Origin: Nostoc sp. S13 | GTDB lineage: Bacteria; Cyanobacteriota; Cyanobacteriia; Cyanobacteriales; Nostocaceae | DNA: 64,000 bases | Direction: 5' to 3' | Assembly: GCF_029379315.1 (NCBI RefSeq) | Contig: NZ_JAQYWQ010000017.1 | Span: forward strand, 1 to 64,000 | Part shown: one piece after another, positions 1 to 64,000 of the stretch | How positions within the stretch are numbered: the stretch's first letter is position 1 | How the letters are laid out: each line of letters begins with the position of its first letter | Made by a program: the position numbers and the translations under genes | Notes under the pieces: model-generated | What the model was told of the DNA's origin: nothing | What the model saw: only the letters and a program-made list of their open reading frames with translations | Databases searched by the model: none

Positions 1-78
1 TTCGCGTCTCTACAAGGGTTCTAGATAACGCATATTTAATTTCACCAGATGTCTATTTATTTCTCAAGGAGACGAAGC

Positions 79-2196
79 TCAGAATATTTTACGTTCTTCT
101 AGATGGGCAAGAATATCTGAGCGATCGCGCCACACAGGACGCAATTTTTTGTTAGCGAACATCTGTAACTGGTCGCTAATGTGAGGCGATCCGGGTTGAG
201 TTGCATTACCGTAGCTAGTTATTGCCATTGCCCGTACTGGGTTAGAAAATTCAATCGCTGCAACATAGGAATCACCTGCAACGGCTTTGAACTGATCTTT
301 TTGTGCAGGCGCAAAATAGAGTACACGAAAAATTCCCAGATCACCATCCGCACCATTACCAGGCAAATCCAGATTACCCAACCGTAGCCGAAAAACCTTG
401 CCCCAAGGTACATCAATCTCCCCATAAGTTATTTCTATCTGTGCTGCTACTGCTTGCAGAGTTGCAACTGCACTTTCAGGATTAGCTAAGCCATCGGGTG
501 TGGTGCGTGGAGAATTTTCATTCCAGGGTTTACTAAACATCTTATCTAAGTCCATCTGTTGTGCCCAAAAGGCAAATAATACCGCCCCGCGACTATCTGC
601 ATTGGCTTGCCGATCCCAGGTTTCTAAGACATTAGCTGCTTGCTGCCCTAAGTCCTGACCGTACTTGCGTGCAGCCGGAATTAAATCATCCAAAATCCGA
701 TCAGCCAGTTCCATGCGGGTAGAGTACTTGTCTGCAACCATTTTATCGAAAGAGATTTTTTTCTCTTCAGCCAACATCCTTACAGAACGTTGGGAGCGGA
801 AACTCATGAAATGAGGTGCCATGTAAGGCGGGTAATTATCTGCTTTAATGGCGGCTGGAAATGTAGTTGTCCAAGGTGGGTCATTTGTATTTTGCAACCA
901 GCCACTCTTCGGGTCAACTATACGCGGTAAATCTTGGTAAGGATGAATTTTTGTCCACAAGGTTTTAGATGTATTTCCTGGGATTATGCCTTGCCAATAT
1001 TTAAAATCACCAAAAGAGCGCACTGGAACTTGACCATTGAATAGGTGCATAATATGCCCTTCTCTATCTGCATACATCACCGTAAACATCGGCAGTTGCA
1101 AGCGCTTGAGTACTGTTTGAAACTGGGTAAGGTTTTTTGCTCGTGCCATATCCCACCACTGCTGGAGTACACCTGGTCGGTCAAGACCTGCAACTCTCAG
1201 CGCCACAACTTTACCATTTTTCTCGACGAGCACAGGCCCGTGGACAGAACTTTTCACTACTAATGGTTGCTCTTGCAAGGAGCCATCTTTCTGCTTCACT
1301 CTTAAGGAAAGAGTTTTTGTCTCGAAATTACGAACTTTGTCATCAAAGCGGTATCCATTACCTACCAGTGTGAGTTCATAAATATCCCAACCATCATAGG
1401 TATCAACGGTGTGAGTCCAACCTAAGTTGTTGTTAAATGCGATCGCTAATACGGGAATACCAACAAGTGTTGCCCCATAAGCATCAATTCCTGGTGCGGT
1501 GATTTGGGCTTCATACCACAAAAATAAATCTGACCAAGGTAGGTGTGGGTTGGCTAGCAACATGGCGTTCCCATTGGCAGAATGAGTTGGTGCGATCGCC
1601 CAACCATTAGATCCTGCTTGCAACTTTTCTTTGCTCAGGTCTAATGCTTCCTCTGGATTGACTACAAAGGTGAAATTGAGTACCCGATGTAAGTGAGCCA
1701 TGACATCTTCTGCCTTGACTGGTAGCACCACCTCAACTTCATCATCAATCAAGTTAGGATTTTGGGAAGCATAAGCATTAATCCCAGTAGCAAAAGCATC
1801 AAGATAACTGCGAAAAGTTGAACTCTGTGCTTTGTACCAAGAACGAGCGCGTTCTGGTACTCCCGCAGTCTGTACCCAACGATCTGAATCTAGGTATTTC
1901 TCTCCCCAATATTCGGCCGCGCGTCCCCGTGCTTGACCATAGAGACGCAAAAGCAAATCTCCATGACTTTGCATTTGTGCCCAACCAAAGGCATAAAATG
2001 CACTCTGGTTATCTTTTCCGTAGATGTGTGGCACACCATAGGTATCCCATAATATCTCTGTGGATTTTGTTGGTACAGCTATAGTGCGGTTTCCTACAAA
2101 CAAAACCAGTATCAAACTGAGTATAAAGGGTAAAACGCGTTTTGATTTTCTTTTGTAAACCCTGAGTAAACTATCAATCCTCATTAATACCACCAT
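79..2196 (-). CDS. Exported penicillin-acylase-family (Ntn-hydrolase) acylase
   Basis: 705 aa. It begins with a basic stretch (residues 14-20) and a hydrophobic segment at about 21-36, followed by TIA-VP, so it looks like a secreted or periplasmic precursor. The hallmark is AGSNGWA at residues 194-200: family members cleave themselves before the Ser (here Ser196), which becomes the N-terminal nucleophile of the beta subunit. An NPHLPW motif follows shortly after. The family hydrolyses amide-linked acyl groups (penicillin acylase, AHL acylases, and PvdQ, which removes the fatty acid from the pyoverdine precursor). Standing at the end of an NRPS cluster, it could deacylate an acylated peptide precursor in the periplasm, but an AHL acylase unrelated to the cluster is an alternative. 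A 790-bp gap separates it from the MbtH gene, so it may have its own promoter. Met5 (2184) is an alternative start. Family confidence is high; substrate is unknown. Confidence 0.88.
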
Positions 2197-2539
2197 CTAC
2201 AGATGTAACGCCTGGTGACTGAAACTGCTATTGGGCATTGGCAAGAGATAAGGGAGTGATTTTTTAAATAATTTTCCTTTGTCCTGCTTGTCCCCCTAGC
2301 TTCCAATCCCTAGTCCCCACTCCCCTCTTCGGTAACAAGACAAAGCTGCACGCAAGTGACTTTGACAAACCAGATTTAAATTTATCTAACAATACCACTT
2401 TGTTGAGAAAATATATCAAAGTTGGAATGGTATCCATTATTCATTTTCAAAAATGGGGAAAAGGCTAGATAATCATCTAATTTATATATTTATCAAGAAA
2501 GATTATCAACTCTAATGATTAAAAAGCTGTTAAATATTG

Positions 2540-2634
2540 CAATACCTTTGCCAAAAAAGAGTGTGAAAAAATAGGGCTGATGTAGTAGAGTTATTGTCTC
2601 TCACAACGACAACTCAAAAACTACTCTTCAGCCC
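2540..2634. repeat. Repeat element copy 1 with terminal hairpin
   Basis: The sequence at 2540-2590 (CAATACC-TTGCCAAAAAA-GAGT-TGAA-GGGC-TGTAGTAGAG) recurs at 2830-2882 with scattered differences. In this copy GGGCTGA (2574-2580) pairs with TCAGCCC (2628-2634), with an inner AGTAG/CTACT pairing. Candidates are a small MITE, the ends of a decayed mobile element, or a structured RNA. Confidence 0.45.
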
Positions 2635-2829
2635 ATGCCACGATAAGGCTTACTACCGTGGTTTTCGATATGTTCGTGAAATGTTAAAAATGCTTCCCGA
2701 AATCCCTGAGCCTATTTTATTAACCGAGATTTTTGCCAAGCTTACTGCTAATGGTCGTATTCATCCTGTTTCTACAGGCGTTGAACCCTCGTAAATTGGC
2801 AGAGGTATTGATAAACAATAATGATATGA

Positions 2830-2934
2830 CAATACCGTTGCCAAAAAAAGAGTATGAAGAGAGAGGGCGCTCTGTAGTAGAGCAGAAGTTAAATGTTGGT
2901 GTAGTTTTCATGAGCAAAACAGTCCTACAGAGCG
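2830..2934. repeat. Repeat element copy 2 with terminal hairpin
   Basis: Second copy of the element at 2540-2634, in the same orientation and 290 bp away. The stem has a different sequence from copy 1 but the same placement: CGCTCTGTAG (2868-2877) pairs perfectly with CTACAGAGCG (2925-2934), with a 47-nt loop. Keeping a stem while its sequence changes suggests selection on pairing, though two copies are too few to prove it. Confidence 0.45.
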
Positions 2935-2986
2935 TCTTTGGTAGGCATTCTTCCTTATAGTTAAAACCTCTTACTAATCGGTAGTA

Positions 2987-3214
2987 TTATGTCTGATTAT
3001 GAGCTGCTTCTTCCATCTTCTTCCTTAAACTGAGTGGTCTCATATCCGTCCATACTTGCTTGATGTACTCAAGACATTCCGCCTTTAGACCACTATGACC
3101 TGCATCTCGCCAACCAAGAGGGTTTTCTCGCTCAATAGGCCAAATGGAATACTGCTCCTCATGATTGACTACCACTTTGTAAATCGTCGTGTCTTCTTTG
3201 TCGTCTTGATACAT
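2987..3214 (-). CDS. MbtH-like protein (NRPS adenylation-domain chaperone)
   Basis: 75 aa, the normal size for the family. The signature is present: [10 protein letters not shown] (residues 17-26), then NPLGWRDAG, then [18 protein letters not shown] with the conserved Trp residues and the WTDMRP block. MbtH proteins bind A domains one-to-one in the cytoplasm and are often needed for their solubility or activity, so this one probably serves the five A domains seen upstream. A good Shine-Dalgarno sequence (AGGAGA, 3221-3226) lies 6 nt before the ATG at 3214. It is separated by 213 bp from the small gene at 3428-3745 and could share its transcript. Identification is firm; which A domains depend on it cannot be read from sequence. 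Confidence 0.95.
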
Positions 3215-3427
3215 AATTTATCTCCTGCGATTTGTCTTGCGCGATGTAAAACTTAAGTAAGTAGGCGTAAATAAAGCTAACTAGTGAGGGTGGTCATTTG
3301 TCCTTTGTCAGGGTTCTTACTTTTAACTTTTGAATGAGTGACTTTTGACTTTCCCGAAGGGGCTACACTTGCCCCTGACTTGATTGCTCTTTTAAATCTA
3401 AAATCCTTGCATTGTGTGACCTTTTTC

Positions 3428-3745
3428 TTAACCTGCTGATACTTTAATTTGCACAGATTCGTAAACTGGAATATCGAATAAAAGTGTATTTTTACAGAAT
3501 TTTTGCCATTCCGGCGTTACATTGTCAAAAATGATATTTTCATCTTGAAAAATACCATCTGTGACTACATAGGTTTCTTGCAGATAAAGAAAGTCATCAC
3601 TAGTTAGCACTCTATTAACTTCGACTTCCTTACCCTCGACCTCTTTCTTTTCTTTTCTGGTATTTTCAGCACGCTCTGTCCACTGACTGAACTCACGTAA
3701 TTTTTTGAGAGAGTAAGCTTTGCAGTATTTTCCCATTGTTGCCAT
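3428..3745 (-). CDS. Small conserved-looking protein of unknown function beside MbtH gene
   Basis: 105 aa, soluble, no signal peptide or membrane segment. The N-terminus (GKYCKAY, then LREFSQW) is followed by a highly charged lysine/glutamate stretch (residues ~27-42). The C-terminal half is tidy: DDFLYLQETYVVTDGIF, then FDNVTPEWQKFC, then a beta-like tail. GGAAG (within 3752-3759) precedes the first ATG at 3745, which favours that start over the second Met at 3736. Sitting between the GNAT and MbtH genes in the same direction, it may be a cluster accessory protein. I do not recognise a family and assign no function. Confidence 0.75.
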   Translation of the reverse strand: MATMGKYCKAYSLKKLREFSQWTERAENTRKEKKEVEGKEVEVNRVLTSDDFLYLQETYVVTDGIFQDENIIFDNVTPEWQKFCKNTLLFDIPVYESVQIKVSAG

Positions 3746-3894
3746 AGTTTTACTTCCTTTATCTCGTTAATAAGCATTTTTAAGTGTTCATTCGGATATC
3801 AAGCTGTACCACAATGCAGCTTACTTAAGCCTGAAGACCCACATTCAGTAGGTTAATTTTCTCACATTTTGCACCTAAAAAACAAATGTTATTT

Positions 3895-3923
3895 AAGCAC
3901 TAAATATTAAGTGCAAAGTGCTT
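3895..3923 (-). terminator. Possible hairpin downstream of the GNAT gene
   Basis: AAGCACT (3895-3901) and AGTGCTT (3917-3923) form a perfect 7-bp stem; an alternative, GCACT/AGTGC, uses 3897-3901 and 3910-3914. Read on the minus strand it is followed within about 20 nt by a T-rich run (revcomp of 3876-3883). It lies about 115 bp past the GNAT stop codon. This could be a weak terminator or a palindromic operator in front of the 3428-3745/MbtH pair. Confidence 0.3.
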
Positions 3924-4037
3924 TATTTTCGATAAAAAGGCCATGATAAAATGTAATTTTATTTCGGCGTTTTTTACTTACTCGTAGTTTCTAGGGATAG
4001 GTGCAAGATATCAGCTTCTAACCAGCGCGGCGATTGG

Positions 4038-5000
4038 CTAAACATACTTGACGTAAGAAATCCAAGTATAGAGCTTATAAAAGCCAACGGATTCGTAAAG
4101 CTGCAAAGCACCATTCGGGTTATTAAAATAGACTGACAGCTTTGCCATATCCGCACCAGCAGCTTGTAACTGACGCATTCCCGAAAGCAACATTGCACGT
4201 CCCAGCCCTATCCGGCGAAAACCACGTCTTGTACCTAGTTGGCTGACCCAGCCTTCGTTGTGTCCGGTGCGGGTATTACTGTCTGGGTTAATTGCACACT
4301 CGCAGCAGCCCGCAAAAGTGCCATCAGGAGCGATCGCCACCAAGTCCAAATCGGGTCTGTATGTGGGGTGACTCCGCAAGTATTTGTAATGTTCTACCGT
4401 TAAGGGATGGTGATTACAGTCGTCGATCAACGACTGGTTGTACATCTCTACCCATGCTTCAGCATCCTGTTGATCTCTAACTTGGCGGAGGGTGAAATTT
4501 GCTGGTAACTGTGGTTCTGTAATGGGTTCTTTAAGCGATCGCGTCATTGTCAACAAGCAACGCTCAGACTTGAAACCACTGCTTTCCAATAGAGCAATAA
4601 AACCTGCTTTGTCATCACGAGCGGATGCACGCAGTTTAACATGCACACCCTGGTCTTGCTGAACCTCGCGCATCCGCTCTTCACCCCAGGTGATAATCTG
4701 CCTTTCCAAATTACCACTACGGGCGCTAGGGTGGACGCGGCACGAGAGGGAGCCATCAATGGCCTCATCTGATCTGGAAATTCCTAAATGACCAATGCCA
4801 ATTAGCTTCCCGTCAGGATCTTCCCACAGACGGATATCACGCACTTTGTCCAGGGATGGGTCATCAGATGCCTGCCGCAGTTCGGAGACGGATGGCTCTT
4901 GGTTCAGTTTATCAACTGCTTCACAAGCCTTTAGTAGGTCAGAAATCGACTGTAAATCAGTTTCGCCTTCATAAGAGCGGATTGTTAGACTAATCATCAA
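4038..5000 (-). CDS. Two-domain GNAT-family N-acetyltransferase
   Basis: 320 aa. Length and layout suggest two tandem GNAT folds, as in MshD-like enzymes. The C-terminal half carries a clear acetyl-CoA binding motif (RRIGLGRAML, near residue 268) and the typical ending NPNGALQLYESVGFYKL. The N-terminal half (about 5-155) looks like a degenerate copy ending in LLESSGFKSE. The gene starts 16 bp after the stop of the free aminotransferase gene and is surely cotranscribed with it. A simple hypothesis is that it acetylates an amine on the product or a precursor, possibly one installed by the neighbouring aminotransferase, or confers self-protection. The start could be either of two adjacent ATGs (5000 or 4997). 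Family assignment is solid; substrate is unknown. Confidence 0.88.
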   Translation of the reverse strand: MMISLTIRSYEGETDLQSISDLLKACEAVDKLNQEPSVSELRQASDDPSLDKVRDIRLWEDPDGKLIGIGHLGISRSDEAIDGSLSCRVHPSARSGNLERQIITWGEERMREVQQDQGVHVKLRASARDDKAGFIALLESSGFKSERCLLTMTRSLKEPITEPQLPANFTLRQVRDQQDAEAWVEMYNQSLIDDCNHHPLTVEHYKYLRSHPTYRPDLDLVAIAPDGTFAGCCECAINPDSNTRTGHNEGWVSQLGTRRGFRRIGLGRAMLLSGMRQLQAAGADMAKLSVYFNNPNGALQLYESVGFYKLYTWISYVKYV

Positions 5001-5016
5001 TTGCTCCCAACAGCTT

Positions 5017-6519
5017 TTATGTTTTAGCCAATTTGTCAGAGTTACTAGGCAAGAAACCTCCGTCTTGCAGTTCCCTTACACTATCCTTAATAGCCTGAAT
5101 AATGAAATCAAGGTCTTCATCTGTATGGGCTGTGGATAGTGCGTGTAATGACGATCGCAGGTAAACTCCTTTATCGAGAAGGTGATGATATAGTAATAGA
5201 TTTATTAGCTGCCTCTTCTCTAAAGCATCCGAACTAACCGATGAGGCTGAATTTTTAAAACGAACAGAGTTAAATATTGAACCAAAATTCGCAAGTCTCA
5301 TGGGTATTTCATCAGCTTCAAAATAAGTATTCAGCGTTTTCACGAACTGCGATGTGCGTTGATTTAACTGTTGCTGAAGGGTAGGTCCTTCACTCTTAAG
5401 ACGCTTTAGTACAGCTCGTGCAGCAGCCATAGCTAACGGATGCTTACAGAAAGTGCCAGAAAAAAATGTCATTTCTGCCTCTGGCTGAGGATAAGATAAA
5501 TCCCCATAGTTCCACATTCCACCATCGATTTTATCCATGTAAGTAGCCGATCCGGCGATGATACCAATTGGCATACCACCACCGACAATCTTTCCGTAAG
5601 TAGCTATATCGGCTTTAATACCAAACCAAGCCTGGGCACCACCTAGATGAACCCGAAAGCCAGTAATTATTTCATCAAATATTAAAACTATTCCTGATTT
5701 TTTTGTCAATTCCCTCAGTTGCTGGAGAAACTCTTGAGGTTGTAAGTCTGGTCGGCTACTCTGTACTGGTTCAACGATAACAGCTGCTAATTCATGCTCA
5801 TGCGCTTTTATGATTTCAAGCGACTGAGGATTCACATAGTCCAGAACTAAAACATCAAGAGCAACATTTGGCGGTACTCCTGGATAACCTGGTACTGAAC
5901 CTGAGCCGTCTGCTTTCTCTGCTTTAATTAAAGTGCCATCAGAATGCCCATGATAAGAGTCTGAAAACCGAACAATCTTATAGCGACCTGTTGCGGCTCG
6001 TGCCAAGCGTATTGCTGTCATTACAGCTTCTGTGCCTGTATTACTAAAGGTCACTCGCTCCATCCCCGTTAGTTCACTGACTAACTCAGCAACCTCACCA
6101 GCAAGATCTGATTGTGGTCCGAAGTGTATACCTTGTTCAAGTCGCTGTTCCAGAGCTTCCTTAATAAAGGGGGGGTTGTGACCAAAGAGATTCACCCCAA
6201 ACCCCATTACTATATCTATATATTCATTGCCATCGATATCCCAAACTCTAGATCCCGAAGCGTGCTTACCAATAACGGGATAAACCATCTCTTTCACGAG
6301 AGGGTAAAATCCTTCTAAACCTCTTGGATCAGCCAAAACCGAACGATAGGCTTGCATCTGTTGTTTTGATGTTTTTGTACGCTCGGTGTAGCGTGTAATT
6401 AAAGTTTCTAAATGTTTTTTTTGACAGTAATTCAGACCTTTTTTTGATATCTTGTTGGAAGATTGTATCGAATTAATTTGCGGTTTAATCTCTTGTAATT
6501 CAGATTGTTTTGTTTTCAT
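5017..6519 (-). CDS. Free-standing PKS-type class III aminotransferase
   Basis: PLP-dependent aminotransferase of the glutamate-1-semialdehyde-aminomutase-like type used inside PKS/NRPS megasynthases (as in McyE). Visible features: the fold-type I core, SYHGHSDG, IIVEPVQ-like and FDEIITGFR motifs, and TYGKIVGGG with the Schiff-base Lys at residue 310 counted from the ATG at 6519. It is a close relative of the AMT domain embedded in the synthase at 16399-21330, sharing the preceding AYRS...FYPL/FFPF linker, MWNYGD-SYPQ, GTF-KHPL and the GGF-PS end. It therefore looks like a detached AMT domain acting in trans on an ACP-bound beta-keto intermediate. The frame is open to a TTG at 6588, but those extra 23 codons are hydrophobic and atypical, so ATG 6519 is preferred. 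The GNAT gene follows after 16 bp. Confidence 0.88.
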   Translation of the reverse strand: MKTKQSELQEIKPQINSIQSSNKISKKGLNYCQKKHLETLITRYTERTKTSKQQMQAYRSVLADPRGLEGFYPLVKEMVYPVIGKHASGSRVWDIDGNEYIDIVMGFGVNLFGHNPPFIKEALEQRLEQGIHFGPQSDLAGEVAELVSELTGMERVTFSNTGTEAVMTAIRLARAATGRYKIVRFSDSYHGHSDGTLIKAEKADGSGSVPGYPGVPPNVALDVLVLDYVNPQSLEIIKAHEHELAAVIVEPVQSSRPDLQPQEFLQQLRELTKKSGIVLIFDEIITGFRVHLGGAQAWFGIKADIATYGKIVGGGMPIGIIAGSATYMDKIDGGMWNYGDLSYPQPEAEMTFFSGTFCKHPLAMAAARAVLKRLKSEGPTLQQQLNQRTSQFVKTLNTYFEADEIPMRLANFGSIFNSVRFKNSASSVSSDALEKRQLINLLLYHHLLDKGVYLRSSLHALSTAHTDEDLDFIIQAIKDSVRELQDGGFLPSNSDKLAKT

Positions 6520-6635
6520 ATTTCTATTGATTGACCTGCATGGAAAGAATAGATTTACCAAAATTAAGCATATTACTATCTCTGTCAAAATAGATAGTAA
6601 TTATTCATGAATTCAGTTAATTTTATGCTGAATAT

Positions 6636-7400
6636 TTAACTTGGCTTCCGACAAACAAAGCAGACCATATCAGCCTCTGTAATTAATCCTAAATCAAGTT
6701 TTAGATCATAGATAATAATTTCTGTAAAGCCGACATTTTCTAGAGATGACTGAACTTCATCTTTGGAATAACTCATCAGTGAAAAACTAGTGTCTAGGCG
6801 TTTCCAGCAATCTATGTCTCTTAATTGAAATGTCGTTACAAAAACTCGACATTCTTTGCTTTCTGGATGATAAATGTTTTTCATAGCCCAAGCATAGTCA
6901 TCCTTAACATCGCCCAATACACGATTGTTCAAAGTGGAACTATATACATCTTCTAGACGTAAGTCGAATACAAATATACCGTTGCTATCAAGTGCGTTGT
7001 ATACATTGTGGAAAGTAGCTGTTAACTCTGACAAACTCAGAATGTGATTGAAACCCAAACCCATTGAAGATACTGCATGGAAAGTAGGCAGTAATTCAAA
7101 AAAGCGCACATCGCTAAGAATCAATTTACAATTAGGTGCATTATGACGAGCATATTCCAACATTCTCTGAGAGCGATCAATTCCAGTCACCTGATAACCT
7201 TTATTTAGCAGCCATTGTGACAGTTCCCCTGTACCACAACAGAGGTCAAGGATATTCGCTTTCTCAGGAATGTAAGGTAATAGTAATTTTTCTAAGGTTG
7301 GCAAAGCTATTTTGTTGTAACTTGGCCCCAAAGTCTCGTTATATATTCGGGCAAATGGTTCATCAAATTTGTTATAGTTAGTTGCTGAAGACGAAGACAT
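6636..7400 (-). CDS. Class I SAM-dependent methyltransferase
   Basis: 254 aa. Motif I is clear: ANILDLCCGTGELSQWLL (residues ~48-65), followed by VTGIDRSQRML (motif II region), the post-I SDVR and a LDSNGIFVFDL block. This is the UbiE/MenG-like Rossmann type acting on small molecules. The N-terminus (MSSSSAT-Y) and its 5' leader are shared at DNA level with the JmjC gene at 8807-9736. The gene stands between the aminotransferase (116-bp gap) and a JmjC oxygenase and is likely a late O- or N-methyltransferase for the cluster product. Donor is certain from the motif; acceptor is unknown. Confidence 0.85.
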   Translation of the reverse strand: MSSSSATNYNKFDEPFARIYNETLGPSYNKIALPTLEKLLLPYIPEKANILDLCCGTGELSQWLLNKGYQVTGIDRSQRMLEYARHNAPNCKLILSDVRFFELLPTFHAVSSMGLGFNHILSLSELTATFHNVYNALDSNGIFVFDLRLEDVYSSTLNNRVLGDVKDDYAWAMKNIYHPESKECRVFVTTFQLRDIDCWKRLDTSFSLMSYSKDEVQSSLENVGFTEIIIYDLKLDLGLITEADMVCFVCRKPS

Positions 7401-7423
7401 AAAAAATTTATCCTTGCTTTACG
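7374..7423 (-). repeat. Duplicated 5' leader and first codons, copy A (methyltransferase gene)
   Basis: This stretch (TAGT-AGTTGCTGAAGACGAAGACATAAAA...CCTTGCTT) is nearly identical to 9711-9757 and spans the start codon, the leader and the first seven codons of the methyltransferase. A weaker match continues upstream (7550-7606 versus 9767-9820). Confidence 0.75.
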
Positions 7424-7727
7424 TATTGCTTTCCAACCCTATGATTACCAAAGCAATGAAAAATGATTTTTTTATCAACTTTTCCAGATATGTCATCTAC
7501 TTGCGTCCATTGCCCTTTGGAGTAACACTTTAGTCATACAAATGAAAAATGATAAATGACGGTATACTCATGGCATGTGCAAGTTAAATTACAAAACAGC
7601 TTCAGCATTCAGAATGATCATAAAAACCCTGGTTTTGTTGGGTCGCAACAAGTAAATTCTGGTTTATAAAGATGTCAAAACCGGGTTTATCAATCTCGCA
7701 TTTTATTACTGAATCGGTGTTTTAGTC
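7401..7727 (-). other. 327-bp leader region of the methyltransferase gene
   Basis: Gene-free stretch before the methyltransferase. The proximal ~25 bp and a distal block (7550-7606) match the leader of the JmjC gene at 8807-9736; about 125 bp between them (7424-7549) is absent from that leader. The extra segment is bracketed by AATGAAAAATGAT (about 7453 and 7540), which could mark an insertion or slippage. No convincing promoter or terminator was identified. Confidence 0.45.
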
Positions 7728-8708
7728 TTAGACCAAACCAACAGCCAATAAAGCTTTGCCTAGAAACGGAAATTTCACAATTAGCGGAAAAAGATGACCT
7801 TTTATTGGAGCCCTCTGTAAAATTTTTTGGCAAACTACTTCATAGTCCCATTCATTTAGTGTGTTGATAGCCAAGCTAATTGTGTTTTCGAGGTTTATTA
7901 CATGATGCCACCAATCCGATGGTATGTAGAGCATTTCTCCGTGGTTTAGTAGGCATTCCACTGGTTTAGCATTTGCGTAGAGTGGAAACTTTTGTAAGTC
8001 TGGGCTAAAGCAGTCAACTTGACCATTGTATAAATATTTTTCTTGGTCTGGTGACAACAATACCACTTGCTTCCGCCCGGAAATCACTGCAACCCAAGCA
8101 GTATCACGACGGTGATCGTTGTGAAGACCTATTGTTGAATCTTTCCGACCTATAAGGACGTTACAGATATTGCCTAAATATTTATTCAATAGTTCAACTG
8201 GTATTTTTTTATACCAGTTATTAAAGTATATTGGATCTTCGTAGTCTTCCAAAAGCTTGGGATAATTCCAAATATTGAAGTCCGATAGGTAGAGCAATTT
8301 GTCACCAGCATCACTAGTTATATCATCTATGTAATCAGCAATACTCATTGTCAGTTCAGTTTGATTCCATGTGTTATTTTCAGACTTGTAATCCATCATC
8401 AGGTCTTTGACTGACCCGTACTCTGACTTGAAAAAATCGATAGTCCACTTTGTAGAGGCTTTCCAATTTTTCATTGCATCAGTGATGATGACAGGCTTTC
8501 CAACAGATGCATACTCCCTGACAAACTCCTCATAGGAAAGGTTACTGCGACGCTCAACAAAATCAATTGGCGTCCATACCAACTTACATTTGTTGTACTG
8601 CATTCTCTGAATAAAATAGATAACTAAGAGGATGAGAAAAATGAATGTAATTGTCAAAAAACTCAACTCAATAATGTTGGAGAAAAAAAGGGGTGATTGT
8701 ATAGTCAT
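7728..8708 (-). CDS. Membrane-anchored JmjC/cupin-8 Fe(II)/2OG oxygenase, paralogue 1
   Basis: 326 aa. An N-terminal transmembrane segment (residues ~13-33) is followed by a cytoplasmic cupin-8/JmjC-like domain of the FIH/Tyw5 type. Iron ligands visible are His196 and Asp198 (GLHND) and the distal His268 or 269 in WWHHV. Other family features: SVGKPVIITDAMKNWKA near the start of the domain, a GEMLYIPSDWWHH block and a conserved C-terminal KGHLFPLIVKFPFLGKALLAVGL tail (split here for brevity). Such enzymes hydroxylate protein side chains or small peptides. The body is highly similar, also at DNA level, to the gene at 8807-9736, and less so to 27280-28242. It may hydroxylate the peptide at the membrane; the substrate cannot be read. 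Confidence 0.85.
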   Translation of the reverse strand: MTIQSPLFFSNIIELSFLTITFIFLILLVIYFIQRMQYNKCKLVWTPIDFVERRSNLSYEEFVREYASVGKPVIITDAMKNWKASTKWTIDFFKSEYGSVKDLMMDYKSENNTWNQTELTMSIADYIDDITSDAGDKLLYLSDFNIWNYPKLLEDYEDPIYFNNWYKKIPVELLNKYLGNICNVLIGRKDSTIGLHNDHRRDTAWVAVISGRKQVVLLSPDQEKYLYNGQVDCFSPDLQKFPLYANAKPVECLLNHGEMLYIPSDWWHHVINLENTISLAINTLNEWDYEVVCQKILQRAPIKGHLFPLIVKFPFLGKALLAVGLV

Positions 8709-8806
8709 ATCAACTTTGATTGCTTTGATATTGATTGTTCATTTCTATTTTGAGCTTACTTTCAAGATAAATGGCCCAGTGGGTGTAAGAAGTTAAGCCC
8801 TTAGTG

Positions 8807-9736
8807 TTAGATCAAACCAACAGCCAATAAAGCTCTGCCTAGAAACGGAAATTTCACAATTAGCGGAAAAAGATGACCTTTTATTGGATTCCGCTTTAAA
8901 AAACCTTGACGAACTAATTCATAACTCCATTCATTCATCGTGTTGATAGCCAAGCCGATTGTGTTTTCGAGGTTTTTTAGATGATGCCACCAATCTGGCG
9001 GTATGTAGAGCATTTCTCCCTTATTTAGTATGCATTCCACCGTTTTGGCATTGGCGTACAGTGGAAACTTTTGTAAGTCTGGATTAAAGCAATCAACTTG
9101 ACCTTCGTACAAATATTTTTCTTGATCTGGTGACAACAATACAACTTGCTTCTGCCCAGAAATCACTGCAACCCAGGCATTATCATGACGGTGATCGCAG
9201 TGAAGACCTACCGATGTATTTTTCTGACCTATCTGGATGTCATAGGTATCGTTGATATATTTTTTAAAGATTTCTAATGGTATTTTCCTATACCAATCGT
9301 TGAAATATATTGGATCTTTGCAATCTTCCCAAAGTTCGGGGTGATCGCCAACATGAAATTCCGATAGGTAGAGCAATTTGTCACTAGTACCACTAGTTAT
9401 CACATCTATATAATCAGCAATATGCATTGACATATAAGTTCGACCCCACATTTTAGTTTCAGCCTTATAATCTAATACAAAAGCCTCGAATGAGCCGTAC
9501 TCTGACTTGAAAAAATCCATATTCCACTTCGTTAAGGCTTTCCAGTTTTTCATTGGATCAGTGATGATCACAGGCTTTCCCACAGATGCGTACTCTCGAA
9601 CAAACTCTTGATACGAGAGGTTACTGCGACGTTCAACAGAATCAACTGGCGTCCATATCAACTTAGATTTGTTATTGTACCGATGAGATGTGGAATAGCT
9701 AGTTTGAGAATAGCTAGTTGCTGAAGACGAAGACAT
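8807..9736 (-). CDS. JmjC/cupin-8 Fe(II)/2OG oxygenase, paralogue 2, without membrane anchor
   Basis: 309 aa. Iron ligands are His179, Asp181 (GLHCD) and distal His251 or 252 (WWHHL). From residue ~28 onward it tracks the 7728-8708 protein closely, and the 3' ends are almost identical DNA, pointing to recent tandem duplication or gene conversion. The N-terminus is different: instead of a transmembrane helix it has a short Ser/Tyr-rich stretch starting MSSSSAT, the same as the methyltransferase at 6636-7400, and the leader DNA is shared too. The gene is thus a chimera of the methyltransferase leader and a JmjC body, and its product should be soluble. It lies 98 bp upstream of paralogue 1. Confidence 0.85.
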   Translation of the reverse strand: MSSSSATSYSQTSYSTSHRYNNKSKLIWTPVDSVERRSNLSYQEFVREYASVGKPVIITDPMKNWKALTKWNMDFFKSEYGSFEAFVLDYKAETKMWGRTYMSMHIADYIDVITSGTSDKLLYLSEFHVGDHPELWEDCKDPIYFNDWYRKIPLEIFKKYINDTYDIQIGQKNTSVGLHCDHRHDNAWVAVISGQKQVVLLSPDQEKYLYEGQVDCFNPDLQKFPLYANAKTVECILNKGEMLYIPPDWWHHLKNLENTIGLAINTMNEWSYELVRQGFLKRNPIKGHLFPLIVKFPFLGRALLAVGLI

Positions 9737-9757
9737 AAAAGGTTTTTCCTTGCTTAA
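9711..9757 (-). repeat. Duplicated 5' leader and first codons, copy B (JmjC gene)
   Basis: Partner of 7374-7423. It covers the ATG at 9736, the first seven codons and the proximal leader; the block 9767-9820 extends the match imperfectly upstream. It shows that the start region was copied along with, or exchanged for, the neighbour's expression signals. Confidence 0.75.
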
Positions 9758-9818
9758 TAATTAATTAAAAATGACTGTCTACTCGCGTAAATATGCAAGT
9801 TAAATGTGAAACAGCTTA

Positions 9819-10691
9819 TCAAAACTTAAGGTTACTTAGGGTAGTAAAAACTTGCCGTCGGTTATCGTTAAATGCTCCACGACCGTGTAAAAATCTGGAA
9901 TTATCCATCATCACCAGATCACCTGCTTCCCACGGGATCTTTTCTGTTAACTTGTCGAAGATTGTCTCTATTTCGTTAGCGACTTCATCAGAAGCTCTTG
10001 ACCCGTCATCAAAAATTGCCTCTTCTGTCTTTTTCTGATATACCCAAAAGTGATTGGCAAATGCATTTTGATGATTATATTTATTTTTTACCACAGATGA
10101 GCAAGTATATTCTACAGAAACAGTATTATCATCGTTAAACTGATAACTCACACCATCAAGACTGTCCAATATTAGCTTGATGTCATCTATTGTATTAGCA
10201 TTTGAACCTATAAATACCTTCAATCTATCAAGCGGAACATTATTATAAGAAAACTTTAGTTGCTTGGAAAGAAATAACTGTCTTGACTCTTGACTTAGTT
10301 CCTCCCACACTCGGACACCATCCCAGAATAAAGTTTCGCCTTCTTGTTCAGCTGGTACAGTACAGCAAAACCAAATAACATCAGGTCGAAAGGGAAAACA
10401 AGAATTTTCACTATGAGGAATAAGACTATCCATTCCGCCATCTACAAAATTAACAAACTTGTCATAATCAATGCTGACTTTTGTAAAGTCTATGATGTGT
10501 CTGCCACTAAATTTTTCCGAAAAATCTTTCATCTGCTTAGGAGTTACCCCAAAACCTCGAAATAGAATAACTCCAGATGACTTAAATATCTCCATAGTCT
10601 CCGCTACGGAGAGGTCAAGAATATTTTGACAATGACTACTATATACTATCTTTCCTGTGCTAGTGCCTAGTGGCTCAATTTTACTGATCAT
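9819..10691 (-). CDS. TauD/TfdA-type Fe(II)/2OG oxygenase (free-standing, tailoring)
   Basis: 290 aa, normal for the TauD fold. Iron ligands: His93 and Glu95 (PHSENS; this family uses HxE or HxD) and distal His269 (FLHGRG); Arg near 281 (RRQVF) is the expected 2-oxoglutarate contact. SGVILFRGF is the typical N-terminal family signature. It is clearly shorter than the three SyrP-like oxygenases of the cluster and belongs to another branch, and no condensation-like partner stands next to it. It lies directly downstream of the TE-bearing terminal synthase, so a hydroxylation (or related oxidation) of the released or nearly finished product, or of a precursor amino acid, is likely. The exact role is unknown. 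Confidence 0.85.
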   Translation of the reverse strand: MISKIEPLGTSTGKIVYSSHCQNILDLSVAETMEIFKSSGVILFRGFGVTPKQMKDFSEKFSGRHIIDFTKVSIDYDKFVNFVDGGMDSLIPHSENSCFPFRPDVIWFCCTVPAEQEGETLFWDGVRVWEELSQESRQLFLSKQLKFSYNNVPLDRLKVFIGSNANTIDDIKLILDSLDGVSYQFNDDNTVSVEYTCSSVVKNKYNHQNAFANHFWVYQKKTEEAIFDDGSRASDEVANEIETIFDKLTEKIPWEAGDLVMMDNSRFLHGRGAFNDNRRQVFTTLSNLKF

Positions 10692-10830
10692 ATCATTCCT
10701 TTCTCCGATTTTTTAAGGTATTTACGTTAACTTTGCTAATAGAGATATTGCTTCTAGACTAAAATATATTCAACATATTGTAACAATCAAATTTTTTAAG
10801 TTTTTAAGAAATAGTCAACAGTAAATTATA

Positions 10831-10866
10831 ATGTTAAAAACCCATTTTATTAAATTTTTTTAACAT
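10831..10866. repeat. A/T-rich perfect inverted repeat after the terminal synthase
   Basis: ATGTTAAAAA (10831-10840) and TTTTTAACAT (10857-10866) form a perfect 10-bp inverted repeat with a 16-nt loop inside the 226-bp gap between the TE synthase and the next oxygenase gene. Read in either direction the stem ends in A/T runs. It may be a terminator separating the assembly-line transcript from the tailoring genes, or an operator. Confidence 0.4.
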
Positions 10867-10917
10867 TTATTTCCGACTCAACTAGCATTTTTTTGTTAAT
10901 AATTCATTCTGTTTGTT

Positions 10918-13900
10918 TTAAATCTGATTCATAAAAACATTCAAATAGTCTAAAAGAGTCTGGATATGAGGCTTGGTGATGATTGTGTAATGATTGCTAG
11001 GGATAGTAATAATCTCTATTGGCTTGCCTGAAAGTCTACCCCAAATTAAAGTTGGATTAGAAAATTCATTAGATACTTCATCGCTTGCATGAAAGTATAT
11101 AATTTGGTTTGGATAAACTTGTGGTGTATAGCTTTGTAGAGCGAGTACGTTATTCTTAAAAACTTTCAGAAGACAACGAAGCTGTTCTAGTTCAAAATCC
11201 CAAGGGACGAGGTTAACTATCCTTGCTTGCTCTAAAAAATAGTTTAATTGCTCGTCCAGCGTCAGTCCCTGAAGTTGCTCAACCGAACCTGATAGGTTTT
11301 TGCCAGCAGACTGTGCCATATCTATGGCAAAATCGACTAATATTTTGACATCGTTGTAGTCATCAATCTTTGCAATTTGCTCACTGTTAACTGGTGCCGG
11401 GCTGTCTAGCATAGCAAGCATATTAACTTGATCGCCATGTCTTAGTAACTGAGTTGCCATTTCAAAAGCGACAATACCGCCCATAGACCAACCTCCCAGA
11501 AAATATGGGCCATTCGGCTGAATCTCGCGTAGTGCTTCAATATACTTAGCTGCCATATCTTCTATCCGCGTATAAGGCTGCGATTCCCCATTTAAACCTA
11601 GTGCTTGCAGCCCGTAGAATGGTTGATCTGAACTCAAATGAAGTGACAATTCGTAGTAGCAGAGAATATTCCCACCTACTGGATGCACAAAAAACAGAGG
11701 TGGCTTGGAACCTTGAGGTTGAATTGCGACTAAGGGGGACGAGGTTTGGTAATTAGCCTGCTCGTGCAGAATTGCTAACTGTTTGATAGTTGGACTTTGG
11801 AAAATGGCAGATAATTGAATATTTTTACCAAACTGTTTATTAATTTTTGCTATTAAGTGTACAGCTAAAAGCGAGTGTCCCCCAAGCTCAAAAAAGTCGT
11901 CGTTGATGCCTAAATTCTCAATACAAAGAATTTCTTGCCAGATATGAGCAAGGGTTTGTTCAATATAAGTGCGAGGAGCAACATAATCATTTCCGATATT
12001 CGGGCGGGGATGGAGTATCCTAGCAAGACTTGTTGAAGCTAATTTCTCTTTTCCGTCCCCAGCAAAAGAGGTCTGCTCAACATCGCCTAAAGATTTTAGC
12101 TTCAGCCATTGATCGAACCTAGCTTGTAAATCTCCTGTGGAGAGAACAACTTGAGTGATTTTACCACTTTTTAAAATACGTTGAAAAGCTTTTATGCCTT
12201 CTTCTGGTGTGATAAATAATTCAGATAATGTTGTTCTACTAGTTGTGTTTTCTTCTCCAAATCGCCAGCGTTCCCAATTAACACTAATCCAGGGGACGGG
12301 ATTTGTTTGATTTTGTTTTTGAGCAAAAATATCCATAAAGATGTTCGCTGCTGAATAAGCGACAGATCTTAATCCTCCCAAAATGGATGATAAAGAAGAT
12401 ATCAACAGATAAAAATCAAGTTCTCTCCCCTGCAAAACTTTTTCTAGTACGAATAATTCATCAGCTTTTGATTTAAATTGACACTGGGAATCAGTTTGAG
12501 AAATTTCTTGAACAGATTTTTGTGAGTTTTCCTCCACAATTTCTGGTGCGTAAATAACACCGTGTATGTCGCCAAAATGCTCAGTAACAAACGCGATCGC
12601 TCTTTCCATTTGTTCGGAGTTGCTCACGTCTGCGCTCAAAACTAAAACTTCGGCTCCTAACTCCTCTAAAGCCTGCACTTTCCTGATTTTGTAGCTCACC
12701 TCATCTCGATCATCATGAGTTTCCAACCACGCGAACCATTCACCTTTTTCTGGAAGATTCTTCTGTCCAATCAACACCAGTTTTACCTGCACTGTCTGGG
12801 CTAGAGACTTTGCCAGTATCAGTCCAATATTTCCCAGACCCTCAGTAATTAAGTAGACTCCGCCGTTGCGTAATCTTGATGTTTTTCCTTTAGCTTCTAA
12901 CAATCGCACTGGCTCAAAATTTTGCACCCAACGATTCAGACCACGGTAGGCTATAACGAACTCCGAGGATTTAGTTTGTAGTTCGTCCAGTAAATAATCT
13001 ACAAGTTTCTCCTCTTGCCAACTTCCTGGTTTTGGAAGAACAACATCAATGCTACGACAGCTGACGTTTGAGTATTCTTGAGGAATGACTTTAACAGGCC
13101 CGAGTACAGTCGCTTTCTCTGGGCACAACATTTCTTCTGCTGTTACTGACTGTATGTTATTGGAGATAACTGTGATTTGATTATCAGTCCAATTCTGTTT
13201 TCCAAGTGCCTGGGTGAGAAACAACAGGCTGTAGAATCCCAAATATTGAGCGCTGTCAAACCACTCAAGTTCTGATTCTGCGCGGTAGTCTGGTGTGACA
13301 CTCCATAAATGAATAATTGTTTTGGGGATCTTATTTTGTGCTATAAGTTCATTGAGCAAGGCATCGTAATCATTACTTTGTCGAGGATTGAGGGTATATA
13401 GGCGTGGACATTCCCTTAGTTTGGAGAATTTGGAGCCGATTTGGATTGTGATCGCATCTTGTCCCTGCTGTTCGAGTCGTTTTATTATTTGAGAACCCAA
13501 GCCGCACTCATCGATAAATACAAGCGTGCAGAACTTTTGCTCTGCCAAGTCTTCTTTACCAATCAACCCTGGAGGTGCAGATTGCTTCCAAAAAGGTAGG
13601 TAGAACCAGTCGGCGATATCCGGCTTTTTACTCAATGACACTTTTGCGCGGACATCGCGAGGCTGTGCTGGTGGCGAAATCCAGTAACGCTGACGCTCAA
13701 ATGGATATGTTGGTAGGGGAAGGCGATAACGTTGTTCGTTCGCGTAAAAGCCAAACCAGTCTACTTGAACTCCGCAAAGCCAGAGGCGACCCAAAGTACT
13801 GAGTAAAAAGGCTACATCTGACTGTTGCTCCTGGGGATGGCGGATTGAAGTCAGCACCACAGGTTCCAAATTATTATGCTGTTTGGCGAAGGTACTCAAT

Positions 13901-16338
13901 GTCTGTCCTGGGCCAACCTCTAGCAAGATTCGCTCTGGTTCTTTAAGTAATTCAGTCATCCCTTCGCTAAAGCGCACAGTTTGCCGTAGATGCCTTGCCC
14001 AATAGTCAGGGTCTGTTGCCTGTACTGTGGTAATCCAAGTCCCACTTACGTTAGAGATAAATGGAATTTGGGGGCGATTTCGCTTGACTTTTTGTAATAA
14101 CTTTGTATATGGCTCAATGATGGAATCCATCATCTGAGAATGAAAAGCATGAGATATATGCAGCTTTCGACAGCCTATGTCTTTCTCCAGTAGTTGCTGC
14201 TGCAATTTATCAATGATATCTGTCGAACCAGAAACAACACATAATGAAGGATCATTGATTGCCGCAAGAGAAAGCTCTTTTGGGAGCAGGGGTTGCACCT
14301 CTTGTTCAGAAAGTTGAACCGAGAGCATCGCACCTGTTGGAAGTTGCTGCATCAGTCGTCCTCTGGCAGCTACTAGCGCTAAAGCATCTTTGAGGGAGAA
14401 AACCCCGGAAAGAGTTGCTGCCACATATTCCCCAATGCTGTTACCAATCATCGCTTCTGGTAGCACACCCCAAGCCATCCACAATTTTGACAGGGCGTAC
14501 TCAATGACAAATAGCGCACTTTCGGTAATAGAAGTTTGTTTTAATTGCTTTGTAGCTGTTTCAATTTGTGCTTCGCTGGGATAGAGAATATCTCGTAAAT
14601 CCAACCCCAAGTGAGGTTTTAGAATCAGGCAGCAGTGATCAACTTCCTCAGTAAATTGGGGTTCGCTGTGGTACAATTCCCGCCCCATATTCACATACTG
14701 CGCTCCCTGTCCAGGAAACATAAATATAGTGGGTCGATTACAGGGTTGTTGGTAGTGGGTGAAAACTCGTTGAGCTTCTAGAGTATGCAGTGCCTCAACT
14801 GCATGATCAATATCATCACACACCAGTATCCGGCGATGGTTGAAAGTTTGACGACCAACTTGGAGAGTGTAAGCCACATCAGCCAGATTCAAATCGGGAT
14901 GCTGCTTAAGATGATTTGTCAGATTTACTGTGGCGGTTTCTAAAGCAGAGCTGGTTTTTGCACACAGCATTAACAACTTATGAGTTCGCCCAGCGTTAGA
15001 TGCTTCGATATCAGGGGCTTCTTCAAGAATGACATGGGCGTTAGTTCCACCAAAACCAAGTGAAGTAATTCCAGCCCGACGAGGAATTATGCCCGATTTC
15101 CATTCCGCCAGTGTGGTATTTACATAAAAGGGACTATTAGCAAAGTCGATCTGGGGATTGGGCTGCTCACAATGTAAGCTTGGTGGTATTTGTTTGTGTT
15201 TGAGAGCCAAGATAGTTTTGATTAAGCCTGCGATCCCGGCAGCCGCATCTAGATGCCCAACATTGGTTTTCACTGAACCGATCGCACAGAAACCACGCTT
15301 GAGTGTACTGGTACGAAAAGCTTTTGTCAAAGCTTTAATTTCTATAGGATCGCCTAGTGGTGTTCCTGTCCCGTGAGCCTCTACGTAAGTGATAGTATCA
15401 GCTTTTACCCCAGCAGCAGCGATCGCTTCTGCAATCACCTCCGTTTGACCTTCTACACTCGGAGCTGTGAATCCGGCTTTCAAAGAACCGTCATTATTGA
15501 CAGCAGAGCCTTTAATTATTGCATGAATGCGATCGCCATCAGCAAGAGCATCTTTTAACCTCTTGAGAACCACAATTCCTACACCGCTACCGAAAATAGT
15601 TCCCTTTGCCTTAGCATCAAAGGCGCGGCAATGTCCGTCAGGAGACAAAACCCCATCTTCTTCATAGAGATAGCCACCTTTTGGTTGCATATCTAATATT
15701 GAAATACCACCCGCTAAGGCCATATCACATTCGTAATTGAGCAAGCTTTGGCAGGCAACGTGGACGGCAACTAAAGAAGTGGAGCACGAAGTTTGAACTG
15801 CATAACTTGGCCCAGTTAGATTTAATTTGAAAGAGACACGCATGGGAAGATAATCGGGATGATTTCCCAGACTAATTTCCACATCGCTTGCTAATTCTCT
15901 AATGTTGGGGTTTGAATAAAGATTGAATAAATAATTACTTATAGTTGAACCAGCGTAAACCCCTATTGAACCAGAGTAGGTTTGGGGGTTATAGCCAGCA
16001 TTTTCAAGAGCAACACACGCACACTCCAAAAAAATGCGGTGTTGGGGATCCATAATTTCAGCGTCTCTGGGATTATAGCCAAAGAATGACGCATCAAACA
16101 AATCTATATGTTCTAGTGGAACTGCTGCTTTTACATAGTTGGGGTTACTGAGGGTTGCAGAGTCTATACCCGCAGACTCTAATTCTTGAGTAGAAAAAAA
16201 TGAAGTTGATTCTACTCCATCTCGCAGATTTTGCCAAAACTGTTCAATATTCTGGGCTTTGGGAAACCGCCCAGATAGACCGACAACAGCTACATCTGCC
16301 TCATCTACGTCATTAATTTTTTCTAATTTGTTGATCAT
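10918..16338 (-). CDS. Terminal PKS module: KS-AT-KR-ACP-TE
   Basis: 1806 aa. KS at ~10-430 with Cys185 (TSCSTSL), EAHGTGT and KTNVGH. AT at ~540-850 with Ser634; HAFH indicates malonyl-CoA, but the usual GHS motif is GNS (Asn633). KR at ~950-1390 keeps the catalytic Ser, Tyr and Asn (SSLSSILG...YSAAN), but the cofactor loop is TEGLGNIG instead of TGGLGGIG and the HAAG block is changed to YAPE, so reduction may be weak or lost. ACP has Ser1489 (LGGHSLL). The type I thioesterase at ~1540-1800 has Ser1618 (GWSMGG). The TE makes this the last module, in line with its place at the downstream end of the synthase genes. TE release could be hydrolysis or cyclisation; sequence alone does not decide. 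Confidence 0.93.
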   Translation of the reverse strand: MINKLEKINDVDEADVAVVGLSGRFPKAQNIEQFWQNLRDGVESTSFFSTQELESAGIDSATLSNPNYVKAAVPLEHIDLFDASFFGYNPRDAEIMDPQHRIFLECACVALENAGYNPQTYSGSIGVYAGSTISNYLFNLYSNPNIRELASDVEISLGNHPDYLPMRVSFKLNLTGPSYAVQTSCSTSLVAVHVACQSLLNYECDMALAGGISILDMQPKGGYLYEEDGVLSPDGHCRAFDAKAKGTIFGSGVGIVVLKRLKDALADGDRIHAIIKGSAVNNDGSLKAGFTAPSVEGQTEVIAEAIAAAGVKADTITYVEAHGTGTPLGDPIEIKALTKAFRTSTLKRGFCAIGSVKTNVGHLDAAAGIAGLIKTILALKHKQIPPSLHCEQPNPQIDFANSPFYVNTTLAEWKSGIIPRRAGITSLGFGGTNAHVILEEAPDIEASNAGRTHKLLMLCAKTSSALETATVNLTNHLKQHPDLNLADVAYTLQVGRQTFNHRRILVCDDIDHAVEALHTLEAQRVFTHYQQPCNRPTIFMFPGQGAQYVNMGRELYHSEPQFTEEVDHCCLILKPHLGLDLRDILYPSEAQIETATKQLKQTSITESALFVIEYALSKLWMAWGVLPEAMIGNSIGEYVAATLSGVFSLKDALALVAARGRLMQQLPTGAMLSVQLSEQEVQPLLPKELSLAAINDPSLCVVSGSTDIIDKLQQQLLEKDIGCRKLHISHAFHSQMMDSIIEPYTKLLQKVKRNRPQIPFISNVSGTWITTVQATDPDYWARHLRQTVRFSEGMTELLKEPERILLEVGPGQTLSTFAKQHNNLEPVVLTSIRHPQEQQSDVAFLLSTLGRLWLCGVQVDWFGFYANEQRYRLPLPTYPFERQRYWISPPAQPRDVRAKVSLSKKPDIADWFYLPFWKQSAPPGLIGKEDLAEQKFCTLVFIDECGLGSQIIKRLEQQGQDAITIQIGSKFSKLRECPRLYTLNPRQSNDYDALLNELIAQNKIPKTIIHLWSVTPDYRAESELEWFDSAQYLGFYSLLFLTQALGKQNWTDNQITVISNNIQSVTAEEMLCPEKATVLGPVKVIPQEYSNVSCRSIDVVLPKPGSWQEEKLVDYLLDELQTKSSEFVIAYRGLNRWVQNFEPVRLLEAKGKTSRLRNGGVYLITEGLGNIGLILAKSLAQTVQVKLVLIGQKNLPEKGEWFAWLETHDDRDEVSYKIRKVQALEELGAEVLVLSADVSNSEQMERAIAFVTEHFGDIHGVIYAPEIVEENSQKSVQEISQTDSQCQFKSKADELFVLEKVLQGRELDFYLLISSLSSILGGLRSVAYSAANIFMDIFAQKQNQTNPVPWISVNWERWRFGEENTTSRTTLSELFITPEEGIKAFQRILKSGKITQVVLSTGDLQARFDQWLKLKSLGDVEQTSFAGDGKEKLASTSLARILHPRPNIGNDYVAPRTYIEQTLAHIWQEILCIENLGINDDFFELGGHSLLAVHLIAKINKQFGKNIQLSAIFQSPTIKQLAILHEQANYQTSSPLVAIQPQGSKPPLFFVHPVGGNILCYYELSLHLSSDQPFYGLQALGLNGESQPYTRIEDMAAKYIEALREIQPNGPYFLGGWSMGGIVAFEMATQLLRHGDQVNMLAMLDSPAPVNSEQIAKIDDYNDVKILVDFAIDMAQSAGKNLSGSVEQLQGLTLDEQLNYFLEQARIVNLVPWDFELEQLRCLLKVFKNNVLALQSYTPQVYPNQIIYFHASDEVSNEFSNPTLIWGRLSGKPIEIITIPSNHYTIITKPHIQTLLDYLNVFMNQI

Positions 16339-16398
16339 AATTTATATTTTTATTAATTACTAATTAGTAGGATCTATTTTTTGATTTTATATATAGTA

Positions 16399-19300
16399 CT
16401 ATCGTTCACTTATTTTTTCTCTTCGTCTTTGACCACGAGAAATACTTTGTTTAGCAGAAAGGATTTCCTTCTGTTGCGGGCAGATAATATTCGCAAGGGA
16501 GTTTATAGTTGGTGCTTCGTAAATACTCTCTATAGGAATGTCAACGTCTAATTTTTTATTTAACAGAGAAATAGCCTGAAGGGCTGTTAGAGAATCACCA
16601 CCTAAATCAAAGAAGTTATCGTGAATGTTCACGTTGTCAAAACCAAAGAGTTCTTGCCAAGTGTTAGCAATGGTGTTCTCAACCTTTTTACGGGAAGCAG
16701 CATAAGTATTCTCCAAAGCATCAGGTATTTGCTCAACCAGGGTTTCAAACAACTCATCAGCAGACTTTGACTTTGCATTTGAAGTAACCGGCAGGGATTC
16801 AGTAACTAAGTTTAAGGATGAGCTTGTCAAAGTTTGATTGGTCGTCATCTGTCCGCCATTTGTTGAAATCTGTTCAGATGGAAAAAATCCTCCTTCTTGC
16901 ATTTCAACTATGCTTTCCTTGACCGCCTTAATCACCTGTTCAATGTCTTCATCAGTATGAGCGGTAGATAGATATAGAGTGCGTCCTTCCCAGACATAAA
17001 TCCCTTTTGCAAGTAAGTGATAGAAAAGTAAATTACTAAGTTGAGTCTGGCAATTAAAACGAAAGAGTGAGCCAAAATTAACAACTCGAATTGGTACTTG
17101 CTTTTGTTCAAAGTAACTATTAAGAGTCTCGGCTAATTGTGTTGTGCGTTGATTTAACTCCTCCTGAAGTTTGGAACCATTGTTTTTAATGTGATTGAGT
17201 GTAGCCCAGGCGACAGCCATGACGAGAGGATGTTTGAAAAAAGTACCAGCGAAAAAAGTTGTTTTCACCTGGGGGTAAGACTCATCTCCATAGTTCCACA
17301 TACCTCCATCCAATGCATCCATGAAAGCAGCTTTGCCAGCCACTACCCCAATAGGGATGCCAGCAGCAACAGCTTTACCATAAGTTGTGATATCTGCTTG
17401 AATACCCCATAAAGCCTGAATACCGCCTGGGTGCATCCGAAAGCCAGTAACTACCTCATCGAAAATTAAAACAGTTCCAGTTTCTTGGGTTAATTGTCTG
17501 AGTTGAAATAGAAACTCTTTAGGCTGAAAATCTGGGCGACTGCTTTGTATTGGTTCAACTAAAATCGCTGCTAAATTATGAGCATGGTCTTTAAGAATGT
17601 TGAGAGATTCGGAGGTACCGTACTCCAGCACCATCACATCCTCAGCCAAGTATGATGGAATACCTGAAGTCATCGGGACAGAACGCAGCTTTCCGTCATT
17701 GGTTGTTACTCCTTTGACCAAAACTCCGTCAGAACCGCCGTGATAAGAACCAGCAAATAAAGCAATTTTTGAGCGTCCTGTAACAGAACGTGCTATGCGT
17801 ACAGCCCCCATCACTGCTTCTGTGCCATCGTTACAAAAGGCTGTCCGTTCCGCACCTGTCAACTGGCAAATTAACTCAGCTAGCTGACCTGCAAGACGCG
17901 ATTGTGGGCCATTTAGTATACCTTGCTTGCTCTGCTCTTGGATGGCTGCGATCGCAAAAGATGGCGAATGACCAAATAAAAGCGTACCAAACCCCATTGA
18001 AATGTCTACATATTCGTTGCCATCGACATCCCAGAGTCTAGCACCCTCGCCACGCTCTGCATGGATTGGATATATCATCTCCTTAATAAACGGAAAGAAC
18101 CCTGATACTGCCCTGCTATTGGCATGGCAAGAACGATAAGTTTGGGTGAGTCTTTTAGATTCTTGGGTACGCTTGACAAAACGTGCAATTAAAGCATCTA
18201 GATGTTTCTGCTGGCGGGGACTCAACATCATCGATTCTTTTTCGATTTGTTGGGAAGCAAATTTCCGGTCTTTGATTTGTTGTTCAGAGTCTGCCTTAGT
18301 AAATGCAGAGCCATTAGTTGAGGTTTGAGCAATTTGCCCATCTTGATGGATAGCTGCCAATGAAGGCACAACTTCTCTGGCTAAACTTCCCTGTGGTAAT
18401 AAGTCTATTAGTTTAGACATAACCTGAAGATGCTGTGAAATGATCTGTTCAATGGCTGTATTTGCTATAGGTTTCTCGGATTTTTGGTTGACTATTTGTG
18501 AATCTGGAGCTTTGATTGAGTTGATGAGTTTCTCGGATTTTTGGTTGACTATTTGCGGATCTGGAGCTTTGATTGAGTTGATGATCACATCTTCTGGTTG
18601 AGACACAGAAATTTCCTTTTTAGAGGATGGATTGTGATCATTAGCTAAAATAGGCTCAATCCAGTATCTTTTTCGCTCAAAAGGATATGTTGGCAAGGGA
18701 ATTCGATGACGTTCTTCATGAGCATAAAATTCTGACCAATCCACATTTATTCCCTCTAGCCAGAGTCTACCCAATGTATTTAGTAAAAACGCCACATCTG
18801 ATTGTTGTTGCTGTGGATGTCTTAGTGAAGAAAGAACTACCTGCTGGGCTGCTTTTTGCTTGTTAGCTAAGGTACTTAATGTCCGCCCTGGCCCAACCTC
18901 TAAAAGAATTCGCTTTGGCTGTTGCAGCAATTCGGCAATTCCCTCGCTAAAACGCACTGTTTGGCGTAAATGTTTTACCCAGTATTTCGGGTCTGTTGCT
19001 TGTGCTGGGGTTATCCAAGTGCCGGTGACGTTAGACACAAAAGGAATTTTTGGAGAATTAAGGCTAATTTTGCTAACCTGTTCCTGGAATGGTAACAGAA
19101 TCGAGTCCATCATTTGGGAATGAAAAGCATGGGAAGTATGCAGAGGGCGACAGTCCACACCTTCCTCAGTCAATCGTTTTTGTAAATCATCAACCGCTTC
19201 TTCCAATCCAGAAACTACGCACATATCTGGGGCGTTGATTGCAGCTAAAGAGAGTTTTTCTCCTAGAATGGGTTGGATTTTTTGCTCTGGTAGTGAAACA

Positions 19301-21330
19301 GCCATCATTGTTCCCGATGGAAGCTGCTGCATCAGTTGTCCTCGTTTGGCTACGAGTATCAATGCGTCTTCTAAGGAGAACACACCAGCAATGCAGGCTG
19401 CGACATATTCGCCAATGCTGTGACCAATCATTGCATTCGGACGTATACCCCAAGCCATCCACAACTGAGCCAAGGCGTACTCAACTATAAATACTGCGCT
19501 TTGGGTAATATGAGTTTGTTGTAGTTGCTGTGTTGGCGCTTCCGTTCGCTGATGTAGATACAATAATGTCCGCAGGTCTAACTTCAGATAAGATTTGAGA
19601 AATTCACAACAGTAATCAATCTGTTTGCGGAAAATTGTCTCAGTCTCGTATAATTCTCTACCCATGTCCACATACTGGGCACCCTGTCCGGGGAACATAA
19701 ATGCAATCTGTTGCCCAGATGGTTCGGTGAATTTGGTGAAAACCCTTTCCGAAACAGGCGTTTCTAAGACTGTGACTATATCGTTAAGGTTTTGACAAAC
19801 CAACATCCGGCGATCGCTAAAAGCCCTTCGACCTAGTTTCAGGGTATAAGCAATATCGGCTAAGTTGAGTTCAGAATGTTGCTTTAAGTGCTTTACTAAG
19901 TTTTCCGTTGCAGTTTCTAGTGCAGAATTGGTCTTAGCAGAAAGCAGCAATAGTTGCCAAGGACGAGAAGAACCAGAAGTTTCAACAGCAGGAGCTTCTT
20001 CAAGAATTATATGAGCATTGGTACCGCCAATCCCAAAGGAACTAACCCCCGCACGGCGAGGAGTACCGTTTGACTTCCATTCTGAAAGCTTGTGGTTAAC
20101 ATAAAAGGGGCTGTTAGCAAAATCAATCTGGGGATTGGGCTGCTGAAAGTGCAAGCTAGGTGGTATCTGCTGGTGTTTGAGTGCGAGAACAGTCTTGATT
20201 AAACTAGCAACACCAGCCGCAGCATCTAGGTGTCCGATATTGGTTTTTACTGAAGCGATTGCACAATATGCACGCTTCGCGAACGCACAATAGTTCTTTT
20301 TATCTGTGGGGCGAAAAGCTTGTGTCAGCGCGGCAATTTCAATCGGATCGCCTAAAACTGTACCGGTGCCATGAGTCTCTACATAGCTAATTGCCTCCGA
20401 TTCAACCCTAGCCATTGCAAGAGCCTCGGCAATTACTTTTGCTTGCCCATCTACACTAGGAGCCGTAAAACCAACTTTCAAAGACCCATCATTGTTAATA
20501 GCTGAACCTTTAATCACAGCATGAATACAATCTCCATCTGCTAAAGCATCTTCTAACCGCTTGAGAACTACAATACCCACGCCGTTGCCGCTAATAGTTC
20601 CTTGAGCTTTGGCATCAAAAGCACGGCAGTGTCCATCGGGAGACATAATTCCCCCTTGCTGATAGCGATAACCAGTTTTGTGTGGCACTTGGAGCGAAAC
20701 GCCACCTGCCAAAGCGATGTCACTTTCGCCATTTAGTAAGCTTTGGCAAGCTAAATGAACGGCAACTAATGAAGTCGAGCAGGCCGTTTGGACGTTAATG
20801 CTTGGCCCCTTAAGATTTAATTTATATGAGATATATGTAGGCAGAAAATCTGGACTATTTCCAATCGAAATTCGGTAACTGCCGACTGATTCTATAATTT
20901 GAGGTTGTGTATAAAGGTTTGTCAAAAAGTAAGTATTTAAACTGACACCAGCGTAAACACCAATCCGACCTGTATATATTTCCGAATCGTAGCCAGCGCC
21001 TTCCAAAGCTTCCCAAGCACACTCCAGGAATAAACGGTGTTGTGGATCAGTGATTTGGGCTTCTTTCGCAGAAAAATCAAAGAATGAAGCATCAAATAAA
21101 TCAATATCTTCTAATACAGATCCTGCTTTTACATACTGAGGTTGACTCAGCATCGCTGGGTCAATTCCAGAAGACAATAATTCTTGATCACTGAAAAAAG
21201 AAATAGACTCGACACCATCTCGGAGATTCTGCCAAAACTGTTCGATATTTTTGGCTTTAGAAAAACGACCAGCCATACCAACGATCGCTATCTCATCGAG
21301 GCTATCAAATGCATTTGGTTGATTCATCAT
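16399..21330 (-). CDS. PKS module with embedded aminotransferase: KS-AT-AMT-ACP
   Basis: 1643 aa. KS at ~10-430 (Cys184, ETHGTGT, KTNIGH); AT at ~540-850 (Ser638 in GHSIGE, HAFH: malonyl-CoA). A linker (~880-1040) contains a tandem duplication of 19 residues and an amphipathic stretch (IEQIISQHLQVMSKLIDLL). The class III aminotransferase domain (~1075-1490) has the PLP Lys1319 in TYGKAVAAG, and the ACP has Ser1580 (LGGDSL). No KR is present: the AMT is expected to convert the beta-keto group to a beta-amine, as in McyE- and iturin-type synthases. It ends in a basic tail (RGQRRREKISER) that may dock to the terminal synthase. It starts 9 bp after the stop of the upstream NRPS gene, behind CTCCTCCT (revcomp AGGAGGAG). 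A stand-alone relative of its AMT is encoded at 5017-6519. Confidence 0.93.
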   Translation of the reverse strand: MMNQPNAFDSLDEIAIVGMAGRFSKAKNIEQFWQNLRDGVESISFFSDQELLSSGIDPAMLSQPQYVKAGSVLEDIDLFDASFFDFSAKEAQITDPQHRLFLECAWEALEGAGYDSEIYTGRIGVYAGVSLNTYFLTNLYTQPQIIESVGSYRISIGNSPDFLPTYISYKLNLKGPSINVQTACSTSLVAVHLACQSLLNGESDIALAGGVSLQVPHKTGYRYQQGGIMSPDGHCRAFDAKAQGTISGNGVGIVVLKRLEDALADGDCIHAVIKGSAINNDGSLKVGFTAPSVDGQAKVIAEALAMARVESEAISYVETHGTGTVLGDPIEIAALTQAFRPTDKKNYCAFAKRAYCAIASVKTNIGHLDAAAGVASLIKTVLALKHQQIPPSLHFQQPNPQIDFANSPFYVNHKLSEWKSNGTPRRAGVSSFGIGGTNAHIILEEAPAVETSGSSRPWQLLLLSAKTNSALETATENLVKHLKQHSELNLADIAYTLKLGRRAFSDRRMLVCQNLNDIVTVLETPVSERVFTKFTEPSGQQIAFMFPGQGAQYVDMGRELYETETIFRKQIDYCCEFLKSYLKLDLRTLLYLHQRTEAPTQQLQQTHITQSAVFIVEYALAQLWMAWGIRPNAMIGHSIGEYVAACIAGVFSLEDALILVAKRGQLMQQLPSGTMMAVSLPEQKIQPILGEKLSLAAINAPDMCVVSGLEEAVDDLQKRLTEEGVDCRPLHTSHAFHSQMMDSILLPFQEQVSKISLNSPKIPFVSNVTGTWITPAQATDPKYWVKHLRQTVRFSEGIAELLQQPKRILLEVGPGRTLSTLANKQKAAQQVVLSSLRHPQQQQSDVAFLLNTLGRLWLEGINVDWSEFYAHEERHRIPLPTYPFERKRYWIEPILANDHNPSSKKEISVSQPEDVIINSIKAPDPQIVNQKSEKLINSIKAPDSQIVNQKSEKPIANTAIEQIISQHLQVMSKLIDLLPQGSLAREVVPSLAAIHQDGQIAQTSTNGSAFTKADSEQQIKDRKFASQQIEKESMMLSPRQQKHLDALIARFVKRTQESKRLTQTYRSCHANSRAVSGFFPFIKEMIYPIHAERGEGARLWDVDGNEYVDISMGFGTLLFGHSPSFAIAAIQEQSKQGILNGPQSRLAGQLAELICQLTGAERTAFCNDGTEAVMGAVRIARSVTGRSKIALFAGSYHGGSDGVLVKGVTTNDGKLRSVPMTSGIPSYLAEDVMVLEYGTSESLNILKDHAHNLAAILVEPIQSSRPDFQPKEFLFQLRQLTQETGTVLIFDEVVTGFRMHPGGIQALWGIQADITTYGKAVAAGIPIGVVAGKAAFMDALDGGMWNYGDESYPQVKTTFFAGTFFKHPLVMAVAWATLNHIKNNGSKLQEELNQRTTQLAETLNSYFEQKQVPIRVVNFGSLFRFNCQTQLSNLLFYHLLAKGIYVWEGRTLYLSTAHTDEDIEQVIKAVKESIVEMQEGGFFPSEQISTNGGQMTTNQTLTSSSLNLVTESLPVTSNAKSKSADELFETLVEQIPDALENTYAASRKKVENTIANTWQELFGFDNVNIHDNFFDLGGDSLTALQAISLLNKKLDVDIPIESIYEAPTINSLANIICPQQKEILSAKQSISRGQRRREKISER
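18471..18584 (-). repeat. 57-bp in-frame tandem duplication in the AT-AMT linker
   Basis: Two adjacent 57-bp units (18471-18527 and 18528-18584) differ at only a couple of positions and encode SIKAPD-QIVNQKSEK twice. The reading frame is kept, and the repeat simply lengthens the flexible linker before the aminotransferase domain. The near identity indicates a recent event. Confidence 0.92.
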
Positions 21331-21339
21331 AGTCTCCTC

Positions 21340-24300
21340 CTAATGGCTTTTTTCTTGATGTTTTTGTCGGAGTTGTCTTTGTTGTTTCTTTGATTCTCTA
21401 CGAGTATTAACTAAATCGTGACTTGGTTGTAAATCAGGTTTTTCTGCTAATTGTTGACTTAAATGTTTCGCCAATGCACTAATCGTTGGATATTGAAACA
21501 TTTCAACAATTGATATCTCTTTATTAAGAGTTTGATACAGTTTGCTGTGTACCTGAACCATCAGCAATGAATGACCGCCAAGATCGAAGAAATTGTGATC
21601 AATGCCTACTTTCTCGACGTGAAGTACTTCTTGCCAAATTATAGCAATAGTTTGCTCAAGTTCAGTCTCAGGAGCCACAAAGTTTTCTTCCAGATTCAGC
21701 TGGGGCTGATCGGGTAGTACTCGACGATCTACCTTGCCGTTGGGCAACAGTGGCATTTCCTTGAGCAGAACAAAAGCTGACGCTACCATATATTCAGGCA
21801 GATGATCCAACAAATAGCGACGAAGTTCATTAATGAGAGGAACTGGCTGCTGGTTAGCAACCAGATATGCCACGAGGCGTATATCCTGAAGTTCCTGCTT
21901 CTGGGCTATAACTACAGCCTCCCGCACCTGTGGATGTTGATCCAGTACCGCTTCAATCTCTCCCAGTTCTATACGATAACCCCGGATTTTAACCTGCTGG
22001 TCAAGCCTTCCCAGAAATTCAATGTTGCGATCGCTCAGATAACGGGCTAAATCTCCCGTTTTGTAAAGGCGCATTCCTGGGCGATCGCTAAATGGGTTAG
22101 GAATGAACTTTTCGCTAGTTAAGGCAGCTTGGTTGAGATAGCCTCTTGCTAAACCATCACCACTGATATAAACTTCGCCGATAACGCCAACAGGAACAGG
22201 TTGCAAATGAGAGTTAAGTAGATAAATCTGCGTATTAGCAATGGGTTGACCAATCGATACTTGCCCTTTGGTTTGTTGAGAGCCACAATGGTATACACTG
22301 CTCCAAACTGTGCCTTCTGTTGGCCCATACTCATTAAATAAAGATGGTTTTGATGGCAATTGGTGATGACGTTGTACTAACTCTGCTGGACAAGATTCAC
22401 CAGCAACAATGACGATACGGAGTGATGTTAATTGTTCGGGTTTGGCCTCCTCCAATAAAATAGTATACAAAGATGGAAGGCTTAATAAATGGGAAACATG
22501 ATTTTCAACGATTAACTCTAATAGTTTTGGAATGTCCAATTGCAACCCTTCTTGGGGAAGACAAAGAATCCCTCCAGAACAAAGAGTCCAAAAAATACCC
22601 GCCACAGAACTATCGAAAGCAAAGGAAGAAAGTAATAGGAAGCTGCTAACGGGTTCTTGATAGTAAGTAATCCGAGCAGTTGTAGAGTTTACTAAATGGC
22701 GATGTGCAATCTGCACTCCTTTAGGTTTGCCTGTAGAACCAGAGGTGTAAATGACATAAGCTAAGTTTTCACTATGGGTTTTGAGCGAGAGATTTTCTTG
22801 ACTCTCCTGAGCAATAATTTCCCAAGCTGTATCCAAGCAAATTGTTTGGGCGTTATGGGTTGGTAAACCCGAAAGCAGTCGTTGCTGAGTCAATAATACT
22901 GGTGTTTTGGTATCTTCTAATATGAAGGCTAAACGCTCTGACGGATAATTGGGGTCGAGTGGAATATAAGCTCCACCAGCTTTGAGAATACCTAAAATCC
23001 CAACAATCATTTCGAGGGATCGCTCGATACAAATTCCCACCATTACCTCTTTTCCAACTCCTAACCTTTGGAGGTAGTGAGCCATTTGATTGGCACGAGC
23101 GTTTAATTCACGATAGGTAAGTTTCTGGTCAGAAAATGTAACAGCAATATTGTTTGGTGTTCGCTCTGCTTGTTCTTCAAATAAGTGGTGAATACACTTA
23201 TCTTGAGGATAATCAGCCTGTGTTTGGTTGAACTCAATTAGAAGTTTATGTCGGGTGCGATCGCTTAAAATTTCTAATTCACTGATTACAGCTTCTGGAT
23301 TATTTACAGCACTTTCTACTAACTTGTGAAATTGCTCTGCTAATCTTTCAATATCGTTTGCACAAAATAGGTTAGAATCATAATGAAATTCTGTATTTAT
23401 TAAATCATCCCTTTGCTGACAATAGAGCTTTATTTTAAAACGTTCAATGCAGGTGTAACGCTGGGAAATTGTAAATATTATACTATCTGCAAAATACTTT
23501 CTATCTTCTGATTGAAAATCAAAGCCAAAAGGTAAAAAAGACAAGTTCTCTGATTTGGTATCGGATGATATTTGTTCCCAAGTAAAACCATCTTGCCATT
23601 TGTAGATAGATTCTACAGATTTATGAATCTCCTGTATAACTTGACTAAACTGGAAATTATCTTCTAGATCACAACGAACTGGTAAGTATTTAGCAAACAG
23701 CCCTAATGCGTTTTTTAGTTCATTATATTTCCTGCCATCAACAGCGTTGCTAACTATTATCTTGGATTGTCCAATAAGTCGCCAAAGCAGAATCAACCAG
23801 CAAGTTAAATAAAATATAGAAGCAGATGTATTATACTTCTGAGCTAAAACTTCAATTTTTACTATTAGTTCAGGTGCAATTATTGAACTTAATAATTTTG
23901 GTTCAAATTTCTGTTTTTCCGAAAGAGAGATTTCATCAGGAAGCTGTAAATATTCAATAGCAGAAAAGTCTTGCTTGCGCCAATAGTTTCTTCCTAGTGC
24001 TGTTTCCTCTGCTTCAAGGATTTGATTTTGCCATTCCGAAAAATCTGCGTATTGCAGTGGTTCTACAGATAGCTTATTTGGCGATTGATTGGAATATAAA
24101 ATGGCAATTTCTTCTACGAGATTTATCAGACTTGCATTATCTCCGCAAAGAGCAGGTAAACTGAGAAATAACAGATGTTTCTCTGGCGATAAAGTTATCA
24201 GGGATGTCTGTAAAATTGAACCTTGCTGATAGTCAAAAGGCAACTGGTTAAATTGCTGATATATTGCTTCAATCTTAGCTTCTTGTTGTTGAGGATTCAA

Positions 24301-24579
24301 ACTACTAAGATTGTGCTTTGTGTCTAATTTTAACTTGTGGTTTGTAATTACCTGCACTGGAAGAGTCATCCCAGGTAGACAAGGAAAATAGGTACGAAGT
24401 ATCTCATGGCGATCGACAATATCTTGCAATGCCAATTCTAGGTTATTTATATCGAGATTACCTTCAATTAAAATCGCGCAATTGCTACGATACGCTTCAC
24501 TTTTATCAATTTGTTCCAGCAACCATAGATGCTCTTGCTGAGGTGAAAGTTGAAACCCCTCCATACTTTCTGCTTGCAT
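21340..24579 (-). CDS. NRPS module: condensation-like interface domain - A (His-type) - PCP
   Basis: 1079 aa. The N-terminal ~430 residues have a condensation-type fold outline (SPQQEHLW..., RHEILRT), but LPALCGD stands at 141-147 where HHxxxDG belongs, so it cannot be a normal C domain. The A domain (~470-975) has YTSGSTGKPKG, YGPTE, YKTGD and NGK. Reading the ten pocket positions against PheA gives D-S-A-S-I-A-E-V-W-K, close to His codes as I remember them (DSALIAEVWK, and DSELTAEVCK of bacitracin). PCP Ser1004 (LGGHSLL). The preceding genes encode a free C domain and a TauD/SyrP oxygenase, suggesting beta-hydroxylation of PCP-bound His. The C-terminal tail is basic, probably for docking to the KS at 21330. 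The 20-bp spacing to the TauD gene implies tight coupling. Confidence 0.9.
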   Translation of the reverse strand: MQAESMEGFQLSPQQEHLWLLEQIDKSEAYRSNCAILIEGNLDINNLELALQDIVDRHEILRTYFPCLPGMTLPVQVITNHKLKLDTKHNLSSLNPQQQEAKIEAIYQQFNQLPFDYQQGSILQTSLITLSPEKHLLFLSLPALCGDNASLINLVEEIAILYSNQSPNKLSVEPLQYADFSEWQNQILEAEETALGRNYWRKQDFSAIEYLQLPDEISLSEKQKFEPKLLSSIIAPELIVKIEVLAQKYNTSASIFYLTCWLILLWRLIGQSKIIVSNAVDGRKYNELKNALGLFAKYLPVRCDLEDNFQFSQVIQEIHKSVESIYKWQDGFTWEQISSDTKSENLSFLPFGFDFQSEDRKYFADSIIFTISQRYTCIERFKIKLYCQQRDDLINTEFHYDSNLFCANDIERLAEQFHKLVESAVNNPEAVISELEILSDRTRHKLLIEFNQTQADYPQDKCIHHLFEEQAERTPNNIAVTFSDQKLTYRELNARANQMAHYLQRLGVGKEVMVGICIERSLEMIVGILGILKAGGAYIPLDPNYPSERLAFILEDTKTPVLLTQQRLLSGLPTHNAQTICLDTAWEIIAQESQENLSLKTHSENLAYVIYTSGSTGKPKGVQIAHRHLVNSTTARITYYQEPVSSFLLLSSFAFDSSVAGIFWTLCSGGILCLPQEGLQLDIPKLLELIVENHVSHLLSLPSLYTILLEEAKPEQLTSLRIVIVAGESCPAELVQRHHQLPSKPSLFNEYGPTEGTVWSSVYHCGSQQTKGQVSIGQPIANTQIYLLNSHLQPVPVGVIGEVYISGDGLARGYLNQAALTSEKFIPNPFSDRPGMRLYKTGDLARYLSDRNIEFLGRLDQQVKIRGYRIELGEIEAVLDQHPQVREAVVIAQKQELQDIRLVAYLVANQQPVPLINELRRYLLDHLPEYMVASAFVLLKEMPLLPNGKVDRRVLPDQPQLNLEENFVAPETELEQTIAIIWQEVLHVEKVGIDHNFFDLGGHSLLMVQVHSKLYQTLNKEISIVEMFQYPTISALAKHLSQQLAEKPDLQPSHDLVNTRRESKKQQRQLRQKHQEKSH

Positions 24580-24598
24580 ATTTATACCTCTATGTCAA

Positions 24599-25648
24599 TT
24601 AAACGCATTGGGGAGTATACGGTTCAGCCATTCCTACTAAAATTTTTCTGGGAGGGACAAATGGCTTGCGGGCATGTATTGATAACATATTGTCCAACAT
24701 CAATACATCTCCTTTTTGCCAGGAAAAGATGACCATTTCCTGTTGATAAGCTTCTCTCAGATGAGCTAACACTGATGGCTCTATTGGAGAACCATCTCCG
24801 TAATATGTGTTAGTCGGTAAGTCTTGTTCTTGTAAATTTGTCAACAATGAATCGCGGACTGTTGGTTCCAAAGTGGAAACGTGGAAAAAAGTCGCGTGGT
24901 TGAACCAGACCATTTCACCGGTCTGAGGATGTTTGATAATAGCGGGTCCAACTTGTCGAGTTCTTAAGCGATCGCCTGTTTTCCATTCAACCTCAATTCC
25001 ATGACTTTGGCAATACTCCTTTACCTTTATTTTGTCTGTTGTTTGAAATACAGTTTGCCAAGGAAGACCAAATCCATCGCCAAAGTTACGCATATACATC
25101 ACTTTCTTTTCAATAAAGCGATCGCGGATAGTTGGATTAATCCGCTCAAAAACTTTTCGACAACTACCAATTGGAGTTTCTCCTCCCTCCAGCGCTGGAC
25201 TCATACAAAAGAAGAATATTTTTAACGGAAAGGTCAGAGAATATGCGTGTTCATTGTGGGGAAAGATACTTTGTTCAGCAGGGTAGTCAGTTGAAGTATA
25301 AATTCTACCGCCTACTTGAGTTCGTGGAGATGCCCGATAACGATACTCCATTGCTTCTCCACAAATAGCTGCGATGATTTGCTCTAATTCCTCTACTGAT
25401 TTAACTTTGAAATCCCGAAAAAGGATAGCTCCATATTTTAATAATTCGGTGTTTACAAATTTACGATTGTTCTCAGCCCAGTTTTCCAGATTCACACCTT
25501 TTATGCTAGGTTTGATCACTAAAGGAAAGTTAGTGTCAGACTGAATAAACTCTGTTTTTATTAAGTTTTCTGGCGAGAGATTGACGCTCTTACGTCTTCC
25601 TGTTCCTAAATGATTGATATTATATCCTTGAGATTCAGTTTTTGTCAT
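24599..25648 (-). CDS. SyrP-like TauD oxygenase, predicted aminoacyl-PCP beta-hydroxylase (unit III)
   Basis: 349 aa. Iron ligands His131 and Glu133 (PHNEHAY) and distal His325 (SIHARKPF), with Arg about 11 residues later as the 2-oxoglutarate contact. GAILFRDF, PLKIFFFC, EGGETPI, FGLPWQTVFQT, RLRTRQ and WFNHA...FHVSTL are hallmarks of the SyrP branch, whose members beta-hydroxylate carrier-bound amino acids. It lies between a stand-alone C domain (25668-27218) and the interface-A(His-type)-PCP protein (21340-24579), with 19-20 bp gaps, so the predicted substrate is His on that PCP. It is much closer to the oxygenase at 60526-61560, which by position serves an Asp module, than to the fused one at 50478-53021. 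Confidence 0.88.
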   Translation of the reverse strand: MTKTESQGYNINHLGTGRRKSVNLSPENLIKTEFIQSDTNFPLVIKPSIKGVNLENWAENNRKFVNTELLKYGAILFRDFKVKSVEELEQIIAAICGEAMEYRYRASPRTQVGGRIYTSTDYPAEQSIFPHNEHAYSLTFPLKIFFFCMSPALEGGETPIGSCRKVFERINPTIRDRFIEKKVMYMRNFGDGFGLPWQTVFQTTDKIKVKEYCQSHGIEVEWKTGDRLRTRQVGPAIIKHPQTGEMVWFNHATFFHVSTLEPTVRDSLLTNLQEQDLPTNTYYGDGSPIEPSVLAHLREAYQQEMVIFSWQKGDVLMLDNMLSIHARKPFVPPRKILVGMAEPYTPQCV

Positions 25649-25667
25649 AAATTGTATTTCCTTAAGC

Positions 25668-27218
25668 TTATAATCTGCTAGTAGTTCTGCGTTTAACGTT
25701 CATTAATTTTTGTTTAATTGTGTTTTGATAAACTTGTTCTTGGGCGAGATTATGCTGCTTGTCTGCTTCAGAAAGAATTGTTTTTAGCTCATTCAATTTA
25801 GCTTCTGGATGTGTCGAAATCTTGCCTAAAAGCATTTCAAAATTTCTCGACATCTGGGCAATACTGGCAGTGTCAAATAGGTCTGTATTATATTCCCATA
25901 CACCAAATAGTCCTTTCTCTGTCTCATTTAGCTCTAGGAGTAAGTCAAACTGCACTGTTTTATTTTCGACCTTTAAGGAGCTTATAGTCAGATTTGAAAG
26001 TTCTAAAGACGGGGTTTGGGTATTTTCCAAAACTAGCTTTACCTGAAACAATGGTGAGCGATTCAACTCCCGTTTCGGATTCAGAGCATCTACCAGTTTG
26101 TCAAAGGGCAGATCCTGGTAAGCATAGGCTTCCAGGGTCATTTCGCGAACTCGTTCTAATAACTCTAGAAAGGTAGGATTTCCTGATAAATCGGTACGCA
26201 ATACCAGTTGGTTGGCAAAGAACCCAATCAATCTCTTGGTCTCGGCTTGGTTGCGGTTGGCGATATCAGTACCCACGACGATATCTTCTTGCCCTGTGTA
26301 CCAGGAAAGCAAAGTCCCAAACGCTGCAAGTAGTATCATAAATAGCGTAACACCTTGCCGTTGATTCAGAGCTTTAAGCTTCTCGGATAAGGTTTTGGGT
26401 AACATTAGAGCTTCCCTTGCTCCAGAGAAAGTCTGAATTCTTGGTCGGGGACGGTCAGTGGGTAGTTCGAGTGTAGGTAGGCGATCACCCAACTGCTGCT
26501 TCCAGTAAGCAACTTGAGTTTCTAGTTGCTCTCCTTGTAACCATTGTCGTTGCCAAACGGCAAAATCTGCATACTGGATAGATAGTTGAGGAAGCGGTGA
26601 GGGTTTTCCCAGACAAAAGGCTTCGTAAAGGGCTGCGATTTCACAAATAAGCACGCCTATTGACCAACCATCAGAGATGATGTGATGCATGGTCAACAAT
26701 AGGACATGATCTGTCTCGCTTTGCCGCAGTAGAGTAACTCGGAGTAAGGGGACTTTGGCTAAGTTGAAGGAGTATTGAGCTTCTTCATAAGCTAGTCGCA
26801 GAACCTCAACTTCCCTCTTGTCTATGGCAACTTGTTGCAAATTTACCAATAATAGTCTGAAAGTAGGGGTTGGAGCAATAACTTGTATTGATTGACCATC
26901 CACTGTAGTGAATGTGGTTCTTAAAACTTCGTGACGCTTCACCACTTCTTGAAAGCTTTGCTCTAACACCCCCACATTTAGCGATCCTACCAGACGCATG
27001 GACTGGAAGATGTTATAGGCACTATGACCAGGCTGCAACTGGTCGAGAAACCACAGGCGCTGCTGGGCAAAGGATAGGGGAAAGGAGTTGGACTCTCGAC
27101 TTTGAGGGACTATTTGCGATCGTAAGAAGATGTCTCCTTTTTTCTGGTTAAGCCGTTTTGCAAGAAGCTTAAGTTTCTCTGGGGAAAGAGCAGCAATTTT
27201 TTGGGAAAGGTCACTCAT
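25668..27218 (-). CDS. Stand-alone NRPS condensation domain (unit III)
   Basis: 516 aa. The N-terminal helix (~1-25, LSQKIAALSPEKLKLLAKRL) resembles an NRPS docking region, followed by one C domain: SFAQQRLWFLDQLQPG (~50), RHEVLRT, and an intact active site HHIISDG at 178-184; later YADFAVWQRQWL and IGFFANQLVLR. There is no A or PCP; the protein ends about 30 residues past the C domain. It should supply the peptide-bond step for the downstream interface-A-PCP protein, whose own first domain lacks the catalytic motif. The upstream donor is the ACP of the C-methylating synthase (28427-34255). The oxygenase gene follows after 19 bp. Confidence 0.9.
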   Translation of the reverse strand: MSDLSQKIAALSPEKLKLLAKRLNQKKGDIFLRSQIVPQSRESNSFPLSFAQQRLWFLDQLQPGHSAYNIFQSMRLVGSLNVGVLEQSFQEVVKRHEVLRTTFTTVDGQSIQVIAPTPTFRLLLVNLQQVAIDKREVEVLRLAYEEAQYSFNLAKVPLLRVTLLRQSETDHVLLLTMHHIISDGWSIGVLICEIAALYEAFCLGKPSPLPQLSIQYADFAVWQRQWLQGEQLETQVAYWKQQLGDRLPTLELPTDRPRPRIQTFSGAREALMLPKTLSEKLKALNQRQGVTLFMILLAAFGTLLSWYTGQEDIVVGTDIANRNQAETKRLIGFFANQLVLRTDLSGNPTFLELLERVREMTLEAYAYQDLPFDKLVDALNPKRELNRSPLFQVKLVLENTQTPSLELSNLTISSLKVENKTVQFDLLLELNETEKGLFGVWEYNTDLFDTASIAQMSRNFEMLLGKISTHPEAKLNELKTILSEADKQHNLAQEQVYQNTIKQKLMNVKRRTTSRL

Positions 27219-27279
27219 TTATAGAAACCAATATCAAATAATAAATGTAAAAACGCTAATTGTTTGAGAAGTATTGGGT

Positions 27280-28242
27280 TTAAAGTAAACCAACAGCAAG
27301 CATAAATCTACTCAACCAAGGAAACTCCAAAATTAATGGTAGAAGATAACCTTTGATAGAACCCCCTTCAACAAAAGATTGGAAGACTACTTCCGAGTTC
27401 CATTCGTTTACAAAAAGATTTCCCATACCGATGCTGTTTTCTAGGTTGTTCACTTGATGCCACCAGTTCGGCGGGATATAAATGATTTCTCCTGGTTCAA
27501 GTATGACTTCCACTGGCTTGGCTTTGGCGTAAAGTGGAAACTTTTCTAAATTAGGATTGAAGGCATCTACTTTTCCTTCGTACAAAACATCTTTTTGCTC
27601 TGGTGTAAAGAAAATAATTTTTTTACGTCCAGAAATCAATCCCAACCAAGCGGCACAACTACTAGGATCTTTATGAAGACCGACCGATGTACCCTTATGA
27701 CCTATAAATATTTCTGGGTTATCATATTCGTATTTTTGTAAAAGTTTTCTTGGTAGCCTTTGAAACCAATTAGAAAAGTAAACCGGTTCTTTGTAGTCTT
27801 CTAAAAGTTCAGGGTAATAAGAAACTACCCAATTAGCTAAATATAGACATTCGTCACTATTTTCGACACTCATATAGTCAATGTAATCAGCAATAGTCAT
27901 GAAAGCCCGATCTTCATTTTTGTCGTTTTTTACGACGTGTTCAATTGAGCCGTAATGCGACTTGAAAAAATCCAAATTCCACTTTTTCATGGCTTTCCAG
28001 TCTTGCATCACGTCAGTGATGATAACAGGTTTGCCAACAGAGGCATATTTATCCACAAACTCATCACATGAAAGATGACTGCGACGCTCAACAAAATCAA
28101 TAGATGTCCATACCAATTTGCATTTATTCTTTTGCCGCATCCTCTTGAGTAGATAAACGATTAGGAGTGTGGCAACAAACAATGCAATCAAGACAAAACT
28201 CAACTTCACAATGTCGAAAAAAGAAAGAGATTTTATAGCCAT
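27280..28242 (-). CDS. Membrane-anchored JmjC/cupin-8 Fe(II)/2OG oxygenase, paralogue 3
   Basis: 320 aa. A transmembrane segment at ~12-34 precedes a cupin-8 domain. Iron ligands are His190 and Asp192 (GLHKD) and distal His262 (WWHQV). It has the same layout as the 7728-8708 protein, including FVERRSHLS, SVGKPVIITD and the hydrophobic C-terminal tail FPWLSRFMLAVGLL, but is clearly more diverged than the other two are from each other. It is inserted inside the assembly-line operon, between the C-methylating synthase and the stand-alone C domain, and is preceded by a 50-codon ORF that copies its anchor. The placement suggests a hydroxylation tied to this part of the chain; the target is unknown. 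Confidence 0.85.
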   Translation of the reverse strand: MAIKSLSFFDIVKLSFVLIALFVATLLIVYLLKRMRQKNKCKLVWTSIDFVERRSHLSCDEFVDKYASVGKPVIITDVMQDWKAMKKWNLDFFKSHYGSIEHVVKNDKNEDRAFMTIADYIDYMSVENSDECLYLANWVVSYYPELLEDYKEPVYFSNWFQRLPRKLLQKYEYDNPEIFIGHKGTSVGLHKDPSSCAAWLGLISGRKKIIFFTPEQKDVLYEGKVDAFNPNLEKFPLYAKAKPVEVILEPGEIIYIPPNWWHQVNNLENSIGMGNLFVNEWNSEVVFQSFVEGGSIKGYLLPLILEFPWLSRFMLAVGLL

Positions 28243-28262
28243 ATCAGGTCTGGTCGATTACT

Positions 28263-28415
28263 TTATTTGAAATTCTTTAATAATTTTTTTAAGTACTGTG
28301 AATCTTGTGTTATTTTAAGCAAATATATAACTAAGGGTGTAACAACAATCAGCCCAATTGTCAAAAAACTCAACCCAATAACTTCAGATAAAGAAAGAGG
28401 TAATTCCATAGTCAT
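28263..28415 (-). CDS. 50-aa membrane mini-protein resembling the JmjC anchor (remnant or real small protein)
   Basis: Found by reading the gap by hand: ATG at 28415 (a second ATG at 28409), TAA at 28263-28265. The peptide starts MTMELPLSLSEVIGLSFLTI and continues as one transmembrane helix ending IYLLKITQD. It matches the first ~35 residues of the JmjC oxygenases at 7728-8708 (MTIQSPLFFSNIIELSFLTI) and 27280-28242, and the DNA match extends upstream of the start (ATAGTCATATCAA on the plus strand). After the helix it diverges and stops where the catalytic domain would begin. The ATG is 11 bp past the stop codon of the synthase gene, so it could be translated by coupling. It is either the stub of a lost fourth paralogue or a free membrane peptide. 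Confidence 0.55.
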   Translation of the reverse strand: MTMELPLSLSEVIGLSFLTIGLIVVTPLVIYLLKITQDSQYLKKLLKNFK

Positions 28416-28426
28416 ATCAAACTCAG

Positions 28427-31400
28427 TTAATTACTTAATTTTTGCGAAGCAAGTATTGTCTGCGCCTCATCTTCTGATAATTGCTCAATATCTGCTAAAG
28501 CTCTAGCTAAATCTTCCAAATCAGTCTGTTCAGCCAGCTTTTGTACAATAACCTTAGCCAACTCAGCTACTGTCGGTTCATTAAAAAAGCCCTTATAAGA
28601 AAGTTCTATTTGGAAAGTTTTGCACAGTTGAGAAACGAGTTGAGTGGCAAATAAAGAGTCTCCTCCCAATTCAAAGAAGTTGTCGTGAATTCCTACCTGT
28701 TCAATACCTAGAAGTTGTTGCCAAATATCAGCAAGGCTTCGCTCAACTTCGTTGCCAGGAGCAACATAAGCATTCGCAAGATGGGGACGAGGATGAGTTG
28801 GTTTAGATTGACTCATCTGGGCTAATTTTTCCTCCAAGGACTGAGTTGATTTCTTTGGCTTGATCAGGCTGGAAAAATCTTGAGTTGATACAATGACCTG
28901 AGGAACTGTGCTACTGCATAAAATGCGTCTAAACGCTTCAATGCCCTCTTCATGGGTCATTCCTCCTATTAACTCTTCTCCTGTTATCTCCTGATGCCGT
29001 GCTTCAACAGGAACTGCCATTCCTAAACTGTTCCATCTATCCCAGTTAATAGATTTGATGAATGTGTCATGTTTGAAAGCATTATAGTGAGCGAAAGAGT
29101 CAATGAAGGCATTTTCAGAGGTATAATCTACCATCCCGGATGCCCCAGCAAATGAACTCAGTGATGAACAAAGTACAAAGAAATCAAGTTTGGTCTCTTT
29201 AAAGAGAGCTTCAAGTACTCGTGTTCCCCGCACTTTCGGTGCGATCGCATTTGCAGCATCTTCTTTTGTTTTTAATTGAATCATACCTCCGCCAGAAACG
29301 GCTGCTGCATGAATTACTCCATTGATCTGACCAAATCGTTGATTGACTTTGGCGATCGCCACCGACATTTGTTCAGAGTCAGCAACGTCAGCACCGATCG
29401 CCATAATTTCTGATCCCAGTGCTTCTAGGTTTTGCAATTTGCGAATTTTAGAACTTATATCATCTTGTTGATCATGAGTAGATAGCCATATTTCCCACTC
29501 GTCTGGTTCCGGGAAAGGCGATCGCCCCAACAATACTAATTTTGCCTGTACGCTCTGTGCCAAGTATTCTGCTAGTGTCAAACCAACTCCCCCCAATCCA
29601 CCAGTAATCAGATAAACTCCTCTTTCTTTTAATCGAGGATTTTCTGCAACGGTTGCATCTAATCGGACTGGTTCAAAATCTTGCACCCACCGGTGGAGTC
29701 CACGGTAGGCAATAATCTGGCTGGAAGGTTCGCTAACTAATTCTGCTAGGAGTTGGTCGATAAGTTGCTGCTGTTGCCTACTTTCGGATTTGGGAACAAC
29801 AATATCAATGCTACGGCAGCTGATTGGGTACTCTAGCGGTATGACCTGACATGGGCCAAGAACTAGTGCCTTCTCTGGACACAACACCTCTGCACCTGTT
29901 ACTGCCTGCATATTGTTTGAGATCACTGTAACTTGAGAATCAGTGGAATTGTGTTCTCCAATTGCCTGGGCAAGAAATAGTAAACTGTAAAAGCCAAGTG
30001 CCTCAATTTTTTCCTGTAACTTAATTTCTGATTCTGGTTCAATGTCGGGTGTGACGCTCCATAAGTGAACTATCTTGTTGGGAATCTTATTTAGTTGACG
30101 CAGTTCTTTAAAGAGAGTAGCGTAGTCATCCTGTTGTTGAGGATTAATTGTATATCTGCACTCACTCTCACGCTGAAATTGCTCCCCGATTTTTACAGTA
30201 ATTACATTCTGATCCGCAAGTACTAGCTGCTGCACCATTTTTTCGCCCAAACCGCACTCATCCCCAAATATTAACCAGTATCCCGGTTGATTTTTCTCAA
30301 TTCCAGGTATAAATGGTTGCGGCAGCATCGAGCGTTTCCAAGAAGGAATGTAAAACCAGTCGGCAATATCAGGTCTTTTGTCTAGAGATAATTGAACATC
30401 TTCTTTTTGAAGCCGAACTGTAAATGCAGTAGATACTGAGTCAGTTGCCAAAGCTCTAGCCAAGAAGATTTGTTCCCCAAAAGCTTCTGTTTGTGAGAAA
30501 ACAGCTACCTCACCAAACCCATGCGATCGCAGTTTTTCTTGCCATTGCTCTTTAGACAAAAATGGATTACCTCGGCTGCGTTCTTCATCCTCTAACGGAT
30601 TCATCAGCAGACCGTCTGTAATGTCAAAATCTAATTGAGGTTGAGTTATCTCCCAGAGCAACAAAAATCCTCCAGGAGCCAGCAAAGAGCGCACGCGATC
30701 TAGAGTTTTTTCAATGTTACGGGTGACATGCAATACATTGACAGCGATGATAACATCAAAGCGATCGCTGGAATAACCTTGCTCAATCAGAGATTTTTCA
30801 ATGTCTAGGAAACGATACTCGACGAAAGGATAAGCAGTAAACTTTTCTTTGGCTCGGTTTAAGAGCAAACCACCCACATCCGTAAAGGTGTAGTTTGTTT
30901 GTTCTGGAGGCAACACAGGCAATAATTCTGTCGTGGCAATACCCTGTCCACCGCCAATTTCCAAGATTCTTAAGTTCACATCTTGCGGTAAGGACTTCAC
31001 CACCTGTTCCAGACTTGCTCGAAGAATTCCTTTTAAGTAAGTATTCAACGGCAATTCAGATTCTGAGGTTTTTACCTTTTCATCTACCGTCGCAAAGTAC
31101 AACTCTAACGGTTCTTTTTCCCCCATCAGCACGACTGGCAGATTTTCGCCACACTGCTTAATTAAATTTCCCATTTGGGGTGTGTCTGCCCATCTATGGT
31201 TAATTTCTGCTAGCAGAGTATTTAAATCCTCCGTAGAAAAGGGTACAAACTTAGTAAACAGTTTCTCCTCTTGCTGTAAGTGACCTTGCTCTACTAGCAC
31301 ATCCAAAAAGCGATATAACAATTGCTGATAGCGAGGAATAATATGACATCGCTCAAATAACTCTTGAGAAGAATACTTTTCATCAAAGTTACCAAAAGCA

Positions 31401-34255
31401 CCTAACTTCTTCAGGGCAAGGTTAATATAGGTAGTGCATAAACGATCCGACCACTGTTTCTTCGCCAAATAAGTTTCTTCGTCAAGTATCGCGATAGTTG
31501 CACGAGCCTGCGTTTCTCCTGCTTCTACCAGAGATTCCCACAACTGGGTTGCTGTTACTCTAGGCTGAAAACCCTGTAAAAGTGACTGTTTTTGCTGTTC
31601 AATCCAGTAACGCTGACGCTCAAATGGATAGGTCGGCAAGGGAATATGATGGCGTTGTTCATTGGCATAAAAACTAGACCAGTCTACTTTGACTCCGAAA
31701 AGCCAGAGCCTGCCTAAAGTGTGATGTAAAAACGCTACATCTGACTGTTGCTCCTGTGGATGGCGGATTGAAGTCAGCACTACTGGTTCCAAATTATGAT
31801 GCGTCAGCGCGAAAGTACTCAAAGTTCTTCCTGGCCCAACCTCTAGCAGTATGCGCCCAGGTGTTTTGAGTAACTCAGTTATTCCCTCACTAAAGCGCAC
31901 AGTTTGCCGCAGATGCTTTGCCCAATAGTAGGGGTCTGTTGCTTCTGCTGTTGTAATCCAAGTACCACTCACGTTAGACACAAACGGAATTTTCGGAGGA
32001 TTTAGTGTGACTTTTTGGAATAAATCAGAAAACGAGTCGAGAATTGGCTCCGTCATTTGCGAATGAAAAGCATGGGATGTATGCAACCGCCGACAGCCTA
32101 CACCTTTTTCTTGTAGCTTTTGATGCAATCGTTCAATTGCCTGCGTTGAACCAGAAACCACACAGGAGGCAAGTCCATTGGTTGCGGCTAAAGACAGTTC
32201 TCGAACCAATAGGGGTTGTACCTCTTGTTCGCTAAGTTGAACAGAGAGCATTTCCCCACTGGGCAGTTGCTGCATCAGTCGTCCTCGGTTTGCGACTAGC
32301 GCTAAAGCGTCTTCGAGGGAGAAAACCCCGGAAAGAGTTGCTGCCACATATTCCCCAATACTGTGACCAATCATCGCTTCGGGACGCACACCCCAAGTCA
32401 TCCACAACTGAGCTAGGGCATATTCAATGGTAAACAGTGCTGGCTGGGCAACAAAAGTCTGGTTTAGTTGCTCTGCTGCCTTTTCTTTCTCTGCTTCATC
32501 AGGATACAGTAGATGGAGGAGGTCAAAATCCAAGTGCGGTTTAAGCAGTTCACAACAGTTATCAACTGCCACACTGAAGGTTGGCTCACTCTGATAAAGT
32601 TCCCTCCCCATATTCATGTACTGCGTTCCCTGACCGGAAAACATAAAAACAATCGAGCAAGTGGAAGGCTTTTGGTAGTGAGTGAACACTCGTTGTGGAT
32701 CTAAACTAGAAAGCAACTTCACTGCATCCTTAACGTCTTGGCACACCACCATCCGGCGATGGTCGAAAGCTCGACGACCAACACTAAGTGTGTGAGCTAC
32801 ATCTGCAAGCTTTAAATTAGAATACTGCTGGAGATGATTTACCAGATTATTTGTAGCGGCTTCTAAAGCTGTAGTCGTCTTAGCTGAGAGTAGCAACAAC
32901 TGCCAAGGGCTAGAAGTACTGGAGGTTTCAAGAGGTGGGGCTTCTTCAAGAATTATATGAGCATTCGTCCCACCAATCCCAAAGGAACTGACACCTGCAC
33001 GTCGCGGAGTGCCGTTTGTTTTCCATTCCGAAAGTGTGGTGTTGACGTAAAAAGGACTGTTGGCAAAATCAATCTGCGGATTAGGTTCCTGAAAGTGCAA
33101 ACTAGGTGGTATTTGTTTATGCTTGAGAGCTAAGACTGTTTTAATCAAACCCGTCACCCCAGCAGCAGCGTCTAAATGCCCGATGTTTGTCTTCACCGAG
33201 CCAATAGCACAAAAGCCTTTTTTCTCAGTGCTGGCTCGAAAAGCTTGTGTTAGCGCCGCAATTTCAATGGGATCTCCTAAAGATGTCCCTGTACCATGAG
33301 CCTCAATATAGGTAATTGTTTCAGGTTCAACCTCGGCAACGACTTGAGCGGTTCTAATCACCTTGGCTTGACTATCTATGCGAGGTGCTGTATAGCTAAC
33401 CTTAAAAGATCCATCATTATTGATAGCGGAACCTTTGATCACAGCATGAATAGAATCTCCATCTGCTAGAGCATCTTCTAATCTCTTCAAAACCACAATA
33501 CCTACACCTTCGCCGCTAACAGTTCCCTGGGCCTTAGCATCAAAAGCGCGGCAGTGTCCGTCAGGAGACCCAATTCCCCCTTCTTTGTAAAAATAGCCAG
33601 TTTTTCGAGAAAAACTTATGGAAACACCACCTGCCAAACCCATATCACATTCACCATTGAGCAAGCTTTGGCAAGCCAAATGAACCGCAACTAATGAAGT
33701 TGAGCAGGCAGTTTGAACTGTATAACTAGGTCCAGTTAAATTAAGTTTGTAAGAAACGCGTGTAGTTAGATAATCTTTGTCACCTGCGATCGCCAGTTGG
33801 TTATAATCTATAGAATTTATAATATTTTGGTTTAAGTAAACGTTAAGTAAGTAGGTACTTAGGCTAGATCCGGCGTAAACTCCTATCGAACCTTTGTAGG
33901 TTTGCGAGTCATAACCGGCATCTTCCAGCGCAACATCCGCACATTCCAAAAAAATCCGGTGTTGCGGATCGGTAATTTCGGCTTCTCTGGGATTGAAACC
34001 GAAGAAGGAAGCATCAAAAAGTTCTACATCTTCCAATACAGCCCGTGCTTTGACAAATTTTGGGTCATTGAATATGGCTGAATCTGTCCCTGAAGATAAC
34101 AGTTCTTCATCACTAAAAAAAGAAATTGACTCTATACCATTTTGAAGATTTTTCCAAAATTCCTCAAGATTTTTTGCTTGAGGAAAACGTCCTGCTATAC
34201 CAATAATCGCTATTTCTGAACCATTTATCTGAGTAGATTCTATGGGAATATTCAT
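28427..34255 (-). CDS. C-methylating PKS module: KS-AT-cMT-KR-ACP
   Basis: 1942 aa. KS (~10-430; Cys184, EAHGTGT, KTNIGH); AT (~540-850; Ser632 in GHSIGE, HAFH: malonyl-CoA). The C-methyltransferase (~1000-1340) has ILEIGGGQGIATTE near 1100, FTDVGG and VNVLH. KR (~1380-1770) has TGGLGGVG and SSLSSFAG...YTSEN (Ser, Tyr and Asn present). ACP has Ser1867 (LGGDSLFA). It adds two carbons, methylates the alpha carbon with SAM and reduces the beta-ketone to an alcohol. It ends with a helical acidic region that may dock to the stand-alone C domain. Its ATG overlaps the stop of the upstream C-A-PCP gene (TAATG), so translation is coupled. Confidence 0.94.
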   Translation of the reverse strand: MNIPIESTQINGSEIAIIGIAGRFPQAKNLEEFWKNLQNGIESISFFSDEELLSSGTDSAIFNDPKFVKARAVLEDVELFDASFFGFNPREAEITDPQHRIFLECADVALEDAGYDSQTYKGSIGVYAGSSLSTYLLNVYLNQNIINSIDYNQLAIAGDKDYLTTRVSYKLNLTGPSYTVQTACSTSLVAVHLACQSLLNGECDMGLAGGVSISFSRKTGYFYKEGGIGSPDGHCRAFDAKAQGTVSGEGVGIVVLKRLEDALADGDSIHAVIKGSAINNDGSFKVSYTAPRIDSQAKVIRTAQVVAEVEPETITYIEAHGTGTSLGDPIEIAALTQAFRASTEKKGFCAIGSVKTNIGHLDAAAGVTGLIKTVLALKHKQIPPSLHFQEPNPQIDFANSPFYVNTTLSEWKTNGTPRRAGVSSFGIGGTNAHIILEEAPPLETSSTSSPWQLLLLSAKTTTALEAATNNLVNHLQQYSNLKLADVAHTLSVGRRAFDHRRMVVCQDVKDAVKLLSSLDPQRVFTHYQKPSTCSIVFMFSGQGTQYMNMGRELYQSEPTFSVAVDNCCELLKPHLDFDLLHLLYPDEAEKEKAAEQLNQTFVAQPALFTIEYALAQLWMTWGVRPEAMIGHSIGEYVAATLSGVFSLEDALALVANRGRLMQQLPSGEMLSVQLSEQEVQPLLVRELSLAATNGLASCVVSGSTQAIERLHQKLQEKGVGCRRLHTSHAFHSQMTEPILDSFSDLFQKVTLNPPKIPFVSNVSGTWITTAEATDPYYWAKHLRQTVRFSEGITELLKTPGRILLEVGPGRTLSTFALTHHNLEPVVLTSIRHPQEQQSDVAFLHHTLGRLWLFGVKVDWSSFYANEQRHHIPLPTYPFERQRYWIEQQKQSLLQGFQPRVTATQLWESLVEAGETQARATIAILDEETYLAKKQWSDRLCTTYINLALKKLGAFGNFDEKYSSQELFERCHIIPRYQQLLYRFLDVLVEQGHLQQEEKLFTKFVPFSTEDLNTLLAEINHRWADTPQMGNLIKQCGENLPVVLMGEKEPLELYFATVDEKVKTSESELPLNTYLKGILRASLEQVVKSLPQDVNLRILEIGGGQGIATTELLPVLPPEQTNYTFTDVGGLLLNRAKEKFTAYPFVEYRFLDIEKSLIEQGYSSDRFDVIIAVNVLHVTRNIEKTLDRVRSLLAPGGFLLLWEITQPQLDFDITDGLLMNPLEDEERSRGNPFLSKEQWQEKLRSHGFGEVAVFSQTEAFGEQIFLARALATDSVSTAFTVRLQKEDVQLSLDKRPDIADWFYIPSWKRSMLPQPFIPGIEKNQPGYWLIFGDECGLGEKMVQQLVLADQNVITVKIGEQFQRESECRYTINPQQQDDYATLFKELRQLNKIPNKIVHLWSVTPDIEPESEIKLQEKIEALGFYSLLFLAQAIGEHNSTDSQVTVISNNMQAVTGAEVLCPEKALVLGPCQVIPLEYPISCRSIDIVVPKSESRQQQQLIDQLLAELVSEPSSQIIAYRGLHRWVQDFEPVRLDATVAENPRLKERGVYLITGGLGGVGLTLAEYLAQSVQAKLVLLGRSPFPEPDEWEIWLSTHDQQDDISSKIRKLQNLEALGSEIMAIGADVADSEQMSVAIAKVNQRFGQINGVIHAAAVSGGGMIQLKTKEDAANAIAPKVRGTRVLEALFKETKLDFFVLCSSLSSFAGASGMVDYTSENAFIDSFAHYNAFKHDTFIKSINWDRWNSLGMAVPVEARHQEITGEELIGGMTHEEGIEAFRRILCSSTVPQVIVSTQDFSSLIKPKKSTQSLEEKLAQMSQSKPTHPRPHLANAYVAPGNEVERSLADIWQQLLGIEQVGIHDNFFELGGDSLFATQLVSQLCKTFQIELSYKGFFNEPTVAELAKVIVQKLAEQTDLEDLARALADIEQLSEDEAQTILASQKLSN

Positions 34256-37200
34256 TATTCATGAACTCCTTTAATATTCATAATTGACTTTATTTTTTCC
34301 CGATGTCTTTTCTGTTGAGATTTACCAGCAGAGATTTTTTCTGTTTGAATATTAGTTTCACTCAAAGGTAATGTTTGATTATCAGCTTGACTGAAGAACT
34401 CTGCGAGGGAACTTATGGTCGGGTATCTGAACAGATCGAGCAATAATAAATCAGTTTTGGATATTTGACGTAATTGAGTATGAACCTTAACCATTAGCAA
34501 CGAATGGCCACCAAGTTCAAAGAAGTTATCGTGAATACCTATATTCTCAATATTGAGAGCATTTTGCCAAACAGTCGCAATTTTTTGTTCCACCTCAGTT
34601 TGCGGCATCACATAAGCAACTTCGATCTCTGGGCGCAGAGTTTCCGGTGCTGGTAGGGAGTGGCGATCGAGCTTACCGTTAGACAAAAGCGGCAAGGCTG
34701 GGAGTACGATCAAAGCCGAGGGCACCATGTATTGTGGTAGCTTCTCCTGAAGAAAACTACGCAGTTCCGTGACTGTAAGCGTCTGCTCAAAATGAGGGCT
34801 TACATAAGCTACTAGGCGCTTGTCACCCTCCTCGTTCTCTCGATCCACTACCACTGCTTCGCGTACTTTAGCGTGTTGCTTCAATTTTGATTCAATCTCG
34901 CCTAGTTCGATGCGGAAGCCCCGGATTTTAACTTGATGGTCGATACGTCCAAGCAGTTCGATATCTCCGTTGGGCAGATAGCGGGCTAAGTCGCCAGTTT
35001 TATACAGGTGTGTCCCTGATTTCTCGCTAAAAGGGTTGGGAATAAATTTCTCGGCAGTGAGTTTAGGGCGATTGAGATAGCCCCTGGCAATACCGACACC
35101 ACTAATATACAATTCACCTGGTACACCTGATGGTGTAGGGTTTAAATGTTTGTCTAACAAATAGATTTGGGTGTTGGCAATCGGACGCCCAACCGGTACT
35201 CTATAAATGGATTGGTTTTCTTGCCAGGTAGTTGGTTCAGGTGGCTCATAAATTGTTGCGCCAATCGTTGCCTCAGTCGGTCCGTAAGCATTCAGCCAAC
35301 GGATGCGTAGATGTCCTCCGGGCAGCTTATGGTAGAGATTGCCTACTAATTTCTCCCAAAGCGCAAGTTTTTCTGGTAAAGCTTGCTCGGTTCCTACAAT
35401 CACTAAGCGAAGTGTGGAAGGTAATAGTGTTTCTGTTTGAGCAAGGTCGGACACCCAGTCATGCCAGTATGCAGTTGGTAAATTGAGAACAGTTAGTTTT
35501 TCCTGTTCCAAGAATTGGAGGAAATTGGCAAAAGCTAGTATCCGATTAGGTCGGATCACAACAGTTGACCCACTTAACCATGATGCAAACAGTTCTTCTG
35601 CGGCAACATCAAAGCTAATAGAAGCAAATTGGAGAATGCGATCTTCTGGTTGAAGTTGATAAGCTTTTGCAGCAGCAATGCTGTGGTTCACCAAAGCTTG
35701 GTGCGTTATCAGAACGCCTTTAGGTGTTCCCGTAGAGCCGGAGGTGTAAATCACATAAGCCAGATTTTCCACTGTCACGCCACTACTGGGGTTTTCCTCA
35801 GCAGAGCCAAAGGCATCTATCTCCCAGTCTGCGTCTATGCACACAACTTTAGCCCCATATTGAGGGAGTTCTGCAACTAGGTGCTTTTGGGTAAGCAATA
35901 CCAGAGGTTTCGCATCTTCTAATATTAAAGCCAACCGTTCTTGCGGATAGGATGGATCTAATGGTACATATGCTCCACCAGCTTTTAAGGTTGCGAGAAT
36001 TGCGATCGCCATGTCAAGCGATCGCTCCATGCAAATTCCTACCAGTACCTCTGGTCTGACGCCAAGCGAATCGCTACGCGACAGCTTTGCTGAACGCAGG
36101 TAGTGCGCTAGCTGATTTGCTCTGGCATTCAGTTCTTGATAGGTCAGTTGTTGGTCTTCAAAGACTACTGCAATGCTGTCAGGCGTTAGCGAGGCTCGCT
36201 CTACCTGAGCTTCAAATAACTCATGTATGCATTGGTTTTGAGGATAGTCAGCTTGGGTATTGTTCCACTCTACCAAAAGTTGTTGCCGTTCTGCCTCACT
36301 TAAGATAGGCAGTTTTGATATTTGCTGGTCGGGATTGACGATAATGCCTTCTAGCAAGCTCTGGAAATGCCCCAGCATCTGGGTAATGGTAGCTGCATTG
36401 AACAGATCGGTATTGTACTCCAGAGTTCCAATCAGCCCTTGCTTTACTTCTACCATACTTAGGGTCAGATCAAATTTCGCCGTTTCTTTGTCAAACTTCA
36501 AAGGACTTAAGGTTAAACTTGGTAGCTCCAAAGTCGTGGTTAGGGTATTCTGGAGTTGGAACATCACCTGAAATAACGGTGTGTGGCTCAGGTTACGCTT
36601 CGGCTGCAATTTCTCCACAAGCTGCTCAAAGGGCAAGTCTTGGTTAGCGTAAGCCCCCAGAGCAACCTCTCGGACTCGGTTCAAAATCTCTCGGAAACTT
36701 GGAGTACCCGAAAGTTCAGTACGCATAACCAAGGTGTTGACAAAAAACCCAATTAGTCCCTCGATTTCAGCTCGGTTGCGACCAGAGATGGTAGTGCCTA
36801 CCACAATGTCGTCCTCACCAGTGTAACGGTAAAGCAACGTCTGAAACGCTGCTAGTAGTGTCATGAATAGTGTTGCCTTTTCCTGTTGGCTTAGTGCCTT
36901 AAGAGCTTCAGTTAGGGACTTGGACAGAACCAGAGATTGCTTTGCGCCTCGATTGGTCTGAATCGGTGGACGAGGATGGTCAGTGGGTAACTCTAGTACA
37001 CTTGGAATACTGCTCAACTGCTGCTTCCAGTATGACAGTTGAGCCTCTCGCACTTGTCCCTGGAGCCACTGTTGCTGCCAGACAGCAAAATCTGCATACT
37101 GGATTGGAAGTTCTGGGAGTGGTGACAGCTTACCCTTGGAGAAGGCTTTATAAAGTTCCGCGACTTCCCAGATGAGTACTTCAAAAGACCATTGGTCACA

Positions 37201-37707
37201 CACAATGTGGTGCATTGTGAACAGCAATACGTATTCAGCTTGACTCAATTGCAGCAGAGTGGTTCGTACTAGTGCTTCTTTTGCCAAATCAAAGGGTCGT
37301 GCTTGCTCCTCAGTTGCAAGGCGTTGTATTTCTGCCTCCAGCGCATCTTCTGGAAGCGACTGTAGATCTACTATCGGTAGAGCCAAAGCTAAGGTTGGGG
37401 CAATGACCTGGAACGGTTGCCCATTTACTATAGTAAAATTAGTACGCCAAACTTCATGACGCCGGACAATTTCGTTGAGACTCTGCGCCAGTGCAGTCAC
37501 GTTGAGTGACCCCTTCAGGTGGAAAGCATAGGCTTCGTTGTATAAGGGTTGACCGGGTTGCAACTGGTCGAGAAACCACAGGCGCTCTTGGGCAAAAGAC
37601 ATTGGGAAAAAGTGAGACTGGCTAACCTTTTTTTGAAGTAGCTGTGCCAGAAGTTCACGCTTTTTTTCCGGTGAAAGCTCAGTAATATTTTCGTCAGTAT
37701 TAGTCAT
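34255..37707 (-). CDS. NRPS module C-A-PCP at a PKS-to-NRPS junction
   Basis: 1150 aa. C domain (~35-470) with HHIVCDQ at 166-172: both His and the Asp are kept, but the last Gly of HHxxxDG is Gln. It must take a polyketide donor from the ACP of 37704-42455. The A domain (~500-1030) reads, against PheA, D-V-E-N-I-G-A-I-G-K; I cannot match this code to a substrate with confidence. It carries an insertion (KLVGNLYHKLPGGHLRIRW) before the YGPTE motif. PCP Ser1069 (LGGHSLLM). Coupled by a 4-bp overlap (ATGA) to the upstream PKS and by TAATG to the downstream one. No epimerase or N-methyltransferase domain is present. Confidence 0.92.
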   Translation of the reverse strand: MTNTDENITELSPEKKRELLAQLLQKKVSQSHFFPMSFAQERLWFLDQLQPGQPLYNEAYAFHLKGSLNVTALAQSLNEIVRRHEVWRTNFTIVNGQPFQVIAPTLALALPIVDLQSLPEDALEAEIQRLATEEQARPFDLAKEALVRTTLLQLSQAEYVLLFTMHHIVCDQWSFEVLIWEVAELYKAFSKGKLSPLPELPIQYADFAVWQQQWLQGQVREAQLSYWKQQLSSIPSVLELPTDHPRPPIQTNRGAKQSLVLSKSLTEALKALSQQEKATLFMTLLAAFQTLLYRYTGEDDIVVGTTISGRNRAEIEGLIGFFVNTLVMRTELSGTPSFREILNRVREVALGAYANQDLPFEQLVEKLQPKRNLSHTPLFQVMFQLQNTLTTTLELPSLTLSPLKFDKETAKFDLTLSMVEVKQGLIGTLEYNTDLFNAATITQMLGHFQSLLEGIIVNPDQQISKLPILSEAERQQLLVEWNNTQADYPQNQCIHELFEAQVERASLTPDSIAVVFEDQQLTYQELNARANQLAHYLRSAKLSRSDSLGVRPEVLVGICMERSLDMAIAILATLKAGGAYVPLDPSYPQERLALILEDAKPLVLLTQKHLVAELPQYGAKVVCIDADWEIDAFGSAEENPSSGVTVENLAYVIYTSGSTGTPKGVLITHQALVNHSIAAAKAYQLQPEDRILQFASISFDVAAEELFASWLSGSTVVIRPNRILAFANFLQFLEQEKLTVLNLPTAYWHDWVSDLAQTETLLPSTLRLVIVGTEQALPEKLALWEKLVGNLYHKLPGGHLRIRWLNAYGPTEATIGATIYEPPEPTTWQENQSIYRVPVGRPIANTQIYLLDKHLNPTPSGVPGELYISGVGIARGYLNRPKLTAEKFIPNPFSEKSGTHLYKTGDLARYLPNGDIELLGRIDHQVKIRGFRIELGEIESKLKQHAKVREAVVVDRENEEGDKRLVAYVSPHFEQTLTVTELRSFLQEKLPQYMVPSALIVLPALPLLSNGKLDRHSLPAPETLRPEIEVAYVMPQTEVEQKIATVWQNALNIENIGIHDNFFELGGHSLLMVKVHTQLRQISKTDLLLLDLFRYPTISSLAEFFSQADNQTLPLSETNIQTEKISAGKSQQKRHREKIKSIMNIKGVHE

Positions 37708-40700
37708 TGAGCAACGTCCTTTTCAGCTAACATCTCGTTGAGTAATGACTCAACTTCTTGGTCTGAAATTTGATTGAGTTTTGCCAACTTCTGTTGAGCA
37801 TTACCCCGATCAATTCTTTCAATTGCATTGACCTGATTGTTTTCTCCTGAGCTTTGTCTGTGTTTAACTGCCAAAGCTTGATCAGCGACAGTCGGTGTCT
37901 CAAAGAAACTATGCAAGGCCAATTCCACCTTAAACTCTTTACGCAACCAAGAGATCACTTGAGTAGCCAGTAGGGAGTGGCCTCCCAATTCAAAGAAGTT
38001 ATCATAAATGCCTATCTGCTCGATCCCAAGAAGCTGTTGCCAGATTTCTGCAACGGTTTTTTCGACCTCGTTACGGGGAGCGATATAATCATTCCCTAGA
38101 TTGGGGCGGGGATGGGTTGGTTTGAAGAAATTCGTCGCTAATTTCTCTTCTAAAAACGCAAATCCCTCTTCCAGGGATTGGTAGGAATGGTTCTGATCAA
38201 TTATGGCTTGGATATCTTGTGTTGACACAACAATCTGAGGTAGCCCAGTCCCCAGAATGCGATTAAACGCATCAGCACCCTCTTGAGGTGCTATTCCTTT
38301 TTTGAGATTTTCTTCACGTAAGTGTTTGATCTCATCTGGTATTACAGTTTCCACTGCCATCCCGACTTCTTGCCAACTATCCCAGTTGATTGCGACTGTG
38401 AATTGATCAGGTTTGGAAGCTTGAGAGTGAGCATAGACATCTAGAAAGGCATTCGCGGCAGAATAATCTACCTGTCCAAATTCGCCTAGTATGGAACTTA
38501 GGGATGAACAAAGCACGAAGAAATCCAAATTGATATTCTTTAAAACTTGCTCCAGTACTAGTGTCCCCTTCACTTTCGGTGCAAGGACACTGGTTGCTAA
38601 ATCCGGTGTTTTAAGTTGAACCATACCGCCACCGGCAATACCAGCTGCGTGGATGACACCATTAATCTCACCAAATTGTCGTAATGCCTGAGCGATCGCT
38701 GCCTGCATTTGTTCAAAATTAGCCACATCGGCACTATTGACCTGAATCTGTGCGCCCAATTCCTCAAGGGCCAGCAGTTTCTGGAGCTTGCAGCTGATGG
38801 CATCTTGGGAATCATGGGTTGCTAGCCATTGTTCCCACTGCGATCGCTTGGGTAGCCCTTTTCGTCCAATCAGGATCAACTTAGCCTGTACTGTCTTAGC
38901 TAGATATTCTGCCAATACCAAACCAATGCCGCCGAGTCCGCCAGTGATTAAGTAAACTCCTCCTTGCCTTAACTTAGTTTTGCCTCCAATGCGCTCATTT
39001 AAGCGGACAGTCTCAAAGGTCTGAACCCAGCGATGATGCCCACGGTAGGCAACTACGTCCTCAGTCTGATCTGCTGTAAATTCCGCTACCAAGTAATCTA
39101 TCAATTGTTTTAATGGTGGGGTTTCGCCAGAAGGAATTACGACATCAATACTACAGCAGTTGATGTTCGGATATTCCTTTGGAATCACCTTGCATGGTCC
39201 TAATACCGTTGCCTTCTCAGGGCATAATTTCTCTTCGCCAGTGACATCATGTATATTGCTGGTCACGACTATTAGTTTCAGAGAATTGGTAATATCCTGT
39301 CTTCCCAGTGCCTGTGCCAAGAACAGCAAACTGTAAAAACCAAGATTCTGACAATTTTCAAAAAACTCATGCGCTAACTGTGTCTGTTCACTTAGCCTGT
39401 TGCTGGGCAAAGTATCATTGGGTGTGACACTCCAAAAATGTGCGATCGCACTTGGAGTCCAATCTTGCTGTTGCAGTGCTTGAAGCAAAGCATCATAATC
39501 ATCTCGTTGTTGGGGATTAATTGCATATTTAGAGTCGCTGAGTTTTGCAAATTTATCTGCTACCTTAACGGTAATCACATCGTGATCTTGTTGTTCGAGT
39601 CGTTTGGCGATTTCGTCTGCGATTCCATAGCCATCAACAAAGACCAACCAGGATGATTTTTGCCCTGTCAGTTCTCCTTTTTCCAAAAGCTCCAGTAGCA
39701 TGGATTCTTTCCAGCGTGGAACGTAGAACCAGTCAGCAATATCTGGCTTTTTGTCTAGCGGTTCTTGCCGCGCTATTGCCGGTAAAGCTTTTTGGTTTGG
39801 CTCAATCCAATAACGCTGGCGCTCAAAAGGATATGTTGGTAAGGGAATACGATGACGCCGTTCATGAGCGTAAAAACCAGACCAATTGACCTTAACCCCC
39901 ACAAGCCAGAGGCGACCCAAGGTGTTGAGTAAAAATGCCACATCCGACTGTTGCTCCTGTGGATGGCGCAGTGATGTCAGCGCCACCAGTTGCGGATCTC
40001 GTTGCTGAAGAGCAAAGGTACTTAGCGTCCTCCCAGGACCAATCTCCAGCAGTATGCGTTCTGGCTCTTTGAGCAACTCAGCAATTCCTTCATGAAAGCG
40101 AACTGGTTGCCTTAAATGCCTCGCCCAATAGTTGGGGTCTGTTGCTTCGGCTTTTGTAATCCAAGTTCCACTGACGTTGGAGATAAATGGAATTTTCGGG
40201 GGATTGAGTTTGACAAGTTGTAACAACTGGGTGAATGGCTCAATGATCGGTTGCATCATTTGAGAATGAAAGGCATGAGAAGTATGCAGTCGCCGACATC
40301 CTACGCCTTTTTCTTGTAGCTGTATCTGCAATTGTTCTACCGCTTCTGTGGGACCGGACACCACACAGTGGGAAGATGCATTGGTTGCGGCTAAAGACAA
40401 TTTCCTCAACAGCAGAGGTTGCACCTGTTGTTCGGGTAGTTGAACTGAGAGCATTGCACCAGTTGGGAGTTGCTGCATCAGTTTTCCTCGCTTCGCTACT
40501 ACTGCTAGGGCGTCTTCAAGAGAGAAGACTCCAGCTACTGTCGCGGCTACATATTCCCCGATACTGTGACCAATCATTACTTCTGGATACACGCCCCATG
40601 CCATCCACAACTGAGCTAGGGCATACTCAATCACAAATAGTGCTGGTTGAGTAATCGCGGTTTGTAGTAACTGCTCTGCTGCTTGTTGAGCCTGTTGTTC

Positions 40701-42455
40701 ACCAGGATAGAGCACGGTATGCAAATCCAGACCCAGGTGCGGTCTGAGCAGTTCACTGCACTTATCAAAGTGTTCTTTGAAGATGCGCTCACTCTGGTAG
40801 AGTTCTTTGCCCATATTCACGTACTGCGCTCCCTGTCCAGAAAACATAAACACTACAGGGCGATTACAGGGTTTTTGGTAGTAGGTGAAAACCTGTTGAG
40901 GATTTAAAGATGATAGTGCCTTGACCGCATCTTCAAGGTCTTGGCACACCAGCATCCGGCGATGATCGAAATCTCGACGACCGACACACTCGGTGTAAGC
41001 TACATCAGCGAAATTCAAATCAGGATGCTGCTTAAGGTGAGCTGCTAAATTCGCTGTGGCAGTTTCTAGTGCGGTACTGGTCTTGGCAGACAGCACTAGA
41101 AACTGCCAGGGGCGAGCGGGACCAGATGGTTCAACAACTGGGGCTTCTTCAAGAATCACATGGGCATTAGTCCCACCAAAGCCAAAAGAACTGACTCCCG
41201 CACGGCGAAGAGTGCCGGTCGTTTTCCAATCAGACAACGTGGTATTGACGTAAAAAGGGCTGTTAGCAAAATCAATTTCGGGATTGGGTTGCTCAAAATG
41301 CAAGCTGGCTGGTATTTGTCTGTGCTTGAGTGCAAGGACGGTCTTGATAAGGCTTGCAACACCAGATGCCCTATCTAAATGTCCGATATTAGTTTTTACT
41401 GAACCAATGGCGCAGAAGCGCTTCTTATTTGTTCCTGCACTAAATACTTTTTTCAGCGCCCTAAGTTCAATAGGATCGCCCATAACTGTGCCTGTTCCGT
41501 GGCATTCTATATAGGTAATTGTCTCAGGAGTAAACTCAGCTAGCGCCTGAGCCTCGGCAATCACCTCCGCTTGTCCATTGACGCTGGGTGCTGTGTAACC
41601 CACTTTCAAAGAACCGTCGTTATTGATGGCTGAACCCTTAATAACTGCATAAATGCAGTCGCCATTTGCCAGTGCTTCCTCTAACCTTTTTAGCACAACA
41701 ATGCCCATACCGTTACCGAAAACGGTGCCTTGCGCTTTAGCATCAAAAGTGCGACAGTGACCATCGGGAGAAGTTATTCCATCTTCTTGATGTAAATAAC
41801 CTTTATTTTGCGGAACTCGTACTGCAATGCCACCAGCTAGCGCCATATCACATTGGTAACTCAACAATCCTTGACATGCTAGATGAACTGCTACCAATGA
41901 CGTGGAACAAGCAGTACTGACGTTAAGGCTCGGTCCCTTTAGGTTCAATTTGTAAGAAACTCGTGTAGGTATGTGGTCTTTCTCATTACCACAAAGAATA
42001 ATTGTCCCACTTAGCGATTTGAGAAGATCATGATTTGAGATCAGGTTGTTCAGTAAGTAGGTACTTAGGTTGCTCCCTGCGTAAACTCCTATCAACTCTT
42101 CATATGTTTCAGAGTCATAACCTGCATTTTCAAGAGCTTCCCAAGCACACTCCAAAAAAAGACGGTGTTGTGGGTCCATTACTTCAGCTTCACTAGGCGT
42201 GAAGCCGAAGAATGGAGCGTCAAACATCTCTATATCTGACAGCCCAACTCCTGCTTTTACATAGTGAGGGTTACGCAGCAAAGTCGGGTCTACACCTTCT
42301 GAGAGTAATTCCTCATCAGTAAAGAATGAAATCGACTCCCGTCCTTCACATAAATTCTGCCAAAACTCATCAGTAGTTTTGGCTCCGGGAAAACGACCAG
42401 CCATCCCGATAACGGCTATTCCTTTTAAGGAATCGTGAGATTCAGGGTTATCCAT
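37704..42455 (-). CDS. PKS module KS-AT-KR-ACP (second ketide)
   Basis: 1583 aa. KS Cys183 (TACSTSL), ECHGTGT, KTNIGH; AT Ser631 (GHSIGE), HAFH for malonyl-CoA. KR core TGGLGGIG with SSLSSILGEFGQVDYSAAN (Ser, Tyr and Asn all present), preceded by the structural subdomain opening PDIADWFYVPRWK. ACP Ser1494 (LGGHSLLA). The product is a beta-hydroxy two-carbon extension; no DH or ER. The C-terminal ~60 residues (RIDRGNAQQKLAKLNQISDQEVESLLNEML) look like a helical docking element. The start overlaps the upstream PKS by 8 bp and the end overlaps the downstream NRPS by 4 bp. Confidence 0.94.
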   Translation of the reverse strand: MDNPESHDSLKGIAVIGMAGRFPGAKTTDEFWQNLCEGRESISFFTDEELLSEGVDPTLLRNPHYVKAGVGLSDIEMFDAPFFGFTPSEAEVMDPQHRLFLECAWEALENAGYDSETYEELIGVYAGSNLSTYLLNNLISNHDLLKSLSGTIILCGNEKDHIPTRVSYKLNLKGPSLNVSTACSTSLVAVHLACQGLLSYQCDMALAGGIAVRVPQNKGYLHQEDGITSPDGHCRTFDAKAQGTVFGNGMGIVVLKRLEEALANGDCIYAVIKGSAINNDGSLKVGYTAPSVNGQAEVIAEAQALAEFTPETITYIECHGTGTVMGDPIELRALKKVFSAGTNKKRFCAIGSVKTNIGHLDRASGVASLIKTVLALKHRQIPASLHFEQPNPEIDFANSPFYVNTTLSDWKTTGTLRRAGVSSFGFGGTNAHVILEEAPVVEPSGPARPWQFLVLSAKTSTALETATANLAAHLKQHPDLNFADVAYTECVGRRDFDHRRMLVCQDLEDAVKALSSLNPQQVFTYYQKPCNRPVVFMFSGQGAQYVNMGKELYQSERIFKEHFDKCSELLRPHLGLDLHTVLYPGEQQAQQAAEQLLQTAITQPALFVIEYALAQLWMAWGVYPEVMIGHSIGEYVAATVAGVFSLEDALAVVAKRGKLMQQLPTGAMLSVQLPEQQVQPLLLRKLSLAATNASSHCVVSGPTEAVEQLQIQLQEKGVGCRRLHTSHAFHSQMMQPIIEPFTQLLQLVKLNPPKIPFISNVSGTWITKAEATDPNYWARHLRQPVRFHEGIAELLKEPERILLEIGPGRTLSTFALQQRDPQLVALTSLRHPQEQQSDVAFLLNTLGRLWLVGVKVNWSGFYAHERRHRIPLPTYPFERQRYWIEPNQKALPAIARQEPLDKKPDIADWFYVPRWKESMLLELLEKGELTGQKSSWLVFVDGYGIADEIAKRLEQQDHDVITVKVADKFAKLSDSKYAINPQQRDDYDALLQALQQQDWTPSAIAHFWSVTPNDTLPSNRLSEQTQLAHEFFENCQNLGFYSLLFLAQALGRQDITNSLKLIVVTSNIHDVTGEEKLCPEKATVLGPCKVIPKEYPNINCCSIDVVIPSGETPPLKQLIDYLVAEFTADQTEDVVAYRGHHRWVQTFETVRLNERIGGKTKLRQGGVYLITGGLGGIGLVLAEYLAKTVQAKLILIGRKGLPKRSQWEQWLATHDSQDAISCKLQKLLALEELGAQIQVNSADVANFEQMQAAIAQALRQFGEINGVIHAAGIAGGGMVQLKTPDLATSVLAPKVKGTLVLEQVLKNINLDFFVLCSSLSSILGEFGQVDYSAANAFLDVYAHSQASKPDQFTVAINWDSWQEVGMAVETVIPDEIKHLREENLKKGIAPQEGADAFNRILGTGLPQIVVSTQDIQAIIDQNHSYQSLEEGFAFLEEKLATNFFKPTHPRPNLGNDYIAPRNEVEKTVAEIWQQLLGIEQIGIYDNFFELGGHSLLATQVISWLRKEFKVELALHSFFETPTVADQALAVKHRQSSGENNQVNAIERIDRGNAQQKLAKLNQISDQEVESLLNEMLAEKDVAQ

Positions 42456-45400
42456 TTGTCTTCTTATTTTGTTTGATTAGTTTTCGCTTCATCAGTTGGC
42501 TGTTTTCTTCAATAGCTTCTTTTTGCCTCTGGGCGCGGTCATAAGCTTGTTGATAGACAAGCTGTTCATCCTCTTTGCGGGTGAGATATTCTGCCAAGGC
42601 ACTTATGGTCGGATATTCAAATGCGTCGGATATTGATATATCTTTATTAAACTTTTCTCGCAGTTTGCTGCGAACTTGAACTATAAGAAGTGAATCGCCA
42701 CCAAGCTCAAAGAAGTTGTCGTGGATTCCTATCGCCTCAATCCCAAGAAGTTCTTGCCAAATGTCAGCAAGCTTTTGTTCAGTTTCATTTCTAGTAGCAA
42801 TATAAGGATTAATCAGTGATGGTCGTTGCTGTGTTGGTTTGAATAGGTTAGCTGTCTCCAACACTTTCGGGTAAGATTTACCTTTCAAACCATTATCCTG
42901 TTTACTTGAAATTAAAAAATCACGACTCTGGATATCATAGGTAGATACAATAATCTGTGGCAGTGTACTCTCCAGAATTCGTTTAAAGACCTCTATTCCT
43001 TCTGAGGGTAATAACTCTTCTTTAAATTGAAATGTTTGGGAAATATTTGAAGTTTGATCTCGTTGCTTCACCACCTCTGCTGCCATTCCCACCTTCTGCC
43101 AAGCACACCAGTCAATAGATACAATGAATGTGCTATCTCGGTTAGCCTTATAATGAGCGAAGGCGTCAAGAAAAGCATTTCCAGCAATATAATCAATCTG
43201 CCCAAATATCCCTAGTATTTCAGTACGTGCTGAAGAAAGGACAAAGAAATCCAGTTGAACATTTTTGAGAATACTATCGAGAACCAAAGTACCTCTGACT
43301 TTAGGTGCTAGGATAGCTTCTACTGTTTGCAGTGTTTCTCGCTGGATCATGCTGCCACTAGGAACCCCTGCTGCATGTATGACACCATTGATTTGACCAA
43401 ATTGCTCTTGTGCTTGAGCGATCGCTACTTCCATTTGTTCAGAGTTGGTCACATCGGCGCTGATCACCAAAACTTCTGCACCCAGTTCTTCAAGTTCCTG
43501 CACTTTCCGAATCTTACAACTGATAACATTTTGCTCATCATGAGTATTCAACCATTGTTCCCATTTGTCAAAAGCTGGAAAAGTTGAGCGTCCAGTCAAA
43601 ATCAACTTGGCTCTGACAGTACGAGCCAGATGTTCAGCTAGCACAAGTCCAATACCTCCGAGTCCACCTGTAATCAGATAAACTCCTCCTTCCCTTAATC
43701 TTGGTGTCTCTCCCTTGGCTTCATGCAATTCAATTGGCTCAAAGGTTTGCACCCACCGGTGAAAACCACGGTATGCAATAACTCGGTCAGAAGTATAAGC
43801 CTCAAGCTCTTTGAGCAGTTGGTCTATAAGTTTTTGCTCACTCCAGTTTGCAGACTTGGGAATAACAACATCAATGCTACGACAGTTGATGTTTGGGTAT
43901 TCTTGAGGAATGACCCTAATAGGTGCAAGTAAAGTTGCTTTTTCTGGACACAGCAACTCTTCGCCTGCCACTTCCTGCATATTATTGGAAATAACCGCAA
44001 TTTGAAGCTCATCAGTAAAATTCTGTTTTCCGAGTGCCTGTGCTAGAAATAGCAGACTGTAAAATCCTGTTTGTTGAGATTTGTCAACTGTTTTCACTCC
44101 TAATTCTGCATGAACAGTAGGTGTTACACTCCATAAGTGAACAATTTTCGTAGGAAACTTGTTTTTTGCTAGAAGTTCATTAAGCAGAGTTTCGTAGTCG
44201 TTAAATTGTCCAGGATTCAGAGTATACACGTACTCGCTTAGTTTAGTAAACTGCGACCCGATCCTTACAACTATTACATCCTGCGCTTCAACTTCGAGTC
44301 GTTTCACCAGCTCTTCACCCAAGCCGCACTCATCGATAAACACAAGAGTGCAGGACAAAATCGGATTTTCACTTGGGTGATTGATAGGTAGTGAGGAGCG
44401 TTTCCAAGAGGGAATGTAGAACCAGTTTGCCATTTCTGGATTTTTGCGTAGAGAGGTTGTAGGTAAAGTTTCTACATCCATCTTGATAACGTCTGTTTGT
44501 TTTTTGGGATCAATCCAGTAACGCTGACGCTCGAAGGGATAGGTAGGCAAAGGCAGGCGACGGTGCTGCTCATGGGTATAGAATCCTGACCAATCCACCT
44601 CTACCCCGGTAAGCCATAGCTGACCTAATGTATTTAACAAAAACGTTACATCCGAACCGTGCTCTTGTGGATGGCGTAAGGAATTTAATATAACTTGTTC
44701 AGCCGCTTTATCTGGATGTCGTCTAGCTAATGTACTCAACGTGCGTCCAGGACCAACTTCTAACAGAATCCGCCTCGGCTGTTGCACGAACTCGGCAATT
44801 CCTTCAGCAAAGCGCACAGTTTCCCGTAAATGCTTTGCCCAATAGCTTGAGTCGGTTGCCTCTGCTACAGTAATCCAAGTACCAGTAACGTTGGATACAA
44901 AAGGAATTTGCGGAGCCTTCAGGTTAATTTTTTTAACCTGTGCCATGAACGGCTCAATGATTGGTTCCATCATTTGGGAATGAAAGGCATGGGAAGTATG
45001 CAGACGACGAGAGTCAACCCCTTCCTCGGTCAACTTGTTATGCAATTCATCAATCGCTGACTTTAGCCCCGAAACCACGCACAGAGATGGTGCGTTGATT
45101 GCAGCTAGGGCAAGTTCTTCGCCAAGCATTGATTGCACTTTTTTCTCTAGCAGGGGTACAGCCAGCATATCACCAGCAGGCATTTGCTGCATTAGTTGTC
45201 CACGCGCACTCACTAGCACCAATGCATCTTCTAGGGAGAACACACCAGCTAAACAGGCTGCTACATATTCCCCAATGCTGTGACCAATCATTGCACAAGG
45301 ATGCACTCCCCAAATCATCCACAACTTTGCCAAAGCGTATTCAATTACAAATAGCGCTGGCTGAGTAATATCAGTTTGTGTAAGCTCTTGTGCTGCCTGT

Positions 45401-47178
45401 TGTGTCTGTTCTTCACTTGGATACAGAATAGTGCGTAAGTCTAGCCCTAAAACAGGTATAAGTATTTCACAGCAATAATCAACTTGTTCCCGAAAAATTG
45501 GCTCAGTCTGGTACAGTTCTCGACCCATCTCTACATACTGAGACCCCTGACCAGGAAACATAAACACAACTTCTCGCTCACATGGTTCTTGGAAATGGGT
45601 AAAAACTCGTTGCGGGTCTTTTGTTTCTAAAATTTTGATTGTATCGTTAAGGTCTTGACAAACCACCATTCGACGATGGTCAAAAGCTCGACGACCCACC
45701 CCAAGAGTGTAAGCGACATCTGCCAAGTTGAGTTCAGGATACTGCTGTAAGTGCTTGACAAAGTTGTCTGTGGCAGTCTCCAGTGCAGAGCTAGTTTTGG
45801 CAGAGATTACCAACAACTTCTGTATCCGCCCAAAATTAGATGGTTTTACATCTGGGGCTTCCTCAAGAATTATATGAGCATTAGTACCGCCAATCCCAAA
45901 AGAACTTACCCCTGCATACCGAGGATGCCCGTTCGACTTCCATTCAGAAAGCTTGTTATTAACGTAAAAAGGGCTATTAGCAAAATCTATCTGGGGATTG
46001 GGCTGTTTAAAGTGCAAACTGGGAGGTATCTGTTGATGTTTGAGCGCTAGAATCGTCTTGATTAAACCCGTAACACCAGCCGCACTATCTAAGTGTCCGA
46101 TGTTCGTCTTTACCGAACCAATAGCGCAGAAACCTTTTTTGTCAGTGGTAGCACCAAAAGATTTGGTTAGCGCCGCTATCTCAATCGGATCTCCTAGGGA
46201 AGTTCCGGTTCCATGAGCTTCTACATAACTTACCATTTCTGACTTAACCTGAGCCACAGCAAGAGCCTCCGCAATTACTTTTGCTTGACCATCAATGCTA
46301 GGAGCTGTATAACCAACTTTTGAAGAACCATCATTATTAATAGCTGAACCTTTAATAACAGCATGAATACAATCTCCATCAGCTAGAGCATCTGCTAGTC
46401 GCTTTAAAACTACTATACCTACACCATCACCACTCACAGTTCCTTTTGCCTGAGCATCAAAAGCGCGACAGTGTCCGTCGGGAGACAAAATTCCCCCTTC
46501 TTGATAAAAATAGCCGGCTTTTTGTAATGCTGTTACTGAAACTCCACCAGCCAAAGCCATATCACATTCACGATCTATTAAGCTTTGACAGGCTAAGTGA
46601 ACGGCAACTAATGAACTAGAGCATGCAGTTTGGACAGTGATAGCTGATCCCTTCAAATCTAGTTTATAAGCGACTCGTGTAGTCAGGTTATCTGTACGAT
46701 TGTTATGCCTAATTTGGTCAAGACCAACTAATTTTATCAGTTCGGTGTTGGAAAAAAGATTGAATAAAAAGTAGCTACTAATACTAGCACTACCGTAAAC
46801 ACTGATTCGACTTTCAGATGTCTTAGAATTATAGCCAGCATTTTCAAGAGCCTCCCAGGCAGTTTCCAAAAAAAGACGGTGCTGTGGGTCCATAATTTCT
46901 GCTGTTCTGGGAGAGTAATCAAAGAATGAGGCATCGAATAATTCTAAATTTTCCAGTACAGTGTTGGCTTTTACATAGTGAGGGTCATTTAATACAATTG
47001 AGTCTACTCCTACAGACTCCAGTTCTTGATCTGAAAAAAACGAAATTGATTCAATGCCATCTCGCAAATTATGCCAAAAAGCATCAAGATTTTGGGCTTG
47101 AGGAAATCGTCCAGACATACCAATAACAGCTATATCTAAATCGCCTATTTTATTCGCTGTTTCTAGACTATTCATCAC
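42448..47178 (-). CDS. PKS module KS-AT-KR-ACP (first ketide after Asp)
   Basis: 1576 aa. KS Cys186 (TACSSSL), EAHGTGT, KTNIGH; AT Ser634 (GHSIGE), HAFH for malonyl-CoA. KR core TGGLGGIG; the active-site strand reads SSARTEILGIFGQIDYIAGN, one residue longer than in the sister modules, so the Ser-Tyr spacing is 14 rather than 13; activity is likely but not assured. ACP Ser1496 (LGGDSLLI). It accepts the peptide from the Asp module at 47245-50481 and extends it, which would give a statine-like unit built on the Asp residue. AAAGGATC precedes the ATG. The 66-bp gap upstream is A/T-rich. Confidence 0.93.
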   Translation of the reverse strand: MMNSLETANKIGDLDIAVIGMSGRFPQAQNLDAFWHNLRDGIESISFFSDQELESVGVDSIVLNDPHYVKANTVLENLELFDASFFDYSPRTAEIMDPQHRLFLETAWEALENAGYNSKTSESRISVYGSASISSYFLFNLFSNTELIKLVGLDQIRHNNRTDNLTTRVAYKLDLKGSAITVQTACSSSLVAVHLACQSLIDRECDMALAGGVSVTALQKAGYFYQEGGILSPDGHCRAFDAQAKGTVSGDGVGIVVLKRLADALADGDCIHAVIKGSAINNDGSSKVGYTAPSIDGQAKVIAEALAVAQVKSEMVSYVEAHGTGTSLGDPIEIAALTKSFGATTDKKGFCAIGSVKTNIGHLDSAAGVTGLIKTILALKHQQIPPSLHFKQPNPQIDFANSPFYVNNKLSEWKSNGHPRYAGVSSFGIGGTNAHIILEEAPDVKPSNFGRIQKLLVISAKTSSALETATDNFVKHLQQYPELNLADVAYTLGVGRRAFDHRRMVVCQDLNDTIKILETKDPQRVFTHFQEPCEREVVFMFPGQGSQYVEMGRELYQTEPIFREQVDYCCEILIPVLGLDLRTILYPSEEQTQQAAQELTQTDITQPALFVIEYALAKLWMIWGVHPCAMIGHSIGEYVAACLAGVFSLEDALVLVSARGQLMQQMPAGDMLAVPLLEKKVQSMLGEELALAAINAPSLCVVSGLKSAIDELHNKLTEEGVDSRRLHTSHAFHSQMMEPIIEPFMAQVKKINLKAPQIPFVSNVTGTWITVAEATDSSYWAKHLRETVRFAEGIAEFVQQPRRILLEVGPGRTLSTLARRHPDKAAEQVILNSLRHPQEHGSDVTFLLNTLGQLWLTGVEVDWSGFYTHEQHRRLPLPTYPFERQRYWIDPKKQTDVIKMDVETLPTTSLRKNPEMANWFYIPSWKRSSLPINHPSENPILSCTLVFIDECGLGEELVKRLEVEAQDVIVVRIGSQFTKLSEYVYTLNPGQFNDYETLLNELLAKNKFPTKIVHLWSVTPTVHAELGVKTVDKSQQTGFYSLLFLAQALGKQNFTDELQIAVISNNMQEVAGEELLCPEKATLLAPIRVIPQEYPNINCRSIDVVIPKSANWSEQKLIDQLLKELEAYTSDRVIAYRGFHRWVQTFEPIELHEAKGETPRLREGGVYLITGGLGGIGLVLAEHLARTVRAKLILTGRSTFPAFDKWEQWLNTHDEQNVISCKIRKVQELEELGAEVLVISADVTNSEQMEVAIAQAQEQFGQINGVIHAAGVPSGSMIQRETLQTVEAILAPKVRGTLVLDSILKNVQLDFFVLSSARTEILGIFGQIDYIAGNAFLDAFAHYKANRDSTFIVSIDWCAWQKVGMAAEVVKQRDQTSNISQTFQFKEELLPSEGIEVFKRILESTLPQIIVSTYDIQSRDFLISSKQDNGLKGKSYPKVLETANLFKPTQQRPSLINPYIATRNETEQKLADIWQELLGIEAIGIHDNFFELGGDSLLIVQVRSKLREKFNKDISISDAFEYPTISALAEYLTRKEDEQLVYQQAYDRAQRQKEAIEENSQLMKRKLIKQNKKTNG

Positions 47179-47244
47179 GAGATCCTTTTTTTATTTTATA
47201 TTTTGTATTTAGGCAATTCAAATATTATCTTAAATTTCTAAATT

Positions 47245-50200
47245 TTATCTATTTTTTACTCTTGAAGACCTGGAAGCAATCCGGTTTTCTGCTCGTTGAT
47301 TACTTTCTTTAAAATCGCAGATGTCACTTTTCTCTTCAGTTAAATATTTAGCTAAGGAGTTGATAGTTGGATATTCAAATAAATTAACTATCGATACATT
47401 TGTGTTTAACATTTCTCGCAGTTTGGCATGAATTTGAACCAGCAGTAATGAATGACCACCAAGGTCGAAGAAATTATCATGAATGCCCACCTTCTCTACA
47501 TGAAGCATCTGTTGCCAAATGTTAACAATGGTTTGCTCGACTTCAGTTCTAGGTGGCTCATAAGTTACTTCTAATTCTGGGCGATGACCATCTGGTTCTG
47601 GTAGTGCGTTGCGGTTGACTTTTCCATTAGGCGTAAGTGGCAGAGCTTTCAACATGACGAAGGTTGAGGGTATCATGTATTCGGGCAGCTTCTCTTTCAG
47701 GAATCTGTGCAGTTCACTAACACTGAGTGTTTGTTTGTGGTTAGGAACAACGTACCCTACCAAGCGCTTGTTACTAAACTCTTCTTCGCAAGCTGCAACG
47801 ACAGCCTGTTGTACTTCCGGGTGTTGACACAGTATGGCCTCAATTTCTTCAAGCTCAATACGGAAACCCCTGACTTTGACTTGATGATCAACCCGTCCAA
47901 GAAACTCAATATTGCCATCGCTTAAGTAGCGAGCTAAGTCACCAGTTTTATATAAGCGCGATCCTGACCCAGAGGCAATTAATCTTGTTTCTGCAAAGGG
48001 GTTCGGAATAAACCGTTCCGCTGTTAACTCAGACCGATTTAAATAACCGCGAGCTAAAGAAGCACCGCCAATGTATAGTTCACCTGTCACACCAATGGGC
48101 ACGGGTTGCAGTTGCTCGTCAAGCAAATAAATCTGCGTGTTAGCGAGTGGACGACCAAGCAAAAGTGTCTGTGAACTATAGTTAGCTTGTTTATCCTCAA
48201 CCGCAAAAGTAGTAACCCCTACGGTAGCTTCTGTAGGACCGTAGTGATTGAAGATAAGGCAGTTTGGCGCAGAGGCGTGAATCTGCTCAATAAGTTTCCA
48301 ACTTGCTGCTTCACCACCAAGAATCAGTCGCTGGCGAGGCAAAATGGACTCGGATGGTGCAGATGCAATCAGGGTGGCAAGGTGGGAGGGTACAATTTTG
48401 AGACAGTCTATGGGATATCTGCGGCAGTATTTGGCTAATGCTACTGAGTCAGTAGAACACTCAGTAGACAATATATGCAGACATCCTCCAGTACAAAGAG
48501 AAGAAAAGATAACAGTATTACCCAAATCTGCTGCTAGGGTGGAAACAGTAGCGAAGTTGGTTGTTGTTGATAAATGCAACCTATCGATGATTCCGTTTAG
48601 GTAATTCAGGAGTTGCTGGTGTTCAATTGCCACTCCCTTTGGTATACCAGTAGAGCCAGAGGTGAACAATACATAGACAAGATTCTCTCTTGTGACTTCA
48701 CTGATGGGATTGTGATCGCTGTGTTGAGCAATAATATCCCAGTCGGTGTCTAATCGGACTATCTGCGATCTATCTGTTGGTATATCTACTAATCGCTGTT
48801 GTGTCAGTAGCACTGGTACTTGGGCATCCTGTAACCGTAAGCCAAAACCCTCCTTTGGTAATGCTGGATCTAGCGGTAGGTAGGCTCCACCAGCTTTGAG
48901 GATGCCCAAAAGTCCTATAATCATTTCCAGCGATCGCTCTACACAAAGCCCAACTAAAACTTCCGGCTTGACTCCCAATGTTTGCAAGTAATGAGCTAGT
49001 TGATTAGCTTTGCAGTTAAGCTCTGCATAGGTGAGTTGTTGGTCTTCAAATATAACGGCAATGTCATTAGGTGTTTTTTCTACTTGTTCTTCAAAAAGCT
49101 TATGTATACATTTATCTAGTGGATAATCAATCTGCGTTTGATTAAACTCGGCTAGTAGCTGTTGGCGATCGCTTTCGCTGAGTATCTCTAATTGACTGAT
49201 TTTCTGCTCTGGATTTGCAGTCGTACTAGTTAATAAAGTTTGAAATTGTCCAACTAAACGCCCAATAGTATCTGCCTTGAAGTAATTGACATCGTAGTAA
49301 AATTCTGCAATTAGAGAGTTATCGCGCCGAGTACAAGTGAGTTTAACTTTGAATGGCTCTATACAGCTGTAATATTTATCAAGATCAAATGAGACACCAC
49401 CGACAAAGCGTTTTTCTGGTAATTGGTCAAACTCGAAACCAATGGAAAAAGCTAGGTGATTGTCATTATCTATAGGTTCAGGAACGAAATAATCCTGCCA
49501 TTCTGTAGCATCGTCTAAAGTTTTTTCAGCAAGTTTCAAAACTTCTTGAAAGCGTAAGTCTGGTGTCAAATGACTTTTAATTGGTATCCAGGTGGCAAGC
49601 AGTCCCAGTATGTTATGGAGTTCTTCATATTCTCTGCGATCGCAACCCATACCAATAACGATATCTGGCTCTCCTGTAAGTCGCCAAATGAGGGTTTGCC
49701 AACAAGCTAGTAAGACAACAACAACGGAAGTATTATACTTTTGGGCTAAAATTTCAATCTTGGCTGCCAGTTCAGGAGCTATTACCAATTTGGTAGAGTC
49801 TATCTCAAATCCTGATTTTTTTAAAGTTTTATTCTCAAAAGGTAACTTTAACGTAGCTAAAGAAGATAATTTTTGCTGAGACCAGTATTCATTAGCAGTC
49901 CTTGCGTCCTCATCTCTTAGTAACTGATTTTGCCATTCTGAGAATTGTATGAATTGCACTACTTCATCGCACAATTTTTTTCCTTCTAAGCAACTAGAAT
50001 ATGAATTACTAATTTCATTAACTAGATTCTTAATTGTCTGGACATCTGCACAAAGTGCAGGTAAGGAGATCAACAGAATATGTGTATTTGGCGACAGTTT
50101 CAGTGAAGATAAACGCAATAAGGAAGCTGGCTCGAAGTTAAAACCTTGATGTCTAACCTGCTGAAAAAGCTCCTCTATTTTAGATAACTGTTGCGGCTCA

Positions 50201-50481
50201 GAACAATCGCTTAAATCAATATCTTGCCAGAAAAGGGAACTGCGATCGGCAACAACCATCACAGGAGTTTTTATACTAGGCAAGCGACACAAATTTGTCC
50301 GAAGAATTTCATGCCGATTGACGACTTGCTGTAATGCTGCTTTTAAAATTTCTAGTTGAAGATTGCCTTGTATCAGAACAGTACTTTGAGTTAAGTAAGC
50401 AGAACTATCTTGCTGTAATAACCAAAGGCGTTTCTGATGAGGAGATAGCCTAAAACCGTTACTAGTAGCGTCAGTTATCAT
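47245..50481 (-). CDS. NRPS module: interface-like domain - A (Asp) - PCP (unit II)
   Basis: 1078 aa. The N-terminal ~430 residues are condensation-like (SPHQKRLWLL, RHEILRT) but carry LPALCAD at 140-146 in place of HHxxxDG. The A domain's pocket positions read D-L-T-K-I-G-H-V-G-K, a textbook Asp code; the surrounding STLAADLGNT and CLKIVPSHL are shared with the first A domain of 54019-60504. Core motifs FTSGSTGIPKG, YGPTE, YKTGD and NGK are intact. PCP Ser1011. The gene overlaps the upstream C-TauD fusion gene by 4 bp, placing the hydroxylase and the normal C domain immediately before it. Prediction: Asp is loaded, beta-hydroxylated on the PCP with the help of the N-terminal domain, then condensed by the upstream C domain. 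Confidence 0.92.
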   Translation of the reverse strand: MITDATSNGFRLSPHQKRLWLLQQDSSAYLTQSTVLIQGNLQLEILKAALQQVVNRHEILRTNLCRLPSIKTPVMVVADRSSLFWQDIDLSDCSEPQQLSKIEELFQQVRHQGFNFEPASLLRLSSLKLSPNTHILLISLPALCADVQTIKNLVNEISNSYSSCLEGKKLCDEVVQFIQFSEWQNQLLRDEDARTANEYWSQQKLSSLATLKLPFENKTLKKSGFEIDSTKLVIAPELAAKIEILAQKYNTSVVVVLLACWQTLIWRLTGEPDIVIGMGCDRREYEELHNILGLLATWIPIKSHLTPDLRFQEVLKLAEKTLDDATEWQDYFVPEPIDNDNHLAFSIGFEFDQLPEKRFVGGVSFDLDKYYSCIEPFKVKLTCTRRDNSLIAEFYYDVNYFKADTIGRLVGQFQTLLTSTTANPEQKISQLEILSESDRQQLLAEFNQTQIDYPLDKCIHKLFEEQVEKTPNDIAVIFEDQQLTYAELNCKANQLAHYLQTLGVKPEVLVGLCVERSLEMIIGLLGILKAGGAYLPLDPALPKEGFGLRLQDAQVPVLLTQQRLVDIPTDRSQIVRLDTDWDIIAQHSDHNPISEVTRENLVYVLFTSGSTGIPKGVAIEHQQLLNYLNGIIDRLHLSTTTNFATVSTLAADLGNTVIFSSLCTGGCLHILSTECSTDSVALAKYCRRYPIDCLKIVPSHLATLIASAPSESILPRQRLILGGEAASWKLIEQIHASAPNCLIFNHYGPTEATVGVTTFAVEDKQANYSSQTLLLGRPLANTQIYLLDEQLQPVPIGVTGELYIGGASLARGYLNRSELTAERFIPNPFAETRLIASGSGSRLYKTGDLARYLSDGNIEFLGRVDHQVKVRGFRIELEEIEAILCQHPEVQQAVVAACEEEFSNKRLVGYVVPNHKQTLSVSELHRFLKEKLPEYMIPSTFVMLKALPLTPNGKVNRNALPEPDGHRPELEVTYEPPRTEVEQTIVNIWQQMLHVEKVGIHDNFFDLGGHSLLLVQIHAKLREMLNTNVSIVNLFEYPTINSLAKYLTEEKSDICDFKESNQRAENRIASRSSRVKNR

Positions 50482-53021
50482 TTACCTCCTCCTTGCCTGC
50501 TATGAAGTGTAATGTTTTGGCTTTGAATCATTTCTCCCATTGCTACCACAATTTTGCGTTCCCCCTCATAGGGGTAACGTCCGTGTGCAACAAGCATATT
50601 ATCTAGCATCAAAATGTCTCCTTTATGCCAAGGAAAACTTGTCTTCGACTGCTGATAAACTTGATTAATTTCTGCAATTACTTCGTCTTCTATGGGAGTA
50701 GCATCCCCATAATAAACATTACGTGGTAGCTTTTGATCTCCAAACAATGACAACAGAGATTCTCGGAGTTCTGCATCTAAATATGCTATATGGTGTAACT
50801 GTATTTGATTGAAAAATACCTGATCACCAGTTTTAGGATGTACTGCTATTACTGGACGAACTTGACGAGTCATTAGACTATTATTATCATACCATTCAAA
50901 ATCGATTTTAGCCTGAATACAGTAATTTTCTACTAAAGATTTGTCATTGGTACGAAAGAAATCTTGCCAGCTTACATCTAAACCATTCGTATAATTACGA
51001 ACGTACATGAATTGTTTTTCAGCTAATACTTCTCGTAGTTTGGGATTGAGGAGTTTATAAGCTTTTCGACAGTCTACAATCGGCGTTTGTCCACCTTGTT
51101 TAGCAGGTTGTACGCAGAAAAACCAAATTTTTAAAGGAAACTGATGTAAGTGAGAGCTTTCATTGTGGAAAAGAATAGCTGTATCGGGTGGGTAAGGAGT
51201 AGAACCATAAACTTTACCGCTTTCTCCAGCACGAGGTAAGTCGCCATACTCACCGAATAAATCTGGACAAATTGCCTGGGCAACACTTTCAAATTCTGAG
51301 AGAGAATCTACATTGAAATCTCGAAATAGAATCGCTCCATGTTTCAACAATTCTGTTTCTAGAAATTTTTGGTTAGTTTTAGCCCAAGCCACAAAATCAA
51401 TCTCGTCAGCATCTGGCTGAATTACAAGAGGAAATGTTTGCCCTGGTTGGAGATAAATAGTCTTGATTAATCTTTCTTGTGATAAACTTAACGCTTTGGG
51501 CGCAAGGCTAATAAACTTTTCTCGCTTGAACGCTTTGCGCTCCATTTTTTGCGTGGTTTGTTGTTTTATTTCGGCATCAGTCAGCATTTCTAAATTGCCG
51601 ATTCGTGCATCAGGTTGGGACACAATGCTGTTGAGTAGCGTCTGGAAGTTGTTTGTCATGCGAGTGATGGTGCTGACATCAAAAAGATCAGAGTTGTACT
51701 GCCACTTGCCCAAGATGCCTTGCTCTGTTTCGGTGATAAATAGTGCTAAATCAAACCTTGCTATTTTGTTTTCAACTTCTAACAGGCTTAAGGTCAGTCC
51801 TGGCAATTCCAAAGGTGACGTGGGAGTATTCTGGAGGACAAACAACACCTGAAATAATGGCGGCGTGTTGCTCACATTACGCTCTGGTTGCAAAGCTTTG
51901 ACTAATTGATCAAACGGCAAATCTTGATGAGCATAAGCTCCTAATGTTACAGAGCGTACTCGTTTAAGCAATTCCTCAAAGGTGGGGTTTCCGCTCAACT
52001 CGGTACGTAAGACAAGCAGATTGACAAAAAAGCCAATTAATAATTCAATTTCTGCTTGATTACGATTAGCGACATCAGTGCCAACAACGATGTCATTTTG
52101 ACTAGTGTAGCGTTGTAGTAGTATCTGAAAACCTGCCAGCAAGGTCATGAATAAGGTGACACCTTGTTGACGCGACAGTGCTTGCAGTTCTTGAGATATG
52201 TTAGAGGGAATGAGGAAAGATTGAGTAGCGCCCTTATTGGTTTTAACTTCTGTTCGCGGACGAGTTGTCGGTAATTGCAGTATAGGGAGGTTGCTTCCTA
52301 ATTGTTTCTTCCAGTAAGCAAGTTGAGCTTCAAGTACCTCTCCTTGTAACTGCTGTCGTTGCCATACAGCAAAGTCTGCATACTGAATTGGCAGTTCGGG
52401 AAGTGGTGAGGGTTGCCCACTACAGAAGGCTTGATAAAGTGCTGTCACCTCACGCACTAACACACCAATTGACCAGCCGTCAGAGGTAATGTGGTGCATC
52501 GTCAGTAGTACTATATGCTCTTGTTCCTCAAGGCGCAGTAGTTTCACCCGCAACAGAAGGTCGCTGTTGAGGTCAAACGATTGTCGTGCTAAGTCTGCCA
52601 GTTGTGTGACTTCGGCTTGTTGTTGATTTAAAGGTAACTCACTGATATCGAGTACGGGCAACAGTAGTGGTGTCGCTTTGGAGATAACTGCCACGGGTTG
52701 CCCTTCTACTGTCTGGAAATTCGTTCGCAACGTTTCGTGGCGGCGTAAAATTTCGTTGAAACTTTGTTTTAGTGCCTCTTGGTTCAATTGTCCCTGTAGA
52801 CGAACAGCAGCAAAAATGTTGTAAAAAGGGCTGTCTGGCTCCAACTGAGCCAGGAACCATAGTCGCTGCTGGGCAAATGAGAGTTTGCACGAACCAGTTT
52901 CTGTTCTACGAGAAATTATCTGTGTTCCTGGACTGTTTATCCCCTTCTTCTTGAGTAGTTGTTTAAAAAGCTCTTGTTTTTCTGAGGAAAAATCACCTAT
53001 ATGCGTGGATGAATAACTCAT
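50478..53021 (-). CDS. Condensation domain fused to a TauD/SyrP beta-hydroxylase (unit II)
   Basis: 847 aa. The C domain (~45-480) has SFAQQRLWFLAQLEP and HHITSDG at 176-182. A linker (~480-530) leads into a complete TauD oxygenase (~530-840) with His619 and Glu621 (FHNESS), distal His813 (VAHGRYPY) and Arg soon after (GERKIVV). Hydroxylase domains fused to the C-terminus of an NRPS and paired with an interface domain are known for siderophore Asp beta-hydroxylases. Here the fusion joins exactly the two functions that are separate genes at 25668-27218/24599-25648 and 62639-64000/60526-61560. The oxygenase is distinct from the two free ones: it has GLDVSWQDFF and FNQIQLHHI where they have GFGLPWQTVF and FNHA-FFH-S. 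No A or PCP. Confidence 0.9.
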   Translation of the reverse strand: MSYSSTHIGDFSSEKQELFKQLLKKKGINSPGTQIISRRTETGSCKLSFAQQRLWFLAQLEPDSPFYNIFAAVRLQGQLNQEALKQSFNEILRRHETLRTNFQTVEGQPVAVISKATPLLLPVLDISELPLNQQQAEVTQLADLARQSFDLNSDLLLRVKLLRLEEQEHIVLLTMHHITSDGWSIGVLVREVTALYQAFCSGQPSPLPELPIQYADFAVWQRQQLQGEVLEAQLAYWKKQLGSNLPILQLPTTRPRTEVKTNKGATQSFLIPSNISQELQALSRQQGVTLFMTLLAGFQILLQRYTSQNDIVVGTDVANRNQAEIELLIGFFVNLLVLRTELSGNPTFEELLKRVRSVTLGAYAHQDLPFDQLVKALQPERNVSNTPPLFQVLFVLQNTPTSPLELPGLTLSLLEVENKIARFDLALFITETEQGILGKWQYNSDLFDVSTITRMTNNFQTLLNSIVSQPDARIGNLEMLTDAEIKQQTTQKMERKAFKREKFISLAPKALSLSQERLIKTIYLQPGQTFPLVIQPDADEIDFVAWAKTNQKFLETELLKHGAILFRDFNVDSLSEFESVAQAICPDLFGEYGDLPRAGESGKVYGSTPYPPDTAILFHNESSHLHQFPLKIWFFCVQPAKQGGQTPIVDCRKAYKLLNPKLREVLAEKQFMYVRNYTNGLDVSWQDFFRTNDKSLVENYCIQAKIDFEWYDNNSLMTRQVRPVIAVHPKTGDQVFFNQIQLHHIAYLDAELRESLLSLFGDQKLPRNVYYGDATPIEDEVIAEINQVYQQSKTSFPWHKGDILMLDNMLVAHGRYPYEGERKIVVAMGEMIQSQNITLHSRQGGGK

Positions 53022-53045
53022 TTATCTTATTTCCTTTTATCGCTG

Positions 53046-53888
53046 CTATATTGTTAAACTTTCAATCAATAAAGCATCTTCTGATAGAGGTTCTATTGGT
53101 CGATAATCACGGCTTACAAGAAACTCTGGCCGTCGATTTAACATAGGTAGAGGAATATTTTCAACACTGTTGTAAGTGACAATCACAACTGCTCGTTCAA
53201 ATGGGGATATGTTACTTGGTGAAGCATGAACAAGATTGCTATCGAACAATAGGACTGAGCCTGCCAAAGCTTTTATAGAGAAAATTCCATACTTCAATAC
53301 TAAGTCAGCAACTAACTCTTGATTGAGAGAATACTTTAACTTTGCAGTAAAATTTGATACCCAGTCAGGATGTTCTTTTTCTGCTTTAGACTTGTTATTG
53401 GTATTTTGAGCCACAATGTCAATCATCCCTTCTCTATGAGAACGAGGAATGACAAATAGTGGTCCGTTAAATTCATTCATGTCATCTAATAACACAAGGG
53501 CATTCACTACTCGCGCTGTTGGCAACCCGTCCTCTTTACGCCAAAAAATATAGTCTTGATGCCATTCCCAAATGTCACCCCTAAATGCAGCCTTGGCATT
53601 AATTTTGAATTGGTAGATGTAAACTTTGCTGCCAAGAAGCTGCATGGCAGGTTTAATTAGCCGTGGATGTTGAGATAAGCGTTGAAAAGTTTCATTAGTG
53701 CCATGCACTCCATGCACTGCTCGTATAGTCTTTCCCTCTTCTTCAAGAACCCTTTTTGGGGTATCTTCAGAAAAGAGAACAGGCAACTCAACTTTCATTC
53801 TATGAACTTCAGATTTAGAAAAACATTCAGATAACAAGACAAAGCCTTTGTCTTCATAAGTTTCAAATTGCTCTTTATTCAGGTGCAT
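53046..53888 (-). CDS. Phytanoyl-CoA-dioxygenase (PhyH/EctD-like) Fe(II)/2OG hydroxylase
   Basis: 280 aa, soluble. The motif WEWHQDYIFWRKEDG contains iron ligands His110 and Asp112; NGPLFVIPRSHREG and a distal His221 (LVHASPSN) follow, with Arg about 10 residues on (FERAVVIV). This pattern is very close to ectoine hydroxylase EctD, as I remember that family, yet no ectoine genes are nearby. It sits immediately downstream of the two-module NRPS whose second A domain belongs to the proline-type clade, so a ring hydroxylation of a cyclic amino acid is an attractive guess. Alternatives are hydroxylation of a free precursor or of the finished product. Family assignment is sound; substrate is a guess. 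Confidence 0.87.
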   Translation of the reverse strand: MHLNKEQFETYEDKGFVLLSECFSKSEVHRMKVELPVLFSEDTPKRVLEEEGKTIRAVHGVHGTNETFQRLSQHPRLIKPAMQLLGSKVYIYQFKINAKAAFRGDIWEWHQDYIFWRKEDGLPTARVVNALVLLDDMNEFNGPLFVIPRSHREGMIDIVAQNTNNKSKAEKEHPDWVSNFTAKLKYSLNQELVADLVLKYGIFSIKALAGSVLLFDSNLVHASPSNISPFERAVVIVTYNSVENIPLPMLNRRPEFLVSRDYRPIEPLSEDALLIESLTI

Positions 53889-54018
53889 AATAAATTTTTT
53901 GTGAAGTTAGTAAGTAAATTTTAATGTTAACAAAGGGTCAGTCAAAAATGATTTTAAAACAAAGTACTTGTTTTCCTTGAAAGTTGCTGAAAACTCTTGT
54001 TGATTTTGAGTCATTTTC

Positions 54019-57000
54019 TTATCCTTCAATCTCAATTTTTGATCTCGAAAGCATCGTTTTTGCCTGATCTACTGAAATTTGTTCCAATTCTTTCCACGTC
54101 TGAGCAATTTCTTCGACAACTTCGCAACTACCCCAGATTTGGGCGATTGCGTTAACCAGACCTTCTACTGTAGGTGATTCAAATAAACTGCGTATGGGTA
54201 GCTCAACTAAAAAGGCTTGGCGGAGCCGGGAAATAACTTGGGTGGTCATTAAGGAGTGACCGCCCAACTCAAAGAAATTATCGTATACGCCGACTTGCTC
54301 AATACAAAGAACCTGTTTCCAAATCCCTGCCACAATTTCCTCTGCCATAGTCCGAGGTGCTACAAAGATTTTTTCCAATTCGGATCGTAGCTGATCTGGT
54401 GCTGGCAGTGCTTGGCGATCCACCTTTCCATTAGGTGTCAGTGACAATTCCTCCAGGAATACAAATACTGACGGCATCATATAATTGGGCAGCCTCTCGT
54501 GCAAAAAACGACGCAATTCAGTAGTTGTGGGAGTGGATTCTTGGTCAGACACGACATAGGCTATCAATTTGTTGTTACCCGCTTCATCTTTGTGACACAG
54601 GACAACTACCTCCAATACGCTTGGATGCTGACTTAGCACTGCTTCGATTTCTCCCAACTCGATACGGAAGCCACGGATCTTTACTTGGTGGTCGATGCGC
54701 CCTAGGTACTCAATATTGCCATTAGGCATATAGCGTGCTAAATCCCCCGTCTTGTACAAGCGGGTACTAGATTTATCGCTAAAGGGGTCGGGAATGAATT
54801 TCTCAGCTGTCAAATCTGGTCGATTTAAATAGCCGCGTGCCAAGGAGATTCCACCTATGTAAAGTTCCCCGATCACCCCAACCGGTACCGGATTAAATTG
54901 TTGATCCACTATGTGAATCTGGGTATTGGCAATCGGTCTGCCGATAGGTGGATAGAATGACCATTCTTCAAAATTTTTCTTTAGACTTAAAGCGGTTACC
55001 ACATGAGTTTCTGATGGTCCATAGTGGTTGTGTAAACAACAATGCTCCAAGGATTTGAATAGCTTGATAATGGGCTGAGTGATTTGTAGTTGCTCACCTG
55101 TAGTGGTCACTTCCTGGAGACTGCTAAAAAATCCGCTATGTAGGGGGGCAATGCCTTGCTCACCTACTGACTCCGCCAGTTGCTGTAGCACAACAACTGG
55201 GAGGATGACTTTCTCGATTGCTTGGTCTGCAAGAAATCGCCCTAAGCCAACAGCATCCATTCGTAAATTTTCTGAGAGTATGAACAAGGTGCCGCCAGTG
55301 CCCCAGGTAGCAAATATCTCATGAAAGCTGGCATCGAAGCTTAAAGAGGCAAACTGAAGGGTACGTGCACCTCTGTAGAGAGATGAGAAATGCCATTCCA
55401 ACAAATTTATTAAAGGACGTTGGGCTAGGGCAATGCCTTTGGGCTTTCCTGTGGAACCAGATGTGTAAATAACATAGGCCAAATTATCAACTGTCACACT
55501 GCTGACTGGGTTTTCATCGCTTGCGTAGGTGATATTCTCCCAGTCTTTGTCCAAGCAGACAACACGTACTTTATGTTCAGGAAGTTGCTCAACCAGTTTT
55601 TGTTGTGTCAATAGTACGGTAACTTGTGTATCCTCTAACATGAAGGCTAAGCGTTCCTGCGGATAAGCTGGATCTAGTGGCACATAGGCCCCGCCAGCTT
55701 TGAAGATGCCCAACAGTCCGACCATCATTTCCAGTGATCGCTCCACACAAATTCCCACCAGCACCTCTGGTCTCACACCTAACGTTTGCAAATAGTGTGC
55801 TAGCTGATTGGCACGAACATTCAATTCCTGATAAGTCAGTTGCTGGTTTTCAAAAACGACTGCTATGGAATTTGGTGTTTGTTCTACCTGAGCCTCAAAT
55901 AACTGATGAATACAACTAGACGGATAATCAGCCGATGTTTGATTCCAATTTACTAGCAGTTGCTGTTGTTCTGTTGCAGTCAAGATTGGCAAGTCAGATA
56001 GATGCTGATCGGGATTGGCGACAATGCCTTCCAGTAGTGTCTGGAAATGCCCCTGCATTCGCTTAATGGTGGCAGTATCAAATAAGTCACTATTGTACTC
56101 GAAATAGCCCATCATTCCTTGTTCAGTTTCTGTCAAATACATAGTTAGATCAAACAAGGATGTTTCGGGTTCTATTTCCATCGGACTCAAGCTCAAGTTC
56201 GGAAGCTTCAACACCTCTACTGGAACATTGTGCAAAACAAACATCACCTGAAATAGTGGCGTGTAGCTTAAGTTGCGCTCTAGCTGTAGCTCTTCCACTA
56301 GCTGCTCAAAAGGCAAATCTTGGTGAGCATATGCATCCAACGTGACCTCTCGAATCCGTCGCAGTAATTCTTTGAAGCTTGGATTTCCAGAAAGGTCGGT
56401 ACGCAGTACAAGGGTATTGACAAAAAAGCCGATTATACCTTCTATCTCTTTGCGATTGCGGTTGGCAATGGGAGAGCCAATCAAAATATCTGCTTGATTT
56501 GTGTAGCGATACAGTAGTGTTTTGAACGCCGCTAGCAAAGTCATAAACAGGGTAACTGCTTTCTTCTGTGAAAGGGACTTGAGTGCCTCGGTCAGAGTTT
56601 TGGAAATTTGCCACGGCTGTTTTCTTCCCCTAAAGGCTTGAATGGCTGGTCGAGGTCGGTCGGTCGGAAGTTGCAGCACAGGCAAGTTCCCGCCTAATTG
56701 TTGTTTCCAGTAAGCCATCTGGGACGACTGTACTGTTTGCAGCCACTGTCGTTGCCATATAGCAAAGTCTGCATATTGAACAGGCAATTCCGGCAGTGAC
56801 GAGGGCTTACCGCTATGGAATGATTTGTAGAGTGCAGTTATTTCGTGAATAATCACACCTGTTGACCAGCCATCGGCAACAATATGGTGTATGGTGAATA
56901 CCAACACATGTTCCTCTTCCTTCAACCGCAACAAGGTAGTTCGTAGCAATGCATCTTGAGTCAAGTCAAAGGACTGTCGCGCTTGTAAGCTAGCCAGCCG

Positions 57001-60000
57001 CAGAACCTCAACTTCTTGTTCTTCTTCTAATAATTCACCCAAATTTATAATTGGCAGCGTTATATTCAGCGCCGAAGCAATTTTCTGGACGGGATGCCCA
57101 TCTACATCTGTAAAACTTGTACGCAAGACTTCATGACGTCGCACAATTTCATTGAAGCTTTGCTCCAGTGCTGCCACGTTCAGCGAACCTTTTAGTCGCA
57201 CAGATCGAGAAATATTGTAGAAAGGATTACCTGGTTCCAGTTGGTCGAGGAACCACAACCGTTGCTGGGCAAAAGACAAAGGTAACTCTCTGTCCCGCGA
57301 AACACCCTCAATTGGTGGAAGTTGCAGTTTCTGCCCAGCGCTGATTGTGGTTTCAATGAGTTTAGCTAATCCCCCTACTGTCGGTGTTTCAAATAAACTA
57401 CGCAGTCGCAACTCTACTTGAAAGGCCTCGCGCACTTGCGAAACAACTTGCGTGGCTAGCAACGAGTGCCCTCCCAAGTCAAAAAAGTTATCGTCGATAC
57501 CTACGTACTCAGTACCAAGAACTCTAGCCCAAATTCCAGCAAGTACCTCCTCAACTGGTGTGCGGGGAGTTGAAAAGCTTTTTTCTAACTCAGGACGTAC
57601 TGAGTTGGGTTCTGGCAGTGCCTGACGGTCTACTTTGCCGTTGGGAGTAAGCGGTAGCACCTTGAGCATGACAAAGCTTGAAGGCACCATATATTCAGGC
57701 AACCTCGCCTGCATATAATCACGCAGTTCATTATTAATGATGGGCGATTCTTGAGAGAGTACAACGTAGGCTACCAGATACTTCTGACTAGACTCTGAAT
57801 CTCTTGCTAAGACGACAACTTCCCGCACATTTGGGTGGAGACTGAGTATTGCCTCAATTTCTCCTAGTTCTATACGGAAGCCACGAATTTTAACTTGGTG
57901 GTCGGTACGACCTAAAAACTCAATCGTACCGTCTGGTAAATAGCGTGCCCGATCGCCGGTTTTGTAAAGCCGCGCTCCTTCTTCCTGACTGAATGGATTG
58001 GGAATAAATTTAACAGCCGTCTGTTCGGGCTGATTCACATAGCATCTAGCTAGAGTTGTCCCACCAATGTATATTTCCCCATTTAGTCCTATGGGAGCAG
58101 GCTGCAAGTTCTCTTCCAGAACATATACCTGCGTGTTAGGAATTGAGCGACCCAGGGGAACTGTTTGGGATTTTGGATAACAGCAAAGGTCGTGATTAAG
58201 TTCTACTAGATAAGTAAGTACACCGACAGTGCCTTCTGTCGGACCGTAGTGATTGAAGATCAGGCAATCTTGTGCATACTTTTGAATCTGCTCAATCAGT
58301 TCCCAACTAGTAGCCTCACCACCTAGTATAAGTCGTTCTCTAGGCAGGATAGACCTTGGTGAAGAAGATGTTAACAGAGAAGCAAGGTGAGAGGGAACAA
58401 TCTTGAGACAGTCAATAGGATGTCTATGGCAATATTCTGCCAAAGCTGCTGGGTCAGTAGCACGCTCGTAGGAGATTACATGCAGACACCCTCCCGTACA
58501 CAGACAAGGAAAGATAGCTGTGTTGCCTAAGTCTGCGGCGAATGTAGAAACCAGTGCAAAATTAGCACCTGCTGGCAGGTTTAACTGCTCGACGATCGCA
58601 TATAAATAATTGAGCAATTGTCGGTGTTCAATTGCAACCCCTTTAGCTGTGCCTGTAGAACCAGAGGTAAACAGTACATATACTAGATTTTCATTTGTTA
58701 CCTTGCTATTGGGATTAAGATCATTTTCCTGAGTAATAGTTTCCCAGTCGCTATCCAGGTAGATTACTGTTGTTTGCTCTTTGTTATTCGTCATTGGTTC
58801 AAAGTTATTTACCAATGATGAATGACTAATGATTAATGACACCTGGGCATCCTGCAATCGTAATGCCAAACCTTCTTTCGGCAATGCAGGATCTAATGGC
58901 ACATATGCCCCACCAGCTTTCAGGATGGCTAAAAGTCCAACTATCATGTCAAGCGATCGCTCTACACACAGCCCCACTAAAACCTCTGGTGCAACCCCCT
59001 GCTTTTGCAGGTAGTGAGCTATTTTGTTAGCCCGTTGATTAAGTTCCTGGTAAGTCAGTTGTTGGTCTTCAAAGATAACAGCAACTTTATTCGGGGTTTT
59101 TCCTACCTGTTGCTCAAACAGTTGGTGAATGCACTTGTTGTGAGGATAATCGCGCTTCGTGTTTACCTGGTCAAGCAGTTGTTGTCTCTCGATTTGACTG
59201 AGAATATCTAACTGACTAATTGCTGTGTCTGGATGAGCGATCGCACTCGCTAACAATGTCTGAAATTGCCCGACTAAGCGTTTGATATCTTCTAAATGAA
59301 ATAAGTTGGAGTCATAGTGAAATGCTACATTTAGCGTATTATTCTGACGAATGCAAGAAAGCTTGATTTTGAATCTTTCAATGCAAGTATATAGTTGGTT
59401 AATCGAAAAAGATACGTTAGCAGCTACATAATTTACTGGCAGTTCTTCAAACTCAAAAGAAACTGGGAAAAAACGTAAATTTGGATACAATTCTGCTATT
59501 AGTTCCCAATTAAAGTAATCCTGTAGCTGATAAATATTCTCTGCACATTCATTATTTTGATGGAAAACATCAATAAAATTGGATTCTAGTTCTATATTGG
59601 AAATTAACGGTAAGTATTTAGTAAATAATCCTATACTCTTCTCTAATTCGTGATACTTGCGTCCCTGATAAGCCACACCGATACTCAAATTTTGCTGTTT
59701 AGTAAGACGCCCAAGTAAAATCTGCCAGGAAGCTAAGAAAAACTCAGCAACTGAAATATTATACTGCTGAGTCAGGATGTAAATTTGTTCTAACAAAGCA
59801 GGGGCAATTGTGAAACTTTGGGTTCGAGGCTGAAATTCTAGTTGCTCTGTAGACTGTTTTTCAAAAGGCAGCTTTAATTTTGTCAGCGCTGAAAAATCCT
59901 GTTTTCGCCAATAGTCTCTGCCTGCTTCTGTATCTGCCCCTTCTAACAATTCGTTTTGCCATTCAGCCAAATCTGCGTATTGTAGTGGTTCATCGTCTAG

Positions 60001-60504
60001 TTCTTTACCTTGCAAGCAAGCTGCATAAGACTGGCTGATTTCTTGCACTAAAATTTTTAGTGTTGCTGCGTCTGCACAAAGTGCAGGTAAGCTAATGAGC
60101 AAAGCATACTTAAATAACGACAGAGTTACTAAAGATAGGTGTAATGGGGAACCTTCTACTAAATCAAACGACTGTTTGTTTACTTGATCAAATAAGGCTG
60201 ATAAAAATTCTTCTTGTTCTTGACGTGTGCAATCTCTCAAGTTGTGGTTTTCGTCCCAAGCAATACCGTTGTTTCTAATGACTTGCAAAGGTATAGTCAT
60301 CCCAGGCAAGCAATGAAAATTAGTACGGAGAATTTCATGCCGACTGACAACTAGTTCTAAAGCTACTCTCAAGGTGTCGATATCAAGATTCCCTTCTATC
60401 AAAACAGCACACTGTGAAGAATAAGGAAAGTTGTCACTTTCCTGTAAATGCCAGAGATGTTTTTGTTGGGGTGAGAGTCGAAAACCCTGCATTTCGTCTA
60501 TCAT
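54019..60504 (-). CDS. Two-module NRPS: interface-like - A(Asp) - PCP - C - A(Pro-clade) - PCP
   Basis: 2161 aa. Domain 1 (~1-430) is condensation-like with LPALCAD at 139-145 instead of HHxxxDG. A1 (~455-960) has the Asp code D-L-T-K-I-G-H-V-G-K. PCP1 Ser1014. The C domain (~1065-1500) is canonical, with HHIVADG near 1205. A2 (~1520-2030) belongs by sequence to the GrsB-Pro-like clade (HNHYGPSETHVV, TTGEQLQ), but its pocket reads D-A-H-I-T-T-H-V-V-K against the usual D-V-Q-(L/F)-I-A-H-V-V-K, so the substrate may not be proline. PCP2 Ser2084, followed by a helical acidic tail. The TauD gene upstream (21-bp gap) and the C domain at 62639-64000 complete unit I. GGAG precedes the ATG. No epimerisation domain. 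Confidence 0.92.
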   Translation of the reverse strand: MIDEMQGFRLSPQQKHLWHLQESDNFPYSSQCAVLIEGNLDIDTLRVALELVVSRHEILRTNFHCLPGMTIPLQVIRNNGIAWDENHNLRDCTRQEQEEFLSALFDQVNKQSFDLVEGSPLHLSLVTLSLFKYALLISLPALCADAATLKILVQEISQSYAACLQGKELDDEPLQYADLAEWQNELLEGADTEAGRDYWRKQDFSALTKLKLPFEKQSTEQLEFQPRTQSFTIAPALLEQIYILTQQYNISVAEFFLASWQILLGRLTKQQNLSIGVAYQGRKYHELEKSIGLFTKYLPLISNIELESNFIDVFHQNNECAENIYQLQDYFNWELIAELYPNLRFFPVSFEFEELPVNYVAANVSFSINQLYTCIERFKIKLSCIRQNNTLNVAFHYDSNLFHLEDIKRLVGQFQTLLASAIAHPDTAISQLDILSQIERQQLLDQVNTKRDYPHNKCIHQLFEQQVGKTPNKVAVIFEDQQLTYQELNQRANKIAHYLQKQGVAPEVLVGLCVERSLDMIVGLLAILKAGGAYVPLDPALPKEGLALRLQDAQVSLIISHSSLVNNFEPMTNNKEQTTVIYLDSDWETITQENDLNPNSKVTNENLVYVLFTSGSTGTAKGVAIEHRQLLNYLYAIVEQLNLPAGANFALVSTFAADLGNTAIFPCLCTGGCLHVISYERATDPAALAEYCHRHPIDCLKIVPSHLASLLTSSSPRSILPRERLILGGEATSWELIEQIQKYAQDCLIFNHYGPTEGTVGVLTYLVELNHDLCCYPKSQTVPLGRSIPNTQVYVLEENLQPAPIGLNGEIYIGGTTLARCYVNQPEQTAVKFIPNPFSQEEGARLYKTGDRARYLPDGTIEFLGRTDHQVKIRGFRIELGEIEAILSLHPNVREVVVLARDSESSQKYLVAYVVLSQESPIINNELRDYMQARLPEYMVPSSFVMLKVLPLTPNGKVDRQALPEPNSVRPELEKSFSTPRTPVEEVLAGIWARVLGTEYVGIDDNFFDLGGHSLLATQVVSQVREAFQVELRLRSLFETPTVGGLAKLIETTISAGQKLQLPPIEGVSRDRELPLSFAQQRLWFLDQLEPGNPFYNISRSVRLKGSLNVAALEQSFNEIVRRHEVLRTSFTDVDGHPVQKIASALNITLPIINLGELLEEEQEVEVLRLASLQARQSFDLTQDALLRTTLLRLKEEEHVLVFTIHHIVADGWSTGVIIHEITALYKSFHSGKPSSLPELPVQYADFAIWQRQWLQTVQSSQMAYWKQQLGGNLPVLQLPTDRPRPAIQAFRGRKQPWQISKTLTEALKSLSQKKAVTLFMTLLAAFKTLLYRYTNQADILIGSPIANRNRKEIEGIIGFFVNTLVLRTDLSGNPSFKELLRRIREVTLDAYAHQDLPFEQLVEELQLERNLSYTPLFQVMFVLHNVPVEVLKLPNLSLSPMEIEPETSLFDLTMYLTETEQGMMGYFEYNSDLFDTATIKRMQGHFQTLLEGIVANPDQHLSDLPILTATEQQQLLVNWNQTSADYPSSCIHQLFEAQVEQTPNSIAVVFENQQLTYQELNVRANQLAHYLQTLGVRPEVLVGICVERSLEMMVGLLGIFKAGGAYVPLDPAYPQERLAFMLEDTQVTVLLTQQKLVEQLPEHKVRVVCLDKDWENITYASDENPVSSVTVDNLAYVIYTSGSTGKPKGIALAQRPLINLLEWHFSSLYRGARTLQFASLSFDASFHEIFATWGTGGTLFILSENLRMDAVGLGRFLADQAIEKVILPVVVLQQLAESVGEQGIAPLHSGFFSSLQEVTTTGEQLQITQPIIKLFKSLEHCCLHNHYGPSETHVVTALSLKKNFEEWSFYPPIGRPIANTQIHIVDQQFNPVPVGVIGELYIGGISLARGYLNRPDLTAEKFIPDPFSDKSSTRLYKTGDLARYMPNGNIEYLGRIDHQVKIRGFRIELGEIEAVLSQHPSVLEVVVLCHKDEAGNNKLIAYVVSDQESTPTTTELRRFLHERLPNYMMPSVFVFLEELSLTPNGKVDRQALPAPDQLRSELEKIFVAPRTMAEEIVAGIWKQVLCIEQVGVYDNFFELGGHSLMTTQVISRLRQAFLVELPIRSLFESPTVEGLVNAIAQIWGSCEVVEEIAQTWKELEQISVDQAKTMLSRSKIEIEG

Positions 60505-60525
60505 TCTAATTCTCCGTACTTGGCA

Positions 60526-61560
60526 CTAAATATCTTTACTACTGAATTGTTTTGCCATTCCTACTACGACCTTTCGCTCTCCGACAAATGGCATCCGTCC
60601 GTGTGCTGCTAGCATATTATCGAGCATTAAAATATCTCCAGCTTGCCAAGGGAAAATTATAGTTTCTTGTTGGTATACAGCACGAATTTCATCTAACACG
60701 GTTTTTTCAATTGGCGACCCATCACCATAATAAGTATTGTGTGGCAAGTCTTCTTCTCGGAACTCAGCTAACAATGACTTGCGGATATTTTGTTCCAAAG
60801 TTGATATATGAAAAAATACAGCGTGATTGAACCAAACTTGTTCACCTGTTTGGGGATGGGTGGCAACAGCCTGTCTAATTTGGCGGGTTCTTAAGCGATT
60901 GCCCTCTTTCCACTCGAATTCTATGTCATTGTGACGGCAGAAGGTTTCTACTTCGGCTGGATTAGTTGTTTGAAACACTGTTTGCCAAGGTAAGCCAAAG
61001 CCATCGCCAAAGTTGCGGACATACATCACTCCTTTTTCGATGAAGCGATCGCGAATCTTAGAATCAATCCCTTGATATAATTTCCGAGTGTCAGCAATCG
61101 GGGTTTCTCCTCCCTGCTGTGCTGGTGTCACACAGTAAAAGAAGATTTTTAGAGGCCATGTGGCAGCATAGGAATTCTCGCTGTGAAGAAAGATAGTTTG
61201 GTTGGCAGGATAGTCGGTTGAAGTATAAATATTACCTTGAATTAGACTGCGGGGTGAAGAGCGATCGCGATATTCCAGCAAATCTCCAGAAACTGTCTGG
61301 ATAAATTTTTCAAACTCTGCCACATCTCTAACTTGGAAGTTACGAAACAGGATACCACCATGTTTGAGTAAATTTGTTGCAATTAACTCCTGATTACTTG
61401 CTACCCAAGTTACTAAATTAATCCCTTCTACAATAGGTTGTAACAGCAAAGGTAAAGAATTATCAAGCAATAGAGGTGTTACCTTTATCAAGTTTGTGTA
61501 CGATATATTAACACCTTGTCGTCTTTTAGACTTGATTTGTAGAGACTCTGGAGTTGTCAT
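60526..61560 (-). CDS. SyrP-like TauD oxygenase, predicted Asp-PCP beta-hydroxylase (unit I)
   Basis: 344 aa. Iron ligands His126 and Glu128 (LHSENSY), distal His320 (AAHGRMPF), Arg in GERKVVVGM. It shares with 24599-25648 the blocks FGDGFGLPWQTVFQTT, RLRTRQ, HPQTGE-VWFNHA and YYGDGSPIE; the N-terminus (~1-40) is less conserved. It stands 21 bp before the gene for the interface-A(Asp)-PCP protein, so beta-hydroxylation of PCP-bound Asp is predicted. Its closer likeness to the unit III enzyme (His-type module) than to the fused unit II enzyme (Asp module) means either that the two hydroxy-Asp residues have different stereochemistry or that selectivity is set by the NRPS rather than the oxygenase. 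Confidence 0.88.
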   Translation of the reverse strand: MTTPESLQIKSKRRQGVNISYTNLIKVTPLLLDNSLPLLLQPIVEGINLVTWVASNQELIATNLLKHGGILFRNFQVRDVAEFEKFIQTVSGDLLEYRDRSSPRSLIQGNIYTSTDYPANQTIFLHSENSYAATWPLKIFFYCVTPAQQGGETPIADTRKLYQGIDSKIRDRFIEKGVMYVRNFGDGFGLPWQTVFQTTNPAEVETFCRHNDIEFEWKEGNRLRTRQIRQAVATHPQTGEQVWFNHAVFFHISTLEQNIRKSLLAEFREEDLPHNTYYGDGSPIEKTVLDEIRAVYQQETIIFPWQAGDILMLDNMLAAHGRMPFVGERKVVVGMAKQFSSKDI

Positions 61561-61688
61561 TATTTATCTCTGGCAAGTTTGATACTGACAAAATAACATT
61601 TGGCTTTTTCTGTCTATAAATAGAACTCCTTCTGTCAGGTATACTTTGTAATCTTTTCGCTAATATCCGTGATATTTTATGAGACTTT

Positions 61689-62573
61689 TTACTTTTCTAG
61701 TGACTGCATACTTGGAAACTTTAAACCCAAATCTTCCAGATATTTGACACCCAAAGCTTTCAGAAACTCTGGTTTAAGTGTGTTGTTTTCTATGATATTA
61801 CTACCTTCATTATTATTTCCTTTATATACAATTACTTGGTTATGATAAAAGTGTACGGAGACAATATTTTTATCAAGATAAGACGGACAATAACCAGGGT
61901 TTAAAAATTCTTCATAATTTAAACCATCTGCTAGTCTTTTGTACATAGCCATTATAGTGTCAGAAGCGTTTAAGTCCACATTACCACCAACGCTGACACA
62001 ATTTGCTAAAAAAACACTATTTTCTGCCAATTTCGACCATTGACTTCCCAAACTAGGCCAATAAGAAATGTGAGTATTTTCTTCTGCATAAATACCACCT
62101 TCCTTTAAAGCCGGGAAAAGAGTATTGAATGTTTTTATCCGAAGCTCATTAACCGAGCAACCATCTTCTATTATGATATCAAGTTCACCCGTTTCATCAA
62201 TCACTTTTTTCAAAAAATTTTCATCACTTTGGTCCCCTTGAAAAATTTTGATTCGTTCTTCTTCCAAACCTTTTTTGTCTACAACATCAATACCATAAAT
62301 TATACTGTTTGGAAAATATTGTTTCCACATCCTTAAAGACTCTCCTCCTACATTTGGATTGTCATAACCTCCTACACCTATCTCAAGGAGCTTTATTTTT
62401 TTAAGTCTGAATGGAGCAAAATGCTTTTGGTAATGTTGACCAAATCGATGAGTTTCACCCCACTTAGCATTGTCATAAAGACTAGATAACTTTATTAAAT
62501 CTTTCCTATAAATATATTTTTTGACAAAATGTGAAATTCCTTTCGTCTTTTTAGATGGCTGTGTTTGATTCAT
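61689..62573 (-). CDS. SAM methyltransferase of the MycE/TylE sugar-O-methyltransferase type, altered active site
   Basis: 294 aa. Motif I is LLEIGVGGYDNPNVGGESLRMW (split: LLEIGVGG near residue 82, then GGESLRMW), followed by YGIDVVDK, FQGDQSD and YAEENTHISYWP. These are features of metal-dependent O-methyltransferases such as MycE and its relatives. In those enzymes, as I recall, a DDGSH block supplies a metal ligand and the catalytic His; here it reads EDGCSVNE, so the His is missing. It may have changed substrate or be inactive. A strong Shine-Dalgarno sequence (AGGAGG, 62581-62586 on the plus strand as CCTCCT) precedes the ATG. It sits between the C domain and the oxygenase of unit I, where units II and III have nothing. 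Confidence 0.75.
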   Translation of the reverse strand: MNQTQPSKKTKGISHFVKKYIYRKDLIKLSSLYDNAKWGETHRFGQHYQKHFAPFRLKKIKLLEIGVGGYDNPNVGGESLRMWKQYFPNSIIYGIDVVDKKGLEEERIKIFQGDQSDENFLKKVIDETGELDIIIEDGCSVNELRIKTFNTLFPALKEGGIYAEENTHISYWPSLGSQWSKLAENSVFLANCVSVGGNVDLNASDTIMAMYKRLADGLNYEEFLNPGYCPSYLDKNIVSVHFYHNQVIVYKGNNNEGSNIIENNTLKPEFLKALGVKYLEDLGLKFPSMQSLEK

Positions 62574-62638
62574 TTATAGTCCTCCTATGTCAAAGTAAAA
62601 GTAACAACGAAGTTTAAAAAGGGAGAATCTGTTATAAT

Positions 62639-64000
62639 TTAAGTTTTTTCTGATCCGTGAATTGCTTTACGCTTTGTCAGCTTGAGTTTTTGTACAGAAG
62701 TGCGTTCTAGTTCTTGTTCTTTTATTAGTTGTTTTTTTCTGTCAGCTTTAGCGAGCACTTTAGCTAACTCGTTAATTCTAATATCAGGCTGTTTAACAAT
62801 ATAGCATAGAAGGATTTCAAAATGACTTATCATTCGAGCAATAGTAGTGGTATCAAACAAGTCTGTTTTATACTCCAATGAGCCATTAAAACCTTCTGAA
62901 CTTTCCCAAATACTTAACTTCAAATCAAACTTTGAAGTACCGCTATCGGCTTCCAACGGTCGCAGAGTCAGCCGTGGAAGTTCTATAGTTGATATCGGGG
63001 TATTTTGGAGGATAAACATTACCTGAAACAGTGGATTATGGCTTAAATTCCGTTCTGGCTGCAATTCCTCCACTAACTTTTCAAAGGGTAAGTCTTGATG
63101 AGCATAGGCTCTTAAAGCTACTTCGCGCACCCTGCCTAATAATTCGCGGAAAGTCAGTTCGCCTGATAAGTTAGTACGCAAGACCAATGTGTTGAGAAAA
63201 AAGCCAATGAGTTTTTCTGTTTCTCTTCTGGTGCGACCCACAACAGGCGAACCTACTATTATCTCCTCTTGATTTGAATAGCAGTATAACAAAGTCTTGA
63301 ACACTGCCAGAAGTGTCATAAACTGAGTGACACCTTCTTGTCGATTCAAGTTATTAACTGCCTCCCTTAGAGCCTTAGGAAACGTAAAAAATTGCTTTTT
63401 GCCAGTGTAGGTTTGTATAGCTGGTCGTGGTCGATCGGTAGGAAGTTGCAGTACAGCTAAATTGCCACTCAATTGCTGCTTCCAGTAATTCACCTGACTT
63501 TCAAGTATTTCTTTTTGCAACCATTGTTTCTGCCAATAAGCAAAATCTGCATATTGAATTGGAAGTTTAGAAAGTGATGAGGGTAAGCCATCAGAGAAAG
63601 CTTCGTAAATCTCTGCCAGTTCTCGGATTAGAATGCCAATAGACCAACCATCCGAAATAATGTGGTGCATGACTAACAAGAGCATATGCTCCTGTTGTGT
63701 CAAACGTAGGAGTTTAGCTCGCAGCAGTGGTGCCTGAGACAAGTCGAAAGGCTGTTGGGCCAACTCAGTAGTAATGCCTAAAGCTGACTCTATATTTACT
63801 CCCGGTAAATCTACAACTGGCAAGGTTATTTTTAAGGTTGGAGCGATCGCTTGGATTGGTCGTCCTTCTACTGCCGAAAAGCTTGTTCGCAATGGTTCAT
63901 GACGTCCCACAACTTCGTTAAGACTTTGTTCTAAGATCGCTGTGTTTAGCTCCCCAGTTAAATGCACAGCGATCGGAACATTGTAAAAGGGGTTTCCAGG
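62639..64000 (-). CDS. NRPS condensation domain, 5' end outside the window (unit I)
   Basis: The frame is open from the stop at 62639 to the window edge (454 codons), and the residues before the first possible start (PGNPFYNVPIAV at the edge) are typical C-domain sequence, so the gene continues beyond 64000. The apparent start at 63967 is an internal GTG. Visible: RHEPLRT, HHIISDG, YADFAYWQKQWL, IGFFLNTLVLR and a short basic tail (KLKLTKRKAIHG). By comparison with 25668-27218 about 60 more N-terminal residues would complete a stand-alone C domain, but a larger NRPS ending in this domain is also possible. The methyltransferase gene follows after 65 bp. Confidence 0.88.
   Translation of the reverse strand, partial: PGNPFYNVPIAVHLTGELNTAILEQSLNEVVGRHEPLRTSFSAVEGRPIQAIAPTLKITLPVVDLPGVNIESALGITTELAQQPFDLSQAPLLRAKLLRLTQQEHMLLLVMHHIISDGWSIGILIRELAEIYEAFSDGLPSSLSKLPIQYADFAYWQKQWLQKEILESQVNYWKQQLSGNLAVLQLPTDRPRPAIQTYTGKKQFFTFPKALREAVNNLNRQEGVTQFMTLLAVFKTLLYCYSNQEEIIVGSPVVGRTRRETEKLIGFFLNTLVLRTNLSGELTFRELLGRVREVALRAYAHQDLPFEKLVEELQPERNLSHNPLFQVMFILQNTPISTIELPRLTLRPLEADSGTSKFDLKLSIWESSEGFNGSLEYKTDLFDTTTIARMISHFEILLCYIVKQPDIRINELAKVLAKADRKKQLIKEQELERTSVQKLKLTKRKAIHGSEKT

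Follow-up and report, generated by a model that had tools for sequence, protein, structure and literature searches.

Three times within one NRPS/PKS locus of Nostoc sp. S13, a condensation (C) domain and a TauD oxygenase precede a protein that begins with a C-like domain and continues with an A domain and a PCP, which raises the question of what a C-family domain stripped of its catalytic motif does between an oxygenase and an A domain. All three units lie on the minus strand of the window, the whole 64,000-nucleotide stretch analyzed here. Very probably this is a siderophore cluster of hybrid NRPS/PKS type that starts with a FAAL and holds three stations for on-line beta-hydroxylation, a reading that draws on domain order, the lost catalytic His, the kinship of the interface domains, the A-domain codes, the uptake genes, and the co-inheritance of TauD and interface domains in cyanobacteria. 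Each A domain would load its own PCP, with Asp in units I and II and with His in unit III, and the interface domain, which has the condensation fold but lacks the catalytic His, would dock the aminoacyl-PCP and recruit its cognate Fe(II)/2-oxoglutarate TauD, encoded just upstream either alone (units I and III) or fused to C (unit II). The TauD would hydroxylate the beta carbon, and only afterwards would the intact upstream C domain form the peptide bond. Two beta-OH-Asp residues and one beta-OH-His would provide three bidentate ligands, sufficient for the six sites of Fe(III), and the product would thus be hexadentate.

Layout of the three units

An ORF and Pfam check recovered every ORF of the three units at the position, on the strand, and with the domains given in an earlier, sequence-only reading of this DNA (Table 1). 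The proteins at 21340-24579, 47245-50481, and 54019-60504 start, as that reading had it, with a condensation-family domain lacking HHxxxDG, in which the motif reads SLPALC(A/G)D; the last of them carries a second, ordinary C-A-PCP module besides the interface-A-PCP module of unit I. Each oxygenase had also been placed directly between an intact C domain and an interface-like protein. The order C, TauD, interface holds in every unit, but in unit I the C gene and the TauD are not adjacent because a 294-aa gene intervenes, for which searches of Pfam and NCBIfam returned no match. The FAAL-ACP-C protein of unit I runs beyond the window, up to contig position 66154. The order of the three units is identical in four same-genus genomes (G003, G005, G006, and G026), which excludes chance as the source of the layout.

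Table 1. Features of the three units and the acylase gene (window coordinates)
Feature	Position	Strand	Details
Unit I C domain, C-terminal end of FAAL-ACP-C starter protein	62639..64000	-	motif HHIISDG
294-aa gene between unit I C gene and TauD	61689..62573	-	61-73% identity across four orthologous clusters
Unit I stand-alone TauD, predicted Asp beta-hydroxylase	60526..61560	-	55% to cyanochelin B cluster stand-alone TauD
Unit I interface-like (non-catalytic C-family) domain	59140..60504	-	C3 motif SLPALCADAAT
Unit I A domain + PCP	57325..59139	-	code DLTKIGHVGK, Asp
Unit II C domain, fused to TauD	51561..52889	-	motif HHITSDG
Unit II TauD domain, C-terminal to fused C	50541..51413	-	64% identity with cyanochelin B cluster fused TauD
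Unit II interface-like domain	49117..50481	-	C3 motif SLPALCADVQT; PF00668 223 bits
Unit II A domain + PCP	47341..49116	-	code DLTKIGHVGK, Asp
Unit III stand-alone C domain	25668..27218	-	motif HHIISDG
Unit III stand-alone TauD, predicted His beta-hydroxylase	24599..25648	-	
Unit III interface-like domain	23215..24579	-	C3 motif SLPALCGDNAS; PF00668 213 bits
Unit III A domain + PCP	21460..23214	-	code DSALIAEVWK, His
Penicillin-amidase-family acylase	79..2196	-	present too in G003, G006, G026

Interface-like domains and their oxygenases

The catalytic second His is missing from all 148 interface domains compared (81 cyanobacterial and 67 proteobacterial), while the motif Asp is retained in all of them and the first His survives in 8; this count excludes Vibrio L072, a C domain reading HHIAGD, and three candidates shorter than 400 aa. 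The C-family domain nearest upstream of a TauD retains HH...D in 101 of 103 cases when no motif filter is applied, the other two being unaligned over the motif (the corresponding 98 of 98 for partner C domains is a count pre-filtered on that motif). Neighborhoods of the relatives were drawn from 55 of 56 genome stretches, all but G027:C1162. In all three units of the window the interface-like domain comes after a TauD hydroxylase and ahead of an A domain, and a TauD lies upstream of 70 of the 81 cyanobacterial interface domains.

In a 107-row tree whose C rows were selected by the HH motif and whose interface references were defined by their position between TauD and A, a single split (support 97) divides 59 interface-like domains of cyanobacteria and proteobacteria from 48 catalytic C/E domains. 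The three N-terminal domains of the window fall among the interface-like domains and apart from catalytic C and E, the placement that the sequence-only reading had anticipated. This tree was derived from a larger first one, which had mis-sorted seven rows (a loose HH pattern had put six interface domains among the C rows, and the C domain of L072 had been counted as interface), by removing those seven, one very long row, and 42 rows thinned at random. References in both trees included L041 and L042 (cyanochelin B), Cupriavidus basilensis L096, and Variovorax L079, with Pseudoalteromonas luteoviolacea L119 in the first only. A single origin of the interface domains requires a root within the C side of this unrooted tree. 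In hhalign comparisons, the cyanobacterial interface profile scores 434 against the proteobacterial interface profile and 577 against ordinary C domains, so that by profile the cyanobacterial domains appear no nearer to their proteobacterial counterparts than to ordinary C domains.

The iron site H-x-E...H is intact in all three unit TauDs. That of unit II clusters with proteobacterial C-fused Asp hydroxylases (IBH_Asp; support 99), references of which 9 of 10 share a reading frame with C and one, L117, does not; those of units I and III lie outside this cluster, both in the other half of the tree (support 99). TBH_Asp hydroxylases are stand-alone enzymes that work without an interface domain, and the TauDs of units I and III depart from this definition in that an interface domain is present in the target module. 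The unit III TauD groups with Methylocystis L064 (support 99), which sits on a long branch and is assigned to His by code only, in a tree without proven His hydroxylases. By its code, the A domain of unit III probably activates His, the fourth letter of that code being S in one other alignment. The sequence-only reading had not mentioned that unit III codes for His and not Asp.

Interface domains as described by Reitz et al. in 2019 are reportedly non-catalytic C-family domains beside a TauD beta-hydroxylase (IBH) acting on Asp or His, and the present units resemble them in the non-catalytic domain, the neighboring TauD, and the predicted choice of residues. Unlike in that scheme, cyanobacterial stand-alone TauDs that share a tree half with their proteobacterial stand-alone counterparts likewise precede an interface domain. 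That work's interface domains and IBH hydroxylases are cited in the available portions of PMC12971057 and PMC12230676. The current cyanobacterial hydroxylase classes, CyanoBH_Asp1 and 2, are for Asp according to the portion available of PMC12971057, and a cyanobacterial His hydroxylase with an interface domain would extend metallophore detection.

Inheritance and role of the TauD-interface pair

The cassette had been proposed to move as a unit, which is partly borne out. In a comparison of 67 units from cyanobacteria, TauD and interface domains are co-inherited: their trees track each other, and the interface domain follows the TauD tree more closely than that of its own fused A domain, but C and A domains have been swapped. 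For cyanobacteria overall, movement of the whole C-TauD-I-A cassette is rejected, the conflict between C and A being the highest; the fused-only and proteobacterial subsets, which show no special TauD-interface congruence, are consistent with it. Among 42 dereplicated units at an SH-aLRT of 90, TauD and interface trees have 8 and 7 conflicting splits versus 10 to 19 for the other pairs; at an SH-aLRT of 95 with another alignment, the figures are 3 and 2 versus 6 to 13, from fast trees and with greedy removal counts that stopped at 14 units left. The outcome varies with the settings, and identity of the two trees is itself rejected, since AU tests reject even the exchange of TauD and interface trees, at the smallest likelihood differences. 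If the pair is a heritable module around which C and A are exchanged, its borders would offer natural cut points for engineered beta-hydroxylation.

The co-inheritance in cyanobacteria suggests direct contact between TauD and interface domain, and it bears on two other accounts of that domain. Were the HHxxxDG-less domains decayed C leftovers of duplication, with TauD acting on the PCP without them, it would be understandable that some persist without a TauD and that the stand-alone TauD of Vibrio L072, from the tree half of units I and III, precedes an ordinary C domain. Decay would not, however, produce a conserved family with an invariant Asp, nor one for which a profile made from some of the cyanobacterial sequences scores the 81 interface domains at 411 to 707 and every other match at 305 or less; together with the closer tracking of TauD than of the fused A domain, this makes decay improbable. 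The interface domain might instead act as a gate, holding back the upstream C domain until hydroxylation has finished, and not as a dock for the oxygenase. Its place between C/TauD and A-PCP suits a gate, as do the separation of TauD from the A domain behind it (0 of 117 share an ORF) and the modules without TauD that retain an interface domain and whose A-domain codes we take to be Ser or Thr, but the co-inheritance seen in cyanobacteria speaks for direct contact, and we regard a gate as rather doubtful.

C-like domains kept where TauD genes are absent had been named as evidence against the pairing, and such cases occur in places: no TauD lies within 4.6 kb upstream of 11 of the 81 cyanobacterial interface domains, and G025, listed as 100% complete, has no TauD genome-wide at an E value of 1e-40 or below to that of unit I. 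At some of these domains the place of the TauD is taken by an Asn-synthetase-like gene or by an oxygenase of WelO5 type or of PF05118. WelO5-type and PF05118 proteins precede interface domains in G033 and G402. A tentative reading, which we entertain as the less probable one, is that the interface domain is not an adaptor specific to TauD and could serve in trans as a general dock for enzymes acting on an amino acid bound to a carrier. In that view, the gene position ahead of it in cyanobacteria holds TauD, PF05118 Asp/Asn beta-hydroxylases, WelO5-type 2OG enzymes, Asn-synthetase-like proteins, or methyltransferases, one at a time or stacked, and the A-domain core that follows is exchanged (Asp, Asn, His, Ser, and Thr codes) with no change to the slot. 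If other oxygenase families share the slot, the domain would be a general recruiting platform.

The predicted siderophore

The product is likely a siderophore, apparently an iron-scavenging lipopeptide, because the cluster begins with FAAL-ACP-C and has genes for a TonB receptor, PepSY_TM, and MFS, divergently arranged, directly next to it. The siderophore logic of interface domain and beta-hydroxylase, which the sequence-only reading had invoked, is borne out by these uptake genes and by the same layout in both cyanochelin B units and in the potashchelin module C-TauD-C-A(Asp)-PCP. The cluster has the cyanochelin-type features of a FAAL start, one fused and one stand-alone Asp unit, and a TonB receptor nearby. 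The cyanochelin B cluster (Leptolyngbya sp. NIES-3755 plasmid AP017310.1) has the units C / TauD / I-A-PCP-E and C-TauD / I-A-PCP and is likewise an NRPS/PKS hybrid with a FAAL, the latter named in the figure legend (PMC12628792, as available in part), but its two units are both for Asp, it has no His-coded interface unit, and its PKS and tailoring genes differ. In the portion available of that paper, beta-OH-Asp is reported in the product and the main text uses the word "interface" 0 times (PMC12628792). Potashchelin shares the start FAAL-ACP-C-TauD-C-A(Asp)-PCP but comes from Halomonas, with its other hydroxylase stand-alone and a published module string of NRPS only (PMC7100376, as available in part).

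From the A-domain codes Asp, Asp, and His, three bidentate ligands are predicted. Exactly three interface units occur in 6 of the 50 contigs or records tallied, and all 6 combine a fused Asp, a separate Asp, and a separate His unit; five belong to one orthologous group, and the sixth, G045, is from another family, with its His TauD in a different clade. Two Asp and one His are not universal in three-unit groups, since G002:C3 has four interface domains, three of them within approximately 35 kb and reading Asp, His, and an unreadable code. Where it recurs, such a ligand set would allow a complete chelator to be predicted from sequence. A scan for Fur boxes near the FAAL and TonB genes found none that is convincing: five 3-mismatch matches in 12.9 kb, versus 1.27 expected, a number reached in 4 of 200 shuffles, with only two of the five between the FAAL and TonB genes.

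The hydroxylated residues could alternatively be structural parts of a bioactive lipopeptide that is not a siderophore. Non-metallophore lipopeptides with beta-OH-Asp exist (turnercyclamycin; PMC12971057, as available in part), and a simple chelator leaves unexplained the AMT, the PKS modules, the three cupin_8 proteins and one PhyH found by Pfam, and a fourth TauD at 9819-10691, outside any C/TauD/interface unit; an acylase is also present. Against such a product stand the uptake genes that adjoin the cluster here, the TonB receptor and PepSY_TM beside the orthologous cluster of G006, and the TonB receptors annotated alongside related clusters with two units in Leptolyngbya boryana and Gloeothece, and we judge it quite unlikely beside a siderophore.

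The acylase (Table 1) possibly serves to remove a fatty acyl group. A gene annotated as an acylase also occurs in the L. boryana two-unit cluster.

Anatomy of the cluster

On its minus strand, the window holds the core of a hybrid NRPS/PKS cluster from contig C109. The three hydroxylation units described in the sequence-only reading are present, with their coordinates confirmed. In each, an intact C domain and a TauD oxygenase accompany a protein whose opening domain belongs to PF00668 and is followed by A and PCP domains. This opening domain has lost the condensation motif in all three proteins, as had been claimed, with SLPALC(A/G)D in place of HHxxxDG. In unit II, the C domain and TauD form one fused protein. 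Each oxygenase had also been placed directly between the C domain and the C-like protein, which does not hold for unit I, where a 294-amino-acid gene without a family match separates the C gene from TauD. In unit I, the C domain forms the terminal part of a FAAL-ACP-C protein running past the window end; FAAL family scores of this starter protein are strong, yet under the NCBIfam cut-offs. Beyond this gene, and divergent, lie a TonB-dependent receptor with an AMIN domain, a PepSY_TM protein, and an MFS transporter. The best plasmid matches of the window interface and TauD domains are cyanobacterial, the top one being Nostoc sp. UHCC 0926.

Five more oxygenase genes (three cupin_8/JmjC-like, one PhyH, and a fourth TauD) lie outside any interface unit. 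The NCBIfam model nearest to the PhyH gene is ectoine hydroxylase, with a score under the cut-off. A class-III aminotransferase domain occurs within a PKS module; in the orthologous clusters of genomes G003, G005, and G026, such a domain lies ahead of a C-A-PCP module, and G026 has a second one in its final PKS protein. This placement indicates that the segment of the assembly line is rearranged among these clusters, with the three units retained.

Window positions of the interface-A-PCP proteins and of features outside the units
Feature	Position
Unit I interface-A-PCP protein	54019-60504
Unit II interface-A-PCP protein	47245-50481
Unit III interface-A-PCP protein	21340-24579
Extra oxygenase gene	7728-8708
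Extra oxygenase gene	8807-9736
Extra oxygenase gene	9819-10691
Extra oxygenase gene	27280-28242
Extra oxygenase gene	53046-53888
PKS module with aminotransferase domain	16399-21330

Identity and partners of the HHxxxDG-less domains

TauD loci came from plasmids and from named genomes, in the latter case the best 80 of 585 confirmed places, and whatever separates TauD from the following A domain was taken as a candidate interface domain. An A domain lies 900 to 1,700 bases downstream in 112 of 146 TauD matches. Among the 117 cases with a gap of 1,100 to 2,500 bases, HHxxxD occurs in one intervening domain (an ordinary C domain of Vibrio harveyi, L072), another (L139) is unaligned, and the remainder lack it. 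The counted set of 148 domains (81 cyanobacterial, by profile score, and 67 proteobacterial, by position) excludes L072 and three candidates shorter than 400 amino acids. Throughout this set, the second catalytic His is absent and the motif Asp is retained; the first His persists in 8 domains. The nearest C-family domain upstream, taken without a motif filter, has HH...D in 101 of 103 cases, the other two being unaligned at the motif.

With a profile made from a portion of the cyanobacterial interface set, the 81 domains score 411 to 707 and all other matches 305 or less. In a 107-row tree of 27 cyanobacterial interface domains, 32 proteobacterial interface domains, and 48 catalytic C/E domains picked for having the motif, the interface-like domains are set apart from the catalytic ones (support 97), and two label changes, the minimum possible, separate the three classes. 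An earlier 157-row tree containing mis-sorted rows is concordant once those rows are correctly read. Because profile-profile scores bring the cyanobacterial interface domains no nearer to their proteobacterial counterparts than to ordinary C domains, the case for a single origin depends on the tree and on a root placed among catalytic domains. The proposed identity as interface domains is well supported, with anatomy and kinship both in its favor. Within the collected loci, TauD and the A domain that follows the interface domain never belong to one open reading frame (0 of 117 TauD-interface-A cases), although TauD shares one with the upstream C domain in 79 of the 103 cases having a C domain within 1.5 kb.

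C-like domains kept where TauD is absent, named beforehand as evidence against this identity, do occur in places: TauD is missing from the 4.6 kb upstream of 11 of the 81 domains (one, L187, at a contig edge), and genome G025, with a listed completeness of 100%, lacks TauD genome-wide at E ≤ 1e-40 to unit I. A WelO5-type 2OG protein stands immediately ahead of an interface-A(Asp) protein in G002 (L168) and G033 (L172), and a PF05118 Asp/Asn beta-hydroxylase takes this position in G007 (L206) and again in G402. The order ahead of the interface domain is WelO5-WelO5-TauD in G379 and TauD-WelO5 in G365; G037 has two WelO5 genes farther upstream. At loci L203 and L204, a methyltransferase and an Asn-synthetase-like gene precede an interface domain without TauD. 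The A code at both is presumably Ser, and that at L164 of G025 presumably Thr, residues already beta-hydroxylated, such that a hydroxylase would be unnecessary. The unit II orthologs of G003, G005, G006, and G026 carry a methyltransferase-like gene after TauD and ahead of the interface domain (Pfam run on the G006 copy), as does Gloeothece. No modifying enzyme was seen adjoining the interface domain at L157, L161, and L191. These loci break a strict TauD-interface rule and suggest, from gene order, that the interface domain may have a wider docking role.

At L157 and L161, a separate interface-A protein (code DLTKIGEVGK) immediately follows a C domain, with no oxygenase between, and the same contig carries another TauD unit. 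WelO5-type 2OG enzymes, often in tandem, precede interface-A proteins in several cyanobacterial families (L168, L172, L202/L232, L228, and L230); in a sample of 388 genomes of the order, 6 contain a relative (E ≤ 1e-30).

Substrates and characterized relatives

Units I and II share the A-domain code DLTKIGHVGK, two conservative changes away from the Asp code; that of unit III, read as His, is DSALIAEVWK, its fourth letter read as S in another alignment. Exactly three interface units occur in 6 of the 50 contigs or records tallied, and all six consist of a fused Asp, a separate Asp, and a separate His unit. Five form one orthologous group; the sixth (G045) belongs to another family and has a His TauD that branches elsewhere in the tree. 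On contig G002:C3, three of four interface domains are close together, with codes Asp, His, and one unreadable. The 16 two-unit contigs or records (e.g., L066, L067, L076, G008, G048, G054, and G055) combine a C-fused with a stand-alone TauD unit in 12 cases, have two stand-alone units in one, and include a TauD-less unit in three.

In the TauD tree, unit II groups with proteobacterial C-fused enzymes (support 99), and the opposite half contains units I and III. Unit III groups (support 99) with a long-branched Methylocystis TauD whose module is likewise His coded. Both His groups (6 and 3 units) have in common two TauD positions and one interface position that are rare or absent among 39 Asp units. 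Two beta-OH-Asp residues and one beta-OH-His would supply three bidentate ligands, which would complete the coordination of Fe(III). The cluster likely has a siderophore role.

Potashchelin is given as FAAL-ACP-C-TauD-C-A(Asp)-PCP (PMC7100376). The cyanochelin B cluster lies on Leptolyngbya sp. NIES-3755 plasmid AP017310, and its two beta-OH-Asp positions are assigned to modules preceded by an NRPS-fused and a stand-alone hydroxylase, respectively (PMC12628792). As in the window units, both modules open with a related motif (TLPALCAD and NLPSLCAD), and the TauDs of that cluster are 64% identical to unit II and 55% to unit I. The single unit is therefore of a known kind, for which Reitz et al. 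2019 is reportedly the defining paper. The new parts, both predictions, are a putative cyanobacterial beta-OH-His station, read from sequence, and a possible general docking slot; among the literature matches listed (titles and abstract openings, few subscription journals), no description of either was found.

Domains that may travel together

The units had been suggested to be cassettes moving whole, and trees of the C, TauD, interface, and A domains were compared over 67 cyanobacterial units. At SH-aLRT 90, TauD and interface trees have 34 of 64 splits in common and one strongly supported conflict, versus 13 to 20 common splits and 14 to 26 conflicts for other pairs. At SH-aLRT 95, removing 1 of the 67 units clears the TauD-interface conflict, versus 21 to 53 for other pairs (removal halted when 14 units were left); among the 42 units below 80% TauD identity, the numbers are 3 versus 6 to 28. 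A separate run on these 42 units at SH-aLRT 90 sets the pairs apart less sharply, with 8 and 7 conflicts for TauD-interface versus 10 to 19 for others. AU tests rejected exchange for every pair of trees, and the TauD-interface pairing is not special in 22 fused-only or in 41 proteobacterial units. The cassette is therefore best described as TauD plus interface domain, a pair seen in cyanobacteria and chiefly among stand-alone units, around which the C and A domains are exchanged. Distance correlations run in the same direction (0.67 for TauD-interface versus 0.23 to 0.53), and within the A domain, agreement with the interface domain is lowest for the core surrounding the substrate pocket.
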